DNA from: Streptomyces asiaticus
GTDB lineage: Bacteria; Actinomycetota; Actinomycetes; Streptomycetales; Streptomycetaceae
NCBI RefSeq assembly: GCF_018138715.1
Contig: NZ_JAGSHX010000003.1
Coordinates: forward strand, 1-64,000
DNA: 64,000 bases
Direction of reading: 5' to 3'
Under the pieces are notes generated by a model. The model made no database searches. It was not told the origin of the DNA and saw only the letters and a list, made by a program, of their open reading frames with translations. Position numbers and translations under genes: made by a program. This document shows positions 1 through 64,000 of the stretch, piece after piece (within the stretch, counting starts at the first letter, position 1; the number at the start of each line of letters is the position of its first letter).

Positions 1-751
1 CCTCGGCGGTTTCGGTCTGGGGGACGGGGAGATTGCGGCGCCCGTATTTCGGGTGGGGCAGGTCGTCAGGTGCCAGTCCCGCGATCTGTGCCAGTCCCGT
101 CCGGTCGACGAGGCGGGCGGGTTCGAGTTCTGGTGCCCGCAGGTCGATGACGCATCGGTCGAGTGGCAGGGAGCCGGGCCGGCGGGACGCGGCCCACAAG
201 GCGAGGTGGTCGTGCCAGTGGGGCAGCGGTTCCTCCGGCGCGGTGAAGTCCGCGATCTTCATGATCCGGGCGTTACCCGGCTCTCCCGGGCGGGCCAGGA
301 GGTCCGCTGCGGTGACGGTGACGGCGTCCTCCACCGGGCGGGCGTCATACCCCTCATAGGCGCGGTCCACGACCTGACCGGGCCGGTGCCATGCGGCTCC
401 GTCCCACCAGTAGCCGCCGTGCCGGTAGAGGAACCCGTTGCGCCCGAACATCCAGTCGTGGTGCAGATCGCTCATGTCCTGGTCGCGGATCAGCAAAACG
501 GTGCGGCCGTACGTGGGGTGCTGGTGGACAGCCCACGCGTAGGCGCGGTTCTTCGGTTCGGTCGTGAAGGCCACCCATCCCCCACCACGTAAGGAATCCG
601 TGCGCCCCCACAGCCCTTCACCCTGGTTGCGGCCGGTCCGCTCAATCGCGTCGGGATTGTCCAAGGGCAGCCGCTCGTCGTTGATGAACGGCAGCCCCGG
701 AACCGGATGATCGGTACGCAGCCCATTGGCGACCGGACGAATCCAACTCAT
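1..751 (-). CDS. hypothetical protein, 3' end outside window
   Basis: An open frame runs from ATG at 751 (GGAGGGG ribosome site 6 bp upstream) to the left edge without a stop, giving at least 250 residues. The protein begins MSWIRPVANGLRTDHPVPGL and is rich in Trp, His and Asp, with stretches such as HHDWMFGRNGFLYRHGGYWW. No signal peptide, membrane segment or catalytic motif is recognised. I do not know the family. The C-terminus lies beyond the window. Confidence 0.75.
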   Translation of the reverse strand, partial: MSWIRPVANGLRTDHPVPGLPFINDERLPLDNPDAIERTGRNQGEGLWGRTDSLRGGGWVAFTTEPKNRAYAWAVHQHPTYGRTVLLIRDQDMSDLHHDWMFGRNGFLYRHGGYWWDGAAWHRPGQVVDRAYEGYDARPVEDAVTVTAADLLARPGEPGNARIMKIADFTAPEEPLPHWHDHLALWAASRRPGSLPLDRCVIDLRAPELEPARLVDRTGLAQIAGLAPDDLPHPKYGRRNLPVPQTETAE

Positions 752-1112
752 AGCGCCCCTCCGATGCGGCCTCCCAGCGCCCCGAACGCCTAAGCCCGGA
801 TGCGCTCCCCTCCCATCCCTGCGACATGGCAGACACCGCCAAACCCGAATGACCGGACCGGCTGTCACCGCGCATGGGACATGGGCCCGCCCCTGCCCCG
901 CCTGATCGCCCAGTGAGCTGCTTCACCGGCTGCACTACATGACATCACGCCGAGCGGAGCGATCAGAGCGGACGCGTCACCCCACGACGGCATGCAGCTC
1001 GCGCACGCCCGTTATCTGGGGTGCTCAGGAGCCGTAAGCCACGTGAGGTAAGTGGGCCTCATCGCTCGTGCCTTACAGATAGTTCGGGCATTCGTCATGC
1101 ACGTACGGCACG
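752..1112. other. non-coding stretch, nothing recognised
   Basis: Between the divergent or upstream ends of the two leftward units there is about 360 bp. Open frames here are short and overlap each other without codon bias that would favour one. No clear hairpin or repeat was seen. Confidence 0.4.
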
Positions 1113-1370
1113 TCAGCGGCGGCCGTGCTCGGCGGCCTGGGCGAGGTCTGCCGCGAAGTCCGGGTTCCCTCGGTTCCAGCACCGGCACGCGACCTCCCAG
1201 TCGGCCCGGGTCCGCTGGAGCGCCTGGTGTAGGCGTTCGGCCGGTATCTCGAAGACGCCTTCGTGCTCGGGCTTTCTGTACTCGTGCGGCCCGTACACCG
1301 GTGGCCGCCACGTGCCGTCGATGCTCACGCCCTTCTCGACCACGGGCCTGATGAAGAACGGGGTGTTCAC
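1113..1370 (-). CDS. hypothetical protein, 85 aa
   Basis: The GTG at 1370 overlaps the stop of the upstream regulator gene in a GTGA arrangement, which indicates translational coupling and fixes the start. The product is a small soluble protein (begins VNTPFFIRPVVEKGVSIDG) with a Trp/Arg-rich C-terminal half. It probably works with the helix-turn-helix partner encoded just upstream, but no family is recognised and no function can be given. Confidence 0.65.
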   Translation of the reverse strand: MNTPFFIRPVVEKGVSIDGTWRPPVYGPHEYRKPEHEGVFEIPAERLHQALQRTRADWEVACRCWNRGNPDFAADLAQAAEHGRR

Positions 1371-1774
1371 CCGCCAGCCCCAGCCGGGCCGCCGGGGTCG
1401 TCTTCCCAGCCGCCGCGTGGACCGGTCATCTTGTCCGGCGCGTGCCCGCGGGTCTCCCACTCCCGGTAGGTATCCGGGTGCCAGCCGAGGTCAGCAGCCA
1501 CCGTTGCCCGGCTCTTCCCGACCCGCACCCGCAGGTGGACGATCCGCTCACCGTCCTTCAGGAGGTCGCATAGGTCGAGCGGATCGGCCACCCCGACCGC
1601 ACGGGCCAGGCGAGGCAACACCTCGGCTCGCGGGTGCCGCTGCCCGCTCAGGTAGAAGCTCACCGTCCTGTCGCTCGCGCTGGCCGCCCTGGCGATCTCA
1701 GCCACCGTCAGGCCACCCTCCTTCCGCGCGGCTCGCAGGCGCAGGCAGTTGAACCCGTACGGAGCCTCGGACAC
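1367..1774 (-). CDS. helix-turn-helix (XRE-like) transcriptional regulator, 135 aa
   Basis: Residues about 10-60 form an XRE-like DNA-binding domain (LTVAEIARAASASDRTVSFY is the helix-turn-helix core). A second helix-turn-helix-like segment lies near residues 95-120 (KSRATVAADLGWHPDTYREW), so the protein may carry two reading heads. The GTG start at 1774 is preceded by GGAGG at 6 bp spacing. A longer frame upstream would run through the operator repeats and is unlikely to be coding. The duplicated inverted repeats directly upstream suggest autoregulation, possibly also control of the divergent gene at 2004. Confidence 0.75.
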   Translation of the reverse strand: MSEAPYGFNCLRLRAARKEGGLTVAEIARAASASDRTVSFYLSGQRHPRAEVLPRLARAVGVADPLDLCDLLKDGERIVHLRVRVGKSRATVAADLGWHPDTYREWETRGHAPDKMTGPRGGWEDDPGGPAGAGG

Positions 1775-1795
1775 GGTGAACCTCCAGCCGCCGCT

Positions 1796-1894
1796 CTGAA
1801 CGAACCGCATGATGCCAGGAACCGGCGGTTCGTTCAGACCATCTGTGCGACCCTGAACAAACCCCGGAGTCAACGAAAACGGCGGTTCGTTCAG
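1796..1894. promoter_or_regulatory. duplicated 13-bp inverted-repeat operator
   Basis: CTGAACGAACCGC (1796-1808) pairs with its exact inverse GCGGTTCGTTCAG (1825-1837). The same layout recurs 57 bp on: CTGAACAAACCCC (1853-1865) with GCGGTTCGTTCAG (1882-1894). Both pairs have the same 29-bp start-to-start distance. The array fills the gap between the divergent genes starting at 1774 and 2004. It is most simply the binding region of the regulator encoded at 1367-1774. Confidence 0.75.
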
Positions 1895-2003
1895 GGGTGG
1901 ATGCTTGGGGGCCCGAAGCCGTTTCGGGACCGTCGCCTCGGCGGCCAAGTGGGTGGCGGCGAAGCTGGACGCGGGCCGCCATCGAGAAGGAGGGATCAGC
2001 CCA

Positions 2004-2585
2004 GTGAGCGGCAATCACGACGCTGCCATCGACGCCGTCAAGCGACAGCTCCCGTCGATGGAGCAGGCGTTCGCCGGGTGGCCGACGGCGATGCCGGCCG
2101 GGCCGTTCGACGTCTACGGCGATGTCGACCTGTACCAGACGGGCGGGTTCGAGGACCCCCGCCTGGTGCTCTACACCGGGGTCAGCCGCCTCCCGACGCT
2201 GACCGTGGGCTGGTGCCTGTTCGGCGCCTCGCGGAATGTCCAGCCCGGCAAGGAATCGCTGCCGAGCGGCGCCCGGGAGGCCCTGACCGACACCACCGCA
2301 GTGCGCGCCTTGCAACTCCTCGCGGTCGACCACCCGGAGACCGATGAAGCGGCGATCGAAGCACTCACGGTCCCCGGGGTTACCGGCTCCCTGGTCGCCC
2401 TGGCGTGCGCCGTCCACCAAGAGCACGAAGGCCGGGCCGTACCGCTCGGCTGCGAGGTCGGCACGGCCGTCTACGCGTGCCACCACGGGCCCGTGCACCT
2501 GGGCAGCATCGCCGCCGACGTGGTGCTGATCGGCAGCCTCATCTGGATCGCCAAGACCGAGACTGAGGCGGAGGTCGCCGAGTGA
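2004..2585 (+). CDS. hypothetical protein, 193 aa
   Basis: GTG at 2004 is preceded by AAGGAGGG at 1988-1994, which makes it a better start than codons further upstream that overlap the operator array. The soluble, acidic protein (pI low, many Asp/Glu) has no recognised domain. A run near the C-terminus (VVLIGSLIWIAKTE) is hydrophobic but short. It is divergent from the regulator pair at 1113-1774 and may share its operators. Function unknown. Confidence 0.6.
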   Translation: MSGNHDAAIDAVKRQLPSMEQAFAGWPTAMPAGPFDVYGDVDLYQTGGFEDPRLVLYTGVSRLPTLTVGWCLFGASRNVQPGKESLPSGAREALTDTTAVRALQLLAVDHPETDEAAIEALTVPGVTGSLVALACAVHQEHEGRAVPLGCEVGTAVYACHHGPVHLGSIAADVVLIGSLIWIAKTETEAEVAE

Positions 2586-2772
2586 CGACCGCCGGGGAGA
2601 GACACGGGGCCGCGCCGGAGTCGGTGGAGGCAGTCGATACCAAGCGACCGTCGCTCTCGCGCGACAGATCAAGGCCGGGTGGCTTCGGCCGCCTCGAACA
2701 GCCTTCCCGAAGCCGTACTTACCTAACTTGCCTGACGTCGGTGCACTCGGTCTGACCTGCGCACAGTACCCT

Positions 2773-3055
2773 CTACCCCTGGATAAACGCGGTGGTGAGC
2801 GGACGCCGGTCGGCCAGTTCGGTGACGACGCTGCGGGTCTCGGACCTCGCCGGGACGGGCCCGGTATGCGCCCAGCAGGGCGCGGGCGGTCTGCTCGGGC
2901 CGCCTCCAGACCCACCAGGCCCGCGCCATGTCCGTGCCCAGCCGCGCCCTGCGCTCAGACTCAACGGTCGGGAACTGAGCGGGCCGCAGGTCCTTCCCGG
3001 CCTCCAACGCGGCGCCGGCGTCGCCGAGGGCCCAGTGCACGCCGACCGCCTACAG
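2773..3055 (-). pseudogene. C-terminal remnant of an XRE/TPR-type regulator
   Basis: Reading leftward, the frame gives WALGDAGAALEAGKDLRPAQ and then TDMARAWWVWRRPEQTARAL, the pattern of the TPR-like tail common in Streptomyces XRE regulators. A frame change near 2860 is needed to continue into SVVTELADR, a typical terminal motif. An in-frame TAG at 3054-3056 and no N-terminal DNA-binding domain show that this is only a decayed 3' fragment. Confidence 0.5.
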
Positions 3056-3147
3056 GTCCACGGTGGCCGGGTTGAGGGGGAACAGGCGGCCCGACGGCGG
3101 CGACGGGCGCAGCGTGGGGCCCAGGTGTGTGGTTCTGGAGCGGCATC

Positions 3148-5571
3148 TACGCCAGGGCGGCCGGGATGGCGTTTTCGGTTGTCCAGTCACCGTCGAAAAG
3201 GGCGGCGACCAGGCGTGCCTCGTCGTCGGGGAGCTGGCCGGCGCGGTGCTTGGTGCGGGCCTTGGCGAGCCAGGCGCCGATCCTGACCGTGTCGCCGTCA
3301 ACGCGGATCGTCTCGCGGGCGGCAGGGGCGCGGCCTTCGCGGTGGAGAAAGAGTTCCAGGAGCTGGACGGTCTGTGTGAAGGTGCGGCGGGTGCGGCGGG
3401 CGGGGGTGAGCGGGTTTGCTGTCGGGGGTCAGACCGAGGGAGGTCATCAGGTGCTGCTGGCCGGGGTGGAGGGTGTGCCAGGTGGTGAGCTGGCGGTGCA
3501 GCCAGGAGCCGATCTTCACGCTGCCGAGCTGGGTGTCGGGGGTGAGCGTGGCTGGGTCGGCGCCGTCGGCGAGATGGGTGCGCAGCAGGTGGTATTTGCG
3601 GTGCCAGTCCGCGCCGTGGGGCAGGCGCCAGTCGGGGGCGAGGGCGGTCAGGGCGTCGTCGCGGGCGGGGTCGAGCTGGTTCTTGGCGGCGAGGTGGCGT
3701 TGTTCGGCGAGCCAGGCGCCGACGGGGGTGGTGGCGGGGGCGGCGAGGTGGCCGTGGGTGCGGTGGTAGTCGGATGCGGCGGCGAGGCGGGAGCGCCAGG
3801 CGGCGTCGTGCTTGTCCCAGATCATGCCGAGCGCGTCGAGTTCGGCGATCCAGGCGGCTTCCAGGCGGCCGGCCCTCCGGGCGTCGCGCATGGTGGTGAT
3901 GAAGGTGCCCAGGGTGTAGCCGGTGGGGTCCACGTGGTCGGCGGGGACGTCGAGGTGACCATATTCGTCGTGGTAGGCCTGGGCGGCGGCTAGTCCGAGG
4001 CGGCGGGAGCGGGAGACGGCCGGGTCGCGGGGGTCGAAGGAGGCCAGGTCCATCGCTTGGGCGATGCGCTCGGGGTGGACGGTGAAGTCGAAGTGCCAGC
4101 GGCGTTCGATGACGTCGCTGGTCTCGCGTGGGAGGCGGTTGGCCTTGTCGGGGAGGCGTTCGAGGATGCGGTGGTCGTGGCTGGCCAGTGCGCAGGCGAT
4201 CGCCCAGACGGGTTCGTAGGCGGTGCCGAGGATGTTCTTGGCGTCGGCGCCGGGCGGGACGTAGACGGGGACGATGAGGCTGGCGGTCTTGCCGGAGACG
4301 TCCAGGCGCAGGGCGCGGCCGAGGGCCTGGACGCAGCGGATGACGCTGCGGGTGGGGTCGGCGAAGACGATGGCGTCCACGCTGGGGATGTCGACGCCTT
4401 CGGCGATGAGGCGGGAGTTGGCGAGGATCGCGCAGTCGGCGGCGGCGAAGGCGGCGAAGGTGTCGGCGCGCTGGGCGGGGGTGTGCTCGCCGTGGGCGAA
4501 GAACAGCTCGGGGGTGATGTCCGGGCACAGGCCGGGGTCGGTCCGGGCCAGTTGGCGCAAGGTGTGGGGGAGTTCGCGGGCGAAGCGGCGGGCGTCGGAG
4601 ACGAGGTTGAAGTAGACCAGCACCTTCTTCAGACGGTGTTCGGTCATGGCGCGCAGGACTGCGAGGTGCAGGGCGGTGGTGCGCAGCGCGGTGTCCTGAT
4701 CCTCGCCGGGCCGGGTTGTGCCGGGGGCGGGCAGGTTCAGGCGGCGGCGCAGGTCGGCGTCGGTGAGGGTGGGGATCACGATGCGGTAGTCCGCAGCCCG
4801 GCCGTCAGCGACTGCCTGCGCGAGCGGGTACTCGAAGACCTTCTTGCCGTACACGGCCTCGTTGTCCATGGAGTTGGCGAACGCGTCCGCCTCCGCGCCG
4901 CCGCGGTGGCGGCGGCGCGGGCGGGTGGTGTCGGCGGACTCGGCCAGCTCCGGCGCAGCGAAAATCCTCGGAGTGGCGGTCATGTAGAGGCGGCGGTCCG
5001 CGTGGATGCGCTTCGCGTCGTTGACGATGGCCCACTTCTTGTCCGCGCGGCCTGCGATCCGGTGCGCCTCGTCCATGACCGCGAGGTCGAACGGCGGGAC
5101 CGCGTACTTCGTGTTCTGGGTTTGTTCGATCTTGTTCAGGGAGTCGTAGGTGCAGATCACCGTCAGCGCCGGAATCTGGTCCTCGCCCTCCCCCACCGCC
5201 GACATCAGCCCGCCCAGTGCGTGCGGGTCAGTGGTCGACGTGACGCGCGCCCCGACCAGGTCGTCCCGGCCTCTGGCGTCCAGGGAGGAGACGATCACCA
5301 TGTGCTCGCCGTGGCCGTCCCGGCGCCAGGCCAGTGCCGTCTGTGCCGCCAGGTCCAGAGAGGGCACCACGAACAGCACCAGCCGCGCGCCGAGTGCGTC
5401 CGCCACCCGGATCGAGACCAGTGTCTTGCCGGTCCCCGTCGCCGACACGAACAGTCCCCGCGTCCCGGCGCGGCGCAGGTGCCGTACCAGCCGCTTGACG
5501 GCCTTGACCTGATCGGGGAAGAGCCGCGCCTTCTCGGGACGGCCGGGCCGCGGCAGTTCGACCACAGTCAT
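3148..5571 (-). CDS. DEAH-box helicase with helicase-associated repeats, frameshifted near C-terminus
   Basis: ATG at 5571 starts a superfamily 2 helicase. Walker A is ATGTGKT at residues 44-50, then VMDEAHR and TATPRI, and motif VI lies in SVIRCVQALGRALRLD. From about residue 500 come helicase-associated repeats with the W-x-Y/R pattern. The frame of the motor runs to a stop at 3298, but its last 40 residues are Pro/Arg-rich nonsense. Shifting one base at the AAA of 3415-3417 restores a sensible tail (LTPARRTRRTFTQTVQLLEL) ending at TAG 3148-3150. Either a real one-base insertion or a sequence error is possible. Helicases of this general type sit near Streptomyces chromosome ends (TtrA is the named example), but I cannot claim orthology. 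Confidence 0.75.
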
Positions 5572-5671
5572 GAAGCTCTTCCTCGATCGGTCCAAAGCGA
5601 GCGGCGGCCGGGCCGGAAGGGCGGCAAGGCCGCTGAAGAGAACACCTTCAATCCGGCACCCTACCACCAAC

Positions 5672-5720
5672 GTACGCGAATCGTACGCGCAATGTACGGA
5701 TTTCGTACGGGCTATGTACG
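5672..5720. promoter_or_regulatory. five GTACG units at exact 11-bp spacing
   Basis: GTACG occurs at 5672, 5683, 5694, 5705 and 5716, each 11 bp after the last, in alternating CGTACG and TGTACG contexts. The array lies in the 182-bp divergent gap between the helicase (start 5571) and tap (start 5754) and ends 34 bp before the tap start. One repeat per helical turn on one DNA face suggests cooperative binding, perhaps by the helix-turn-helix of Tap. Confidence 0.75.
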
Positions 5721-5753
5721 ATTCATGGGGTAGGGTGGGGGTGGAGGTGTTCC

Positions 5754-7997
5754 ATGTCCGAGCTGTTCGATGCGGTCGACGCGCTGGTCGCGTCCCGGTC
5801 CCCGCTGCCGCCGCCGGCCGAGCGCAAGCGCCTGCGCCAGACGCACGCGCTCACCCTGGACGAGGTGGCCGCCGCCCTTAACGTGCGGCGGGCGACGGTC
5901 AGCGGCTGGGAGTCGGGCAAGACCGAGCCGCGGCCGCCGCAGCGGGAGCCGTACGCGCGCCTGCTGCGGCAGCTCGCACAGCTCTACCCCGCCGCCGAGA
6001 GCACCGCCGCCCCGCAGAAGGACGCCCCGACACCGAAGACGTCCAGCGGCCCGGCGTCCACGGCGCGAACCAGGCCCGCGGCCGGGGCTGTTGAGGCCGC
6101 GGCCGCCCCCACGCCCGGCACCGCCCCATCCGCTGTGCCCGCCGCCGCTCACGCACCAGCCGCCGCGCCGCGTCCAGCGCGGGCCGCCCGGCCGCCGCAA
6201 GGATCACCCCGCCCGGGCGCGCCGAAGACCGCTGCGGCCCGCACGCCCGCGCCCGGCAGCCCGTACGCGCACGGTCCGCTGCTCGTCCTCGACGCCGACG
6301 CCGACCGGCAGGTGACCGGCTACGGCATCGGCGGCCTGATCCTGGACGTGCCCGCCAAGTCACTCCCCGCGCTGGTGGAGTGGACGCTGGCGGAGGCACG
6401 GCTGGGGGCGGAGAAGCTGCACGGCTCGGGAAAGGACGCCGACCCGCTGCTGGTGCTCACCAAGGCGGCGTGCGAGCGCTACAGCCTGCCCGCCGCGCTG
6501 TCGGAGTCCGAGCGGCTCGCCGGGCGGCTCCCGGAGGGGCACAAGGTCCTCAAGCAGCTCCAGCGCGCCGACTGGCAGCTGACCAAGCGGGGGCTGGGGC
6601 CGTGGGCGCGGATCTACCGCCCTGCCCAGGACGGCCGTCGGCAGTGCGTGCAGCTGTGCATCCCTTCCTGGCACGCCCTCGACGACCGCGCCTGGGGCCA
6701 CGCAGCTCAGCTCGAGCCCGCGGAGCTGGCCCGGGTGCTGGGCGTGTACGCGATGCGGGTGATGACGCCGGTCGGTTCCACGGCCGTGACAGGGCTGGAG
6801 CTGATGACCGCGCTCAACCCGCCGACCCGCGCGAGCGAGCCGGACGAGGAGGGCAGGCGGCATTCCGAGCACCGGTCCGGCTCGCTGGGCACGCAGCCGA
6901 TGGACCCGGCGCCGTGCGAGGCGACCGACGGACACCCCGTCCTGGCCGACCTGCCCCGGTTCCACGTGCGCGGCCCCGGCGAGAGGCTGTTCGAGGAGGC
7001 CTACGACTGGGCGCGGGATCTGACCGACGCCGAGTGCATGCAGCGCTACCTGGTCGGCATCGACGTGAACCTGGCGTTCGGTGCTGCCGCCAACGGCGCG
7101 GTCGTCGGCCTGGCATCGCCCCCCGCGCACACCGCCAGCCCGGTCTTCGACCCAGCGGTGCCCGGTTCCTGGCTGGTCGACCTCTCCCACGTCGACCTGT
7201 CCCGGGTGAAGGTCGGCAAGCAGTGGCACCAGCTCGACGGCGATCTGCTGCCCAGCCCCTTCACGCCGACCGGCGAACGCCCGGAGGGTCCGGCCTGGTA
7301 CGCCACCCCCACCGTGGCGTACGCCGTCGAGCTCGGTTACGACGTCGCCCCGCTTGAGGCATGGGTGCGCCCGGAGTGCGGCCGGTTCCTGGACGGCTGG
7401 TACAAGCGGCTGCGCAACGCCTACGTGGACACCATGGCGGACCTCGCCGTGGGCGAGAAGCTCGCCCCGCACCAGTTCCTGGAAGCGATGGACGGCTACA
7501 GGCAGCGGGATGCGGAGCTGGCCATCGTGGTGGACGCCATCAAGATGACCGTCAAGGGCAGCATCGGCAAGCTGCAGGAGAAGGCCCGCGGCGGCGGCTG
7601 GAAGCCAGGGCAGCCCTGGCCCGCCCTCGCCCGCCCCACCTGGCGCCCGGACATCCGCGCGACCGTCATCTCCCGGGCCCGGATCAACATGCACCGCAAG
7701 ATGCTCAACCTGGCGGCGGCCACCGGCCGCTACCCGGTCGCGGTCCTGTCGGACTGCGCCGTGTACGCCGCCAACGGGCCCAGCCCGCTGGACGTCCTGC
7801 CCTACGGAGCCGACGGCAAGACCGTGCCGGGCTCGTTCCGGCTGGGGGTCTCGCCCGGGATGGTCAAGCACGAGGGCACCCAGAGCGTCCTGTGGGGCGC
7901 GGACGTGCTCGAGCAGCTCGGCACCGACGGCAAGACCGCCAACCTCGCCCGCTACATCAAGACCGGCGAGGTCACCGCCAAGGACACCGGGGAATAA
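5754..7997 (+). CDS. tap: telomere-associated protein Tap
   Basis: The 747-residue product matches the Tap family in length, layout and linkage to tpg. An N-terminal helix-turn-helix lies at about residues 22-62 (TLDEVAAALNVRRATVSGWE). A long Ala/Pro linker spans about 80-165. The large conserved body (from PYAHGPLLVLDADADRQVTG) fills the rest. In Streptomyces, Tap binds the 3' overhang of replicating linear ends and recruits Tpg. ATG 5754 has GGAGG 7 bp upstream. The next gene follows after 14 bp, so tap and tpg are one operon. The phased repeats upstream point to self-regulation. Confidence 0.9.
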   Translation: MSELFDAVDALVASRSPLPPPAERKRLRQTHALTLDEVAAALNVRRATVSGWESGKTEPRPPQREPYARLLRQLAQLYPAAESTAAPQKDAPTPKTSSGPASTARTRPAAGAVEAAAAPTPGTAPSAVPAAAHAPAAAPRPARAARPPQGSPRPGAPKTAAARTPAPGSPYAHGPLLVLDADADRQVTGYGIGGLILDVPAKSLPALVEWTLAEARLGAEKLHGSGKDADPLLVLTKAACERYSLPAALSESERLAGRLPEGHKVLKQLQRADWQLTKRGLGPWARIYRPAQDGRRQCVQLCIPSWHALDDRAWGHAAQLEPAELARVLGVYAMRVMTPVGSTAVTGLELMTALNPPTRASEPDEEGRRHSEHRSGSLGTQPMDPAPCEATDGHPVLADLPRFHVRGPGERLFEEAYDWARDLTDAECMQRYLVGIDVNLAFGAAANGAVVGLASPPAHTASPVFDPAVPGSWLVDLSHVDLSRVKVGKQWHQLDGDLLPSPFTPTGERPEGPAWYATPTVAYAVELGYDVAPLEAWVRPECGRFLDGWYKRLRNAYVDTMADLAVGEKLAPHQFLEAMDGYRQRDAELAIVVDAIKMTVKGSIGKLQEKARGGGWKPGQPWPALARPTWRPDIRATVISRARINMHRKMLNLAAATGRYPVAVLSDCAVYAANGPSPLDVLPYGADGKTVPGSFRLGVSPGMVKHEGTQSVLWGADVLEQLGTDGKTANLARYIKTGEVTAKDTGE

Positions 7998-8011
7998 GAG
8001 GACACGGGTCG

Positions 8012-8569
8012 ATGGTCACGGTCGCAGAAGAACTCGACAAGGCGGTGCAGGGCGCGTTCACGCGTCCCGTTCCCAAGTCCGCCGGGGCGCGGATGCGGTA
8101 CCTGGTCAAGCAGCACCAGCGCAGCACCCGGCGCGTCGCCGAACTGCTCGGTATCAGTCAGCGCACCGTCGAGCGGTACGTGAAGAACCAGATCAAAACC
8201 CCCCGGCCGGAGCTCGCCGACCGCCTCGAACGCGAGGTCCGCGCCCGCTGGCAGCCGCAGATCAGGGCCAGGGCGAAGCAGGCCGCGGCCACCACGAACG
8301 GCATCATGATCGATGTCCAGGCCCGGTTCGGCTACACCGCCGCCCCCGGCAGCACCGACCAGGCCCGCGTGCGCCACCTCACCCTCGCCCTGCCGCCCCG
8401 CCACGCCGCCCGCCTCCTCGAAGCACAGGAAGCCGGTCTCGACGAGGATGACCTCCGTCAGGTCGCGGCCGAGGCACTGGGCGAGGTCTACTTCCGCGAC
8501 AACGGCCGCCGCGCCCACGGCCTCGAAGTCGAACTCAAAGACCTCGTCGCCCTCGAGTTCGAGCTGTAA
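8012..8569 (+). CDS. tpg: telomere terminal protein Tpg
   Basis: The 185-residue protein has the Tpg signature: FTRPVPKSAGARMRYLVKQ near the start, a helix-turn-helix at about 39-60 (TRRVAELLGISQRTVERYVK), then RWQPQIRARAKQAAATTNGI and the GYTAAPGST segment. Tpg becomes covalently attached to the 5' DNA ends and primes end patching. In S. coelicolor the linking residue is reported as Thr114 (recalled); here S114/T115 fall at that point, but I have not aligned them. The gene follows tap after 14 bp. Confidence 0.92.
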   Translation: MVTVAEELDKAVQGAFTRPVPKSAGARMRYLVKQHQRSTRRVAELLGISQRTVERYVKNQIKTPRPELADRLEREVRARWQPQIRARAKQAAATTNGIMIDVQARFGYTAAPGSTDQARVRHLTLALPPRHAARLLEAQEAGLDEDDLRQVAAEALGEVYFRDNGRRAHGLEVELKDLVALEFEL

Positions 8570-8610
8570 CCCGGTCAGAGGCGCCGGGAGTAGCAGGAGA
8601 CCAGGAACAG

Positions 8611-10014
8611 ATGCCGGGGAGAGCTGTGGCAGCAGGGGTGTTACGGACAGCGCCACTGGCCGGGGAGCTGACCTCGTCACTGATCAACCGGGCCGCAGCC
8701 CGCTACGGTCTGCCTGCCGCCGGTGTGCTGCGGCTGTGGACCTGCCGCAACTCCCCCGCCCGGATGGACGGCGGCGGCATGCGGGCCGACGCGGAGGTCG
8801 TCCTCAACGAGGCCGGGCGGGCTGTGCTCGCCGAGCTGTGCGGGGTGGAACCGGCGGTGCTGGCGCGGGCTCTGCCCGCCTTCACCGTGGACGACCCCAA
8901 GATCAGCAAGGGCCGGGAGGCCGGCCTGGCGCAGGGGCGCTGGCAGGCGGCGAGCGCGGTGGCGGGAGAAGCGGCGTTCGCCTGCCGGTCGTGCACCGCG
9001 CGGCGCACCGGGCAGGCGCTGCGGGCGGTGCGGTATGTGCCGCGCCGGCAGCGGGTGTGCGGGCGGCACGGGCGGTGGCTGCTGGACGCGGACGCCGACC
9101 AGCCGCTGGAACACCTCGACCTGCGCGGTGTCCCCGAGGTGGTGGCCGCACAGCGGCGGTGGACGGGCGTGGCGCGGCGTGCGGTGCGGGCCGCGGCGGA
9201 CCCCGGGGAGGTCTTCGCCCTAGCGCACGCGGTCGTGGCCCGGTGGTGGGAGGAAGCCCTGCACTGGCATCAGGAGGAGATCTGGCCGCAGCGCCTGCAC
9301 CGGGTAGCGGGCGGCAACGCGGGAACGGATCTTAAGCGGTGGCGGATCGTGGGCCGGGACGCGGTCGTCTTCCCGGAGGTGGTGGCCGTGGCCGACGCTC
9401 TGCTGGATCCGGCCATGGCCGAGCTGGTGTGGAGGGACAGCGGTGCCGGGCGGCCGCGGCCGCTGTCCGCTGACGGGGCGTTCTGCCGCCGGCTGGGCGA
9501 GCGGGTGGGACGCAACTGGCTGGGGCCGCTGTCGGCAGTGGACTACGGCGGGCCTCTACTCGCCTGGATGGGCGCTGTCATCCGCCGGCGGCGCGGTGAA
9601 GGCGGGCCGCCCGGGTGGAGGGACGATCCGTGGCGGCTGCGGCGCGAACAGCAGCCCGCCACCATGGCCGGAGGCTTGCGCGTCATGACCGCCGAGGCGC
9701 ATTCGGGTGGCTCGGCGACCCGGTGGCGGGCCGCCGTGTCCGCCGAACACCGTCTCCACATCACCCAGTTGGTCAAGGAGGCCGGCGAGCAGCTGGTGGA
9801 GCTGCGCGGCGTGCACAGCGGCACCACCGCCGAAGTGGCCCGCACCCTGCTGGAGCACCTCAGTGAAAGTGCCGCCCTGATCGAGAAGGCCCTTGTGCAC
9901 ACCGCCACCGCGGCCGTCACCGCCGGGGTGGCGCTGGAGGAGGTCGCCGGATGGGCCCGCCTGTCCGCCCACGAGCTGGCGGAGATCGTGGCCGTGGGCA
10001 AGGACCACGGCTGA
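8611..10014 (+). CDS. TniQ-like protein with zinc finger, adjacent to tpg
   Basis: The first residues (RTAPLAGELTSSLINRAAAR) are the start of a TniQ domain, the target-selection adaptor of Tn7/Tn5053-type transposons. A C-x2-C...C-x2-H zinc finger follows at about residues 125-155 (CRSC and CGRH). The remaining 300 residues are mainly helical and not recognised. It lies 41 bp after tpg in the same direction, so it is probably co-expressed with the telomere genes. Its size (467 aa) and tail differ from the second TniQ at 18074. A role in linking transposition to telomeres is inference. Confidence 0.7.
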   Translation: MPGRAVAAGVLRTAPLAGELTSSLINRAAARYGLPAAGVLRLWTCRNSPARMDGGGMRADAEVVLNEAGRAVLAELCGVEPAVLARALPAFTVDDPKISKGREAGLAQGRWQAASAVAGEAAFACRSCTARRTGQALRAVRYVPRRQRVCGRHGRWLLDADADQPLEHLDLRGVPEVVAAQRRWTGVARRAVRAAADPGEVFALAHAVVARWWEEALHWHQEEIWPQRLHRVAGGNAGTDLKRWRIVGRDAVVFPEVVAVADALLDPAMAELVWRDSGAGRPRPLSADGAFCRRLGERVGRNWLGPLSAVDYGGPLLAWMGAVIRRRRGEGGPPGWRDDPWRLRREQQPATMAGGLRVMTAEAHSGGSATRWRAAVSAEHRLHITQLVKEAGEQLVELRGVHSGTTAEVARTLLEHLSESAALIEKALVHTATAAVTAGVALEEVAGWARLSAHELAEIVAVGKDHG

Positions 10015-10210
10015 CGTGCTCGGCGGCAGGTGTGGCGGGCTCTGCCCACTGCACGGCGCAGCCCGGCCCGCAGGGGCTCGGGCTGTTTTTCGCCTCCCGG
10101 GCCCGGATGCGCGTACGGCGCCGTTTCGGGAAGACCGGCGGCGCCTGGCCACTACGCTGTTGCGGAGCCTCGGCAGGCGGCGGGGCGAGGACAGGCACCG
10201 AGGGAGCACG

Positions 10211-11437
10211 TTGAGCAGTCGACCGGGCCCGGCGTCAGCGGGGGCGGACCTTGCCCGGCTGGCGCTCACCTTCCACCACACTCACCAGCTGCTGGACCCT
10301 GCCGCGCAGGGGGTGCAGACCTGGGAGGTGCGCATCACCGTGGCCGACACGCAGGTGGGCAGCCTCACGGCCGTACGCGGCCTGTACTGGAAGTCCGACA
10401 ACCTGCGCGAGCGGATGGCCGACGAACAGTCCTTCCCGGCTCTGGTGGCCACCCAGCTCCTGGACGAGGAGGGCCGGTTCACCTACGAGTTCGAGGAGTT
10501 CATCGAGTCGGCCTCCAGCGTCCTCGTCGTCGACGGGCTGCAGCTGGAGGAGGCCTTCGCTGACCCGCTGATCGTCGCCGGGGTGGTGGCCGCCGTCATC
10601 GACCGGCTGACGGACAACTACTTCGCCGTGGTCCTGCCCGCCCAGAACGCCTGCCTGGGTGCGGGTTCCGCCCTGCTTGCCGAGGCCGGCGCGCTGCTGA
10701 GCGCCCAGGAGTTCTCCGACGAACTTCAGATCATCGACAACGCCCCGGCTGCTCCCGAAGAGGCCGCGCAGCGCGTGCGCAGCCGTCTGCTTTCCCTCGC
10801 CCGCCACGGCCAGCCGACGGCGTGGGACGAAGAAGACAGCGAGGGTGACGGCTGGGACGAGGACGGCGAGGAGGACGAGGAACTCACCGCGCGGACGGCT
10901 GCGGTGCTGCGGGTGGCGCTCGAGGAGCTGTCTGAGCAGATCTGGCTGGACATCGCCGCCGTGGGCGATGCGCCTCTTGGGCGCGGCGAGGGCCGTGTCC
11001 TTGGCTCGCTGCCGCCGATCACCTTTCACCAGGACCAGCAGTGGCGGCGGCAGATGGCCCGCTGTTTCGACGACCTGGCCGCCGACCTCGCCAAGAATGG
11101 CACCGTCCGCCCGGGCTGCACCGGCGAGGAGATGGCCCTGCACCTGGGCATCGACCGGGCCAGAGCGCTGACGCGGAACCGGCCGCGCCTGGTGGCGGAA
11201 GCAGTGGAGGGTCTGGGTGAGGACCGCCGCGACTTCGACTGGGACTGGTGCTCGACCGTCCTGTTCGAGGACCACGACGTACTGATGCTCTTCGACGCCT
11301 CCCTGGACGGGATCGAGGACAGCGGCAACGAGATCAACCAGGCCCTCGGACTCGCCAACCTGGCCGCCGCGGACTGGTTCGATCCCTTCCGCCCGGGCCA
11401 GGCCCGCGACCCCGACCGCGGCTTCCGCCATCCCTGA
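10211..11437 (+). CDS. unknown protein, 408 aa, acidic middle region
   Basis: TTG at 10211 with GAGGGAGC upstream is the likely start. Longer frames upstream read through low-quality sequence overlapping the previous gene. The protein has no recognised domain. Residues about 205-230 are a strongly acidic low-complexity stretch (EEDSEGDGWDEDGEEDEEL) and the C-terminus ends WFDPFRPGQARDPDRGFRHP. It lies between the TniQ-like gene and the tns operon, all rightward, so it may be part of the same element. It could be a scaffold or inhibitor, but nothing in the sequence decides this. Confidence 0.6.
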   Translation: MSSRPGPASAGADLARLALTFHHTHQLLDPAAQGVQTWEVRITVADTQVGSLTAVRGLYWKSDNLRERMADEQSFPALVATQLLDEEGRFTYEFEEFIESASSVLVVDGLQLEEAFADPLIVAGVVAAVIDRLTDNYFAVVLPAQNACLGAGSALLAEAGALLSAQEFSDELQIIDNAPAAPEEAAQRVRSRLLSLARHGQPTAWDEEDSEGDGWDEDGEEDEELTARTAAVLRVALEELSEQIWLDIAAVGDAPLGRGEGRVLGSLPPITFHQDQQWRRQMARCFDDLAADLAKNGTVRPGCTGEEMALHLGIDRARALTRNRPRLVAEAVEGLGEDRRDFDWDWCSTVLFEDHDVLMLFDASLDGIEDSGNEINQALGLANLAAADWFDPFRPGQARDPDRGFRHP

Positions 11438-11594
11438 CCCCGGCCGCCGCCGCCAGGCCCCGGGCCGCAGAGGGCCGGCAGGAAGGCCGCAGGCTGAGCC
11501 CTTCTCGCAAGTCCGGCTCTCCGGCTCGAGCCGGAGGGGGTTCAAGACGGCTACGCTCGGCTGCTGATGTGGCCGGGCGGGGGAGGTGGGGGCA

Positions 11595-11915
11595 GTGGCC
11601 AAACGCGATGTGTGGGTACGCGTCGGGGACGACCTGGTGCGCGGCGACACCATCGTGGGCGTCGCCGTGAGCGATCCGCCCTACGACTGGGAGACGTTCA
11701 AGATCATGCTGAAGGTCACGGGACACCGCGACCATCTGTGGCTCGACTCCGGTGTCTGCGACGACGGCCAGGGTGCTGGGCGCGAGCAGGTCAACGCGCT
11801 CGCGGATGCCTTCGTCGACACGCTCGCGCGCGGTGCGGCGATGCCGTCCGGCGCCTTGATCAGGTTCGGTTCCGGCGAGGACGACTCGGGATGGGTACTG
11901 TCGTCTCTGGGGTAG
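11595..11915 (+). CDS. small unknown protein, 106 aa
   Basis: GTG at 11595 has GGAGGTGGGGG just upstream. The compact protein (begins VAKRDVWVRVGDDLVRGDTI) looks like a beta-rich single domain. It ends with GSGEDDSGWVLSSLG. No homologous family comes to mind. It sits 157 bp after the previous unknown gene and 240 bp before the TnsA-like gene. Confidence 0.6.
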   Translation: MAKRDVWVRVGDDLVRGDTIVGVAVSDPPYDWETFKIMLKVTGHRDHLWLDSGVCDDGQGAGREQVNALADAFVDTLARGAAMPSGALIRFGSGEDDSGWVLSSLG

Positions 11916-12011
11916 CGGCGGAACCGGTCCGGGCGCCCGCCCACTCCTGCGGCCCGGGTGGACCCGCGCCACGGTCCGCCCGCCGCGACACGGCGGGCGA
12001 TTGGGTGGGAA

Positions 12012-12029
12012 AGTGCAGAGATCTGCACT
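12012..12029. promoter_or_regulatory. palindrome upstream of the tns operon
   Basis: AGTGCAG (12012-12018) and CTGCACT (12023-12029) are perfect inverted arms around AGAT. The site is in the 240-bp gap ahead of the TnsA-like gene, so it is a candidate operator or small hairpin in the operon leader. Confidence 0.45.
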
Positions 12030-12155
12030 GACACCGGGACGCCCCAGGCGGCATCCTGTCCCCCGCGCAAAGCAACCGGCCTGTGTGGAATGGCAGTTGC
12101 GGTTACCGGTCGGTTCGCCTGCGCGCCATGGCCGGTATGGCGTTGTGTGGAGTGC

Positions 12156-12977
12156 GTGATCATCGACAGCAGCCAGGACGGCTTATCTGCCGTCGCGGGC
12201 AGGGCGTGCCGAGTGCCGGAATCAGGGGCGGTGGAGGCGGAGTTCGCCGGGGCGGACGGCACACTCGTACAACGCCGCTGGGTCGAAGCCGCCGTGGCCG
12301 TCCGGTTCGAGCAGCTCCAGCCGGTGACGGCCTTCCCAGTGGTGCCCGGGCGCAGGTGGGGGCCGGGCTGGTGGTGGTCGGCCACCACGGCCGGGCATGT
12401 GATGCACGGCTCGCAGGCGATGTGCACGCAGCTGATGGTCCTGGACCGCGATCCGCAGGTGGTGGGGCTGTCGGCGCGGCCGGTGCGGCTGATCTGGCGT
12501 GATCCGGACAGCGGGCGGGTTTTGACGTGGGTGCCCCAGCTGTTCGCCCGTTACGCCGACGGGCGCGCCCTGCTCGCCGACTGTCCCGCCACGTCCGAGC
12601 CCGCCGGGGAGCGTGCCGCGCGGGCGGCCGCGGTGCTTGCTGCGGCGTGTGAGGCGGTGGGGTTCACCTACCGGCGCCTGGTGCCGCCGGAGAAGGTGGT
12701 GGCGGCGAATGTGCGGTGGCTGGCCGGCTACCGCCACCCCCGCCACCGTGACGCAGGCGGTCTGGAGCAGGCGGTGCTCGAGGCGTTCGCCGCCCCGCGG
12801 CCGCTGATGGCCGGGGCCGCGGCGGCGGGCGAGGTCCTCACGGCGCTGCCGGTGGTCTACCACGCGCTGTGGAGTGGGCGGCTGACCGCAGACCTGATGC
12901 GGCCGTTGGGCGAGCACACCCGTGTCTCCCCCGCCCCGGCCGCAGGCGACAAGCGGCAGGAGCAGCACGCGAGGTGA
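12156..12977 (+). CDS. TnsA-like endonuclease-family protein, catalytic residues apparently lost
   Basis: The sequence WWWSATTAGHV, LMVLDRDPQVVGLSARPVRL, FARYADG and VVAANVRWLAGYRHPRH follow the pattern of actinobacterial TnsA-like heteromeric transposase subunits. Family members, as I recall them, read HVGYESWLERD and HAPDYFARRADG, which carry the catalytic Glu and Asp. Here the matching positions are HVMHGSQAMCT and WVPQLFARYADG, so the acidic residues are gone. The start is uncertain: GTG at 12156 is used, but GTG codons near 12212 or 12231 are possible. Its stop overlaps the next gene by 4 bp. It is likely non-catalytic but still a structural partner. Confidence 0.65.
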   Translation: MIIDSSQDGLSAVAGRACRVPESGAVEAEFAGADGTLVQRRWVEAAVAVRFEQLQPVTAFPVVPGRRWGPGWWWSATTAGHVMHGSQAMCTQLMVLDRDPQVVGLSARPVRLIWRDPDSGRVLTWVPQLFARYADGRALLADCPATSEPAGERAARAAAVLAAACEAVGFTYRRLVPPEKVVAANVRWLAGYRHPRHRDAGGLEQAVLEAFAAPRPLMAGAAAAGEVLTALPVVYHALWSGRLTADLMRPLGEHTRVSPAPAAGDKRQEQHAR

Positions 12978-14956
12978 GCAGGAACGGTGCAACCGCCCCC
13001 GGTGGGCGGCATCTTGAGGTGGGCGCACAGGTCACGTTCGAAGACCGCACCTGGCAGGTGGCCGCCCTGGTCGGCGGCCGGGTGCACCTGGTTGCCGACG
13101 ACGGGGCCACCGCCTGCGTCGTGGCTGCCTATCTGGTGGCCGCGCCTGGCTTCTCGGTGATCGGCATGGCCGCCGTGGCGCCTCCTGCCCCGGCCCTGTG
13201 GGAAGCGGTGCCGCTGGCCGCTCAGGAGCGTGCCCTGGCCTGGCAGCGGCACATCCGCGAGGTCGAAACCGGACTGCCTGACGCCCCGGAAAAGTGCGGT
13301 GTGCCCCGGCCGGAGTACGACCCGCAGCGCTTCACGCTTGCCGAGCGGGAAGGGGCCAAGGCGCGTGAGCTCACGGCGCTGGGCTGGGCCCGGGTCAGCC
13401 GGACCACGGTGCAGCGGATGCGGCTGGTCTACCGGCGGCAGGGGCTGTGGGGGCTGGTCGACAAGCGCCACCTGCGCGCCCCGTCCACTACCGGGCGTAC
13501 TGACGAGCGGGTGGTGGCCGCTGTGCTGGAGGCCCTGCGCCGACGCCGCGGCCGCAGGAAGACCACCACCCGGCAGGTCATCGAGTTGGCTGAGCAGATC
13601 GTGGCGGACACCTACGGGCCGCACCGGGTGAAGCTGCCCGCCCGCTCGTCGCTGTACCGGCTGGTGAAAGCGCTGGCGGATCCGGCCGAGCCGCCGGGCA
13701 GTGCGGCGCGCACCGCCACCGGCCCGGCCCGTTGCGGTGGCCCGCCTGCTGTGTTGCGGCCCGCCGAGCGGGTCCACATCGCCACCGCCCGCCTGGGTCT
13801 TGAGGCGGTGGGCGAGGACGGGGGTGTGGTGGAGGTGGCGGTGACGGCCGCGCTGGACGGGGCGAGCGGCTGTGTGCTGGCCGCCGTGCTACACCCGTTA
13901 CAGGCCCAGCCGGTTCAGTTGTCGGTGCTGCTGGCCGAGATGGCCGTGCCCAGGCCGCTGCGCCCGGGCTGGCCGGCCCTGCTGGAGCAGGCCTATGCGG
14001 GCGGGCCGCCCGGGCGGCTGATGTCCCTGCCCGCACGGATCGAAGCCGCCGCGGCGCATCCGGCGGCCGTGCCCGAGACGCTCGTCGTCGACCGGTCCCC
14101 GGCCGCCGTCACCTCCGCTGTGCTGGCCGTGTGCGAGAGCCTGGGCGTCAGCCTGGAGACGGTGCCGCCCCGGGCGGCGGACGCCCGGGGCGGCGCGGCG
14201 CGCACGCTGGGGGTTCTCGCCGGACTGTTCGCACGGCACGCCGCCGCGGCCCGGCCGCCTGCCGCCGTAACAGAAGAGAACGAAGACACCGAAGAGGACG
14301 GGGCGTACTGGAGCCTCCTGCAGCTGCAGGACCTGCTGGACGAATGGATCACCGCCTGCTGGCACCACCGCCCCCAGGAGCAGCTGCGCCATCCGCTGCT
14401 GCCCCGGGCGTCACTGGCCCCGCAGGAGATGTGGGAGGTGCTGCTGGGCGCGGCCGGGAACGTGCCGCTGCCGCTGGGCGGACAGCACTACGGCGAACTG
14501 CTCCCGGCACGCCGGTGCGCGCTCACCGAATCGGGCATCCGGCTGGGCGGGCGCCGCTACGACGATGCGTGCCTGGACGAACACCGCGGCCGCGGCCAGC
14601 GGTGGGAGGTCCACCACCACCCCTACGATCTGCGGCAGGTCTTCATCCGGCTGCCCGACGGCCTGCTCCATGCGGTCCCGTGGACGCAGGGCGAGCACAC
14701 CCTGCGCCCGTTCGACGAGACGGTCCGGCGCCGAACCGGCAGCGTCCTCGCGCGCCGCGGCGCGGGCGCGCAGCCGGGCAGCGAGAGGGCCAGCTGTTTC
14801 GGTGAGGCAGGGCGCGTTGGAGACTTCATGGCTGTGCACGGGATCGTCGGTGACGTGGTGCACGATGCCGGGGGGGACGACGCCCGTGGCCAAGTGACCC
14901 CAAAGTCCAGCGGGTTCGGGGTGTATGACGCCGGGGCGGAGGCCGAGCAGTGGTGA
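12974..14956 (+). CDS. TnsB-like transposase paralog without catalytic triad
   Basis: This 660-residue protein is a close paralog of the next gene over its full length, with the same start domain (VTFEDRTWQVAAL), helix-turn-helix region, integrase-type core and C-terminal DNA-binding part. At the first catalytic Asp it has VHIATAR (Ala270), at the second Asp it keeps VVDRS (Asp373), and at the Glu it has GGAARTLG (Ala409), still 35 residues on. It therefore cannot do DDE chemistry as read. The last residues VYDAGAEAEQW resemble the tail of the active copy. Start GTG 12974 overlaps the TnsA-like stop (GTGA). Role: probably a DNA-binding or regulatory partner. Confidence 0.75.
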   Translation: MSRNGATAPGGRHLEVGAQVTFEDRTWQVAALVGGRVHLVADDGATACVVAAYLVAAPGFSVIGMAAVAPPAPALWEAVPLAAQERALAWQRHIREVETGLPDAPEKCGVPRPEYDPQRFTLAEREGAKARELTALGWARVSRTTVQRMRLVYRRQGLWGLVDKRHLRAPSTTGRTDERVVAAVLEALRRRRGRRKTTTRQVIELAEQIVADTYGPHRVKLPARSSLYRLVKALADPAEPPGSAARTATGPARCGGPPAVLRPAERVHIATARLGLEAVGEDGGVVEVAVTAALDGASGCVLAAVLHPLQAQPVQLSVLLAEMAVPRPLRPGWPALLEQAYAGGPPGRLMSLPARIEAAAAHPAAVPETLVVDRSPAAVTSAVLAVCESLGVSLETVPPRAADARGGAARTLGVLAGLFARHAAAARPPAAVTEENEDTEEDGAYWSLLQLQDLLDEWITACWHHRPQEQLRHPLLPRASLAPQEMWEVLLGAAGNVPLPLGGQHYGELLPARRCALTESGIRLGGRRYDDACLDEHRGRGQRWEVHHHPYDLRQVFIRLPDGLLHAVPWTQGEHTLRPFDETVRRRTGSVLARRGAGAQPGSERASCFGEAGRVGDFMAVHGIVGDVVHDAGGDDARGQVTPKSSGFGVYDAGAEAEQW

Positions 14957-17043
14957 GCACACCCGGCCGTACGGCACGGGCCGTGGCCGCCCCCGCAGTC
15001 CGGCAGGTGAAGCTGGGTGCGTATGTGACGTTCGAGGGCCGCGCCTGGCAGGTGACCGCCGTGGCCGGGGCGTCGGTGCGGCTGGTCGACGAGCACGGGC
15101 AGACCGCCTCGGTGCTCGCCTCGTTCCTGTTCGCCGACCCCACGTTCGCGGTAGTCGACTCCCCTACCGCCGGGGTACCGCCGTGGGGGCTGCTGGAGGC
15201 GGTGCCCGACCGTGAGCGGGAGCGGGCTCTGGCCTGGCAGCGGCACATCCGCGAGATCGAGACCGGGCTGCCCGGCGGCCCGGGCAGCGGCGGGATACCC
15301 CGGCCCGAATACGACCCTGAACGGCGGTCGATGGCCGAGCGGGAGCAGGCCAAGGCCGACGAACTCGCGGCGTTGGGCTGGCCGCGGGTCAGCCGCGCCA
15401 CCGTGCGCCGCATGCGCGCCCGCTACCACGCGGGCGGCCTCATGGGACTGGTCCCCCGCCGCAAACCGACCCGCGCGACGGGCCGGGCCGATGAGCGGGT
15501 GGTGGCCGCCGTGCTGGAGGCGCTGCGCCGCCAGCGCGGCCGCTCCAGGGGCACGCTGAAGGGGCTTAGGGAGCTGACCGGACAGATCCTGGCCGACACC
15601 CACGGGCCGGGCGCGGTGGCGCTGCCGACGCCGTCGACGTTCAACCGGCTGGCGCGGGTACTGGCCGACCCGCTGGAGCATCCCGGCCGCCCGGCCCGCA
15701 CCGCCACCACTACGCCGACGCGGCCCCTCAGGCCGACGGTGGCGCTGCGGCCGGGCGAGCTGGTCCAGGTCGACACCACCCGCCTGGACGTGATGGCTGT
15801 CGGCGAGGACGGCCGCCCGGTACGCCCGGAGCTGACCATCGCCCTGGATGTGGCCACGCGGTCGGTGGTGGCGGCCGTGCTGCGCGAGGAGAGCACGAGG
15901 GCCGTGGACGCGGCCCTGCTGCTCGCCGAGATGGCCGTGCCCCACCCCGCAAGGCCCGGCTGGCCCGGCCAGCTGCGCCTGGCCCACGCCGCCGTCCCCT
16001 ACACCCGGCTGCTGGCCCTGGACTCGCGGCTTGAGCAGGCGGCGGCACGCCCTGTGGTGGTGCCCGAGACGATCGTCATCGACCGCGGCAGGGTCTTCGT
16101 CTCCGCCGCGTTCCTGGCCGCCTGCGAAACCCTCGGGGTGAGCGTGCAGCCCGCCCCGCCGCGTTCCCCGGCCGCCAAGGGCGCCGTCGAGCGGACGTTC
16201 GGAAGTATCAACACGCTGTTCGCACAGCACGTCGCCGGCTACACCGGCTCCCACGTCCTGCAGCGCGGCGGGTCGGTGGAGGACGAAGCACGCTTCACCG
16301 TGGCCCAGTTGCAGGAGCTGCTGGACGAGTGGGTCACCGCGTGCTGGCAGCACCGCCCCCACGACGGGCTGCGCCACCCGGTCCTGCCGAAGAAGGCGCT
16401 GGCCCCGAACGAGATGTGGGGCGCGCTGCTGGGCGCGTCCGGGTACGTGCCGCTGCCGCTGACCGGCGCCGACTACCTGGAACTGCTGCCCGTGCGCTTC
16501 CACCCCGTCACCGGCCGCGGCATCCGCATCAACTACCGCACCTACGACCACGCCTGCCTGAATGAGCACCGCGGCCGCCCCTCCCCCACCGGGCCCGGCG
16601 GCAGGTGGGAGGTCCACCTCAACCCGCACGATGTGCGGCAGATCTACATCCGTCTGCCCGACGGCTGCCTGCACGAGGTCCCGTGGATCCACCGCGACCA
16701 CGTCCACGCCCCGATGGGCGAGACCGCCTGGCGCCACATCCGCGCAGCCGTCAACCGGCGCGCAGGCCGCGAGCGGCACGAAGCCGACCTGGCCGAAGCC
16801 GCCGACCAGGTCCTGCGCCATGCTCGCCCCCAGCCCGCTCCCGCCGCTCCCGTCGCAGCAGCAGCGGCGGGAGCGACGGGACCGCAGACGGCGGATGACC
16901 ACGCGCAGGCCCAGGACAGTCTCGACGCCATCGAAGCGCACGCCCCTGACGCTGACGGCAGGCCCGCCGACAGCGATGAACTCTCCTTGCCGACAGGCCG
17001 ATTCGCGCTGTACGACGCCTTCAAGGAGGCCGAACACTGGTGA
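14953..17043 (+). CDS. TnsB/TniA-type DDE transposase, catalytically intact
   Basis: About 696 residues. The integrase core has VQVDTTRLDVM (Asp274), IVIDRGRVFV (Asp377) and KGAVERTFGS (Glu413); the last two are separated by exactly 35 residues, the classic DD(35)E. N-terminal DNA-binding helices lie at about 100-200 and the Mu-type beta-barrel follows the core. The C-terminal tail RFALYDAFKEAEHW is where TnsB proteins contact the ATPase TnsC. It cuts and joins transposon ends. The start is GTG 14953 (or 14950), overlapping the previous stop; its own stop overlaps tnsC by 4 bp. Confidence 0.85.
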   Translation: MSTPGRTARAVAAPAVRQVKLGAYVTFEGRAWQVTAVAGASVRLVDEHGQTASVLASFLFADPTFAVVDSPTAGVPPWGLLEAVPDRERERALAWQRHIREIETGLPGGPGSGGIPRPEYDPERRSMAEREQAKADELAALGWPRVSRATVRRMRARYHAGGLMGLVPRRKPTRATGRADERVVAAVLEALRRQRGRSRGTLKGLRELTGQILADTHGPGAVALPTPSTFNRLARVLADPLEHPGRPARTATTTPTRPLRPTVALRPGELVQVDTTRLDVMAVGEDGRPVRPELTIALDVATRSVVAAVLREESTRAVDAALLLAEMAVPHPARPGWPGQLRLAHAAVPYTRLLALDSRLEQAAARPVVVPETIVIDRGRVFVSAAFLAACETLGVSVQPAPPRSPAAKGAVERTFGSINTLFAQHVAGYTGSHVLQRGGSVEDEARFTVAQLQELLDEWVTACWQHRPHDGLRHPVLPKKALAPNEMWGALLGASGYVPLPLTGADYLELLPVRFHPVTGRGIRINYRTYDHACLNEHRGRPSPTGPGGRWEVHLNPHDVRQIYIRLPDGCLHEVPWIHRDHVHAPMGETAWRHIRAAVNRRAGRERHEADLAEAADQVLRHARPQPAPAAPVAAAAAGATGPQTADDHAQAQDSLDAIEAHAPDADGRPADSDELSLPTGRFALYDAFKEAEHW

Positions 17044-18077
17044 CCAGCCCCGACACCACCACACCCGCCGCCGAACAGACATCCCCGGCAACGGTCACCA
17101 CCTTCGACGCCTTCGCCCACTTCGCCCACGCCGCCCCGCCCGCACCCCCGCAGCCGGGCCAGCCACCATGCTCGCTGGAGGAACGCCTGGCCTACCACTC
17201 CCAGTTCGTCACCGTGCGCACCCCCGCCATCGAGAACCTCTCGCGCAGCGTGCGCACCCTGATGATCCTCGGCCGCCACCAGCACGTCACCGCCCGCCCG
17301 TCCCTGATCGTCACCGGCCCGGCCACCACCGGCAAAACCACCGCCCTGCTCGAGGTCGGCCGGACCTGCCACCTGGCCCACACCCGCCGCGCCCACCCCC
17401 GCGACCACAGCGTGCCCGTCGCCTACGTACTGGTTCCGCCGGGCGCCACGGCCAAGACCCTGGCCGGCGAGTTCGCCCGCTACCTCGGCATCCCCGTCAC
17501 CACCCGCATGACCACCGCGCAGATCACGACCGCCGTCTGCCACACCTACACCGCGGCCGGGGTAAAGCTGGTGCTGATCGACGAGATCCACCGGCTCAAC
17601 CCCCGCACGTCCACCGGCGCGGAGGCGGCCGACTGGCTCAAGGACCTCACCGAACGCGTCGCCGCGACGTTCGTGTACGCGGGCATCGACGTCACCGCCA
17701 GCACGGTGTTCACCGGGGTGCGCGGGGCGCAGCTGGCCGGGCGGGCCTCTCTGATCGACTGCGGGGCGCTGCCCGCCCGCGCCGGCGGCCGTGAGCCCTT
17801 CCGCGAGCTGATCGCCGCTCTGGAACAGGCCCTCGACCTGCACGCACACCGGGCGGGCAGCCTGCCGAAACTGGCGCCGTACCTGCACGAGCGGACCGCC
17901 GGACGGATCGGCAGCCTGTCCCGCCTGCTCCGCCAGGCCGCGATCGAGGCCATCCTGGACGGCAGCGAGCGCATCACCAAACCGCTGCTGGACACCATCG
18001 CGCTGGACCACCTGGCCGAGGAGCACTACCGGCCCCGCGCCCCAGCGAGCCGCCGTACCCGGCCCAGCAGCCGGTGA
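17040..18077 (+). CDS. TnsC/TniB-type AAA+ ATPase
   Basis: The 345-residue protein has a Walker A at 93-101 (GPATTGKTT) and a Walker B at 177-182 (LVLIDEIHRL), the AAA+ layout of TniB and TnsC. After a 40-residue Pro/Ala leader comes the helical SLEERLAYHSQFVTVRTPAI segment usual in this family. These ATPases mark the target DNA and pass it to TnsB. The start GTG and stop both overlap the neighbours by 4 bp, so it is translated with tnsB and tniQ. Confidence 0.85.
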   Translation: MTSPDTTTPAAEQTSPATVTTFDAFAHFAHAAPPAPPQPGQPPCSLEERLAYHSQFVTVRTPAIENLSRSVRTLMILGRHQHVTARPSLIVTGPATTGKTTALLEVGRTCHLAHTRRAHPRDHSVPVAYVLVPPGATAKTLAGEFARYLGIPVTTRMTTAQITTAVCHTYTAAGVKLVLIDEIHRLNPRTSTGAEAADWLKDLTERVAATFVYAGIDVTASTVFTGVRGAQLAGRASLIDCGALPARAGGREPFRELIAALEQALDLHAHRAGSLPKLAPYLHERTAGRIGSLSRLLRQAAIEAILDGSERITKPLLDTIALDHLAEEHYRPRAPASRRTRPSSR

Positions 18078-18988
18078 CCGCCCACGCCCCGAGCAGCCCT
18101 GCGGTGCGAGCCCGCACGATGTGGCCGTCCCCGCCCGGCGCGCTGCGCGTACAGCCGCTGCCCCGCGAGTCAACAGCCTCATACCTCACCCGCCTCGCAG
18201 CCACCTATCAGCTGACCGTCGACCAGCTCCTCGACGGCCTGCACATCGCCGCCACCGGCACCTTTGCGGCCCCGCCCGCCACCGACATCCACCTCAGCGC
18301 CGAAGCCACCCGCCGCCTGTCCGCCTTCACCCGTATCCCGCCCGCACACCTCAACCGCGCACTGCCCCGCCAGCCCCCGCCCGCCAGTATCGGCATGGCC
18401 CACGCCGCCCTCGCCCGCTGGCAGCCCCTCCAGCCCGCGGTCCAGCCGCTGGCGGCGTGCACCGCCTGCACCGCGCACCGCAGCCCGCACAAGGCCGTCC
18501 CCGCGTGGATCCACCCGGCGCCCGACCTGCCCCGGGCCATCATCTGCACCCGCCACCAGCAGGCCTCCAGCGATCCCCGGCACCCCGCCCCCCTCAACAT
18601 CCACCCCCTCCCCGAGCTCACCCGAACCCGCCCAGGCGCCCGCCACCGTGCGACCACGGCCTCCCTGAGCTGGGCATCGACGATCACGACGCGCTGGTAC
18701 GACCACCATCAGCACCTGCACGCGCGTTGGCACACACGCCTGAACCGCCTCACCGATGCCAACCCCCACATCCCCCAAGGCCCGGCCTCCCCAGCTCTGA
18801 CCTGCCGGAACCTGATCACCTACCCCGAAACCCTCACCCTCGCCGCGGCCCTTGACCGCCTACCCCCGCACCCCCTGACACGCGCGCAGCAGACCGCCTT
18901 CCTCCACCACCTCGCGGGCCGCCTCCAACTGCCCCGCTTCGCACCCGCCGACCACGACCTGCTCTGGCAACGCCTGCACGCCCGCTGA
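18074..18988 (+). CDS. TniQ-family target-selection protein
   Basis: The 304-residue protein starts its domain with LRVQPLPRESTASYLTRLAA, the TniQ signature. A zinc site is suggested by CTACTAH at about 134-140 and ICTRHQ at about 157. The C-terminal half is Pro/His-rich and less conserved. TniQ recruits TnsC to a chosen target, directly or through a DNA-binding or RNA-guided partner. It is the last gene of the five-gene overlap chain that begins at 12156. Confidence 0.8.
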   Translation: MTAHAPSSPAVRARTMWPSPPGALRVQPLPRESTASYLTRLAATYQLTVDQLLDGLHIAATGTFAAPPATDIHLSAEATRRLSAFTRIPPAHLNRALPRQPPPASIGMAHAALARWQPLQPAVQPLAACTACTAHRSPHKAVPAWIHPAPDLPRAIICTRHQQASSDPRHPAPLNIHPLPELTRTRPGARHRATTASLSWASTITTRWYDHHQHLHARWHTRLNRLTDANPHIPQGPASPALTCRNLITYPETLTLAAALDRLPPHPLTRAQQTAFLHHLAGRLQLPRFAPADHDLLWQRLHAR

Positions 18989-19159
18989 ATCGCACGCTCC
19001 GTCGCCGCCCCGGCCCCAGCACAACGGCCAACGACTCCCGTACCTATAGGCGCGCCAACCACACTGCGCAAAGATCGGCACCACACTCAGCTGACTGCGC
19101 AACACAAACAGCCAGCTCAGCCCACGCACCACCGGTCGCCCACGCCCCGACGCCGCACA
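18989..19159. other. short gap after tniQ with two ACTGCGCAA copies
   Basis: This gap is less GC-rich than its surroundings. ACTGCGCAA occurs at 19063-19071 and 19094-19102, 31 bp apart. The copies could be transposase-end binding sites or chance. No terminator-like hairpin was recognised. Confidence 0.3.
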
Positions 19160-21184
19160 GTGCTCCCCGCCGGAACAGAAATACCGCCCAGTACAACTGA
19201 GCAACAGCAGGTCACAACAAAGATCAATAAGCAGGCTCAACAGCTACGCCACAAGGACCTGCTGGCGTACTCAAGAGCCCGCGATGATCTGCAGTTCTCC
19301 GATGTCTTGACCCTCGAGCGGCAGACACCCGAGAGCTTGGGGGTGGATGACCTGCTGACGCGGTGCCGGCAGGTCACGCCCGTGGGACTGAGCCGGATGT
19401 CCCTGACACCCCGTCCCGTGTGGGTGGGCACCAACGGTGTCGACGACTGGCTGCAGGAAGCCGGTGCGGCAGCCCGCGACCTGGGCCGCAACGTCTACGT
19501 CCTCTGCGAGCACAAGAGCGTCGCGGACGCCGCCCTGTTGTGGAACCTGCGGGCCCTGCACGGCTGGTCCCACATCGTGCCGATCGGCCTGCCGGTGTCG
19601 CGTACCCCGGCTGGGGAACTGGACATCGCCGAAGCGGAAGCAAGGATCGAAACCGTCGCTCGTCAGCCGTTCTGGGTGACCGGCGCCGCGCCCATGATGG
19701 TGCTCACCTCGACCACACTGCCGCACGAGGACCTTGAGGCTGTAGGGCGTCGTCTGCCCCACCGTCCGGTTTACGCCCTCAGCCCTTCCGATGTACTGGT
19801 CCCCACTCCCGCGCCCCTGGCCCGGAGTTCCAGCATGCCGCTGACCTTCGCCGCCGGCCGCGCGCTGGCGCCGACACTGACCGAGGACGACCGGGAGGTA
19901 CTGGCTCTGGTGAACACGGACCAGTCGGTCCGTGTCACGGTCGAGGTCGACCGGCAGCCGCTGCCTTCGTTGGTACCGCTACGCGGTGGGCGCTGGTCGG
20001 TGTACCCGGCGTACGGCGGGGGCGGCGCGATCGTCAGTGCGTCAGGGGCGGGCGTTGCCGAAGTGCAGTGGCCGCAGACGTGGACCCTGCTGGAGGCGGC
20101 CGCGCGTGAACACGGTCTGACGGTGCGAGAGTCCGTTCCCGGCCAGCATGCCGTCGCGCTGGCCGAACTCGCCGGCGGTGCGCACGGGGTTCGCTGGCTG
20201 GCTCATCGCGGCCTGCTCTCACTGCTGTACTCCACTGCGGCAAGCACATCCATGAGCTGGTTCAAGGCGCGGGCGGATCGTCTGGCCAGGGAAGTAGCCG
20301 CAGCTCAGGAAGATCCCGACGCCGCGATGGCGCAGTTCTCCGAACTGCTCGCGGACATCAACGTCAGCCATGATGCCGAGACCTCGGGCGCATTCGATCT
20401 CAGCTCCCTCAGCAAAGCGCTGGGCGGGAAACGCTCGGTCGCGGAAGCCTGGCTGCGGTGGGCACTGCAGCGGCGCCTCGTCCTGCGTGTCGTCCAGCTC
20501 ATCTGTGATCACTGCGGCTTCAAAGTCCTGCGCCCGGTGGAGCAGACCGGCAACGCCGGCTGTCCACGATGCGGCCGCACCATGGTGGACCCGTTCGCCC
20601 TGACGTCGCTGACGTTCCGTTACCGTCTGGCCGAGCCCCTGCGACGGTCCATCGACGACGATTCCGTCTACCATGCCTTGATCATGCGCTGGCTGATCGC
20701 GGCGTTGGCGAACCGGCCAGGCTTCCTGGTGGGCGCGCACCCCGGAGTCGAGTTCTACCGCGGGAAGCAGCAGATCGGCGAGGCCGACATCGTCCTGCTT
20801 CTGGCAGACGGCACCGTCATTCCCGCCGAGGTGAAACGGCACGGCCGCCAGCTGACCGAGGGCGAGGTGGGTAAGGTCCGCTCGATCGCCGACGCGCTGC
20901 AGTCACCCACCGTGCTTCTTGGGGCGGGAGACAGCAGCGACGACTGCCCTCAGGCCCTCGCGCATGACCGCGATGACGGCACCGCCCGCGTCATCACCAG
21001 CGAATACTGGCTCACCCCGATCCCCCGGCCCGCCATCGACGGCTCAGGCCTGCCCCGCTGGAACAGAGACAACAACCGTCCCCCCGGCACCCTGCACGAC
21101 CACGAAGAAGCCTTCTGCAGCTTCATCGAGGACGCCAGTGCCCGCGCCTTCGGCACACACGACCCCGTCCGCGACCTGTTCTGA
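19160..21184 (+). CDS. large protein with zinc ribbon and C-terminal PD-(D/E)XK nuclease motif
   Basis: GTG 19160 gives 674 residues. The first 440 are mostly helical and not recognised. A four-cysteine zinc ribbon follows: C449-x2-C452 and C468-x2-C471. The C-terminal part holds Glu531 (GVEFYRG), Asp543 (GEADIVLLL) and Glu557-x-Lys559 (IPAEVKRHG), the arrangement of PD-(D/E)XK nucleases such as restriction and Holliday-junction enzymes. It lies 171 bp after tniQ in the same direction. It might supply the DNA cleavage that the degenerate TnsA-like protein cannot, or be an unrelated defence cargo gene. The sequence does not settle this. Confidence 0.65.
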   Translation: MLPAGTEIPPSTTEQQQVTTKINKQAQQLRHKDLLAYSRARDDLQFSDVLTLERQTPESLGVDDLLTRCRQVTPVGLSRMSLTPRPVWVGTNGVDDWLQEAGAAARDLGRNVYVLCEHKSVADAALLWNLRALHGWSHIVPIGLPVSRTPAGELDIAEAEARIETVARQPFWVTGAAPMMVLTSTTLPHEDLEAVGRRLPHRPVYALSPSDVLVPTPAPLARSSSMPLTFAAGRALAPTLTEDDREVLALVNTDQSVRVTVEVDRQPLPSLVPLRGGRWSVYPAYGGGGAIVSASGAGVAEVQWPQTWTLLEAAAREHGLTVRESVPGQHAVALAELAGGAHGVRWLAHRGLLSLLYSTAASTSMSWFKARADRLAREVAAAQEDPDAAMAQFSELLADINVSHDAETSGAFDLSSLSKALGGKRSVAEAWLRWALQRRLVLRVVQLICDHCGFKVLRPVEQTGNAGCPRCGRTMVDPFALTSLTFRYRLAEPLRRSIDDDSVYHALIMRWLIAALANRPGFLVGAHPGVEFYRGKQQIGEADIVLLLADGTVIPAEVKRHGRQLTEGEVGKVRSIADALQSPTVLLGAGDSSDDCPQALAHDRDDGTARVITSEYWLTPIPRPAIDGSGLPRWNRDNNRPPGTLHDHEEAFCSFIEDASARAFGTHDPVRDLF

Positions 21185-21471
21185 CGTGCGGTGCACCGGC
21201 GGTTTCCGCTGCCTCCACCAGCGCAGGTCGTCCGGCCAAGACGGTCGCCGGCCCCGCCCGGGCAAGACCTCGCACCGGACGGCGTGTTGACATGATGCGA
21301 TCGTCCGGGCGACACCGTGGAACGCAGCCATGGAGCCCGACCACGCCTGGTCCGCACGGGTTCACTGCGGTTGCCCGGCGCGCACAGCCAGTTGGAGCGC
21401 TGCCGCACATGCCTGTCCCCAACCATTACAGCGGGCAGGCCTTCCAGGCGCCGCCACCTGACGCGGACCGG
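21185..21471. other. convergent gap between nuclease and PIN genes
   Basis: About 290 bp separate two genes that end towards each other. No strong hairpin with a T-run was found. It is a possible right border of the Tn7-like module, but I found no terminal repeats that prove it. Confidence 0.3.
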
Positions 21472-22524
21472 CTACCTCTGTACGGGGCGGCCGACCGTCC
21501 ACAGGTCACCCGGGGCACGGCCGAACGCGGCGTGCGCCGTCATGTTCCGCCTCAGCTGCGCGGCGGAGACCATGTGCCCACGCCGGGCGAGCGCGTCACG
21601 CAGTTCGCCGGGTGTCAGGGGCTGGCCGCACCGCGCGAGGTAGCGGGCCGCGACCTGCTCGGTGGTGGGACAGGCCGGGGGCTCCACCACCACAAGCGAG
21701 TCGCTGAGCGTCTGATGCTCGGTCATCCCGGCTTCGGCCAACTCCAGCAGCGGCTTCGCCACGTCCCCCAGCCGCGACAGGCGCCGCCGCCAGTTGTCCC
21801 GGGCCAGCCAGCCGTTCGTGTAGCACCACCACAGCAGCCCGCCCACCACGACCGTCGCGGCCAGCGGGTTGCGTCGCGCGAGGACCGCCAGGCGGTGAAC
21901 ACCCCCGCCGAACAGCCGCAGGGTCCAGTCGAGGACCACCAGCGCGTTCGCGGCGGTGGCCTCCAGGCCAGCCATGCGCATCACGCTCTGGACGACAGGG
22001 ATCCACTCGATGACGGCGAACCCGAAGCGGGAGAAGACGCTGTCCTCGGTGACGATGACACACGGCCCCAGGAACTCCGCGAGTGCCATGGTGGGTGCGT
22101 CGTCCGGGTCGCCCTGGTACTTCTTCGGCAACTCCGGGTCGACGTGCAGGATGCGCCGGGTCTGCGGGGACAGGTGATCGCGAATCTCCAGATCGACCAC
22201 ACGCAGGGCAGGGAGGATCTGTGCCCCGAGGAGACGGCGTACGTCGCGTTCTGCCACCTGGTAGTCAGCTGCCAGCCGGGGCAGGTGCTCCTCGATCTCG
22301 CCGGGAACGTGTGCCGCGATGTACGGAGTCGCGCGACCGGTACCGGCCAGCGCCATCACCTTGTCGTGCTGGTACCCGTTCTGGACCAGCCAGCAGGCAT
22401 GTGTCAGCAGCGCGTTGGTGTCCAGGACCGGCAGCAGCATCCGCCGGTCCAGCACCATCGGGTTGAACGCCGATCCGGAAGGGACCAGCAGTGGCGGTGC
22501 CGAAACAGCACGGTCAAGCGTCAT
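21472..22524 (-). CDS. PIN-domain protein, 350 aa
   Basis: The N-terminal half has the PIN nuclease acids: VLDTNALL (Asp), HVPGEIEEH (Glu), GDPDDAPTMALAE (Asp) and VTEDSVF (Asp). PIN domains are RNases, often toxins, but typical toxins are about 130 residues. Here a hydrophobic span (AATVVVGGLLWWCYTNGWLA, about residues 215-235) and a 100-residue C-terminal helix-turn-helix-like region follow. No antitoxin-like gene is directly upstream; a 141-residue unknown gene precedes it on the same strand. It may be a membrane-linked RNase with a cargo or defence role. Confidence 0.65.
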   Translation of the reverse strand: MTLDRAVSAPPLLVPSGSAFNPMVLDRRMLLPVLDTNALLTHACWLVQNGYQHDKVMALAGTGRATPYIAAHVPGEIEEHLPRLAADYQVAERDVRRLLGAQILPALRVVDLEIRDHLSPQTRRILHVDPELPKKYQGDPDDAPTMALAEFLGPCVIVTEDSVFSRFGFAVIEWIPVVQSVMRMAGLEATAANALVVLDWTLRLFGGGVHRLAVLARRNPLAATVVVGGLLWWCYTNGWLARDNWRRRLSRLGDVAKPLLELAEAGMTEHQTLSDSLVVVEPPACPTTEQVAARYLARCGQPLTPGELRDALARRGHMVSAAQLRRNMTAHAAFGRAPGDLWTVGRPVQR

Positions 22525-22701
22525 GGATCAAGTGTCGCCACCGCCACTGACATCCGGGCAGGATTTTCCGTCCGGCACCGGTCCGGCCCTCCATCTGGTC
22601 GACAGCAGCCGGAGCCGTTCCACAACGTCTAGAACCCGCCCGGTCTGCGGAGAGCGCACGGAAGAGCCCCATGGATCCGCGTGACAAAGCCTCTCACCTG
22701 T

Positions 22702-23127
22702 TCAGACCTCATCGAAGAGATACTTGCCGGTGGCGCCTTGGAAGGAACCGTCGCGCAGCGTGATCGCCTTCTCCACCTCGCCCATGGTCCGCTCAGCACT
22801 CAGGGCCGCGGCTTCGTCCCGGTGCCCGACGACGAACGTCGGCGCGATGGTCCACGTCACGGTGTTCAGCCAGCGGACCCAGTTCGGGCGCAGCACCTGG
22901 TGGTCGAACCCTCCGGTGCTCTCACCCAGCCAGGCCACCGTGGCGACCCGGGAGTTGAGCGGCAAATACAGGGCACGCCGCCCGCGTGCCTGACGGCGCA
23001 GCTGCGGGAGGTAGCTCCAGGCGCGGTCGTTGAGTGTGAAGCGCGGGGCTTCGGGCGGGCTGTGCAGGATGCGCCAGCGCCAGATACTCATCGGCGCCAG
23101 GCCATTTTCGAGTGCCTCGAGCCGCAC
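22702..23127 (-). CDS. hypothetical protein, 141 aa
   Basis: A GTG-start frame gives a Trp- and Arg-rich protein (SIWRWRILHSPPEAPRFTLN, then TWTIAPTFVVGHRDEAAALS). The body looks like a folded beta-rich domain. It is upstream of the PIN gene on the same strand with a 177-bp gap. No family is recognised. The frame may be the 3' part of a longer gene that also includes the short frame at 23141-23290. Confidence 0.5.
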   Translation of the reverse strand: MRLEALENGLAPMSIWRWRILHSPPEAPRFTLNDRAWSYLPQLRRQARGRRALYLPLNSRVATVAWLGESTGGFDHQVLRPNWVRWLNTVTWTIAPTFVVGHRDEAAALSAERTMGEVEKAITLRDGSFQGATGKYLFDEV

Positions 23128-23140
23128 TCGATGTACGTCA

Positions 23141-23290
23141 TCACCACGGACGCCGGGCTTCCCCCCACTCGGCGAGCCACCGGTTGATCGCGAACTTGAA
23201 GTCCGGGTGACGCACTCCGGCCATGGAGGCGTACACCACCAGCCACTCTCGCTCCCCCGCTGTGTCTGTGCCGCTCTCGAATCGGCGCAC
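23141..23290 (-). CDS. possible small protein or gene fragment, 49 aa
   Basis: The frame ends 13 bp before the start of the 141-residue gene and reads convincingly as protein (VVYASMAGVRHPDFKFAINR). No good ribosome site precedes the GTG at 23290, and an in-frame TAG lies just upstream. It is either a short gene or a piece of a broken one. Confidence 0.3.
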   Translation of the reverse strand: MRRFESGTDTAGEREWLVVYASMAGVRHPDFKFAINRWLAEWGEARRPW

Positions 23291-23589
23291 CTGGAGGTTG
23301 TGCCGGCCGTACTACCATGCCGTCACAGGGCTGGCACCGGTTTCAGGCGTCTTTCCGGTGGGTGCGTCCTTTCACCTTCTGGAGATTGGGATTCAACCAA
23401 TCCAGGCTTCGTCATATCGCACGGGCCCCGCAGCGCGTCACTTCATACGCCTGAATGTGACCGCTGCTTTCCTGGCATGCTGCTGTCCCCTTCGCCTTTC
23501 GGCTCCAGGTAAGCCATTGGGCCCAGAAATATCCCTCCAAATTCCTCCCGGCTGAGCCGGGGATACAACAAGGCGCCTCGTGGCGCACA

Positions 23590-23945
23590 TGCACCGCTCG
23601 ACCGTGTCGCGCTGTTTGTATGCCGCCCGGGCGAAGGCAGGTGGTCTGCCGCCGCCTTGTCCGCGCCGGGACCGGCTGGCTCGCTGGTCGGCCCGTTCCG
23701 GGATCACCGCGCGGATACCGCGTCTGCGTAGGTGGTCGCGGATCTCGCGGAGGAGTACGCCCTGTCGGCCAGGACCATGTCCGGCCTGGTGCGGGGGCGT
23801 CCACGGCGGCGGGGTACGCGTAGGCGGGCCATGACGTCGGTGAAGGCGGGTGCGTCGCCGGCCTGTCCGGCGGTGAGGACGAACGCGAGTGGTCGGCACC
23901 GGGCGTCGGCCGCGATGTGGATCTCATAGCTCAGCAGTGACCGCG
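23590..23945 (-). pseudogene. IS5-family transposase remnant
   Basis: Leftward reading gives SYEIHIAADARCRPLAFVLT, GQAGDAPAFTDVMARL and VLADRAYSS, then in another frame REIRDHLRRRGIRAVIPERA and AYKQRDTVERC. These are successive blocks of IS5-type DDE transposases. A frameshift lies near 23770, and both ends of the gene are missing. Confidence 0.7.
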
Positions 23946-24157
23946 CCCCGCCCGGTGGCACCCAAGAAGCACGGCTCCGGTCTACCGGATCCAGGACTTC
24001 GCCGAGCCGCCAGGAGGTCTGGCCCGAGTCCGCGAGCCGCGTTGCCCTACTGCGGTGCGTGTCCCAGGAACGCAACATCGAGCTGCGGGACATCGCCCGG
24101 CAGATCTGCGAGCGAGGCGACATCGACTACAGAGGCTCACGGGGTGGCGCCGTTGCG

Positions 24158-24790
24158 TTACTCCGCCCACGGAGCCGAGCCCGTGCTTGCCCACATGGCG
24201 AGCTCCTGCCCGTCGACGCACAGGATTCCGCACTGCATGGCGTACTCGGCGGCGGGCTCGGTGAACTCGCTGGTCGTGACCACCGCGGCGATCTGGGCGT
24301 CGTGGACGGCGAAGCACGTTCCGCCGAAGCGCTGAACATCCTGCGAGCCGACCTTGTGAGCCGAGCCGTATCGCTTGCACTGGATGACAATGCGCCGGCC
24401 GTCGGGGGCGGTGGCGAGGACGTCCGCGCCCAGGTCACCCCCGCCGCCCTCCACCTGGCTGACCCGGCAGCCGCCCCGTTCACACAGGTCCGCCACCGCC
24501 TGCTCAAACTCACTGGCCGTCATCGCCTCGAAGTCGGCTGCTCCGAGGGAATCCTCCTCGGGAGAAGCGAGGGCCGTACGGCGGTGGCGCATCACGACGG
24601 CGGCCAGAAGAGTGAGCAGTCCCACGGCCACGGCGGCGACAGGTTGGGCATCGGTCGCGCCGCCGGCGGCTCTTACGGTGACCCCCACCCCGAAGACAAC
24701 GATGGCGATCAGCCCGAAGCAGACTGAGAGATTCCGCAGGCTGAAGGCGTACTGACGCCCGATACGCGGCCGACGGCCGGAAGTGGCCAT
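24158..24790 (-). CDS. Mrr-like restriction endonuclease with N-terminal membrane segments
   Basis: The 210-residue protein has two hydrophobic stretches at about 18-38 and 50-66, then an Mrr-type catalytic domain: MTASEFEQAVADLCERGG, GGGDLGADVLA (catalytic Asp) and IVIQCKRYG (the Q-x-K motif). Type IV nucleases of this fold cut modified or foreign DNA. Membrane-anchored short versions are common in Streptomyces. GAGGGGACC precedes the ATG at 24790. It stands alone on its strand between IS debris and a decayed gene. Confidence 0.8.
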   Translation of the reverse strand: MATSGRRPRIGRQYAFSLRNLSVCFGLIAIVVFGVGVTVRAAGGATDAQPVAAVAVGLLTLLAAVVMRHRRTALASPEEDSLGAADFEAMTASEFEQAVADLCERGGCRVSQVEGGGGDLGADVLATAPDGRRIVIQCKRYGSAHKVGSQDVQRFGGTCFAVHDAQIAAVVTTSEFTEPAAEYAMQCGILCVDGQELAMWASTGSAPWAE

Positions 24791-25201
24791 GGATGGCGGT
24801 CCCCTCGTGTGGTGACATCAAGATCGTCACTGCCGACTGCCCCGGTACGCCCCCTCCACACCCGCTGCAAGATCAGCGGTGTGGCGGGCCGACATATCCA
24901 CCGCGCATAGCGCGTCAGCTGAAGGGAAGCCGATAGTTGGGTGCCCCGCCATTTCCGCCATTCTGACGATGGGATATTTGCCATGACTTCCGCACTGCAC
25001 CGCCTGGACCGGGGACTGCGCCTCATCGGGTTGTCCCGGAGGAAGCGCCCGACCGGCACCCCGTCCCGGCTCGGCCGAGGTCCCCATGGGGTGTCCGCCG
25101 TGGCGGTCATCCGGCAAGCCGTGCGCACACTTCGCACACGGTCCGGTTCGACCCGGCGGAGGTAACCGCATCGACTGGTGCGAGTGGGGTAGCCGTGCGA
25201 C
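24791..25201. other. no convincing gene
   Basis: Several overlapping frames exist on both strands, none with a ribosome site or a recognisable protein pattern. A rightward frame at 24941 (74 codons) is Arg-rich and probably not real. Confidence 0.4.
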
Positions 25202-26787
25202 GTGCTGAAACTCGTATTGATGCCTGGTCCTGCCCTGACGGTGGCGCTCGACGCGGCGCTCGCGTGGTGGGTATCGCCGTGGTGGTGGCTTCTGGTCGTG
25301 GTGGCGGCGGCCATGACTGACGGCCGTGGCGGTCCGGGATGGGGTGCAGCGCGAGCACTCCGTCCTGCGCAACTATCCGCTACTGGGCCGTCTGCGGTTC
25401 CTGCTGGAGGCGCTACGGCCGGAGCTACAGCAGTACTTCATCGAGCGCGACTACGACGGTCGCCCGTACGACCGTGATGTGCGCAGCATCGTGTACGAAC
25501 CGGCGAAGGGTGTGGACGCCGAGGAGCCGTTCGGGACGGAGCGGGACGTCGGAGCGGCGGGGTACGAGTTCCTGGTCCCTTCGCTGGCGCCCAAGGCCAC
25601 GCCGGACCAGCCGCCCAGGGTCCGGATGGGCGGGCCGGACTGTGCCAAGCCGTACGACATGGCGCTGTTGAACATCTCGGCGATGAGCTTCGGATCTCTG
25701 TCGGCCAACGCGATCCTCGCGCTCAACCGTGGTGCGGCCCAGGGCGGGTTCGCGCAGGACACGGGTGAGGGCGGTCTTTCGAATACCATCTGCGCCACGG
25801 TGGCGATCTGATCTGGGAGATCGGAACCGGGTATTTCGGGTGCCGGACGGACGACGGTGACTTCGATGCGGCCATGTTCGCCGAGAAGGCGGCCCATGAC
25901 CAGGTGAAGTGTGTTTCCCTGAAGCTGTCGCAGGGCGCGAAGCCGGGCATGGGCGGAGTGCTTCCGGGCAGCAAGGTCAACGCGGAGATCGCGAAGGTGC
26001 GCGAGGTGCCGCAGGGGCAGACGGTGGTGTCGCCGCCGTACCATCGGGTGTTCTCCACACCCCGCGAGCTGGTGCGGTTCATCGGCCGGATGCGGGAGCT
26101 GGCGGGTGGCAAGCCCACCGGCTTCAAGCTGTGCCTCACCTCGCGGCGGCAGTTTCTGGCCGTGTGCAAGGCCATGCTGAGCGAAGGCGTCACTCCGGAC
26201 TTCATCGTGGTGGACGGCGCCGAAGGGGGCACCGGCGCGGCCCCGCTGGAGTTCGCCGACCATGTTGGCACGCCGCTGGCCGAGGGCCTGATCACGGTGC
26301 ACAACGCGCTGGTCGGCACGGGGTTGCGGGACCGGGTCAGGGTCGGCGCCAGCGGCAAGGTGGCCACCGGGAGCGACATGGTCAAGCGGATGGCACAGGG
26401 GGCGGATTACACCAACGCGGCGCGGGCGATGATGTTCGCCACCGGGTGCATCCAGGCCCAGCGCTGCCACATCAACACCTGCCCCGTCGGGGTGGCCACG
26501 CAGGACCCCGGCGCGCCCGCGCACTGGACGTGGGTGACAAGTCGGCGCGCGTGGAGCGGTTCCAGCGGGCCACGGTGTACGGGGCGATGCAGATCATGGC
26601 GTCCATGGGCGTCCATGACCCCACCGAGCTGCGTCCGCACATGCTGCGGACGCGGGTCGCCCCCTTCACCGTCCGCTCCCACGCGGAGCTGTACGAGTGG
26701 CTGGCTCCGGGGCAGCTGCTCACCGAGCCCCCGGCGACGTGGGCCGAGGACTGGGCCGCCGCCAACCCCGGCCAGTTCACCGTCTGA
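25202..26787 (+). pseudogene. FMN-binding glutamate synthase-like protein, several frameshifts
   Basis: The pieces join into one GltB-like FMN domain protein of about 525 residues: hydrophobic N-terminus, then MALLNISAMSFGSLSANAIL, FDAAMFAEKAAHDQVKCVSL, VVDGAEGGTGAAPLEFADH, CHINTCPVGVATQDP and GDKSARVERFQRATVYGAMQ. Frame changes are needed near 25314, 25790 (a one-base loss before YHLRHGG) and 26518 (a one-base loss after CPVGVATQDP). Three independent indels mean either a dead gene or poor sequence here. Confidence 0.8.
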
Positions 26788-26837
26788 CCCGGCACGGCAC
26801 AGGTCCGCAGACCGCAGTGCTGCGTCGTCAGATGAAC

Positions 26838-27055
26838 GGCAGGGTCGGTATGAGCCCGTTGACCGGTTCTGGCTGGCTGCGCTGTCGGGCCTGATACCCC
26901 GCTGCCGGTGGCGTGAGGTCTTCCCGGTCACGCCGCCACACTGTTCACCTGGCATCGCAGGCTCATCGCGGCGAGATAAGACCACAGCGCGCGGCCGGAC
27001 CGGGCGACCAGAGGCCAGGGCGGCGCTCCACGTGGGCAGAAGAGCCGTCGGCCAC
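26838..27055 (+). pseudogene. N-terminal remnant of an integrase-core transposase
   Basis: The reading DRFWLAALSGLIPRCRWREV, then FPVTP and, after a frame change, the HRRLIAA-type segment, matches the N-terminus of a common Streptomyces integrase-core transposase. Only about 70 residues remain. The same family appears as another stub at 47030-47230. Confidence 0.55.
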
Positions 27056-27206
27056 GCGGTCCGCGTCCGCTCGGACCGAGAAGCCGTCGGCCACCCCGAC
27101 CGGCGACCAGCATCGGTGACCGCCGGTCGTATCGGGCTTTCCCAGTCCCGTTCGACGAGCCTACGAAGGCCAGTCCACACGTACAGCCCAGCCTTCAGCG
27201 ACGGCT

Positions 27207-27362
27207 CTACCAGTAGTGTCGACGACCGCCGATCGCGTGGCCGAGGGCACCCAAGGCCCACAGGATCGCTCCGATGACGAGGAGGACGATCCCAATGGTC
27301 CAGAGAACGCTGATGCCGGTCACAAATCCGACGACGAGGAGAATGATCCCCAAGGTGATCAT
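27207..27362 (-). CDS. small membrane protein, DUF6131-like, 51 aa
   Basis: ATG at 27362 is preceded by GGAG. The product begins MITLGIILLVVGFVTGISVL and consists of two hydrophobic helices joined by a short turn, ending GGRRHYW. This matches the tiny actinobacterial membrane protein family DUF6131, abundant in Streptomyces. Function unknown. Confidence 0.8.
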   Translation of the reverse strand: MITLGIILLVVGFVTGISVLWTIGIVLLVIGAILWALGALGHAIGGRRHYW

Positions 27363-27704
27363 GGAGCCCTCCGCTCCTTCAGGGATGCCTCACTTCCACT
27401 ATTGCCCCCGAGCAGCCTCATGGCCAACGGGCCGGGCCCCACTCCCTGACAGAAAATCCCTGACGGAAACTCCCCCACTGCGTCGAATTTCCGAGGGTCC
27501 CGGCATCCAAGAAATCGTCTGGCACTACTCGCTGATGCGTCTCACGGGCCCCGGAGGCACCACGCTCCCCAGCGGAGTAATCGTGACGATGCCGACCGCC
27601 CAAAAGGCCGCGTTTTCCGCCCACCGCGCCGCCGCCCGGCCTTTACCGGCAACGTCGATGACCTCCTCACGGCCAGGTACGGCTGGCGACAATTGCGTGC
27701 GGGT
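27363..27704. other. no convincing gene
   Basis: Gap between two small leftward genes. A leftward frame of 68 codons at 27418-27624 lacks a ribosome site and protein-like composition. Confidence 0.4.
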
Positions 27705-27833
27705 TCAGTGACGGCCGTGCGCGGTGTCCGATGCCCCGCCGAAGAGCCGAGCCACAGCCCGGAAGGGCAGCGTGACGACGGTGGCAATGGCCCCACCTAT
27801 GGCCCGGATGACATCTGCAATCGCCCTGAACAT
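27705..27833 (-). CDS. LPFR-motif small protein, 42 aa
   Basis: ATG at 27833 follows GGAGG at 9 bp. The peptide begins MFRAIADVIRAIGGAIATVV and continues TLPFRAVARLFGGAS. It is one amphipathic helix carrying the LPFR motif of a small Streptomyces protein family. Function unknown. Confidence 0.8.
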   Translation of the reverse strand: MFRAIADVIRAIGGAIATVVTLPFRAVARLFGGASDTAHGRH

Positions 27834-28799
27834 AAGTACGAACCTCCATTGGGCCGCCGCAGCGAAGCCCTGGTGGCAACTGCCGCGGTATGGCCGCTCA
27901 ACAAGCGCGTTCCCGATCATCAGGTGAGGAAACTGTGTCTCGCCGGGCGTTTCGAACAGAGCCGCTGACGCGCTATGGCGACACCCGATTCAGGGATCTG
28001 GTGTCGAAGTTTCTGGGCCGCAGCTTCGCTACGGTACGCGCGAACTGGTCGGCTACCGATCCGGACCGGAGATCGTCAAGCCCCGCTGGGCCGGAAGGGA
28101 AGCCTTTGGCTCCATGGCGGATGGTTTGTGCGTGCCGCCATCGGGCACCCAGGGCATTCGGTTTATCTTATCTGCCTTCGGCTCGATCGACGTCCTCGTA
28201 ACAATGCCGCCTTCCAGATGGCACAGGACGCTCGCGCGCAGCGCTTCCTCCAGCCATGCCCGGCCGGGCTCGCCCGGGTCGCGGGGCCGGGCGCCGAACG
28301 CCATGAGGCGGCGCTCGACCCCACAATGGCCCGCTTCATCGGCGCGGACCTTTGCCATGGCCCGGTCGGAAGCGCGCGGGTTCCCGGAATCCCGGATCCG
28401 AAGTACGTCGAACCCGGACGCCAGTTCCCTGTATCCGGGGGCGGTCGTGCGGGTTCAGCCTTCGTGCCTGACGCCAGAGGGGTACCCGCGTTCATCCGAG
28501 CGGTGCTCCGGACCCTCCGGTGTTAGCTGGCGTGGCCGTTCACTTCGAAGCGTTGGAACAGGGCCGGCAGGAACTCCTGTAGGAGGGTTCTGGCGATGTT
28601 CCGCAGCCCTGAGTTCGTCGTGGTCGAACCGGAAGATCTCGTAGCCTCTGAGAGCGATATCTGACGGCCCAGGACGCCGAGCATTACGCACGGGCGTTCG
28701 ACCGCGAGGACCAGGCGGACATGGGCCGGCGAGCACCGCTGGGTCTGCTTCCCCTTGGGCTGCTGCGCGCCTGGCGTCTGCGGCGCCGGAGCGTGACGG
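27834..28799. other. accessory stretch without recognisable genes
   Basis: Frames of up to 183 codons run on both strands here, but none has a clear ribosome site, and their products are Arg/Pro-rich or contradict each other. Probably decayed sequence upstream of the TnpB fragment. Confidence 0.4.
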
Positions 28800-29085
28800 C
28801 GCCTTCTGTCTGATCGCCACGTGCGAGGTTCCCGAGGCCGAGACGTACGAGCCGGACGGCTTCATCGGCGTGGACCTGGGCATCGTCAACATCGCCACCA
28901 CATCCACCGGCTACCAGGCCGGCGGACGTGCCCTGAACCGGTATCGCAAGAGGCAGCTTGCCCTGCGGGCCAAGCTCCAGAAGAAGCGCACCAAGTCCGC
29001 CAAGCGCCGGCTCAAGGAGCGCTCCCGTCGCGAACAGCGGCACGTCAAGAACACCAACCACATCATCTCCAAGACAGCGACCAGT
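28800..29085 (+). pseudogene. TnpB (IS200/IS605-type) internal fragment
   Basis: The frame reads CLIATCEVPEAETYEPDGFI, then GVDLGIVNIATTSTGYQ (the first RuvC aspartate) and LNRYRKRQLALRAKLQKKRT, ending abruptly at NTNHIISK. The N-terminal RNA-binding part and the rest of RuvC are absent, so it cannot be an active guided nuclease. The break point abuts a fragment of a TetR-type gene. Confidence 0.75.
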
Positions 29086-29086
29086 C

Positions 29087-29172
29087 GAGCAGCCGCTTCC
29101 AGCAGCCGGATCCGGTTTCGGGCCGCGTCGGACCGCTCCTTGGCGGGATGTCGTAGATCAGGCGTCAATTCA
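29087..29172 (-). pseudogene. TetR-family N-terminal stub
   Basis: Leftward reading gives RSDAARNRIRLLEAAARLVA, the first helix of TetR regulators. It is cut exactly where the TnpB fragment begins, so the two are products of one rearrangement. Confidence 0.5.
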
Positions 29173-29248
29173 TGCTCCGGAAGCAGTCGTGTGCAGGCGC
29201 AGCGGATGAGGGCGTGCCGGTTGTGGTGGTGGTGGTGAAAAGGGCCGC

Positions 29249-29272
29249 TGCGGAGATCTCGTGATCTCCGCA
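29249..29272 (-). terminator. intrinsic terminator of the CocE gene
   Basis: TGCGGAGATC (29249-29258) and GATCTCCGCA (29263-29272) form a perfect 10-bp stem around TCGT, extended by partly pairing GGCCG/CGGCC flanks. On the minus strand it is followed by CCCTTTTC. It lies 18 bp after the stop at 29290. Confidence 0.8.
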
Positions 29273-29289
29273 CCGGCCTTCAATACGCG

Positions 29290-30987
29290 TCAGTCGTCGG
29301 TGTCGCCCAGAACGGGCAGGACCAGCCGCGACTGGTGCTCGTGGTCGTGGTGAATCGTGTCGGTGCCTGCCTGCGGCGCGTAGTAGTGCGCGAAGATGGC
29401 CTCGGTGACCGGTGAGTCACCGTTGGCTATGTCGAGGCGGATCCGGTGGCCGGCCTTGAAGAGGTGCGCCATCGGCATCAGTTCGACGTCCAGCCTGTAC
29501 ACCCGGCCCGGTTCGAGCGGCCGCGGGTCACTGTGCGTGTGATACGGCCGCTCTTCCGTGCTCCGCACCGGATCGAGCGCGCGGTGAGAGGCGCGCAGCC
29601 AGCCGCGCGACACGATCGTGAAGGGCGTAGCCAGCTCGGGGTGCAGGTCTTGCGGCCGCGAGGACTCGTCACACACGCGCACGATCACGTTGGTGTCGAG
29701 CTGGTCGGACGACAGGTAGATCTCCAGCCGACCAGCTCCGATACTGGTGACGTCTTCGGGCAGCGGCGGTGTGCTGAACGTGAGGATCCGGGCGACCGGG
29801 TTGGGCACGCCGAGCGACGTGACGGTCGCGGTCCCCAGATGCCAGCCCGGATCAGGATAGCTGTAGCTGGTGCTGCCCGTTTCGGAGGCCACCGGCACGA
29901 GGGCGCCGTCGTTGAGCGAATAGGCTGGGCTTCCCGTGCCTGCCGCAAGGTAAAGCGACCGGTCGCGCGCCGCCGCTGGCGGCCACTGTTCGAACTCCTG
30001 GTGCTCGTCGGCGCCGGACACGTGGACCGACACCGGCGCCGTGTCGAGTACGCCGTTGTCGACACCGCGCAACCAGTAGTCGTACCAGGGCGCGAGGATC
30101 TCCTCGTGGAACTCGACGGAGTCGAAGTCGAGCAATGCCTTGGCCACGTTGAGCGAAGGCGGCCGCGCACCGGCTTCCATCCGCAGCCGCCTGACGCCGC
30201 GCACCTGCTCGTAACCGACGACGTTTCCCCTGGTGTGCAAGGAGTTCTTGCCCCAGTTGCCCACTGACAGGACGGGAATGTCGATCTCCCCAAGACGGGG
30301 GTACGCCGCCCGCGCCCGCCAGAAGTCGTCATCGGTCGGGTGCCGCAGCATCGCCTCGAGCGGCGAGGTCCGGAAGCGCAGCCCGCGGTCGGAATCGGGT
30401 CCCCACACGTGGTTCGCGCGCAGCACGAGGTCCCACGACGCGGCGAAGGTGCAGGGGATGCCGCCGTGGAACACGTTGTCACGGTAGTTGTCGACGAGCG
30501 CGTCGTAAGGAGCAATGCAGGTGAGGTGCGGCGGCTTCTGCAACGCGGCCAGCCACTGGATCATGCCGAAGTAGGACTGCCCGATCATCCCGACCTTGCC
30601 GGTGCACCAGCTCTGTGCGGCGATCCACTCGATCATGTCGTACAGGTCGGTCTGCTCCTCGGGACCGAGAAAGTCCCACTCTCCGCCCGAATGGCCGGTT
30701 CCCCGCGCGTCGGCCAGCACGTAGACGTAGCCGCGCCGCACGTACCACTCGATCGGTCCGGTCTCCCGGAACGGGAAGCTCGCGGTCACGGGCAGCCCGG
30801 CGAGCGCCTTCTGGTACCCGGAAACGGCCAACAGCGCCGGGTAGTTCGTCTGTGCCCAGTCGGCCGGGTGGTAGATGTCCACGCTCAGGCGCACCCCGTC
30901 CCGGGCGACGATCTCCACGTCCCGGGTGACCTCGACGCCCGGAGTTTCCGGGCGGAGAAAAGGCCCGGTGTTCGACGACGACATCAC
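29290..30987 (-). CDS. CocE/NonD family hydrolase
   Basis: The 565-residue alpha/beta hydrolase has an N-terminal strand region (RDGVRLSVDIYHPAD), the oxyanion-side DARGTGHSGGEWD and the nucleophile motif GQSYFG (about residues 147-152). A C-terminal jelly-roll domain begins near 330, as in X-Pro dipeptidyl peptidases and cocaine esterase. Such enzymes split esters or amides; the substrate is unknown. Its start overlaps the upstream degenerate SDR gene by 4 bp (ATGA), and a terminator follows. It probably serves the neighbouring catabolic set. Confidence 0.85.
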   Translation of the reverse strand: MMSSSNTGPFLRPETPGVEVTRDVEIVARDGVRLSVDIYHPADWAQTNYPALLAVSGYQKALAGLPVTASFPFRETGPIEWYVRRGYVYVLADARGTGHSGGEWDFLGPEEQTDLYDMIEWIAAQSWCTGKVGMIGQSYFGMIQWLAALQKPPHLTCIAPYDALVDNYRDNVFHGGIPCTFAASWDLVLRANHVWGPDSDRGLRFRTSPLEAMLRHPTDDDFWRARAAYPRLGEIDIPVLSVGNWGKNSLHTRGNVVGYEQVRGVRRLRMEAGARPPSLNVAKALLDFDSVEFHEEILAPWYDYWLRGVDNGVLDTAPVSVHVSGADEHQEFEQWPPAAARDRSLYLAAGTGSPAYSLNDGALVPVASETGSTSYSYPDPGWHLGTATVTSLGVPNPVARILTFSTPPLPEDVTSIGAGRLEIYLSSDQLDTNVIVRVCDESSRPQDLHPELATPFTIVSRGWLRASHRALDPVRSTEERPYHTHSDPRPLEPGRVYRLDVELMPMAHLFKAGHRIRLDIANGDSPVTEAIFAHYYAPQAGTDTIHHDHEHQSRLVLPVLGDTDD

Positions 30988-31430
30988 TGTTCTCCCGGCA
31001 CACGAATCGTCCGGCCGGTGATCCAGGCGCTGTCCTCGTACACCGGGAACCGCACGACCTTCGCGATATCGTCAGGCCGGCCCGTCCGGCCGAACGGCAG
31101 CCGGTAGGTCGCCGGATCGGTCTGGTTGTGGTGCTGGTGGGCGGCGGGCCTGTCGGAGACCGTGCCACCGGGCGCGAACGCGTTGATGGTCATCTCCAGT
31201 GCGGCACGATCCGGCGCCAGGCAACTGACCATCACCGGCTTCCCCACCGCATCCGCCATGTCGGCGTCGATCGCCCATGCACGCCCGCCCCGCGTCCTCA
31301 GCACGTCAACGACATCGAGCATGGCGTCCTCACCACGGCTGAAGCTGACGACGGCCTCGGCACTGCCGAGACCACGGATGGCATCGGTGACCACCGCCCG
31401 CTTGCCGGACGTAACTCCCCTGTCAGTCAT
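30984..31430 (-). CDS. degenerate short-chain dehydrogenase, 148 aa
   Basis: Residues about 10-30 (KRAVVTDAIRGLGSAEAVVS) recall the Rossmann start of SDRs, but the glycine pattern is imperfect. The central part with the Ser-Tyr-x3-Lys catalytic residues is missing. The end (FGRTGRPDDIAKVVRFPVYE, SAWITGRTIRV) is the usual SDR tail. At 148 residues against about 250, it seems to be an internally deleted, non-catalytic SDR that still has an intact frame. It overlaps the CocE start by 4 bp. Confidence 0.6.
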   Translation of the reverse strand: MTDRGVTSGKRAVVTDAIRGLGSAEAVVSFSRGEDAMLDVVDVLRTRGGRAWAIDADMADAVGKPVMVSCLAPDRAALEMTINAFAPGGTVSDRPAAHQHHNQTDPATYRLPFGRTGRPDDIAKVVRFPVYEDSAWITGRTIRVPGEQ

Positions 31431-31833
31431 GTTCTCCTCTTGTTACGCTCGCGTTCCACCGGGCATCGAGGCCGGCGGCCAGGTACAGGAGCAAGGCATG
31501 CAACCGCCGGTCGCCGGAATCGAGCAGGGCGAGCACGTCGGCGTTCACTCCGGCGGCGAGGCACACCCGGCCTCCTCGGCGAGTTGCCGACCCTCCTCAA
31601 GGCCCTGGGTTCGGCCACCTGCCTCTGCCTGGGGCCGCGCGCGATCGACATGCCACGACCGACCGGGATCGTCCCTCGTGGAGGATCCGTTCGTCCCCAG
31701 CAGTGTCCGGTCTGGCGTCTGCGCGCGTCCAACAGGCGTCGGGTGCGGGCTGACAGCCGAGGACTGTCATAGGGGCCCGGGCCGTCCGCGCGCGGAATCA
31801 GGCCAGATGGCGGGACTGGGCCGTGCGACGAGG
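31431..31833. other. decayed stretch with a possible gene tail
   Basis: Just upstream of the SDR start, the leftward frame NADVLALLDSGDRRLHALLL through ARWNASVTRGEHD reads like a helical C-terminus and ends at TGA overlapping the SDR ATG. Its upstream part has stops. The rest of the interval shows nothing clear. Confidence 0.35.
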
Positions 31834-32775
31834 TCAGGGCCGGTCGACGGCCGGTAGCCACCAGTCCGTCTGCGGCGGGTTCAGCCAGCCGTGCCCGCCG
31901 GCGATCTCCTGGATCACCGTGACGGCCCTGCGCAGCGCGACGGACGTGCGGCCCGATCGCCAGAAGACCGACAGGCGGTACAAGGGCACGGGCTCGACCA
32001 CAGGTCGGACCACAACGCCTTCGGGGACCGGCGCCTCCAACGGCCCGAAGGACGGCGCCTGGTAGGTCAGGACCGCTGCGTTGGCCGCCCCCCGCCCGTG
32101 GCCGTGCAGGCGCCAGCCGAAGGTCAGACCGAATTCGGCGGCCAGTTCCTCATTCCAGTTCTGCCATTCGGTCGCCTCCTCAGCCGTGTGCAGCACGAGG
32201 CGATGCCCGGCCAGTTCGCCCATCGGTACCTGCGCCCGTTCGGCCAGTGGATGGTCGGCGGGCAGAACGATGCCCACGGGCTCCCACCGCACCAGCTGGG
32301 ACCGCAAGTTCGCGGGAAGTGGCTTGCCCATCCCATGCACCCGCCCGAACGCCAGATCCACCCGGCCCTCGGACACGGCCGTCACCGTCGCGGCGAACCC
32401 CTGTCCCTGAACGACCTGCAACGTGACACCGGTGAGTCGCGGGAGCAGTTCCCGGGCGACGATGCCCGAGGTGAGACCTTCCGTAATCACATCGAGGCGC
32501 AGCGGCGGGGCGCTCTCGCGTACCTCCGCCAGCAGATCGTGGGACTCAGCCAGCAACTCCCGTCCCCGGCGGACGAACAGCTCCCCCTGCGGGGTGAGTT
32601 CCACATGCCGCCGATCCCGGACGAACAGCGTGACACCCAGCCGGTTCTCCAAGCTGCTGATCTGCGCCGACAGCGTCTGCTGGGCGATCATCAGGCGATC
32701 GGCGGCGCGGGTGAAGTGCAGCTCGTCGGCAAGTACGACCGCGTAGCGCACCAATCGTAGATCGAGGTCCACCAT
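31834..32775 (-). CDS. LysR-family transcriptional regulator
   Basis: ATG at 32775 gives 313 residues beginning VDLDLRLVRYAVVLADELHF. The winged helix-turn-helix lies at about 18-40 (FTRAADRLMIAQQTLSAQIS) and the effector-binding domain follows from about 90. It is divergent from the FAH-family gene at 32853, and a perfect palindrome sits in the 77-bp gap. LysR proteins usually activate the divergent catabolic genes in response to a substrate or intermediate. Confidence 0.85.
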   Translation of the reverse strand: MVDLDLRLVRYAVVLADELHFTRAADRLMIAQQTLSAQISSLENRLGVTLFVRDRRHVELTPQGELFVRRGRELLAESHDLLAEVRESAPPLRLDVITEGLTSGIVARELLPRLTGVTLQVVQGQGFAATVTAVSEGRVDLAFGRVHGMGKPLPANLRSQLVRWEPVGIVLPADHPLAERAQVPMGELAGHRLVLHTAEEATEWQNWNEELAAEFGLTFGWRLHGHGRGAANAAVLTYQAPSFGPLEAPVPEGVVVRPVVEPVPLYRLSVFWRSGRTSVALRRAVTVIQEIAGGHGWLNPPQTDWWLPAVDRP

Positions 32776-32777
32776 CC

Positions 32778-32800
32778 GGTAACAGTAGATGACTGTTACC
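32778..32800. promoter_or_regulatory. LysR-type operator palindrome
   Basis: GGTAACAGT (32778-32786) and ACTGTTACC (32792-32800) are perfect 9-bp arms around AGATG. It lies 3 bp before the lysR start codon in the divergent gap, the usual place for an autoregulatory LysR box. Confidence 0.75.
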
Positions 32801-32852
32801 GGCCGCTCAAGGGTGTTGGACGCCGACTCGGCGTCCGGCTTCGAATGGAGCC

Positions 32853-33785
32853 ATGGCCGCACACGAGCACCACGGTCCAGCGGCATGGTCGCTGGTCACC
32901 GCCGACACCGCTGGACGGAACACCTTCTGCGCCGCACTGAGCGGGGACAGCCTGTGGGAGGTTCCCGCACTGTGGGGCTACCCCGGGCTGTTCGAGGTCC
33001 TGCAGGACTGGAACGTACTGGCGCCGAAGTTGCGTTCCTACGAGCCCGGCAAGGCCACCCCGATCTTCGGCGCACGCATCCTCGCGCCGGTCCGTTACCC
33101 GCGGGCCGTCCTGTGCTCCGGCTCCAACTACCGTGATCATTTGGAGGAAATGGCGGGCGACGCGTCGGGCGAAGTCACCCCGTTCTTCTTCCTCAAGCCC
33201 CCCACCACCACAGTGATCGGCCCCGGCGACGCCATCGTCATCCCGGCCGACGAGTCCCAGCAGGTGGACTGGGAAGCCGAACTCGGTGTGGTGATCGGCC
33301 GGGCCGGGCGCGACATCCCGCCGGAGCGGGCGGACGCCCACATCGCCGGCTACACCATCGTCAACGACGTCTCGGCCCGTGGACCGCACCGCCGGACCGA
33401 TGCCTTCCACGATGCGTTCGCCTGGGACTGGCTGGCGTCCAAAGGGCAGGACACTTTCTGTCCGACCGGCCCCGGTGTCACACCGGAGTGGCTGGTACCC
33501 GACCCGCACGACCTTCCCATCGTCCTGACGGTGAACGGCCGTCGGGAACAGACGAGCAATACCAAAGAGATGATCCAGAGGGTGCAGGAACTCGTCGCGG
33601 CAGCGAGCGCCCTGGTCACGCTTCAGCCGGGCGACCTGGTCGCCACTGGTACTCCCGCGGGGGTGGGCCTGCCCCGCGGCAGGTTTCTACGACCGGGCGA
33701 CCTGGTGGAGATCACCGTCGGCGGCCTGGGCCGGCTCCACAACCCGGTCATCGCCCGTGAGAGCACAAAGGGAGAAAAGGGATGA
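32853..33785 (+). CDS. fumarylacetoacetate hydrolase family protein
   Basis: The 310-residue enzyme has the FAH catalytic core: RAVLCSGSNYRDHLEEM, the metal-binding DWEAELGVVIGR (Glu-x-Glu) and YTIVNDVSARG (Asp), and the end block GDLVATGTPAGVGLPRG. Members hydrolyse or decarboxylate acylpyruvates and ring-cleavage products with Mg or Mn. The first of four rightward genes, its stop overlaps the ferredoxin ATG by 4 bp. Together with the VOC protein downstream it suggests a meta-cleavage type pathway. Confidence 0.85.
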   Translation: MAAHEHHGPAAWSLVTADTAGRNTFCAALSGDSLWEVPALWGYPGLFEVLQDWNVLAPKLRSYEPGKATPIFGARILAPVRYPRAVLCSGSNYRDHLEEMAGDASGEVTPFFFLKPPTTTVIGPGDAIVIPADESQQVDWEAELGVVIGRAGRDIPPERADAHIAGYTIVNDVSARGPHRRTDAFHDAFAWDWLASKGQDTFCPTGPGVTPEWLVPDPHDLPIVLTVNGRREQTSNTKEMIQRVQELVAAASALVTLQPGDLVATGTPAGVGLPRGRFLRPGDLVEITVGGLGRLHNPVIARESTKGEKG

Positions 33786-33976
33786 AAGTTAGTGTCAATC
33801 GCGAGGCCTGCCGGGACACCGCGTTGTGTACAGGGCTCGCCCCCGAGGTCTTCGAACTCAACGAACAAGGCCGGCTGGTCGTGCTCGTCGAGACACCGTC
33901 GCCCGATCAGCTCGACGACGTCCTGCAGGCAGTACACAGCTGCCCGTTGCAGGCCTTGTCCGTCACGGACGACTGA
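33782..33976 (+). CDS. [3Fe-4S]-type ferredoxin, 64 aa
   Basis: The small protein (MKVSVNREACRDTALCTGLA at its start) has Cys10-x5-Cys16 and a distal CP at about 54-55, the pattern of single-cluster ferredoxins that feed bacterial P450s. ATG 33782 overlaps the FAH stop (ATGA), with GGAGAAAAGG as ribosome site. The reductase gene starts 6 bp after its stop. Confidence 0.88.
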   Translation: MKVSVNREACRDTALCTGLAPEVFELNEQGRLVVLVETPSPDQLDDVLQAVHSCPLQALSVTDD

Positions 33977-33981
33977 ACTCC

Positions 33982-35208
33982 ATGGCCAGGCAACGACTGC
34001 GTCACGTCTCGGTCGTCGGCGCCTCAGCGGCCGGCCTGAGCGCCGCTCGCGCGCTGCGCAGGCGCGGCTTCGAAGGGCCGATCACGGTCTTCGGTGCCGA
34101 GCCGGAGGCGGCCTACCAACGACCCGCCCTGTCCAAAAGCTTCCTGACCTCTGCCGCCCTCCAGCCGGACGACATCCGCCTGGCCGCGACAGCCGAGGAT
34201 GTTCGCGTCGAGCTCGGGGTGCGGGCGACCGGCCTCGATCTCGCTTCGCGGCGGCTGCGTCTGAGCGACGGCGGTCGCGACCGCACCCATGCGGTGGACG
34301 GTCTGGTCATCGCCACGGGAGCGATCCCCCGAACACTGCCGATGCGCACGCCGCCCGGGGTCCACGTCCTGCGAACGGTCGCCGATGCCATCGCCCTTCG
34401 CGCGGATCTGGCCCACAAGCCGCGCGTGGTGATCGTGGGGGCCGGTTTCGTGGGCAGCGAGGTCGCCTCCTCCTGCCGGACCCTGGGGTTGGACGTCACG
34501 CTGATCGAGGCCTCCGCCGCGCCGATGGAACCGGTTCTCGGTCCGGAGGTGGGCACGGCCCTGGTCGGCCTGCACCGCGATCACGGCACTCTGCTGCGCC
34601 TGCGTACCCAGGTGGCCGGGTTCACCGGGCGCGACCGGGTCACCGGCGTGCGCCTGGCCGACGGTGAGGTGGTGCCGGCAGATGTCGTGGTGGTCGGTGT
34701 CGGTGCCCGGCCGGCCACCGACTGGCTGCTCGGCAGCGGGCTGGCGCTGCGGGACGGCGTGCTGTGCGGGCCAGACCTGGCCGTAGCCGACCGGATCGTG
34801 GCCGCCGGGGACGTGGCGCGCTGGCCGCATCACCATGACGGCGCCCGGGTCCGCCTGGAGCACTGGGACAACGCCATGCGCCAGGGGGACACCTCCGCCG
34901 CCACGCTACTCGCCGAGAACGGCACGCCACCGGCCTTCACCCAGACCACCATGTTCTGGTCCGACCAGTACGACTGCAAGCTCCAGCTGGTCGGTCACCC
35001 GCGCCCCGGCGACCTGGTGAGCGTGACCGAGGGCGATCTGACCCGACGGCGATGCGTCGTGGTCTACAGCCGGGCGGGCCGGATGACCGCCGCACTGCTG
35101 GTCAACAGTCCGCACCGGCTGCGGGCCTACCGGGAAGCCGTCACGGCCGCCACCCCCGTGGCCGGCCCTCGCCCGTCACCGGACCCCGCTCTGCCCAACG
35201 CGTTCTGA
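33982..35208 (+). CDS. NAD(P)H-dependent ferredoxin reductase (FAD)
   Basis: The 408-residue flavoprotein has an FAD-binding start (VSVVGASAAGLSAARALRRR), a second GxGxxG for NAD(P)H (RVVIVGAGFVGSEVASSC) and the C-terminal FAD block RIVAAGDVARWPHH. This is the pattern of class I ferredoxin or rubredoxin reductases. With the ferredoxin just upstream it forms an electron supply for a monooxygenase, but no oxygenase gene is adjacent; the nearest P450 is at 44971. Confidence 0.88.
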   Translation: MARQRLRHVSVVGASAAGLSAARALRRRGFEGPITVFGAEPEAAYQRPALSKSFLTSAALQPDDIRLAATAEDVRVELGVRATGLDLASRRLRLSDGGRDRTHAVDGLVIATGAIPRTLPMRTPPGVHVLRTVADAIALRADLAHKPRVVIVGAGFVGSEVASSCRTLGLDVTLIEASAAPMEPVLGPEVGTALVGLHRDHGTLLRLRTQVAGFTGRDRVTGVRLADGEVVPADVVVVGVGARPATDWLLGSGLALRDGVLCGPDLAVADRIVAAGDVARWPHHHDGARVRLEHWDNAMRQGDTSAATLLAENGTPPAFTQTTMFWSDQYDCKLQLVGHPRPGDLVSVTEGDLTRRRCVVVYSRAGRMTAALLVNSPHRLRAYREAVTAATPVAGPRPSPDPALPNAF

Positions 35209-35251
35209 CGACCCCCTCCCACTACCCCTCCGAATCGAGGAGTGACACCTC

Positions 35252-35794
35252 ATGCCCGGCATAACCCACCGATCCACCAAGCCGCCCCTGTTGAACACGC
35301 GCTTCCTGTCGCACGGCACCCTCGAATGCCGTGACATCGCGGCTACCCGCCGCTTCTACGAGGAGGTGCTCGGCCTCGACGTCGCACAGCAGGCGCCCAT
35401 GGCACTGTTCGCGCGCCTGGGCAGCGACCACTGCTACGCCGTGGTCGAGACCCCGGGCAGCGACCAGGAGATGCCCTTGATGAACCACAACGGCATCGAC
35501 CTGGCCAGCGAGGAAGAAGTGCGCCAGGCGCACGCGGCACTCCTGAAGGTCAAGGCGGAGTACGGGATCAAGAAACTCACCAAGCCGGTCAACCAGCACG
35601 GCACGTTCTCGTTCTACCTGCAGGACCTGGACGGCAACTGGTGGGAGATCTGCCATCTGCCGCCCGGCGGCTACGCCTTCCGCTACCAGTACCCCGAGGT
35701 GGACCTGACCGGCCAGGACGATCTCTCCCAGGACGAGATCCGGTCCATCTACCAGCGACCGCTCGATCACCTGCCGCCCGAAGCCGCCGTCTGA
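35252..35794 (+). CDS. VOC-family protein (glyoxalase/extradiol dioxygenase fold)
   Basis: The 180-residue protein has one VOC module: FLSHGTLECRDIAATRRFYE with a metal-binding His near the start, and GNWWEICHLPPGG with the metal-binding Glu near residue 141. The fold serves extradiol dioxygenases, glyoxalases and isomerases, and the sequence alone does not choose. GAGGAGTGACACC precedes ATG 35252. It ends the FAH-ferredoxin-reductase series. Confidence 0.82.
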   Translation: MPGITHRSTKPPLLNTRFLSHGTLECRDIAATRRFYEEVLGLDVAQQAPMALFARLGSDHCYAVVETPGSDQEMPLMNHNGIDLASEEEVRQAHAALLKVKAEYGIKKLTKPVNQHGTFSFYLQDLDGNWWEICHLPPGGYAFRYQYPEVDLTGQDDLSQDEIRSIYQRPLDHLPPEAAV

Positions 35795-35928
35795 CCGGAC
35801 GCCGAGGAGCGGCCGCCCGACCGACCACTCCTCGGAGATCGCGGGATGGTGGAACATGGTGGGTGAGGCACCACCATGAACTCACCCGCCAGCGATGAGA
35901 GTTACTCGCTCCGCTCAGTGCGTTGACA

Positions 35929-36084
35929 GACCACCCACCCCGCCGCAGCCGCCTCCAGGCAGACGAACGACGCCAGGCGTTCAGCGAATGGCCGCACACC
36001 TACAATCACCACCGCCGCCACACGGCACTGAACAGCCAACCACCCGCCAACCGCGTCCCCAACCTCAAAGGGCAATACACCTGA
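35929..36084 (+). pseudogene. C-terminal remnant of IS481-type transposase
   Basis: The frame reads RRQAFSEWPHTYNHHRRHTA, then QPPANRVPNLKGQYT and TGA at 36082. That is the standard terminus of IS481 transposases. Everything upstream of this end is missing. Confidence 0.75.
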
Positions 36085-36186
36085 GAGGGCGGTATGTAAG
36101 TGCATAGCTGATTTGCCGTCACCTGCATGTGTGGCAGCACGGTATCCCGGCCGGTCGGCGGGCTCGGGTGTGCCGTGCTGGACACC

Positions 36187-36475
36187 GTGAGCGAGCGCAA
36201 GCCCTACAAGACCGACCTGTCGGACGAGCAGTGGGCGCTTGTCGAGCCGATGATCGCCGCATGGAAGGCCGCACACCGCTCGGTCAGCGTTCACCAGGGC
36301 CGGTACGAGATGCGGGAGATCGTCAACGCGCTCCTCTACCAGGGCCGTACCGGCTGCCAGTGGGACCTGCTTCCGCACGACCTGCCGCCGCGCGGTGCGG
36401 TGATGTACTACTTCACCAAGTGGCGCGATGACGGCACCGACCAGAACATCCACGACCTGCTGCGCTGCCACCCAG
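36187..36475 (+). pseudogene. N-terminal remnant of IS5-type transposase
   Basis: GTG 36187 begins a frame reading ERKPYKTDLSDEQWALVEPM, then RTGCQWDLLPHDLPP and DDGTDQNIHDLLR, the head of IS5-type transposases. It stops matching at about 36475, so the catalytic domain is lost. The break lies 40 bp from the end of the TetR gene on the other strand. Confidence 0.75.
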
Positions 36476-36515
36476 CACAGTCATGCCCTGCCCGAGTACC
36501 TATGCTCACGCAACG

Positions 36516-37175
36516 TCACCAACTATGGGGCTCTGCGCACCTGCCAGATGTTGAACGCCTGCGGGATGTGTACGCGGCGACGGCCTGCATTGCGATGTCC
36601 ACCGAGGCGTGCAAATCCTCGCGGTCGGCGCTGGCCGCGGCGTGGACGGCCAGGCCCTGGCTGAGGGTCGCGGCGAAGCGGGCCAGGGCCGCGATGTCGG
36701 TGCCGGGCGCGAGGTCGTCCTCCTCTGCCGCCCGGGCCAGGCGCTTCGCGAGCGCGCCCTCTATGGCCGCCCGGTAGTCGGTCAGAATCTCGGAGATGTC
36801 GCTGTTCGCCGGTGAGTTGGACAGGCCGCCCTGGATGGAGAGGCAACCGGGCGGGTGGCCGCCGCTGGTGGAGGCGTCGACGGCGACGCGCAAGTAGCTC
36901 TCGATGACGGCGTACGCGGTGGGCTGCTCCAGAGTGGCCAGTGCGCGCGCCGCGTAGGTCTCCCCGTAGCGGGCGACGGCGCGCCGGAACAGTTCTTCCT
37001 TGCTGCCGAAGACGGCGTAGAGACTCGGCTTGTTGATGCCCATGGCGCCGGTGAGCTCGCTCAGAGAGGCGCCCTCATAGCCGTGCGCCCAGAAGACATG
37101 GATCGCCCGGTCTAGGGCGTCGCCCTCGTCGAAGCTCCGCGGCCGTCCCCTGCCGCGCCGCTCGTCAACACTCAT
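36516..37175 (-). CDS. TetR-family transcriptional regulator
   Basis: The 219-residue protein has the TetR DNA-binding head (VFWAHGYEGASLSELTGAMG, then INKPSLYAVFGSKEELFRRA) at about 24-70 and a ligand-binding domain after it. ATG 37175 (GGTGGAG upstream) is preferred over GTG 37184. The last residues (SRRRSTSGRCAEPHSW) look foreign and may come from the nearby IS junction. Three TACCG-NN-CGGTA sites lie upstream, between it and the divergent SnoaL-like gene, which it probably represses. Confidence 0.85.
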   Translation of the reverse strand: MSVDERRGRGRPRSFDEGDALDRAIHVFWAHGYEGASLSELTGAMGINKPSLYAVFGSKEELFRRAVARYGETYAARALATLEQPTAYAVIESYLRVAVDASTSGGHPPGCLSIQGGLSNSPANSDISEILTDYRAAIEGALAKRLARAAEEDDLAPGTDIAALARFAATLSQGLAVHAAASADREDLHASVDIAMQAVAAYTSRRRSTSGRCAEPHSW

Positions 37176-37186
37176 GAACTCCACCT

Positions 37187-37257
37187 TACCGCCCGGTACG
37201 ACAATTCTTTACCGATCGGTATGCGGTCTGCTAGCGTGACGACGCAACCGAGCGGTA
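37187..37257. promoter_or_regulatory. three TetR-type operator half-palindromes
   Basis: TACCGCCCGGTA (37187), TACCGATCGGTA (37210, a perfect 12-bp palindrome) and AACCGAGCGGTA (37246) share the core ACCG-NN-CGGT. The first starts 12 bp before the tetR ATG and the last about 150 bp before the divergent gene. Confidence 0.75.
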
Positions 37258-37408
37258 CAAAATTTGAACCCCTCATGGGGCAGCTCGACGGCGGGATCGG
37301 GGCCGGAACCGTTCATCACGACACGCTGCCCCTCGCTCCTGGTGACGCCAGGACCCGCCCAGACCCTTTATCGCCATCCGTCCGATCCGAACGAATAAGG
37401 AGCGCACC

Positions 37409-37861
37409 ATGTCCAACGCCGACGTCGTACGTGCTTACTACGCCGCCCTCGCCACCGGTGACTTCGAGGCCGCACGCACCCTCACCGACCCGGAGATCGA
37501 CTTCAACATCGCTCCCGGTTTTCCGGCCGGAGGCCGCTACCACGGACATGTCGACCTCTTCGAAGGTTTTTACCCGGCCTCATTCGAGGCGTGGTCCCAC
37601 ATCGAGGTCGAGGTCGACGAGTTCCTTGAGTTCGGCGATACCGTGATCTCGCTCGGTCGTTACGTCGGTACCACTCGTGCCAGCAACACCGAGTTCTCGT
37701 CGCCCTTTGCCCACGTCAACCGGGTCCGTGACGGCCGACTGGCAGCGGTGCATCAGTACGTCGACACCCTTGTGCTCGACCGGGCCATCGAGGGCAGGCC
37801 CCTGGCCCTCGACGAGAACCGACGCTGGGTGACCCGTGTGACCGAGCCGTCGGCGTCGTGA
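37409..37861 (+). CDS. nuclear transport factor 2 / SnoaL-like protein
   Basis: The 150-residue protein has the NTF2-like pattern: VVRAYYAALATGDFEAARTL at the start and FAHVNRVRDGRLAAVHQYVD near residue 110. The fold makes small cone-shaped enzymes or binding proteins, often polyketide or steroid isomerases. AAGGAGCG precedes ATG 37409. It is divergent from the TetR regulator and probably its target. Confidence 0.85.
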   Translation: MSNADVVRAYYAALATGDFEAARTLTDPEIDFNIAPGFPAGGRYHGHVDLFEGFYPASFEAWSHIEVEVDEFLEFGDTVISLGRYVGTTRASNTEFSSPFAHVNRVRDGRLAAVHQYVDTLVLDRAIEGRPLALDENRRWVTRVTEPSAS

Positions 37862-37939
37862 GCGAGCCGGGGCGGGGTGCTCGCGCGCCGTCGAACGCCG
37901 CGCCCCGGAACTCCCTCCGTCGGGACTGTAAACCGACCG

Positions 37940-38696
37940 GCCCTGTCTCACATTCAGGGCGGAGTTGGCCATCAACCGCCGGGCCACGGAGCTGCTTGGC
38001 GAGGCGACCTCTCCAAAAGGCGGTTCGAAGCCATCCGGGTGATGGCCGGCGAGGGACATTCGGTGGAGCGGGCCTGTCGGGTGCTGCACGTGGCGGAGTC
38101 GGGCTATTACGCTTGGAGAGAGCGAGCGCCCTCGGCCCGCACGGTGCGGCACGCCTGGCTGACCGAGGCCATCCTCGGCATCCACGCCGCCTCCCGCGGC
38201 ACCTACGGCTTCCGCCGCGTGCACGCCGAACTCGCGCTGGGATCAGGCATTCACGTGCACCATGGCGCCGTACCGATGCTCATGCGACGGGCCGGACTGC
38301 ACGGCCTGCCCGGAAACCGCACCCGCCGACCCCGGCCCGAAACCCCCTCGGTGGCCGACCCGGTCAACCGCAACTTCACCCGTCAGGCCCGGGATCAGTT
38401 GTGGGTCACCGACATCACCGAACACGCCACGCTGGAGGGCGAGGTGTACTGCGCCGTCGTCCTGGACACCTCCCGCCGGGTAGTCGGCTGGTCCATCGAC
38501 GCGTCACCGAACGCGGCCTTGGTCACCAACGCGCTGAGCATGGCCATCAGCAACCGCCGCCCGCAGCCGGGCAGCACCATCATCCATTCCGATCACGGCG
38601 TCCACAGTTCGGCTCCTGGGCCTTCACGGAACGGGCCCGCGCCTCTGGGCTGCTGCCCTCCATGGGCTCGGTCGGGGACTGCGTGGACAAGCACTT
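37940..38696 (+). pseudogene. IS3-family transposase remnant (end of OrfA and most of OrfB)
   Basis: The end of OrfA (INRRATELLGEATSPKG) overlaps an OrfB frame (RRFEAIRVMAGEGHSVERAC) through CCAAAAGG, where a -1 slip joins them, as is usual in IS3 elements. OrfB continues through QLWVTDITEHATLEGE (first Asp) and IIHSDHG (second Asp). Then a frame change follows, and it ends near 38696 at GSVGDC, before the catalytic Glu. The start of OrfA and the end of OrfB are lost. Confidence 0.8.
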
Positions 38697-38728
38697 GTCA
38701 TCACACTGCTCCTCTTCTCCTATCGGGT

Positions 38729-40150
38729 TCACTTTGAGGTCGTTGTTGCTGGTCGGCGGTGGTTGAGGCGTACGCCTTGCTGGACGCGGGGCGGGTTGGG
38801 TCCCGGGTGGGGGTAGAGACAGGCGTTCTTGTCGTTGTACTTCTCGCCCTCGAGCAGTCCGGCTCGGTGCCATTTCCAGACGGTGGGGACGCTGACGCCG
38901 AGGAGTTCGGCCAGTTCGTGGGCGGTCAGCAGGCCACGGTCCCGCAGCCGGTCGAAACGGCTGGTGAGCTGGTAGTCCTGGCGGATGTCGCGGACCAGGA
39001 GGCGATGGAAGGGCAGCCCCTTGCCGCTGGTCAGGCCGCGCTGGTTGAGGATGTCGGCGATCTCCGCGTCGGTGTGGTCCTCGAGGAGGGTGTCGATGGC
39101 GGCGACGATGGGCTTCGGGGTCTGCCACAGTTTCCCGCCGCCCAGCGGGAGAGGCAGGTCGAGGGTGTGGTGCCGGCCGCCGGACAACCGGACCTGGGCG
39201 GTGATCCGTTCGGCCTTGGTGAGGGTGACGTCCGTGATCAGCAGGCGGGCGATGCGTTTGCGTTCCCGCATCGGGGTGCCCGGATCGTGCCAGAGGCGGT
39301 GCACGTCGCCGGCGAGGTGGGCAAGTTTCTCCCGCAGGGCCTCGTTGACGGGTTCGGCCTCGGTGCGGGCGCGTTCGATGTCTTTGCAGGCTGCGGCGAC
39401 CTCGCGCAGGGCCGTGTTCCAGTCCGCTTCCAGGCTGTCGGCGACCAGACGGTTGTCCGGATCGACCGCGAGATTGCGGCGTTTGGCCAAGTCGGCGCGG
39501 TGCTGGGCGCGTTGGAGATGGGTGGAACGCAGCCGGTCGGCCTCGGCGGCCTGGGCGGCGAGGCGGTCGGTGACTTTCAGGGCGGCTTCGACGGCGAGCG
39601 GGGTCAGTTCTTTCAGGAGCAGGGTGGCGATGGCCTGTTCGATGCCGGGGCCGGGGATGCGCTGGCAGACTGTGCCGCCGTTTTGGATGGCGTGGGTCAT
39701 GCACCGGTAGTCGGAGACCTCGCGGCCTTGCCGCAGGTGATAGGCGATGGTCATGCGCCTCCCGCAGCGTCCCCAGATCACCAGGCCCTGCAGCAGCGCG
39801 GGCCCCTCGCGCGGTGCGGTCGCGGTCCGCTCCAGGCCGCGGGAGGCGGCCTGCGCGGCGAGCGCGGTCTGGTTCGACTCCCACCGGGCGAAGGTCACAT
39901 AGCCCTCGTGGTGATCTTGGATGAGGGTGTCCCACTGCTCGCGGGGCAGCAGCCGGATGTGGGTCCTGCCGTCGGCACTGCGCTCGACTTTGCGCCGTCC
40001 GTAACAGAACGCCCCTGCATAGAGCGGGTTGTGGAGGACGTTGAGGACCTGCCAGTGCTTGAGCGGGCCCCAGACCAGTTCGCCCTTGCGGGGACCGGTG
40101 CGGATACGGGAGGGGAAAGTGAGATGGGTGCGGCTCTTCTGTAGGGAGCT
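38729..40150 (-). pseudogene. large serine recombinase, N-terminal catalytic domain missing
   Basis: The frame is open from about 40150 leftward: KHWQVLNVLHNPLYAGAFCY, then a zinc-ribbon region (VIWGRCGRRM, YRCMTHAIQN, VCQRIPG) and a long coiled segment (about 39300-39560), ending with an Arg-rich tail and a helix-turn-helix (LTAHELAELLGVSVPTVWKW). These are the recombinase and zinc-ribbon domains of large serine integrases. The resolvase domain with the catalytic Ser is absent, and upstream sequence is unrelated. Confidence 0.8.
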
Positions 40151-40230
40151 TTGACCTGTGTGGTTGCTGACCGGGGGTTGGTTGCTCGATCGTCGTGGTC
40201 TCGGGTGGCCGGGTTCCGGGGGTGGCGGCG

Positions 40231-40380
40231 ATGGTGTCGTGGCTGGAGGAGATCGAGCGGCGGGAGGCTGCCGCGCGGGAGAAGATCGGGGAACTGCGCG
40301 CTCAGCTTGAGGAGTTGACCGGACGCCTCGCCGAGCAGGAGGCGGTGCTGTCCCGTTTGGAGATCACCCGGGAGACTATC
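40231..40380 (+). pseudogene. 5' fragment of a small coiled-coil protein gene, cut by IS701
   Basis: ATG 40231 starts MVSWLEEIERREAAAREKIG, a charged coiled coil that continues to VLSRLEITRETI. At 40380 the IS701 end begins and the frame turns to unrelated sequence. The missing 3' part is not seen after the IS pair, which instead leads into other IS sequence. Confidence 0.6.
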
Positions 40381-41794
40381 GGTGGTTTGTTAAGGCGGGA
40401 GTGGGAGGTGGTGGCTGAGTGGTCGGCCGGTGCTGACTGCGTTGATCAGGTTTTGTAACTCTGCTGGTGGGGGCGTGCTGGACCAGGCTTTCCACCAGCG
40501 TTGCAGCATGATGGTGGGGGTCAGCCAGCTGCGGACGGCACGTAGGGCCTGGGGCCAGCGTGCCGGGTGGTGCGATCGGGTGCCCCCTCTCTGGCCGGGC
40601 CAGCCGGTTGGCGGGAGTCGGTGGCAGTCCGGCTTCCCAGCAGAAGGAGAACGCGCAGTTGACCAGGGTCTGGTGGCGGCGGATGGCGCGGTCGGTGCGG
40701 ACCTGGAAGTCGGCCCAGCCCAGTTCGTCCTTGACCTGTTTGTAGCTCTGCTCGATCCAGTTGCGGATGCCGTAGATCCGCACGATCTCGGCGAGGTCGG
40801 CGGCCGGGTGGGGGCTGTCGGCCTGGCGTGTCGAGTTGGGGCGGGGCAGGTTGGTGGCCAGGTACCAGGTGGATTTCTCCGGCAGGGTGTCCGGGTGGGT
40901 AGTGGCCACCACCAGCCGGGTGGTGCCGTCCGGTCCCCACCAGCCCAGGGAGGCGTCGGCGGCCCACCAGGTGGTGGTGTGGCCGTCACGGAAGGTGCGG
41001 GTCACCGTCGTCCAGTCGCCCGGCCGGTCGGGGCCGTGCCAGGCCAGTTCCCGGGCGGCGTCGACCGGGGTGTGGGCATCGGGGCCGTAGGCCCAGGTGC
41101 CGCGGCGCCGTTTGAGGGCCATCACGAACGGCAGCCCGGCGGTGGCCAGTTCGCCGCGGAAGCCGTCCTGGTCGCCGTAGGCGCAGTCGGCCGCCACCGC
41201 GCGGAAGTCCACTCCGGCCTCCGTGGCCCGGCGGGCGAGAGCGGCAGCGATCTGCAGTTTCGTGGCGAAGCCCGGATCGCTGCGGCCCTTGGGGAAGTGG
41301 CGGGCGGGGGTGTAGGGCACGGCGTGCAGCGGGTAGTACAGTCGCTCGTCCGCCCACAATGTGGTGACGGTGACGACACCGTTGTCGGTCTTGCCGTATC
41401 GGCCCAGCCACTGCCGGCCCACGTTCGCGGTCGCGGTCCCGTCCTTCCGGTCGCCGGAGTCGTCGATGACCAGCACTCCACCGGCATGCGGAGCGGTGCG
41501 CGGATCATCCAGTAACCGCTCAAGACGACGGGCGTTGATCCGCTCGTGCTCCCAGGGGGATTCGGAGAGGAAGAACTGCAGCCGCTGCACTGCGGGGTGC
41601 TGGGCTCCCGCTACCGGCTCGGCCCCGGCCAGGCATGTCAGCGTTTTGTTCCGTTCGCGCGGCGCCAGCAACCCCGTGAGGTACTGACGAAAACCCCGAC
41701 GCTGAGCCAGGGAGTCAAACAGATCATCGAAGCCGACGGCGTACTGCTCCAGCGGTCCCGGAGCCGGCGGACACGGACGACGAGCGGTCATCAC
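40376..41794 (-). CDS. IS701-family transposase
   Basis: The 472-residue protein carries the DDE residues in LVIDDSGDRKDG, RAVAADCAYGDQDGF and WIEQSYKQVKDELGW, spaced as in IS701. The frame is intact from ATG 41794. The stop codon TAG is at 40378-40376, which is outside the element's left repeat (40380) and so is provided by the target DNA. Confidence 0.88.
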   Translation of the reverse strand: MMTARRPCPPAPGPLEQYAVGFDDLFDSLAQRRGFRQYLTGLLAPRERNKTLTCLAGAEPVAGAQHPAVQRLQFFLSESPWEHERINARRLERLLDDPRTAPHAGGVLVIDDSGDRKDGTATANVGRQWLGRYGKTDNGVVTVTTLWADERLYYPLHAVPYTPARHFPKGRSDPGFATKLQIAAALARRATEAGVDFRAVAADCAYGDQDGFRGELATAGLPFVMALKRRRGTWAYGPDAHTPVDAARELAWHGPDRPGDWTTVTRTFRDGHTTTWWAADASLGWWGPDGTTRLVVATTHPDTLPEKSTWYLATNLPRPNSTRQADSPHPAADLAEIVRIYGIRNWIEQSYKQVKDELGWADFQVRTDRAIRRHQTLVNCAFSFCWEAGLPPTPANRLARPERGHPIAPPGTLAPGPTCRPQLADPHHHAATLVESLVQHAPTSRVTKPDQRSQHRPTTQPPPPTPALTNHR

Positions 41795-41848
41795 ACACCC
41801 CTCCTCGTCCTTCTACTGCGGTCCCGACCCGATGTCAACAAACCACCG
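40380..41848. mobile_element. IS701-family insertion sequence
   Basis: The ends are CGGTGGTTTGTT at 40380-40391 and its inverse AACAAACCACCG at 41837-41848. The flanks are CTAT on the left and CTAG on the right, close to the CTAG-like target duplication typical of IS701. The right duplication has been split by the IS630 copy. Confidence 0.75.
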
Positions 41849-41942
41849 CTAGTAGCGCGTCGCTGCTTAATTGTGGTGTGTCTGGTGGGAGGCTGGCGTC
41901 TGGTGGGTTCCGCCTTCTCTTTTGCCGGACAGGACTGTTGTC

Positions 41943-43084
41943 ATGGGTTCACAGAAGAAGCGACCGGTCAGGTTGACACCGCAGGATCGCGAGGAGCTGG
42001 TCCGGGTGACCACGACGGGCGTTCGTGGGGCCTCGATGATCATGCGGGCCCGGGTGCTGCTCGCGCTGGACACCTCGGTGGGTGAGGTGGATTCCAAGGA
42101 GGTAATCGCGGCCCGGCTCGGCGTTTCCGGTGAGACGTTACGGCTGGTCGCCAAGCGTTTCGCCGAGACCGGTGGCGATGTGCACGCCACGATCGCGCGG
42201 AAGAAGCGCGACCTGCCACCGGTGCCCTCGCCGGTGACCGGCGAGGTCGAAGCCAGGCTGATCGCGATGGCGTGCTCACAGCCACCCCAGGGCCATACCC
42301 GGTGGTCGCTGCGGCTGCTGGAGAAGCACGTCGCGCTGGCCGAGGACATCCCCGATCTGGACCACTCCACCATCGGGCGGGTCTTAAAAAAACGGAACTG
42401 CGCCCTCACCTGAGAAAGTGCTGGACCATCCCGCCACGAGCGAACGCGGAGTTCGCGGCCCGGATGGAAGACGTGCTGGCCGTCTATGCCCGGCCCTACG
42501 ACCCGGCACGTCCGGTGGTGTGCATGGACGAGAAGCCCTACCAGCTCCTCGATCATGTCCGCGACCCGCTCCCGGCACACCCCGGTCACGACGCCCGCCA
42601 GGACAGCGAGTACATCCGCTGCGGCACGTGCTCCATCTTCGTGTGGACCGAACCCCTGCGCGGGTGGCGCCGTGTTCAGGCACTGTCCCAGCGGACCCGG
42701 ACCGACTGGGCCGGCCAGGTCAAGCAGTTACTGAGCGTGGACTACCCCGACACCGAGACCGTGGTGCTGGTGATGGACAACCTCAACACCCACAGCATCG
42801 CCTCGCTGTACGAGGCATTCGAACCACAAGAGGCATTCGCCCTGGCCCAACGCCTCGAGATCCACCACACGCCCAGGCACGGGTCATGGCTCAACATCGC
42901 CGAGATCGAACTCTCCGCGCTGACCCGGCAATGCCTCGACCGCCGGATCAGCGACCTCGGCATCCTCAACACCGAACTCTCAGCCTGGCAGAACGCCACC
43001 AACACCGACCAACGTCAAGTGAACTGGCAGTTCACCACCCACGACGCACGCATCAAACTGCGCCACCTCTATCCCAAAAATTAG
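41943..43084 (+). CDS. IS630-family transposase, made by -1 frameshift
   Basis: ATG 41943 starts a 156-codon frame with the helix-turn-helix part ([20 protein letters not shown]) that ends at a TGA about 20 bp after an A7 run. The second frame, entered by a -1 slip, gives [13 protein letters not shown] and the DDE domain: [24 protein letters not shown] and [12 protein letters not shown]. Neither half could work alone. IS630 relatives with such two-frame layout are known, so the frameshift is probably programmed. Confidence 0.8.
42386..42392 (+). promoter_or_regulatory. A7 ribosomal slippery site
   Basis: The zero frame reads GTC-TTA-AAA-AAA-CGG, so A-AAA-AAA is a canonical -1 heptamer. It is the only poly-A run of this length noticed in this very GC-rich window. 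Confidence 0.75.
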
Positions 43085-43276
43085 CTGCGACAATCTACTA
43101 GGCCCAAACAAAGAAAGTGGCGCAAAGTAGCCAGGCCGACTGCCGCCAGATGGCAACTCGCTAGTAGGACTCCGTTAGGTCTGTCTTGATCTTGGTGTTG
43201 TGTGTGAGCCGACCTCGGATTCGTGGAGTCCCTGAAGCCAGGCTTATGATCCTGGGCCGAGGGAGAACCACGAGCA

Positions 43277-44481
43277 GTGCCAGCACCACGTAAATACCCG
43301 GACGAGCTCCGCGAGCGGGCCGTCCGCGAGGTCCGCACCACGGGCCGGCCGATCGCGCATGTCGCCAAAGACCTGGGCATCCACAAGGAAGCCCTGCGTG
43401 GCTGGGGTCGCCAGGCCGAGGCGGACGCCGACGAACGCGACGACCGGCTGACCACCGCCGAGCACGAGGAACTGAAGCAACTCCGCGAAGAAGTAGCGGA
43501 GTTGAGGCGGGCGAATGAGATCCTCAAAGCCGCGAGCGCATTTTTGCGGCCGAACTCGACCGTCCCCGGACGAGGCCGACCAGGTGATCGAGCACCTCAA
43601 GGACAAGGGTCTCGGGGTCGGGTTCGCCTGCCGGGTGCTGGGGCTGTCGGAGTCGGCGTACTACGCGCGCAAGAAGCGGCCGAAGTCGACCCGCCGACTG
43701 CGCGACGAGCAGCTGATGCCGCTGATCGAACAGGTCCATGCTGCAGGTCCATGCTGAGTCCGGCGGCACCTATGGTGTCCGCCGGATCACCCGCGCGCTG
43801 CGACGCAAGGGCGTTCTTGTGGCACGCTGCACCGTCGAGCGGCTGATGCGTGAGCTGGGCCTGGAGGGCGTGATCCGCGGGCAGCGTCGCCGCACCACGG
43901 TGCCGGAGCCGTCGGCACCCAGGCCGCCGGACCTGGTCGACCGCGACTTCACGGCCTCGCGGCCGGATCAGCTGTGGGTGGCGGACATGACGTAGGTGCG
44001 CACCTGGTCCGGCTGGGCGTACGTGGCGTTCGTCCTGGACGTGTACTCGCGGATGATTGTCGGCTGGCAGGTCGCGAGCCACATGCGGACCGAACTGCCG
44101 TTGGACGCACTGGAGATGGCGTTGTGGAGACGCCGGATCAAGAAGGACTCCGGCCTCATTCATCACAGCGACCGCAGGTCGCAATACGTATCAATTCGGT
44201 ATACCGAGAGGCTGTCCGAGATCGGGGCTTCAGCCTCGGTCGGCTCGGTCGCGGACAGCTACGACAACGCGATGGCCGAGGCGCTGAACGGCACCTTCAA
44301 GGCCGAGCTGATCGAGATGCAAGGACCGTGGCGGGACGTTGACCAGGTCGAGCGGGCGATCTTCCAGTGGGTCACGTGGTACAACGAGGAACGGCTCCAC
44401 TCCGCCCTCGACTACGCACCGCCCGCCGAGTACGAACGCGAGTGGTGGCGACAACAGGAAGCCACCCCGCAGTCCGCCTGA
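43277..44481 (+). pseudogene. IS3-family OrfA/OrfB, three lesions
   Basis: OrfA (MPAPRKYPDELRERAVREVR, helix-turn-helix, leucine-rich end) runs to about 43560, where a T5 run disrupts the join FFAAELD. OrfB starts at DEADQVIEHLKDKGLGVGFA and is broken twice. A 13-bp tandem duplication of CAGGTCCATGCTG at 43731-43756 shifts the frame, and TAG at 43993-43995 replaces the Tyr of VADMTY. The rest, with IHHSDR and YNEERLHSALDY, is open to 44481. The element cannot move itself. Confidence 0.85.
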
Positions 44482-44970
44482 AACAAGATCACCGGACTCT
44501 ACGAAACTCGGGGCAGCTCAACACACCACAAACTGATCAACGCAGGCCAGACCACCCACCACCGATCAGAAAGACCGTTCCTGGACAGCTGCGTCGAGTT
44601 TCCGCGATCGTTCTTGGACAGCAGGGTTGCTGTGCCGGGAAGCGTCGGTGCTCGCGTGGAGAGATTCCTGTTCCTGCTCCAGTTCAGCGATACGGCGTGC
44701 TTGCTTCTGGGAGCGCGGGGCTTGAAGGTTGTGGCTACTGGTGCCATCTTCGGCGGTCGCGGAGGCAGCACAGATCAAGGCCGCGCTTCAAGCGCGGGAA
44801 GCCGGAGACAGCCAAAGAGACACCGCTGACGTGCCACACGGCCCAGCAGCTGGCGACATGCGCGTTGAGCGGGATGGGCTCATCCGTGTGGCAAAGGCGT
44901 ACCAGCGCTCAAACCTGGCCGAGGAAGCCGCTGTAGGCCCGAGGACCGTAGCTGCGGGAGTGAACGAAGC
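44482..44970. other. decayed stretch before the P450 gene
   Basis: On the minus strand a frame at 44566-44778 holds RIAELEQEQESLHA, a coiled-coil piece often found beside IS elements. On the plus strand, IKAALQAREAGDSQRD up to 44971 reads in part like protein but has no clear start. Nothing here can be called as a gene. Confidence 0.35.
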
Positions 44971-46158
44971 ATGAGCCCCACATCGCCACCAACAACCCTG
45001 TTCGACAGCGACCTCATGTCCGACCCTCATGGCGTATACGACCGTCTGCGTCAAGCCAGCCCTGTGCACTGCACCACCACCCCCGACGGCGCTCCGGTGT
45101 GGGTCATCACCCGGTACCAGGACGTGCGCGCTGCTCTCACCGACCCGCGCCTCTCGCTGGACAAGGCCAACGCCCGCACCGTCGGCCGCTACCAGTCGTC
45201 CATGCCGCCAGAGTTGGACGCACATCTGCTCAACATGGACCCGCCCGACCACACACGGCTGCGCCGCCTGGTCGCCAAGGCGTTCACCGCCCGCCACGTC
45301 GAAAACCGCCGGCTGCGCATTCAGGCCAGCACCGACGAACTCCTCAACGCCACCACCGACCAGCCGGCGGACCTGATGCAGGCCCTGGCGAATCCACTGC
45401 CCATGGTTGTCATCTGCGAACTGCTCGGCATCCCAGCCCAGGACCGCCGAGACTTCCGCACGTGGACCAACAGCCTGCTCGGTCCTGCCCCCGACGCAGC
45501 CGTGGAGTCCCGAACCGCGATGCGGGAAATGCACCACTACCTCCTCGGAATCATCGCCGCTAAACGGGCCCGCCCGACCGACGACCTGCTCACCGCCATG
45601 ATCGAGGCGCACGACGAGCGCGACAGCCTCAGCGAATCCGAGCTGGTTGCGATGGCGTTCCTGATCCTGTTCGCGGGCTACGACAACACGGTTAACCTCA
45701 TCGGCAACGCCACCCTGGCGTTGCTGCTCCACCCGGAAGTGATGGCTGCGGTCCGCGACGGGCACACACCTGTCCGCGCCGTCCTGGAAGAGACATTGCG
45801 CTGGAATCCGCCTTCCACACTGGGCGTGCGACGCTTTGCCCTTGAGAACCTCACGATCGGCGGAGTCGACATTCCGGCGGGCGGACGGGTCTGGGTCTCT
45901 CTCATCTCAGCCAACCGCGACGGCCAGTTCGAAGAGCCGGACCGCTTCCGTCCCGAGCGCACTCCCGCCCACCTCGGCTTCGGCCACGGCATCCACTACT
46001 GCCTCGGTGCACCCCTCGCGCGTCTGGAGAGCGAGATCGCCCTGACCAGCCTCCTGAAACGCTTCCCCGATCTGCAACTGGCAGTACCTCCGGGCAACCT
46101 GGCTTGGGCGCCGTCATTCCACCGGCGCGGCCTGATGGCACTGCCCGTCATCTGGTAA
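44971..46158 (+). CDS. cytochrome P450 (class I bacterial type)
   Basis: The 395-residue enzyme has all main P450 marks: helix K EETLR, the PERF-like DRFRPERT and the heme loop GFGHGIHYCLGAPLARLE with Cys344. Helix I reads FAGYDNTVN, where the usual acid-Thr pair is Asp-Asn, so the oxygen-handling Thr is absent at its normal place. It resembles the CYP107-type group by general pattern. No redox genes adjoin; the ferredoxin and reductase at 33782-35208 could serve it. The substrate is unknown. Confidence 0.88.
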   Translation: MSPTSPPTTLFDSDLMSDPHGVYDRLRQASPVHCTTTPDGAPVWVITRYQDVRAALTDPRLSLDKANARTVGRYQSSMPPELDAHLLNMDPPDHTRLRRLVAKAFTARHVENRRLRIQASTDELLNATTDQPADLMQALANPLPMVVICELLGIPAQDRRDFRTWTNSLLGPAPDAAVESRTAMREMHHYLLGIIAAKRARPTDDLLTAMIEAHDERDSLSESELVAMAFLILFAGYDNTVNLIGNATLALLLHPEVMAAVRDGHTPVRAVLEETLRWNPPSTLGVRRFALENLTIGGVDIPAGGRVWVSLISANRDGQFEEPDRFRPERTPAHLGFGHGIHYCLGAPLARLESEIALTSLLKRFPDLQLAVPPGNLAWAPSFHRRGLMALPVIW

Positions 46159-46299
46159 AGCGCCAGCGCACAGCCCTGACACTCCCCCTTCGCCGGGCAC
46201 GACGCGCGGCATATGGTCCCGTCGTCGATCAGGGAACGGTCCAGTACGGTCTCCGCCTTCCTGCCGGCCAAGGCACGAGCTCAAGGCGAGTTGTCCAAC

Positions 46300-46760
46300 G
46301 GTGTGAATGACGGGCAACTGGGGCGTGACTGCGGTTCTTTGGTGGATGCGATGCTCGAGTGCGGTGAAGCGGCGTCGGGTGTGAGTGTTGGCCGGGGCGT
46401 GGTGCACAGCGGTGGCTTGACCGACGAGTGCCATGCCGCGTCTGGCTCGGGTGACGGCGGTGTAGAGCAGGTTGTGTTGGAGGAGTTGGCCAGCGGAGGT
46501 GGTCAGGGGGATGACGACGTAGGGGTATTCGCTGCCTTGGGAGCGGTGGACGGTCAGGGCGTAGGCGTGGATGAGTTCGTCGAGGCCGGTGAAGAGGTAG
46601 GGGATGGATTCGCCGTCGGTGAAGGTGACGGCGAGTTGGTGGAAGTGGGTGTCGATGGCGGTGATGGTGCCGGTGGATCCGTTGAAGACGCCGCCTGTTC
46701 CGCGGTGGGGCTGGTTGCGGATCTGCAGGACGCGGTCTCCGAGGCGGAAGATCCGTCCTT
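46300..46760 (-). pseudogene. C-terminal fragment of a RecD-like helicase
   Basis: The leftward frame reads IFRLGDRVLQIRNQPHRGTG, then YALTVHRSQGSEYPYVVIPL and LLYTAVTRARRGMALVG, the last helicase motifs of RecD/TraA-type proteins. The upstream ATPase domain is missing, and no start is present. Confidence 0.7.
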
Positions 46761-46890
46761 TTTCTGACGGATGAGCAAAACGTTCGCGTTCAGTGGGCGT
46801 CACGCGGTGACGCCTATCCGTGACGCTATCGGCGGGGCTCGCCGTACTCGGCGACGTAGGCCGCGTAGTTCTTGTCCTGTCTAACGGCAC

Positions 46891-46916
46891 CGTCGGATAT
46901 TGGAAGTGTCTGAATG
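46891..46916 (+). repeat. left copy of a 26-bp direct repeat
   Basis: This segment (CGTCGGATATTGG at its start, TGAATG at its end) matches 48658-48683 at 23 of 26 positions, in the same orientation, 1.77 kb apart. Together they bracket the SDR gene and an integrase stub. Confidence 0.55.
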
Positions 46917-47029
46917 GGTCGGCGTTCTGGTCTGGGGCGGGTGCTTAGGGTCCTGATGGAATCAACCTCTGCCTCTGGTGCTGGCTGCTCTGATCGCGTG
47001 GTATCCGGCGCGGCGGCGGCGCGTGAGTC

Positions 47030-47230
47030 TCATGGTGTTCGCGAGCGGGCGAGAAGCGGCTCACCGCAGGTGAGCACACACAGCAACGTCGCGGGCGTCA
47101 CCATGAAGGTGTTCCAGCGCGTCTGGGGCAGCATCCGCGACAACGCGGCCAGCAGGAACCGGTCAGCCGGCTGGAGGGCAGGATGGTTGATCTGCCGTCG
47201 CAGCACCGCGAGCTGATGACCTACAGTCAA
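47030..47230 (-). pseudogene. N-terminal remnant of an integrase-core transposase
   Basis: The frame reads QLAVLRRQINHPALQPADRF, then LLAALSRMLPQTRW and VTPATLL, the head of the same transposase family as the stub at 26838. It breaks off after about 60 residues. Confidence 0.6.
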
Positions 47231-47275
47231 GATGTTCTTCGGAGTTGACGTCGACTACGAGCAGGAGGCATCTGC

Positions 47276-48052
47276 ATGAGTGCCATGTCCCAGAACCCGG
47301 CCGCGAGAAGTGAGTGGGCCCTGATCACGGGCTCCACCAGCGGCATCGGCCGCGAGACCGCTATCGGCCTCGCCCAGGATGGCTACTCGGTGATCGTGAC
47401 CGGCCGTAGCAAGGAGCGCGCGGCCGAGGTCCGTGAGTCGATCGAGGCCAGGGGCGGGCATGCGGTCGATCTCCTCGCCGACCTGAGCGACCCGAGCGCG
47501 GTCCGCACACTCATCGCACAGGTCGGTGACACCATCGGTGACGCGGCTCTTGAGGTACTGGTCAACAACGCTGGTGGAGGCGGGTTCGCGCCCACTGAGG
47601 CCACAAGCGAGGCAATGTTCGACGCGGCGTTCAACACCCACGTGAAGGCGCCCTACATGCTGGTCGGGGCGTTCGCGCCGGCGATGGCCACACGAGGCCG
47701 CGGCGTGATCATCAACATCGGCAGCATGAGCACCAACATGGCGCCCAACGGCACCAGCGCCTTCCAGGCCTCGAAGGGCGCTATCAGCATGCTGACGAAG
47801 TCCTGGACCGCGGAGTACGGCCCGCGCGGTGTACGGGTCAACTCCGTCGATCCCGGCTTCGTGATCACCCCGGCTAATGAAGCCTACCGAGAAGGTTACG
47901 GCGGTTTCGTTGCCTCACTGCCCGCAGGTCGTGGCGCAGCGCCCGAGGAGATCGCCGAAGCCATCCGCTTTTTGGTCTCGCCGCGCGCGTCCTACATTTA
48001 CGGGGTCTCCCTCACCGTCGATGGCGGCAAGTCCGCCGTCGTCGCCATGTAA
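47276..48052 (+). CDS. SDR-family oxidoreductase with Phe at the catalytic Tyr
   Basis: The 258-residue protein has the classical SDR layout: TGSTSGIGRETA for the cofactor, LVNNAGGGG, the catalytic Ser in INIGSMST, and the end block SYIYGVSLTVDGG. The active-site Tyr-x3-Lys reads Phe163-x3-Lys167 (SAFQASKGAI), from codon TTC where TAC is expected. Without the Tyr hydroxyl ordinary SDR catalysis should fail, although some SDR relatives work with other residues or bind only. It has its own start with GGAGG upstream and stands alone. Confidence 0.85.
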   Translation: MSAMSQNPAARSEWALITGSTSGIGRETAIGLAQDGYSVIVTGRSKERAAEVRESIEARGGHAVDLLADLSDPSAVRTLIAQVGDTIGDAALEVLVNNAGGGGFAPTEATSEAMFDAAFNTHVKAPYMLVGAFAPAMATRGRGVIINIGSMSTNMAPNGTSAFQASKGAISMLTKSWTAEYGPRGVRVNSVDPGFVITPANEAYREGYGGFVASLPAGRGAAPEEIAEAIRFLVSPRASYIYGVSLTVDGGKSAVVAM

Positions 48053-48059
48053 GGCCCGC

Positions 48060-48470
48060 ATCTCCACACCAACACCCAGCCTTTCAATAGCCGTCCAAAG
48101 CAGCAGCAGTAAGGCCACCGTGCCGTATTTGGAGTACCCGTTCGAGGATGGTGGCAGGCTCAGGCGCCACGCCTGCCAGTGCCCGGGCGTGAGCCGATCC
48201 ACGTCCACGGGCACGTCGTCCAGCTGGCTGAGGAACTCCGCGAACGGGCGCACCAGGTACCAGCTGCCCTCGCTGGATTCGACACTGTCCCAGCCGCCGC
48301 CCGGGGCACACTTGGCGGCGAACAGCGTGGCCAGCGAGTGCTGCAACGGCTCCGGCACCGGGAACGTCCCGAAGTCGTAGACCCGCACCCTTCCCTGCAC
48401 GTCCCGGTGGGTCACCACCAGGCCGCCCTCCTCCAACACCGTCGGCCGCTGGTGCGGCCCTCTGGGAAGG
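48060..48470 (-). pseudogene. N-terminal (SAM-like) fragment of a tyrosine integrase-type protein
   Basis: The leftward frame reads VRVYDFGTFPVPEPLQHSLA, then LVRPFAEFLSQLDDVP and TPGHWQAWRLSLPP, the start of a Streptomyces integrase-like family. The catalytic part is missing, since the frame runs into the SDR gene region. Confidence 0.5.
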
Positions 48471-48657
48471 GCAGCCGCGCGGCCGCGGCGGGTCACCGGG
48501 TCACCAACTGCTCGTCGAGGTCCTGGATGCCCTCGCTCTCCCGGGTCAGCCGAGCGAAGAGCGCGGTCAGCTCCTGCTCCGACACCGGACCACCTGCCGG
48601 CACGTAGTCGGCCAGCAGCGAGCGCAGCTGCAGGTCCGCGACCGGGGCTAATGGTGA

Positions 48658-48683
48658 CGTCGGGTATTGGAATTGTCCGAATG
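48658..48683 (+). repeat. right copy of a 26-bp direct repeat
   Basis: Starts CGTCGGGTATTGG and ends CGAATG, matching 46891-46916 at 23 of 26 positions. The pair may be ends of lost IS copies or the scar of a recombination between them. Confidence 0.55.
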
Positions 48684-48714
48684 CCCCTTGAGCCGGCCGT
48701 TGCCGCCGGGGTCG

Positions 48715-49176
48715 TCACGATTGGCAGGCCCGGATCAGAGACGCAAGGACAGTGCCCGGGTCGTGCAGGGGACGGGCGCCGTCGGTGACAACTCGGCGGG
48801 TGCCAGGATCCACCGGGTCCGTCTGTGCCCAGTCGGGAGACCCGATGTTGATCTCGGCCTCCAGCCCTGACGCTGTGGCAAAGCGTCGTTCGCTGATCGG
48901 TCCCCACGACTGGGTTCTGACCAGCTTGCCGAGGGCGAGCTCGACGGCCCATGCGTTGTCGGAGTACTGGGACTCGTCAGTCGTGAGAAGGACGAGGTCG
49001 ATGTCGGAGTCAGGCCGTGCGGCATTGCGAGCGCACGATCCGACAAGTAGGAGACCGACGACGTCGGGGCGGCCTGCGGCCCACCGCGTGACGCAGTCGA
49101 TGATCTCTTTCGTTTCGGCAGCCCGTTCCGGTGAGATCACAGGTCGCTGACTCGCTGGCTGGTTGTCACTGTGCAT
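48715..49176 (-). CDS. nucleotidyltransferase-domain protein, 153 aa
   Basis: The minimal nucleotidyltransferase motif LLLVGSCARNAARPDSDIDL lies at about 42-61, with the paired metal-binding Asp residues in DSDID and a third Asp-type position later. The size is that of minimal NTases of aminoglycoside-modifying and MNT/HEPN types. No HEPN partner is adjacent. Its ATG 49176 lies inside the end of the decayed integrase gene. Confidence 0.8.
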   Translation of the reverse strand: MHSDNQPASQRPVISPERAAETKEIIDCVTRWAAGRPDVVGLLLVGSCARNAARPDSDIDLVLLTTDESQYSDNAWAVELALGKLVRTQSWGPISERRFATASGLEAEINIGSPDWAQTDPVDPGTRRVVTDGARPLHDPGTVLASLIRACQS

Positions 49177-49199
49177 CGTGTTGCCTCCCGGGTGAGTAG

Positions 49200-50660
49200 C
49201 GGTGGCTGACTTCCGCGGCGTAGTTGGCCCAGTCGCCCGCGGAGAGACGTTGCCAGGCGACGGCGACGCCGGTGTGGATGCGGCCCGGCGAGGCGGTCTT
49301 CGGGCTTGAGGGTGTCGTCGTGCAGGAGCCGGCGGGCGACGTGCCAGCGCTGCTCGTCGTCGAGTGGCTGAGTGGGGCCGTTCCAGCGGACGGCGGGGAC
49401 GTGGATGGTGGTGAGCTTGTTGGTGCGGGCCCAGCGGATGAAGTGCCCGGCCGTGTGGCGATAGGTGGCGGAGTCGTCGGTGAGCCAGCGGTCGAGGTCG
49501 GTTTGCCGGCAGGTGGCCAGGGTGAGGTCGTGGGCTGTCAGCCAGTTCAGGAAGGCGTTGGCCGCGTGGGTGCGTTGACGTGCGGAGTTGAACTGCTGCG
49601 GGGTAAGGGGGCGGCCGTTGTTGCGTCGGCGAAGCCGCCGGATCAGGTGCCAGATCGCGTACCGGTGCAGAACTTTGCGTTGTTCGGGGTCTGGCTGGGA
49701 TGTGAGGAGGTCGGTGAGGAAGAGTTCGAGGCGGACCATGTACTCGTCCCGCTCGGACAGGGCACCGACGCCGACGAGGACTTGGCGCAGGTGAGCGAGG
49801 GGCGGGCTGTCGGGCAGTTCGTCGAGGGCTTCGTGGGTCAGTGCTCGTCGGCCAGCCGCGAGGTCGGACAGGACCGGGGAGACGGACGGCTTGTTCAGCC
49901 ACCGCCTGGCGGTGATGGGGTGCTCGGCGGTGGCGATGTTGTGCCGGAGGGCTTCGAGGCCGGGGTGGAGGGCATCGGACGGGGGACCCCAGCAGCTCGT
50001 TGAGGCGCCTGTTGATGAGACAACGGGCGCACTGGCCGGGGGCGGGTAGTCAGGATCGCTGCAGGTGGGACAGGTGTGCCAGACCTCCGGGGCAGTGCAG
50101 TCCGTGCAAAGGGGCTGGTCAAGGGTGCCGGACGCGACCGCCGCGACACATCCGCAGACCGAGCACGGTGCTGAGCGCCGCTGGCAGTCCGGGCACCACG
50201 GCCGACCCGTGGTGCGGGCGGTGCCGCAGGGCTTCTCCTCGCCGCAGATGCTGCAAGTCACGGTGGGCAGGGAGGGGCAGCTGGAGCAGAGCGGGCCGTC
50301 GGGCGTGCGGGTGTTCACGACCTTGCGTCGGCCGCAGTTGATGCAGGTCTCCAGGTTCGCCGGGTCGTTGAACCAGGCAATTGGGACACAGCGGCCGACC
50401 ATGGTGGTCGCGGGTGGCCGGCTCTCGGCGGGCTCCGCAGTCTGAGCACTCCTCGATGCGGGAGTGGGCGATGCAGGTGCGGCAGACCCGCTGTCCGGCC
50501 AGGGGTTTGTCGATGCGTACGACTCTGTGGCAGCCGGGGCAGGACGGCCGGACGATCCCGGCAACGCCGGTCGATGAACACGGTCTCACTGAGACCCAGT
50601 TGGTGGGCGAGAGCCTGTCTGGACTCCGCCCCACACCAGCCCCTTCCGCCACCCCCATGA
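49200..50660 (-). pseudogene. zinc-finger integrase-like protein with catalytic part deleted
   Basis: Read leftward in two frames, the protein begins with a series of Cys-x2-Cys fingers (CPGCHRVVRI, CSDCGARREP, CINCGRRKVV, CSICGEEKPC and more). Then comes an integrase SAM-like region (ARQRTHAANAFLNWLTAHDL). At LKPEDRLAG the frame jumps almost directly to the family's last segment (VAVAWQRLSAGDWANYAAEV), which lies in another frame. The catalytic Arg-His-Tyr region between them is missing, so the gene is dead; a frameshift near 50400 also splits the fingers. Confidence 0.65.
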
Positions 50661-50748
50661 TCAGCGTTCGGGCTGGACGGTAGAGGCGCCGGTGTACCGC
50701 GCGGGCAGATATCCGCGAAACAGTCCGGCCGGGCGGCGGACCTGGTAG

Positions 50749-51030
50749 TCACACCCGGACGAAGGCCGTCACTCTCCCCGCCAGGGCCTGGCGGTGACCT
50801 GCTCCGGTGACCAGCCGTCGTTCTCGGTGGCGTCGATCACCAGCCCGGTCTGCACCAGGTGTGGCCAGCTCGATCGCCGCCTCGTAGCAAGCCACGAACG
50901 CTGCTTCGTCGCCGTCCTCGTTGCTGGGAGGTTCGTCGTGGCCGGGGATCACTGCGGACAGCGGTTCGGACACCGTGTCGGCGTGCATGGCCAGCTCCCC
51001 GTCCCCATAGGTGAGTACGTATCGCCATCC
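50749..51030 (-). pseudogene. fragment of an unknown gene
   Basis: The leftward frame MHADTVSEPLSAVIPGHDEP continues with DEAAFVACYEAAIELATPGA, which looks like protein, and then degrades into Arg-rich sequence. I do not recognise the family. Confidence 0.35.
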
Positions 51031-51104
51031 GCCGTCGCCGCCAGGGCGGGCCGGGCCGTCCGCGGGCAGCTGACCTCGGCTGGAGAGCGCTGAGCTCGGG
51101 ACAG

Positions 51105-51725
51105 TTACCGCTCCCGGACGGTGTAGGTCAGGTGCGTCACCCTTGGGGAGGGCTCCGCGTGGACCGGCTCCAGGGCCACGCGGCCCGCGTCCACGCCCTC
51201 GAACAGGCGGATTCCGGAGCCGAACAGCACGGGTGACAGCGCGATCGAGAACTCGTCGATCAGGCCCGCGTTCACGTACTCCAGGATCGTCGCGCCGCCG
51301 CCCGCGATGCGGACGTCGCGGTCGCCGGCGGCCTCGCGGGCCTGGTCGAGGGCGGACTCGATGCCGTCGTTGACGAAGTGGAAGGTGGTCCCGCCCGGCC
51401 GCTCCCAGGGGTCACGCTTCTCGTGCGTGACGACGAACACCGGCGTGTGAAACGGCGCCTCCTCCGGCCACATCTGCTCGCCGGCGTCGAACATGCGCTT
51501 ACCCATCACGCTCGCGCCGGTGCGCTCGAACGTCTCCCGCACGATGTCGTTGTCGCGCCCTTCCTCGCCGCCCTCGCCGAGCTTCAGGTTCTCCCGGAAG
51601 AACCGCTGCGGGAAGATCCACTGCTGCAGTTCCATCCATAGCTGCCCCATCAATTCCTCGGGGGACTCGGGCGCGATGAAACCGTCCAGCGACATCGACA
51701 CGCTGAAGAACACCTTCCCGGCCAT
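51105..51725 (-). CDS. dihydrofolate reductase-family protein (RibD C-terminal type)
   Basis: The 206-residue protein has the family start KVFFSVSMSLDGFIA, the central SVMGKRMFDAGEQMW and the cofactor-binding RIAGGGATILEYVNAGLIDE. These stand-alone proteins bind NADPH; few have a known substrate. Its start touches the stop of the SRPBCC gene by one base. It is the last gene of a three-gene operon. Confidence 0.85.
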   Translation of the reverse strand: MAGKVFFSVSMSLDGFIAPESPEELMGQLWMELQQWIFPQRFFRENLKLGEGGEEGRDNDIVRETFERTGASVMGKRMFDAGEQMWPEEAPFHTPVFVVTHEKRDPWERPGGTTFHFVNDGIESALDQAREAAGDRDVRIAGGGATILEYVNAGLIDEFSIALSPVLFGSGIRLFEGVDAGRVALEPVHAEPSPRVTHLTYTVRER

Positions 51726-52231
51726 CAGCTCTCCGCTCCCTTCCGAACGATCTCGGTGACGTACGCAGCCAGGTTGCTCAGGGTCTGCTGGCCGCCCTCG
51801 ATCGCGTGGTACTTCTCGACCGCCTCGTCGCGCAGCTCCTTGGTGGGGAACAGCGTGCGCATCTCGATCCGGGTCGCCGCACCGTCGGGCTCGAACGTGA
51901 GGACCGACTCGAAGGCGTTCGGGTCGTCGCGGGTCTCACCGTGGAGCATCGCGATCCGTTCCGGCGGGGCGAGCTCGGTCCAGGTGATCCACTCTTGGTA
52001 GTCCGTCCCGTCCGGTCCGTGCATCACGAAGTCCCACTCTCCGCCGACGCGGAACTCGAAGGACCGCGTGGTGGTGGTGAACCCCTCCGGTCCCCACCAC
52101 CGCGACAGGTGCCGCACCTCGGTGAACGCTTCGAACACCAGCTCCCGTGGGGCGCTGATGGTCCGGGAGATCACGATTTCGCGGTCGGCCGTCGCTGACT
52201 GCGCCGACTCGTCCCGTCCTGTCGCTGCCAT
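51725..52231 (-). CDS. SRPBCC/AHSA1-family protein
   Basis: The 168-residue START-like protein has the usual beginning REIVISRTISAPRELVFEAF, SRWWGPEGFTTTT, and a C-terminal helix. Such proteins bind hydrophobic ligands in a deep pocket. In many actinobacteria they are co-transcribed with an ArsR-type regulator, as here: the regulator ends 3 bp upstream. Confidence 0.88.
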   Translation of the reverse strand: MAATGRDESAQSATADREIVISRTISAPRELVFEAFTEVRHLSRWWGPEGFTTTTRSFEFRVGGEWDFVMHGPDGTDYQEWITWTELAPPERIAMLHGETRDDPNAFESVLTFEPDGAATRIEMRTLFPTKELRDEAVEKYHAIEGGQQTLSNLAAYVTEIVRKGAES

Positions 52232-52234
52232 CGG

Positions 52235-52576
52235 TCACTCCTCCTGTTTTGCCTGCTTGAGTTCCTGCACGTACTCGTCCAGCCGGTCGAAGCTCTCGTT
52301 CCAGAACCGCTCGAACCCGCCGGTCCACTCGTGGACCGGTCGCAGCCCGCTGGCGTCAAGGCCGTACAGGCGCTGCTTGCCTGCCTTGCGGTCCCGCACC
52401 AGCCCGACCTCCCGGAGCACCCGCAGGTGTTTGGACGCCCCCGGCTGGGTCATCCCCAACTCCTGGGCCAACTCGGTCACCGACCGCTCACCCGCCCGCA
52501 GCAGCACCAGAATCTCCCGGCGCTGCGGTTCGGCGATCGCGTTGAAGACGTCCGACGTCGTCGCCGCTCGTGCCAT
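52235..52576 (-). CDS. ArsR/SmtB-type winged-helix regulator
   Basis: The 113-residue protein starts with DVFNAIAEPQRREILVLLRA and has the winged helix SVTELAQELGMTQPGASKHL. No metal-binding Cys pair is visible, so it belongs to the metal-independent group that partners with SRPBCC genes. A near-perfect palindrome 10 bp upstream of its ATG points to autoregulation of the operon. Confidence 0.88.
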   Translation of the reverse strand: MARAATTSDVFNAIAEPQRREILVLLRAGERSVTELAQELGMTQPGASKHLRVLREVGLVRDRKAGKQRLYGLDASGLRPVHEWTGGFERFWNESFDRLDEYVQELKQAKQEE

Positions 52577-52585
52577 GGACTCATC

Positions 52586-52605
52586 GTATGCCGATATCGG
52601 TATAC
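52586..52605. promoter_or_regulatory. ArsR-type operator palindrome
   Basis: The core CCGATATCGG (52591-52600) is a perfect palindrome and is framed by GTATG and TATAC, which pair except at one position, for a 20-bp symmetric site. It lies 10 bp before the arsR start. Confidence 0.7.
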
Positions 52606-52999
52606 GTCAAGTTGGAGGAATCAGGCGGGTCTCAGGCGGCGATCGCAACCCTTGCCGGCGACTGCGGAAACCGAGCGATGACAGGCCCCTGTGATCGGCG
52701 CGACTGACCCGGCCCACACGGAAACCATCACGCTTCGCGTTCGCAGAAATGAGCTCTGAGAGATCGCGGACCCCGGCGAACCGTGTCCGTTTTATCCCCG
52801 ATCTTCGTTCTCATAACCTCTCGCACAACAGCTTTCGCACAAAGCCCTTCGCGATAGGTTCTGCGACTTGCCAGAGTCCGCCGGTCCGGCCACCGCCGTC
52901 GAACAGTTCGATTGCCCCGCCCTGTGAGGTGCCCGCCGGAAGCACCTGCCGCACCCGCGGCGGCAAGGTCGCCCCGAAGTACCACACCCCGGCGGGATG
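52606..52999. other. no convincing gene
   Basis: About 390 bp between the ArsR operator and Tn3-type debris. Frames on both strands are Arg/Pro-rich without ribosome sites. It may contain the lost start of the serine recombinase that follows. Confidence 0.4.
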
Positions 53000-53330
53000 T
53001 GACCCGGTGTTCTCGGGAGAAGATCAGCGCCCGGGTCAAGATCCGGCCCGAGTTCGTCAAGGCGATGGACTTCGCCCGCACCATCAAGAAGGCCGTCCCC
53101 CACCAGCGGGTGGTCTTCACCGTGCACGAGATGAAGCGTCTCGGCCGCGGCGCCGCCGCACTGCTGACCATCGCCGAGGACCTGCGCCACCACGACATCC
53201 AGCTCGAACTCCTCACCGGCCCCTCCAAGGGGTGTACGACCCGTCCGGGCACGGCGCCGCCCTCTTCGCGTTCTTCGCCGACATGGCCGAGTCCGAGCGC
53301 GAGTACATCCGCGAAGAGTCCGACGATCAC
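53000..53330 (+). pseudogene. serine recombinase (resolvase) fragment
   Basis: The frame reads FVKAMDFARTIKKAVPHQRV, then VHEMKRLGRGAAALLTIAED and LELLTGPSKG, the resolvase core after the catalytic Ser. A one-base change near 53230 leads to YDPSGHGAALFAFFADMAES. The catalytic start and the DNA-binding end are missing. Confidence 0.75.
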
Positions 53331-53700
53331 GACCGGGATCTGATCGCGCTGCGTCGTACGGACGTGCACCGGCTGGGCATGGCCGTGCAGATCTGCACGG
53401 TCCGCTATATCGGCCGCTTCCTCGGTGAGGAGCCGCTCGCGGTGGCGTGGGAGGTCGTGGAGTACCTGGCCGAGCAACTCGACATTGAGGACGCCTCGTG
53501 CGTGAAGCAGTACCCGGAGCGCCGCGGGACACCGTACGAGCACGCACCGGAGATCCAGCAGCGGTTCAGGTACCGAGACTTCACCGACCGGAAGCGGGGG
53601 ACGGGAGTTCCGTGGCTTCCTGTACGGGCGGGCGTGGACGCACGCCGAGGGGCCGGTGGCGCTGTTCAACCACGCGGTGACGTGGCTACGTAAGAACCGG
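53331..53700 (+). pseudogene. N-terminal fragment of Tn3-family transposase
   Basis: Directly after the resolvase piece the frame reads LRRTDVHRLGMAVQICTVRY, then VAWEVVEYLAEQLDIEDASC and EIQQRFRYRDFTDR, the DUF4158-type start of Tn3 transposases. After a frame change it continues FLYGRAWTHAEGPVALFNHA and ends near 53690. The catalytic domain is absent. Confidence 0.75.
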
Positions 53701-53911
53701 GGCGCTCCGGGCCCTGATCAAGGGCAGGGGTACAACGCCATGGGCGTCATCCCCCTGCCTCGGCGCTGATGTCGCCGCAGGCTCAGGGCTGGCGGCCTGC
53801 CGGGGTCCGCCGGGGTCGTCGGCCAGCACGACTGCGGCCTCGATCGGCCTCGGGAAACATCGGTGCAGCGGTCAAGACCGGCCGCGGCTCGGCGACTACA
53901 GCTGAGCTGCG

Positions 53912-54373
53912 TCAGTCCAGGCAGAACTCGTTGCCCTCGGGGTCGGTCATCACGATGAAGCCGGCGCTCATCGGGGGAGCGGGCTCGTGGCGACGTACCC
54001 GCGTCGCTCCCAGCGCGACGAGCCGGTCGCACTCGGCCTCCAGTGCCGCCATCCGCTCCTCTCCCTGCAGTCCGGGAGCCGCACGGACGTCGAGGTGGAC
54101 GCGGTTCTTGGCGACCTTGTCCTCCGGCACCTGCTGGAAGAACAGCCGTGGGCCGTGCCCGTCCGGGTCCTCGATGGCCGATCTCGTGTTGCGCTGCTCC
54201 TCCGGTACGCCGACCCGCGCGAGGAAGTCATCCCACGCGGCCAGCGGTTCGGCGCCCTCGGGCAGGTCGACTCCGGGCGGGCCGGGGTGGACGTAGCCCA
54301 GTACGTCGCGCCAGAAGGACGACAGCGCCCGCGGGTCGTGGGCGTCGAAGGTGACCTGGATGTGGCGGCTCAT
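53912..54373 (-). CDS. VOC-family protein, 153 aa
   Basis: The protein starts SRHIQVTFDAHDPRALSSFW and ends FIVMTDPEGNEFCLD, the start and metal-site Glu region of a single VOC module. This type is frequent in Streptomyces as a small uncharacterised glyoxalase-like protein. Its ATG overlaps the stop of the DinB gene by 4 bp, so the two are one operon. Confidence 0.85.
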   Translation of the reverse strand: MSRHIQVTFDAHDPRALSSFWRDVLGYVHPGPPGVDLPEGAEPLAAWDDFLARVGVPEEQRNTRSAIEDPDGHGPRLFFQQVPEDKVAKNRVHLDVRAAPGLQGEERMAALEAECDRLVALGATRVRRHEPAPPMSAGFIVMTDPEGNEFCLD

Positions 54374-54957
54374 CGGGTTGCTCCGTTCGTAGCGGGTTTC
54401 GTGTGCAGGTAGAGGTCGCGCAGCAGGCAGACCTCGGACAGGTGGTGGATCAGCTCGCGGTGAATGTGCAGCACCAGATCGGCCATGGGCACCTCGGGGA
54501 AGGGCTCCTTCGCACCGACCGGTACCCGGAGCCCGGCGTCGCCGACGCCGCGCACCCCGGCCAGCCAGATGTCGAGCTGGGTCTCGAGCTGGTCGAGCGC
54601 GGTGGCCGCACTGCCGGCGTACTCCCAGGTCTCGTACGACGCCGCCGGCGCGCCGAAGTGCGCCGCGTTGCGCGCGGCGAGCACGCCGACGATGACGTGA
54701 CCGAGTCGCCAGGCGATCGTGGTGAAGGCCGCCGGGACCGGCTGCGGGAAGGCGAAGTCGATCGTGAAGTCCCCTGCGCCGGCCTGTATGGGCGCCGTCG
54801 AGCTGCCGCGCGGCCGCACGGTCCAGGCGTCCGGCACCGGCGACCAGAAGTACTCGTCGTCGGTGAGGCCCTCGAGCCGGGCTCGGAGCTGATGTTTCCA
54901 ATGGACCTCCCACTGCTCGCGCAGCGTCCGGTTCCAGTCGAGTTCGTCTGCGTCCAT
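54370..54957 (-). CDS. DinB-family protein, 195 aa
   Basis: The four-helix DinB fold is indicated by WNRTLREQWEVHWKHQLRAR, TTIAWRLGHVIVGVLAARN (metal-binding His) and LVLHIHRELIHHLSEVCLLR (further His). DinB-like proteins are metal-dependent thiol-linked enzymes or unknown. It is the first gene of the operon, divergent from the WYL regulator 62 bp away. Confidence 0.85.
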   Translation of the reverse strand: MDADELDWNRTLREQWEVHWKHQLRARLEGLTDDEYFWSPVPDAWTVRPRGSSTAPIQAGAGDFTIDFAFPQPVPAAFTTIAWRLGHVIVGVLAARNAAHFGAPAASYETWEYAGSAATALDQLETQLDIWLAGVRGVGDAGLRVPVGAKEPFPEVPMADLVLHIHRELIHHLSEVCLLRDLYLHTKPATNGATR

Positions 54958-55019
54958 GGAGCCACCGTGACACCTCTGGCGGACAGGATCGGTCCGCTAT
55001 CTCTGGCAGGGTGGGCGGC

Positions 55020-56009
55020 ATGGACGTGGCGAGCGGGGATGAGCGGGGTACGACGGAGCGGGTGCTCACCCTGCTCGGGCTGCTGCAGCAGCGCCAGGTC
55101 TGGACCGGCCCCGAGCTCGCCGACCGGCTCGGGGTCACGCCGCGCACGGTACGGCGTGATGTCGAGCGGCTGCGCACGCTCGGCTATCCGGTGTACGCCA
55201 GCCAAGGTGTCGGCGGCGGCTACCGACTCGGCCCGGGGCAGGACCTGCCGCCGCTGCTTCTCGACGACCAGGAGGCGATCGCCACCGCGGTCTCGCTGCT
55301 CGCCGGCGCGGGTGGTGCGGTTGCCGGCGCCGGCGACGCCGCGCTCCGGGCACTGACCAAGCTCGACCAGGTACTGCCCACCCGGCTTCGGCACGAGGTG
55401 CGCGCGCTCTCCGGCTCGGTGGAGTCCTTCGGCGGAGGCCGCACACCGGTCGACCCCGAGGTGCTCATGACGCTGGCCAGAGCCTGCCGCGACGAGGTCG
55501 AGGTCGGCTTCGACTACCCGTCCGGGAGCGAGGTGCGACGGCGGCGGGTCGAGCCCTACCGCCTGGTCGCCTCCGACCGGCGCTGGTACCTCTTCGCCTA
55601 CGACCTCGATCGCGACGACTGGCGCAGCTTCCGTGTCGACCGGATGACCGACGCGTCCGCACGTACCTGGCGCTTTTGCCCGCGCGAGGCGCCCGACGCA
55701 GCGACGTACGTGCAGGAGGGTGTGGCGAGCCGGGTCTACCCGCACCAGGCGCGCTTCCTCGTGCACGCGTCGGCCGACACGGTGCGCGCGCAGATTCCAG
55801 CGTCGGCGGCCGTCGTGCGACGGCGAGGGAGCGAGCTCTGCGAGGTGCTCAGTGGCGCCGCCAGCCTCGACTTCGTGCTCATGCACGTACTCCTGCTGGG
55901 GCACGACTTCGAGGTACTCGACCCTCCGGAGCTCGGAAGGCGCTGTCGCGCGCTGGCGGAGAGACTGCTGTCGGCCGGTGCAACGGCCTCACAGCGGCCA
56001 CTGCGCTAA
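55020..56009 (+). CDS. YafY-type WYL-domain transcriptional regulator
   Basis: The 329-residue protein has an N-terminal winged helix (TERVLTLLGLLQQRQVWTGP, ELADRLGVTPRTVRRDVERL) and a WYL domain (VEPYRLVASDRRWYLFAYDL) near 185-205. ATG 55020 is chosen; GTG 55011 is possible. It probably controls the divergent DinB-VOC operon. Confidence 0.88.
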   Translation: MDVASGDERGTTERVLTLLGLLQQRQVWTGPELADRLGVTPRTVRRDVERLRTLGYPVYASQGVGGGYRLGPGQDLPPLLLDDQEAIATAVSLLAGAGGAVAGAGDAALRALTKLDQVLPTRLRHEVRALSGSVESFGGGRTPVDPEVLMTLARACRDEVEVGFDYPSGSEVRRRRVEPYRLVASDRRWYLFAYDLDRDDWRSFRVDRMTDASARTWRFCPREAPDAATYVQEGVASRVYPHQARFLVHASADTVRAQIPASAAVVRRRGSELCEVLSGAASLDFVLMHVLLLGHDFEVLDPPELGRRCRALAERLLSAGATASQRPLR

Positions 56010-56155
56010 AGGTGCCTGCGGCTGAAGCCATGCTTGTGCCGACCACGCGGTTATCGGTGAGAACGATCATGGTCGGGTAGCACACCAGCCGGGGGCTCCG
56101 CTGAGGTTCGCGGAAAGATCGTTGGACGGGTGTCGGTGCTGGCCACAGTTGCGTC

Positions 56156-56450
56156 ATGGATTTCAACTGGGGCGACTCGATCCGGGAACTGATGCTGGTG
56201 CAGCGCCCCTCCCCCACACGCCTCTCGCAGTCGAGTACTCCGGGGGGGAAAGAGCCCGCTGGCGCGGGACGACGACAACACGCTCGTCACGCAGGTCGTC
56301 CTGCTCGCCGGGAACAAGGCGGTCCTGGGGATCCTCGGCGCGGGCGTCGTGGTGGGGGCTGCTGCGGTGAAGGCCGCGCCGCGCGTCAAGAGTGGGCTGA
56401 TCAGCGTTAAGTCGAAGCTGAGCCGCCGGGCGGAGGAGACCGCCGACGTT
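56156..56450 (+). pseudogene. truncated, frameshifted hypothetical gene
   Basis: ATG 56156 starts MDFNWGDSIRELMLVQ. After a frame change near 56245 the reading becomes TLVTQVVLLAGNKAVLGILG and GAGVVVGAAAVKAAPRVKSG, a hydrophobic then basic segment. It ends at the inverted OYE piece at 56457. Unknown family. Confidence 0.4.
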
Positions 56451-56456
56451 GAGGCC

Positions 56457-56881
56457 CCGCCGACGCCGTGCACGCGGCGGGCGGCACGATCGTGCCGCAG
56501 CTGTGGCACATCGGCATGGCCCGCGAGCAGGGACTGCCCCCGTTCCCCGACGCCCCCCGCCGTGGGCCCGTCCGGCCTGCGCATCGACGGCACCTTCGCC
56601 CAGCCCGCCGGCTGCTCCTTGCCGTGGAAGCGCGGGACGCGGTCGTTGTCCCCTGCGGAGGGGTGGCCGGGGGAGGTGCCCTCGGTGATGATCAGGCCGA
56701 CGCCGGCTGCGGCCCGTCGCGCGTAGTACGACGCCACGTCCTCGCCCGGGATGCCGTCGGGTGAGAACTGGCGGGTCATCGGCGCCATCGCGATCCGGTT
56801 GGGGACGGTCAGGCCGTTGACGGTGACCGGGCGGTCGAGTATCTCGGCCGCGCGGGTGCCGGCTGTGGGGGTGAAGGTCAC
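56457..56881 (-). pseudogene. old yellow enzyme-type reductase, N-terminal part with an internal inversion
   Basis: GTG 56881 (AAGGAG upstream) starts a leftward frame reading RPVTVNGLTVPNRIAMAPMT and VASYYARRAAAGVGLIITEG to about 56604 (GWAKV). The next family block is present but on the plus strand: VHAAGGTIVPQLWHIGMARE, FPDAP and, after one extra C, GPSGLRIDGT at 56457-56603. So a 147-bp piece has been turned round in place. The rest of the gene is missing. Confidence 0.75.
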
Positions 56882-57276
56882 GTGGTACTCCTTGCGGTGG
56901 TTGTGGCGGTTCGGCTCGGTGTGCCGAATTCCGGGTAGTTGGGTGCTGTGCCGGGTTCTGCTAGGGGCACCCGGGAAGCTCGCCCCGTCGATGCCCCTGC
57001 CGCCGTGCGCAGCGGCGGCGCGTCTCAGGCCGACCGGCCCGGCACCGCGATACACCCTGAGTGACCAACGCACACCAGCCTGCGCAGGTGGGCCGGTGGG
57101 CTCGCTCGCCTTCGCGTTCTGCCGCCCGGCCCATGAAAGGAAACCCGCGTCCGCCGGCCACTGGCTGAGGGGGCCACTTCGGGCAGTGCCGACCCCGGCC
57201 GACCGCGGCCCGGGCCGGCCGTGGCTGCCCGGCACCCGGCCACCGGCGCCGATCGACTTGCACCTGCCGAGCGCGG
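56882..57276. other. no convincing gene
   Basis: About 395 bp upstream of the OYE fragment. Frames on both strands are Arg/Pro-rich and without ribosome sites. The OYE promoter, if any, would lie here. Confidence 0.4.
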
Positions 57277-57325
57277 ACATCCGCATCGGATACGCCCGCT
57301 GCTCGCCCCTCGGGCAGGAACGCGA
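57277..57325 (+). pseudogene. first residues of a serine resolvase
   Basis: The frame reads IRIGYARCSPLGQE, the beta-strand and catalytic-Ser region of resolvases, and then breaks into sequence antisense to the ISL3 gene. It is probably the target cut by the ISL3 copy. Confidence 0.55.
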
Positions 57326-57326
57326 A

Positions 57327-57986
57327 TCACGCGGGTCCCGCGGCCTCGACGCCTGGATGCTCGCGCGGCCGAGCTTCCAGGGTGTCGACGGTGCGATCGG
57401 GCAGCGCGTCGGCCCGCTCATGGGGCTCGGCGTCGATCACCACGGTGGCATAGCGGTGCCGTCGGCGCGGAGCGAAGTCGTCGACGCCGATCACGCGGGG
57501 CGTCCGCCCGGTGGGCAACGGGATGCGCGGCAGGGCGCGCGGGCTGTGTGGCGAGAGAGGCCCGCCGCGAGTACCGCCGGCAAACGTGATCCCGCCCGGT
57601 CCGCTAACTCCTTGACCACAGCCTTGACTTGCTTGGGTCAGGCGGGCCGTGCGCCGCTGGTAGCGCTCCAGCACCCCGGGCATCTGCCCGCGGAAGGTCT
57701 GCCGACGGCCGCGTGTGGGACACGCCAAGTGCCGCGCCCACACACGGACCACCACCCGCCGTCCGTCGACCGGCACGTCGGCCACCGTCCGCGAGTGATA
57801 TCCGTGCACCCGCCCCGACGACGCCCCGCACACCGGGCAGACCACGGTGCCCTGCGGGGTCCGTGCCTGCACCACGATCCGCTCGCCCTCGTCGACCACA
57901 TCCTCTATGACCAACGGGGACAGACCCCACAACACCGTCTGCACAAGCTCCTTGACATCCCAAACACGAATGTCAACGACCCTCAC
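57327..57986 (-). pseudogene. ISL3-family transposase, truncated and internally altered
   Basis: The N-terminal zinc finger CPVCGASSGRVHGYHSRTVA and VRVWARHLACP identify ISL3. After about residue 115 the sequence departs from the family for some 50 residues, then returns with RVIGVDDFAPRRRHRYATVV (first catalytic Asp). It ends soon after at 57327 without the other catalytic residues. Confidence 0.7.
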
Positions 57987-58039
57987 CTCTCTCCGTCACC
58001 ACCGAATGTGAGACGGGGCCGCTGGCTGGACAGACCCCA

Positions 58040-59305
58040 TCAGCGATGAGCGGGAGCCACGGCGCCTTGTGCGCGCAGCGCGGTGATCTCGTCCTTGCGG
58101 ATACCGAGTTCGGTGAGTACGGATTCGGTGTGTTGCCCGAGCGCGGGGATTGCGCCCATCGGCGGGTCGTAGCCGGAGATGACCGGGGGCGGGAGCAGAG
58201 CAGGTACGGGACCGTGAGGTGTGTCGATCTGTCGCCACCGGTCGCGGGCGGTCAGATGCGGGTGGGCTATGACTTCGCTCGGCTTGTTGAACCGGGCGTT
58301 CCCGATTCCGGCGGCGTCGGCGCTGCGCTGCACCTGTTCCAGGTCATGGCGTGCGGCCCACTGGGTGATCTGCGTGTCCAGGAATTCACGGTGCTTGGTC
58401 CGGCCGGAGTTGGTCAGGAAGCGTTCGTCGTCGGCAAGGTCGGGCCGGCCGAGAAGGTCGCGTGCGAATCGCTGCCATTCGCGGTCGTTCGTTGTGCCGA
58501 GTACGACGGTCTGGCCGTCTGCTGTGCGGTACGCGCCGTACGGGGCCACCGCGGGCGAGCCCATGCCGGCCGGTTGCTGATCCACTCCCGTGTGCTGAGC
58601 GTGGTTCAGCGAATACCCCATCAGCTCGGTCATGGTGTCGAAGAGACTCACCGCGACCGCGGTGTGGCCACCACTGCGGCCACGCTCGTTGCCGCAGAGC
58701 AGCGCCAGGATCGACAACGCGGCATACAGGCCGGTGCATACGTCGGCCATCGGCGGGCCAGGCTTGGCGGGTGCCCCGGGAAGGCCCGTGATCGAGCATG
58801 CTCCGGCCTCCGCCTGGGCGAGGAGATCGTAGGCACGCTTGTGGGAAAGCGGACCGCCTGCCCCGTAGCCGTCGATCTCGACCGCGATGAGGTCGGGGTG
58901 GCTGACCGCCAGGTCGGCGGGCGCGATGCCGAGCTGTGATGTGGCCCCCGGCGCGAGATTGGAGACCATCACGTCGGCGCGGTCGAGCAGCCGGTGGAGC
59001 ACCGCCATGCCGGCCGGTTCCTTGAGGTTGAGCGTCACCGACTCCTTGCCCCGGTTGACCCATACGAAGTGCGCTGCCAAGCCGCCCACCACGTCGTCGA
59101 TGTACCGGGCGAAGTCACCGCCTTCCGGGTGCTCCACCTTGATCACTCGAGCCCCGAAGTCGCCGAGGGTGCGGGTGCAGATGGGAGCCGCGACCGCCTG
59201 TTCCAGGGACACGACCGTGATTCCCGCCAGCGGTCCGGTCGGCGGGCCGGCATCACGACCGATAGATGCCGGTTCGGAGGGCTTCGCCGGTTCGGTGGGC
59301 GCCAT
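58040..59305 (-). CDS. CaiB/BaiF (class III) CoA-transferase
   Basis: The 421-residue protein has LAGITVVSLEQAVAAPICTR, ARVIKVEHPEGGDFARYIDD, KESVTLNLKEPAGMAVLHRL and the catalytic Asp in PPMADVCTGLYAAL. Class III enzymes move CoA between carboxylic acids without free intermediates. ATG 59305 is preceded by a G6 run; ATG 59356 with GGCGGAG is also possible. It is the last gene of the leftward acyl-CoA cluster and may activate the pathway's acid substrate. Confidence 0.88.
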   Translation of the reverse strand: MAPTEPAKPSEPASIGRDAGPPTGPLAGITVVSLEQAVAAPICTRTLGDFGARVIKVEHPEGGDFARYIDDVVGGLAAHFVWVNRGKESVTLNLKEPAGMAVLHRLLDRADVMVSNLAPGATSQLGIAPADLAVSHPDLIAVEIDGYGAGGPLSHKRAYDLLAQAEAGACSITGLPGAPAKPGPPMADVCTGLYAALSILALLCGNERGRSGGHTAVAVSLFDTMTELMGYSLNHAQHTGVDQQPAGMGSPAVAPYGAYRTADGQTVVLGTTNDREWQRFARDLLGRPDLADDERFLTNSGRTKHREFLDTQITQWAARHDLEQVQRSADAAGIGNARFNKPSEVIAHPHLTARDRWRQIDTPHGPVPALLPPPVISGYDPPMGAIPALGQHTESVLTELGIRKDEITALRAQGAVAPAHR

Positions 59306-59349
59306 GTTCCCCCCATCACCTGCCGGGATCCGGTGCGGAAAGCCGCGCG

Positions 59350-59990
59350 TCACCATGGTTTCTTCTCCGCCCTTGTCGTATCTGCTTCTTCGCGAAATCC
59401 GCGCCGGGCGGCAGCCGCGGCTGTGTCCGTGCTTCCTCGGTGAGAACCGCTTCGAGGCCTGTGGGCCAGGGGGCGAGGATCCGCGTGGTCTCCTCCATCG
59501 CCGACGGAGCGCCTTCGGTGAGCAGCCCAGCCAGCCGTACCGCTTTCTGCCGGGCGGATCCGGGCTCGCAGAAGGCCTCGGCGAGACCGAGAGCGGCCGT
59601 CTGTCCCCATCCAGCACGTCGCCGAACAGCAACAGGCGCTTCGCTGTGGCCGGCCCGACCCTCGCCGGCAGTGTCCAGAGCAGTCCGGCGTCCGCGAAGT
59701 CCTATCCTGCCGAAGGCGCAGCCGAACCGGGCGTTCACGGGCGGCCACCACGTAGTCGCAGGCCGCCCCGAGCGACATGCCAAGCCCGAAGGTCACGCCC
59801 TCGACCGCCGCGAGCACGCGCCTGGGTCACCGGACCGCTCCGCACGATGTTCGCGACCACTGCCAGCCGCGTGGCCGACGGGCGGCGAGGAGTTCCCGCC
59901 GGCCCGTGGGGTCCAGAGCACGCACCGGCCCGTGGTCCTCCATGAGCACGCCCGCTCCTGCGGCCGGTCGCGCACGGCGGTGTCTTTCAC
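59350..59990 (-). pseudogene. enoyl-CoA hydratase-like gene, several frameshifts
   Basis: Pieces in three frames join into a crotonase: MEDHGPVRALD, then VEGVTFGLGMSLGAACDYVV (oxyanion-hole region), RFGCAFGRIGL, LLFGDVLDG and AEAFCEPGSARQKAVRLAGL. Material between the first two pieces is missing, and at least three frame changes are needed. It stands exactly where a hydratase would be expected between the dehydrogenase and CoA-transferase genes. Confidence 0.7.
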
Positions 59991-61132
59991 GTGTGCTCCC
60001 GCAGCAAGTGCCGGCCGATGATGAGCTTTTGGATCTCGCTCGTCCCTTCGTAGATGCGGAACAGCCGCACGTCCCGGTAGAAACGCTCGACGGGTACATG
60101 GCGCATGTATCCCATGCCGCCGTGTATCTGGACGGCCCGGTCGGCCACCCGGCCCGCCATTTCGCTGCAGAACAGCTTCGTGGAGGACGGCGCCAGCCTG
60201 CGGTCCTCGCCCGAGTCATAGGCTCGGGCCGCCTCCAGCACCATGGCTCGGGCCGCGTACATCTCGGCGTGCGACTCGGCGAGCATGGCCTGGACGAGCT
60301 GGTACTCACCGATGGGACGCCCGCCCTGCCGGGTGATCGAGGCATGCGCGACGCTTTCGTCCAGCATGCGGCGGGCCAGCCCGACGCACATCGCCGCGAC
60401 GCTCAGACGTCCCCTCGCCAACGACTGCATGGCGACGCGGAAGCCCTCTTCCTCGCGCTCGCCGACCAGGGCACTGGCGGGAACGCGCACACCGTCGAAG
60501 AAGACCTCGGCGCTCAGGGCCCCCGACTGGCCCATCTTGTGGTCCGGGGGACCCACGGTGACGCCCGGGGTGTCCGCGTCCACGGCGAATACGGAGATGC
60601 CTCCGGGGCCCGTGCTCTGCGGCCCGGTGCGGGCGAACACGATGAAGACACCGGCGAGCGGCGCGTTGGTGATGAACCGCTTGCTGCCGCCCAGGACGTA
60701 GACGTCCCCGTCGCGTACGGCGCGGGTCCTGATTCCGCTGGGGTCGGATCCGGCCTCTGCCTCCGTGAGCGTGAATGCCGCGATCAGTTCCCCGCTGGCC
60801 ATGCGCGGCAGATAGCGCCGTTTCTGCTCCTCGGTGCCGGTACTCGCCAGAAGCTGGCCGGCCACCCCGTTGTTGATGCTGAACATCGACCGGAACGAGG
60901 GTGTGGTGTAGCCGATTTCCAGGGACAGGCGTACGTCCTGGGTCATGGAGAAGCCCAGTCCCCCGTACTCTTGGGGCAACGCGTAGCCGAACAGGCCCAT
61001 GGCGGCGGCCTTGTCACGGAGGGCCGCCGGGATCTCGTCCTTCTCCTCGATCTCGTTTTCGCGCGGGACGACCTGCTCGCGCACGAAGGTGCGCACCGCC
61101 GCTACGACAGCGTCGAACTCGTCTGGTTCCAT
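59987..61132 (-). CDS. acyl-CoA dehydrogenase
   Basis: The 381-residue flavoenzyme has the family blocks AAFTLTEAEAGSDPSGIRTR, GSKRFITNAPLAGVFIVF and VQIHGGMGYMRHVPVERFYR, and ends with RIYEGTSEIQKLIIGRHLL. The Glu of YEGTSEIQ is the catalytic base in the main acyl-CoA dehydrogenase group. It introduces the alpha,beta double bond in acyl-CoA and passes electrons to ETF. It follows the thiolase gene after 24 bp. Confidence 0.9.
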   Translation of the reverse strand: MEPDEFDAVVAAVRTFVREQVVPRENEIEEKDEIPAALRDKAAAMGLFGYALPQEYGGLGFSMTQDVRLSLEIGYTTPSFRSMFSINNGVAGQLLASTGTEEQKRRYLPRMASGELIAAFTLTEAEAGSDPSGIRTRAVRDGDVYVLGGSKRFITNAPLAGVFIVFARTGPQSTGPGGISVFAVDADTPGVTVGPPDHKMGQSGALSAEVFFDGVRVPASALVGEREEEGFRVAMQSLARGRLSVAAMCVGLARRMLDESVAHASITRQGGRPIGEYQLVQAMLAESHAEMYAARAMVLEAARAYDSGEDRRLAPSSTKLFCSEMAGRVADRAVQIHGGMGYMRHVPVERFYRDVRLFRIYEGTSEIQKLIIGRHLLREHT

Positions 61133-61156
61133 GGCCTCTTGGGACTCCTCGACGGC

Positions 61157-62326
61157 TCAGCGGGAAAGGAGTTCGAAGACGGTGGCGTTGGCCATGCCAC
61201 CGCCCTCGCACATCGACTGCAGGCCGTAGCGGATGCCGCCTGCTCGCATGTGGTGGACCAGCGTGGTGGTCAGCCGGGCGCCGGAAGCCCCCAGGGGGTG
61301 ACCGAGTGCGATCGCGCCGCCGTCGGGATTGAGCCGGTCCGGGTCGGCGCCGGTCTCGGCGAGCCACGCGCAGGTCACGCTGGCGAACGCCTCGTTGATC
61401 TCGAAGGCCCCGATGTCCTTCAGGCGCAGCCCGGCGCGCCCCAGCACCTTCTCGGTGGCCGGGATGGGGCCGGTCAGCATCGTCACGGGGTCGACTCCGA
61501 CGACTGCGAAGGAGTGGAAGCGGGCGATCGGGCGGAGGCCGAGTTCTCGGGCCTTGTCACCGCTCATGATCAGCAGGGCCGATGCGCCGTCCGATATCTG
61601 CGAGGAATTGCCGGCCGTGATCACGCCGTCGTCGGTGAACGCGGGCCTGAGACCCGCCATCGTGGCGGGCGTGCCGCCGCGCCGTACGCCCTCGTCGGTG
61701 TCGACGCTACATACGGTGCCCTCGGCACCGGCCACGTCCACCGGCACGATCTGGGCTGTGAACCGCCCCTCGTCGATGGCGGCCGCCGCGTTGGCATGCG
61801 AGCGGAGGCTGTACTCGTCGAGCCGCTCCCGGCTCAGCCGCCAACGCCGCGCGAGTTCCTCCGCGCCCAGTCCCTGGCTGAACCGCGACACGCCGTACCG
61901 GGCCCGTACGGCCGGACCGAAGGGCTCGCCGGGGCCCCGTTCCCGGCCCGATCCCAGCGGAACGCGGCTCATCGACTCCACGCCGCCCGCGACCACGATG
62001 TCGTACTGGCCGCTCATCACTCCCGCGGCCGCGAACTGCGCCGCCTGCTGCGAGGATCCGCACTGCCGGTCGATGGTGACGCCCGGCACCTCCTGCGGCC
62101 ATCCGGCGGCCAGGACGGCGAAGCGGCCGACGCAGCCGCCCTGTTCGCCGGTCTGCGAGACGCAGCCCCACAACACGTCCTCGACCGTCGCCGGGTCAAG
62201 GTCGTTGCGTGTCGCCAGGGCGCGCAGCACCACGGCGGACAGGTCCACCGGGTGCACGTCGCTGAGCGAGCCGTTCCGCTTGCCCATGGGGGTACGGACG
62301 GCGTCCACGATCACCGCGTCACGCAT
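61157..62326 (-). CDS. acetyl-CoA acyltransferase (thiolase)
   Basis: The 389-residue protein starts RDAVIVDAVRTPMGKRNGSL and has the active Cys in TIDRQCGSSQQA, then FEINEAFASVT, the His in GGAIALGHPLGASGARL and the second Cys in QSMCEGGGMAN. It cleaves or forms 3-ketoacyl-CoA. ATG 62326 lies 8 bp inside the end of the ligase gene, so the two are coupled. Confidence 0.9.
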   Translation of the reverse strand: MRDAVIVDAVRTPMGKRNGSLSDVHPVDLSAVVLRALATRNDLDPATVEDVLWGCVSQTGEQGGCVGRFAVLAAGWPQEVPGVTIDRQCGSSQQAAQFAAAGVMSGQYDIVVAGGVESMSRVPLGSGRERGPGEPFGPAVRARYGVSRFSQGLGAEELARRWRLSRERLDEYSLRSHANAAAAIDEGRFTAQIVPVDVAGAEGTVCSVDTDEGVRRGGTPATMAGLRPAFTDDGVITAGNSSQISDGASALLIMSGDKARELGLRPIARFHSFAVVGVDPVTMLTGPIPATEKVLGRAGLRLKDIGAFEINEAFASVTCAWLAETGADPDRLNPDGGAIALGHPLGASGARLTTTLVHHMRAGGIRYGLQSMCEGGGMANATVFELLSR

Positions 62327-64000
62327 GCCGGACCTGCTTTCCCGCCGCATCCGGCGTGCCGGTTTCCTGTGTGCCCGAAGGGGGTGTGCCCGGGTCGCCA
62401 GTCGTCCGGGCCAGGCGGCGGAGCTCGGACTTCAGCACCTTTCCGGCCGGGGACAGGGGAAGTGCGGCGACGAACCGGATCTCTTTGATTCGCTTGTACG
62501 GCGTCACGCGCTCCGCGACGTACTCCATCAGCTCCTCGGCACTCGTGCCCCGCTCGGAGGCGGGGACCACGAAGGCGACGGGGATCTCGCCGACGGCAGG
62601 CACCTCCCTCCCGACGACCGACGCCTGGAGCACTGCCGGGTGCCCGCCGAGGATGTCCTCCAGCTCGCGCGGGTACACGTTGTAGCCCTTGTAGATGAGC
62701 ATGTCCTTCGACCTGCCGGAGACGTACAGAAAGCCGTCCTCGTCGAGGTGGCCGATGTCGCCGGTGCACAGCCAGCCGTCGACGAACTGCGCGGCGGTCT
62801 CCTCCGGGCGGCCGAGGTAGCCCGAGGCCACCTGAGGGCCCCGCGCCCAGATCTCGCCGCGCTCGCCCCGCGGCACCTTCCGGCCGGGACGCAGCGGATC
62901 CCGGATCTCCAACTCGGTGTCGAACAGGGGGACTCCCTGGCTGCCCGGCTTGTGCAGTCCGGCCTTCGCGCTCGGGCCGCTGGACACGGTTGCCGTCGCC
63001 TCCGTCAGGCCGTAACCCTCGATGACGGCGGCGTTGGGGAAGACCTCTGTCAGCTTCTCCAACGAATACGTGTCTATGGGGGCGCCGCCCGACACCACGG
63101 CCTTGACCGAGCCGAGGTCCCGCGTGCGGATGCCCGGCGTCGCCAGCAGGGCGTGCCAGAGAGCCGGGGCGCCTGGGATGTACGTGATCCGGTGCCGTTC
63201 CACCTGCTCCAGGTACGACTGCGCATCGAAGCGGCCGTTCAGGATGGTGGTGGCGCCGCACAGGAGGAAGAAGTTGAGGCTGATCAGGCCAAGGGCGTGG
63301 AACAACGGCGAGACGCACAGCGCCGTGCAGCTGCCCAAGGGCAGAGCGTAGTCCGCGGAGGTCTCCAAGGGGTTCAGCACCACACCGCCTTCGCTGTCGA
63401 GTCCGGGGAGCGCCCCGGAGCGCCAGCAGGCGACCTGGATGGTGTTGCCGACGATGTTGCGGTGCAGTATGCGCACTCCCTTGGGTGCTCCGGTGGTTCC
63501 GCCGGTGTACCCGTACTGGGCGACGGAGTCGGTGGGGACCAGCACATCTGGCGGGTGGGTGCTCTGGCCTGCGACGAGGGCCTCCAGGGTGGTGCCTGCC
63601 CTCCCGAAGAGCTTTGCGCGGTCATCCGGCCTGTCGGCCGGGGCCGACTCGCTGGGCGGCACGATGACGACAAGCCGGACCGGCAGCCCCTCGATCGCCT
63701 CGGCCAGCACCGGCGCCGGCTGCGGATGGGTCACCACGGCCGCCGCGGAGCAGTCGGCCAGCTGGGCGCGCAGGGCCCTGGCCGGCTGGGCGGGGTTGGC
63801 CGGGCAGGCTGTCGCGCCGACGAGTGTGATGCCGTAGTAGGCGACGGCGAACCACAGGGTGTTCGGCAGGTGAAGGGCGACCACGTCACCCTGCCGTATG
63901 CCGCGCGCTCTGAGGCCGCCGGCGAACGCGGCAGCCTGTTCGTACAGGCCGGTGAAGGTGAGAACCTGGTCGCCGTCGCGCACGGCCGCCCGGTCGCGGT
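62319..64000 (-). CDS. AMP-binding acyl-CoA ligase, 5' end outside window
   Basis: At least 560 residues of an ANL-family ligase: the ATP loop YGYTGGTTGAPKGV, EGYGLTEATATVSS, the CTGDIGHLDEDGFLYVSGR hinge and the lysine near the end in PLSPAGKVLKSELR. Such enzymes activate fatty or aromatic acids to CoA thioesters via acyl-AMP. The frame is open at the right edge, so the start lies beyond. It leads the ligase-thiolase-dehydrogenase-hydratase-transferase cluster. Confidence 0.9.
   Translation of the reverse strand, partial: RDRAAVRDGDQVLTFTGLYEQAAAFAGGLRARGIRQGDVVALHLPNTLWFAVAYYGITLVGATACPANPAQPARALRAQLADCSAAAVVTHPQPAPVLAEAIEGLPVRLVVIVPPSESAPADRPDDRAKLFGRAGTTLEALVAGQSTHPPDVLVPTDSVAQYGYTGGTTGAPKGVRILHRNIVGNTIQVACWRSGALPGLDSEGGVVLNPLETSADYALPLGSCTALCVSPLFHALGLISLNFFLLCGATTILNGRFDAQSYLEQVERHRITYIPGAPALWHALLATPGIRTRDLGSVKAVVSGGAPIDTYSLEKLTEVFPNAAVIEGYGLTEATATVSSGPSAKAGLHKPGSQGVPLFDTELEIRDPLRPGRKVPRGERGEIWARGPQVASGYLGRPEETAAQFVDGWLCTGDIGHLDEDGFLYVSGRSKDMLIYKGYNVYPRELEDILGGHPAVLQASVVGREVPAVGEIPVAFVVPASERGTSAEELMEYVAERVTPYKRIKEIRFVAALPLSPAGKVLKSELRRLARTTGDPGTPPSGTQETGTPDAAGKQVRHA

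Follow-up and report, generated by a model that had tools for sequence, protein, structure and literature searches.

Telomeric transposons are a known kind of element (Hsieh et al., Science 2025, 387, eadp1973). Tn7, with its TnsABC and TnsD/TniQ proteins, is another close known system, and a canonical cut-and-paste element of this type would be expected to have a catalytic TnsA (E, D, K), two ends and a target-site duplication. Streptomyces members, as well as telomere-maintenance genes, are reportedly found among the telomeric transposons. Here, we analysed a 64,000-nucleotide stretch of Streptomyces asiaticus DNA (hereafter referred to as the window), which starts at the very first base of contig C3 (117,989 bp). 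It contains the following features.

1..1309: outer part of contig C3, past the last base of the copy on contig C1; an open frame running off the contig, no telomere hairpins
1310..19253: stretch common to C3 and the right end of C1, bounded by the final base of C1 and the end on the TnsB side
3298..5670, minus strand: divergent DEAD/ResIII helicase with HA domains (HA 104.6 bits, ResIII 81.4 bits)
5754..7997, plus strand: tap, telomere-associated protein (NCBIfam telomere_Tap NF047542, 1069 bits, cut-off 600)
8015..8569, plus strand: tpg, terminal protein (NCBIfam telomere_Tpg NF047541, 284 bits, cut-off 90)
8611..10014, plus strand: tniQ1, weak TniQ-like (Pfam 22.7 bits, under the cut-off of 27)
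about 10208..11437, plus strand: gene of no assigned function, no Pfam match
12297..12977, plus strand: TnsA-like domain in ORF 11958–12977 (TnsA_like_Actin, 271 bits)
13127..14956 (start 12869 or 13127), plus strand: tnsB2, full-length TnsB paralogue without DDE triad (A-D-A)
14950..17043, plus strand: tnsB1, TnsB with DDE
17040..18077, plus strand: tnsC (TniB/AAA; profile match)
18074..18988, plus strand: tniQ2 (35.9 bits, cut-off 27)
18989..19253, plus strand: transposon end on the TnsB side, containing boxes of the ACTGnGCAA type and terminating in ...GCTACGCCACA, border the same in relatives
19254..21184, plus strand: target gene, its 5′ end cut off by the insertion, outside the element (flank comparison)

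The profile matches bore out the genes named in the original prediction (helicase, tap, tpg, TniQ-like, TnsA-like, TnsB-like, TnsB, TnsC and TniQ) in the order given there. The block holds a Tn7-type core of TnsA, TnsB, TnsC and TniQ; no Cas family appeared among the Pfam and NCBIfam matches of the proteins scanned. Relatives of tniQ1 occur upstream of tnsA in related loci, and the gene at 10208–11437 has relatives in five of seven tap-tpg-bearing relatives (L039, L044, L046/L060, L050 and L089).

The right border of the element was revealed by a second copy in the same genome. The right end of contig C1 consists of a near-identical, inverted copy of window positions 1310–19253 (99.8–100% identity). 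Both copies end at the same ...CGCCACA border (19253), beyond which the flanks differ; near-identical copies next to different flanks speak, indirectly, for movement of the element. The element thus caps a contig end in C1 and another in C3. The tns genes point inward at both, with tnsB1 lying 13.6 kb from the contig edge at the right end of C1 and 15 kb from it at the left end of C3. The copies differ by two substitutions and 28 indel columns, all within 1410–9218, and by none in 9219–19253. The frameshifts in the C1 copy of tap are indels limited to these outer 8 kb, for which an assembly error is likelier than a pseudogene. The gene block predicted at 5571..21184 is real but was drawn with other limits: its right border is at 19253, and on the left the shared sequence extends beyond the helicase, at least as far as 1310. 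The nuclease-motif protein, initially taken as the last gene of the unit, falls outside. ORF 19160–21184 has no Pfam match above cut-off, the PD-(D/E)xK-like motif being seen by eye only, and the flank gene in C3 is shorter than its homologues by about 158 codons at the N-terminus. Together with the border at 19253, this truncation indicates that the ORF is the insertion target and not a transposition gene of the element. G134 was considered as an empty site but set aside, because the flank gene has undergone rearrangement there.

The ACTGnGCAA-type boxes just inside the border probably represent TnsB sites. Apart from 19253, no TnsB end was found in window 1–22000, and an inverted second end was found neither there nor in pNL15-2K-Lin nor in the SNP1 repeat, of which the right half was searched (see below for these relatives). 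The original prediction had suggested looking for TnsB-site repeats on one side and a telomere on the other; the former is at 19253, while the latter does not lie within this contig copy, as telomere-type hairpins were absent from window 1–6000. Because the window starts at contig base 1, this implies that the contig ends before its telomere is reached. The contig ends of C1 and C3 probably correspond to replicon ends. We conclude, with a probability of roughly 0.8, that the block belongs to the Tn7-like telomeric transposons of Streptomyces. On the inner side it is bounded by one TnsB-type end (19253), and on the outer side it would be bounded by a telomere beyond the contig edge.

The same gene order, for which a search in other Streptomyces had been proposed, is present in other records. 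The linear plasmid pNL15-2K-Lin (NZ_CP130631; L089) and S. nigrescens SNP1 (NZ_AP026074) each carry the entire block, helicase through tniQ2, with its gene order kept, and several further contigs carry it nearly whole, so the arrangement is not a matter of chance; the stretch shared by C1 and C3 likewise argues against a chance neighbourhood of tap-tpg and tns. The pNL15-2K-Lin and SNP1 copies share with ours the gene order, proteins that are about 61–90% identical and a related end sequence, but differ in their flanks and outer DNA. On the tap side, both have telomere-like DNA, and the two stretches are homologous. In pNL15-2K-Lin, this end bears telomere hairpins. A 34-bp stretch at 9075–9108 of this plasmid is similar to the TnsB terminus and oriented the same way (85%, E 0.03), so the telomere of the plasmid may come from another element superimposed on the first one. 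In SNP1, two TnsB ends face outward from a telomere-like centre. Since hairpin counting failed as proof for this centre, where hairpins were no denser than in its surroundings (2 versus a control mean of 1.1), its homology to the pNL15-2K-Lin end was used instead.

In several relatives, the side opposite the TnsB end runs to a telomere-like replicon end, and the telomere at this boundary is clear in G140 and G118. Among 14 end stretches from relatives, the first 300 bases contained 5–8 hairpins in seven and 0–2, as in controls, in the other seven. The conserved end directly after tniQ2 is missing in three of 17 end regions. HA domains, like helicase genes near such ends, were found in four flanks. 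The element occupies both ends of one contig in G131, G090, G071, G106 and G140 (contig C2). The telomere-like replicon ends and the HA-domain flanks, with the TnsB-type end joined to unrelated flanks, support the suggestion that the unit is a transposon that carries or targets a telomere. Occurrence of tap-tpg and the tns operon apart from each other, with unrelated borders between tpg and 12156, had been named as evidence against it. This was borne out in part, since related tns operons without tap-tpg do exist (G022, L092, G140 and G118), but these adjoin contig or record ends; tap-tpg thus seems to be optional cargo, and the association with the end holds.

The TnsA domain keeps its fold, but the catalytic E and D are replaced by G and Q, so that, judged from its sequence, it would not be the catalytic TnsA of a cut-and-paste Tn7. 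When contigs of at least 300 kb were tabulated, all 12 loci with a TnsA lacking E/D were near a contig end and pointed inward, as compared with one of 27 loci with E/D. One element whose TnsA has E/D lay no more than 60 kb from the end of a contig. Relatives sharing the TnsA state of our element lie at contig or record ends, pointing inward, with telomere hairpins at part of these ends. Because a linear replicon has to preserve its ends, an element that itself forms such an end could ill afford excision. The match between active-site loss and location offers a testable reason for spread without killing the donor.

The operon also pairs an intact TnsB (DDE) with a conserved paralogue without the DDE triad. 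The dN/dS values were about 0.4–0.7 for tnsB2 (12 sequences) and 0.2–0.4 for tnsB1 (10 sequences), and the fold of TnsB2 is kept in the predicted model, of which the mean pLDDT is only 66. Plain decay of TnsB2 would be unlikely given these dN/dS values and the kept fold. TnsB2 is absent from clades II and III and, therefore, is not needed for life at a replicon end in general. Both the TnsA E/D loss and this pairing go beyond what we found in print, and the literature searched yielded no account of this clade, the full text of Hsieh et al. 2025 being outside this comparison.

We tentatively propose, at somewhat less than even odds, that a Tn7-like lineage became chromosome ends and gave up 5′-strand cleavage, with TnsA as a catalytically dead scaffold, a dead TnsB partner added in one clade, and spread by one-ended copy-out that replaces the end of another replicon while the donor end survives. 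In the likely mechanism, TnsB1, with TnsC, TniQ and perhaps TnsB2, would nick only the 3′ strand at one end, and the nicked end would be joined to a target, in many cases close to the end of another replicon. As TnsA would make no cut, the donor would remain attached. The target 3′-OH could then prime replication through the element out to the telomere, and Tap/Tpg would complete the new end. The invaded molecule would have its terminal piece swapped for a copy of the element plus telomere, and the donor would retain its end, which, without 5′-strand cleavage, would be copied rather than excised.

A serious contender, to which we would likewise not grant an even chance, is that the same element acts with two TnsB ends, those of one linear replicon or of a fused dimer like that in SNP1, bridged via telomeres and joined together to one target. 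Telomeric transposons reportedly have two element ends bridged through telomeres and joined to one target. The two outward ends around the SNP1 centre and the five contigs with the element at both ends fit this mode, and joining of two ends explains the same borders. However, the five bases past the end were not reverse complements, by eye, in the pairs C1/C3, SNP1 and G022 (reciprocal match in none of the three), indicating that the two copies of a pair do not flank a single target site between them; each copy could still stem from a separate two-ended event with loss of a small piece. A normal two-ended Tn7-like transposon, with its left end past the contig edge, is scarcely probable: the outer boundary does lie outside the window, but the searches described above revealed no inverted second end, and TnsA lacks the catalytic residues.

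That a resident telomere with tap-tpg happens to adjoin a Tn7-like element unrelated to it, each module moving on its own, is very improbable. The tns operons without tap-tpg would agree with it, but the recurrence of the ordered block, a C1/C3 stretch spanning both modules and the lack of any TnsB end besides 19253 in window 1–22000 argue against it. Streptomyces ends homogenise, and the shared ends could be ordinary terminal inverted repeats equalised by recombination without transposition: the G131 ends share the whole 33 kb compared, past tnsC, the sequence shared by the two ends of contig C2 of G140 is about 9 kb long and extends beyond the TnsB end, and in G071 and G090 identity stops at sites unlike this end. 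We consider this highly unlikely as the sole explanation, since identity stops at the transposon end in C1/C3, SNP1, G022 and G140 C1/C2, a pattern that recombination by itself would not favour; in G106 the identity breaks off two bases beyond an ACA. One-ended copy-out, if true, would help to explain the replacement of Streptomyces ends and terminal repeats that stop at a transposon border.

Compared with Tn7, the block lacks a detectable second end and the catalytic TnsA residues, and has a tandem TnsB pair and tap-tpg aboard. Internal actinobacterial Tn7-like elements of the same genome (C6:4998162 and C6:6116390) share with it the TnsA-TnsB order, the TnsA_like_Actin family and about 49% TnsB identity, but they keep the TnsA E and D, lie inside a 10.1-Mb contig and have no second TnsB match beside them. 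With the telomeric transposons, as far as the part of the account by Hsieh et al. compared here goes, the block has in common a Tn7-like core, one transposon end, probable residence on a linear replicon and, presumably, a telomere as the other boundary.

The gene order named in the original prediction was borne out at the window locus (helicase, tap, tpg, tniQ1, an unknown gene, tnsA, tnsB2, tnsB1, tnsC and tniQ2), and the limits proposed in that prediction, 5571 and 21184, have to be moved: the element extends further left and stops earlier on the right. The window covers bases 1–64000 of a 117,989-bp contig (C3) in a genome of 11.88 Mb assembled into six contigs. Contig C1 (1,320,035 bp) carries window 1310–19254, inverted, at its right end with 99.8–100% identity, the alignment starting at the last base of C1. 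Between the two copies there are 28 indel columns and 2 substitutions, none of them outside 1410–9218; 9219–19253 is free of differences. Nearly all the indel columns are bases absent from C1, in its outer 8 kb only. The indels of the C1 copy are likely due to low-quality assembly, which breaks the tap of C1. C1 and C6 together measure 11,442,727 bp, and an identical TnsB2 is present on a contig of 11,439,647 bp, which suggests that C1 is a chromosome arm. The remaining ends of C1, C3 and C6 look, by eye, like breaks within genes.

Elsewhere in this genome, two internal Tn7-like tnsA–tnsB sets with E/D in TnsA (C6:4998162–5000057 and 6116390–6118285; L036 and L037) have equal scores and opposite orientation and lie about 1.1 Mb apart. 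A 1.48-kb stretch at window 40376–41856, perhaps a mobile element, has a second copy in C4 at 99.7%. Because contig C2 opens partway through another tap gene (1–1869), it may represent a broken linear replicon.

At the inner border, the TnsB-type end, we compared 17 sequences just downstream of tniQ2: C3, C1 and 15 further loci, of which L046 and L060 are copies from a single record. Fourteen of the 17 have in common a stretch of about 260 bp whose terminus is GCTACGCCACA or a variant close to it; downstream of tniQ2 in L038, L040 and L041 this conserved end was missing. The flank is visible in 13 of the 14 end-bearing sequences, the contig of L050 terminating at the border, and these flanks differ. 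Those of C1 and C3 are unrelated past the border. The terminal ACA occupies window 19251–19253, and base 19254 (A) is also common to C1.

The C3 flank is an open frame of 642 aa starting at 19256. Its homologues (14 among the matches listed) have 718–820 aa. With the best nine aligned, 131–161 residues stand ahead of the residue at which the flank starts; in the nearest homologue, P0121 (96% identical, 800 aa), the number is 158. On the circular plasmid NZ_CP107767, the flank match starts 396 bp inside a 2310-bp gene. Since the homologues are longer at the N terminus and this match is internal, the border falls within a foreign gene that has lost its 5′ part. In C1, L039, L042 and L045 the flank is coding sequence and carries HA domains (Pfam HA); the Pfam run covered five of the 14 distinct flanks, the window's included, and the 4/5 with HA give no rate because they were chosen for their HA-like look. 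HA-type helicase-like genes also lie at most about 4 kb from the end in three plasmid loci (L090–L092) and in relatives G131, G071, G118 and G005. Past the border in L048 comes another tap–tpg (55% and 42% identical). In a related clade (L057, L058, L059, L062–L065, L069–L071, L076, L079, L080, L085, L090), a TniQ gene is followed by a conserved HA-type coding sequence at near-constant short spacing; the two perhaps constitute a putative TniQ–HA target selector.

We then related the residues at the catalytic E and D columns of TnsA, GQ in the window copy, to the position of the locus. Fifty TnsB loci were tabulated from the matches on contigs of known size, long contigs being preferred; among those left untabulated were G010, G019 and further weaker matches in G007 and G012 (long contigs), and G022, G046 and G039 (contigs below 300 kb). 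Six rows were dropped, L123, L107 and L035 for contigs below 300 kb and L166, L193 and L197 for having no readable TnsA, leaving 44. All 12 GQ loci (7 genomes) lay less than 60 kb from a contig end, and in each tnsB faced into the contig, whereas 26 of the 27 ED loci (18 genomes) were internal, the exception lying 41 kb from an end (Fisher's test, 3e-9, on rows that are non-independent, including two ends of one replicon and related elements, and with the 60-kb limit set post hoc). Other states were found four times close to an end (GH in three, RQ in one) and once internally (SCP, 142 kb from the end). Plasmid records labelled as linear add four more GQ loci (L090–L093), each close to a record end. 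A quick TnsB tree, which has long branches and lacks an outside root, sets the 8 ED rows apart by a single branch with support 100. Because the ED rows are split off in this way, the simplest reading is that the TnsA active site would have been lost in one ancestral event.

The outer boundary was not reached in C3: hairpin counts over window 1–6000 were 0–1 per 300 b, and an open frame runs past base 1, the contig edge. The gene at about 80–740 has seven plasmid relatives among the matches listed of 10 records; six lie 4–21 kb from the record end, three of these six being from one species, and the seventh lies 70 kb from the end. Counted over the first 300 b of 14 end stretches of relatives (control means 0.15–0.75), hairpins numbered 5–8 in seven (G131 twice, G140 three times, G118 twice) and 0–2 in seven (G090, G071 and G106 twice each, G005). 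The hairpin-poor contigs may stop short of the end or carry other telomere types.

Several relatives display both sides of the element. The linear plasmid pNL15-2K-Lin (NZ_CP130631; 38,342 bp) has the window's gene order from helicase to tniQ2, packed hairpins at its tap-side end and the TnsB end at locus position 29664; a piece of another tnsA forms its flank. At L089:29665–30527 this element adjoins fragments of another tnsA–tnsB set. A 34-bp segment at 9075–9108, which ends in CACA, is similar to the TnsB terminus and oriented like it (85%, E 0.03); because of this look-alike, the outermost 9 kb may constitute a second element lying on top of the first. The adjoining fragments and the look-alike together possibly mark the plasmid as layered telomeric transposons. 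S. nigrescens SNP1 (NZ_AP026074) bears two copies as an inverted repeat (924793–950788 / 978604–952609, 99.98%) whose outer limits are exactly both TnsB ends. The centre of this 26-kb repeat (951.4–951.7 kb; about 13400–13700 of L096) aligns with the terminal 370 bases of pNL15-2K-Lin, the best piece being 151 bp at 79% (E 7e-26). Its hairpin count, 2, is unremarkable beside the controls (mean 1.1, maximum 4); this internal telomere-homologous centre either reflects a genuine fusion or was joined during assembly. A long imperfect inverted repeat (71%; L098 2491–9820) is found at the left end of the SNP1 record. In S. blattellae (G022), two contigs share 32,815 identical bases that extend from the contig ends to the TnsB end, and their flanks differ. 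Relative G140 bears, at three of its contig ends, a small element (about 6.6 kb) that stretches from hairpins to ...CAGCGACA; contigs C1 and C2 of this relative diverge at their left ends exactly after ACA, and about 9 kb are common to the two ends of C2.

A single inner end, differing flanks, missing TnsA residues, a TnsB1 with DDE and, in several relatives, a telomere-like outer side were seen. Tn7 itself, when TnsA is inactive, leaves the donor joined and produces cointegrates. The same outcome is described in PMC8188705 for Tn7-like systems without TnsA activity, at >95% of reads with TnsA D90A and >85% with ShCAST. In the telomeric element, TnsB1 would link the single 3′ end to the target, target-primed replication would proceed outward to the telomere, and the target molecule would lose its distal piece, the donor retaining its own end. 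One-ended joining with outward replication is probably the way the element works. Two-ended joining with bridged telomeres explains the borders equally well, and the present data favour neither version. By eye, three pairs of copies have no reciprocal five-base match, so the members of a pair do not represent the halves of a single target site.

The original prediction had joined tap–tpg and the Tn7-like module in one unit. Among the loci closest to the window, tap–tpg lies upstream of tniQ1 in L039, L042, L044, L046/L060, L050, L053 and L089. It is absent from the fetched stretches of L038, L040, L041, L047, L048 and L092, which in L038 and L041 extend no further than 2.6 kb upstream, and S. 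blattellae (L049/L061) gave no tap–tpg match up to the contig end, 12.8 kb upstream. Because tns loci without tap–tpg exist, the independent occurrence that was to refute the original prediction is seen in part: tap–tpg is an optional part of the element, but the link to a replicon end is kept. In G005 (C1:1–20000), a clade II element without tap–tpg sits outside a tap–tpg further in, perhaps an end added onto an older end.

In the literature searched, which did not include the telomeric-transposon article, we found neither the association of TnsA loss with replicon ends nor the pairing of a DDE TnsB with a paralogue lacking the triad; both may already be described in that article. Telomeric transposons are an already published kind, and the window element is therefore filed as a new member.
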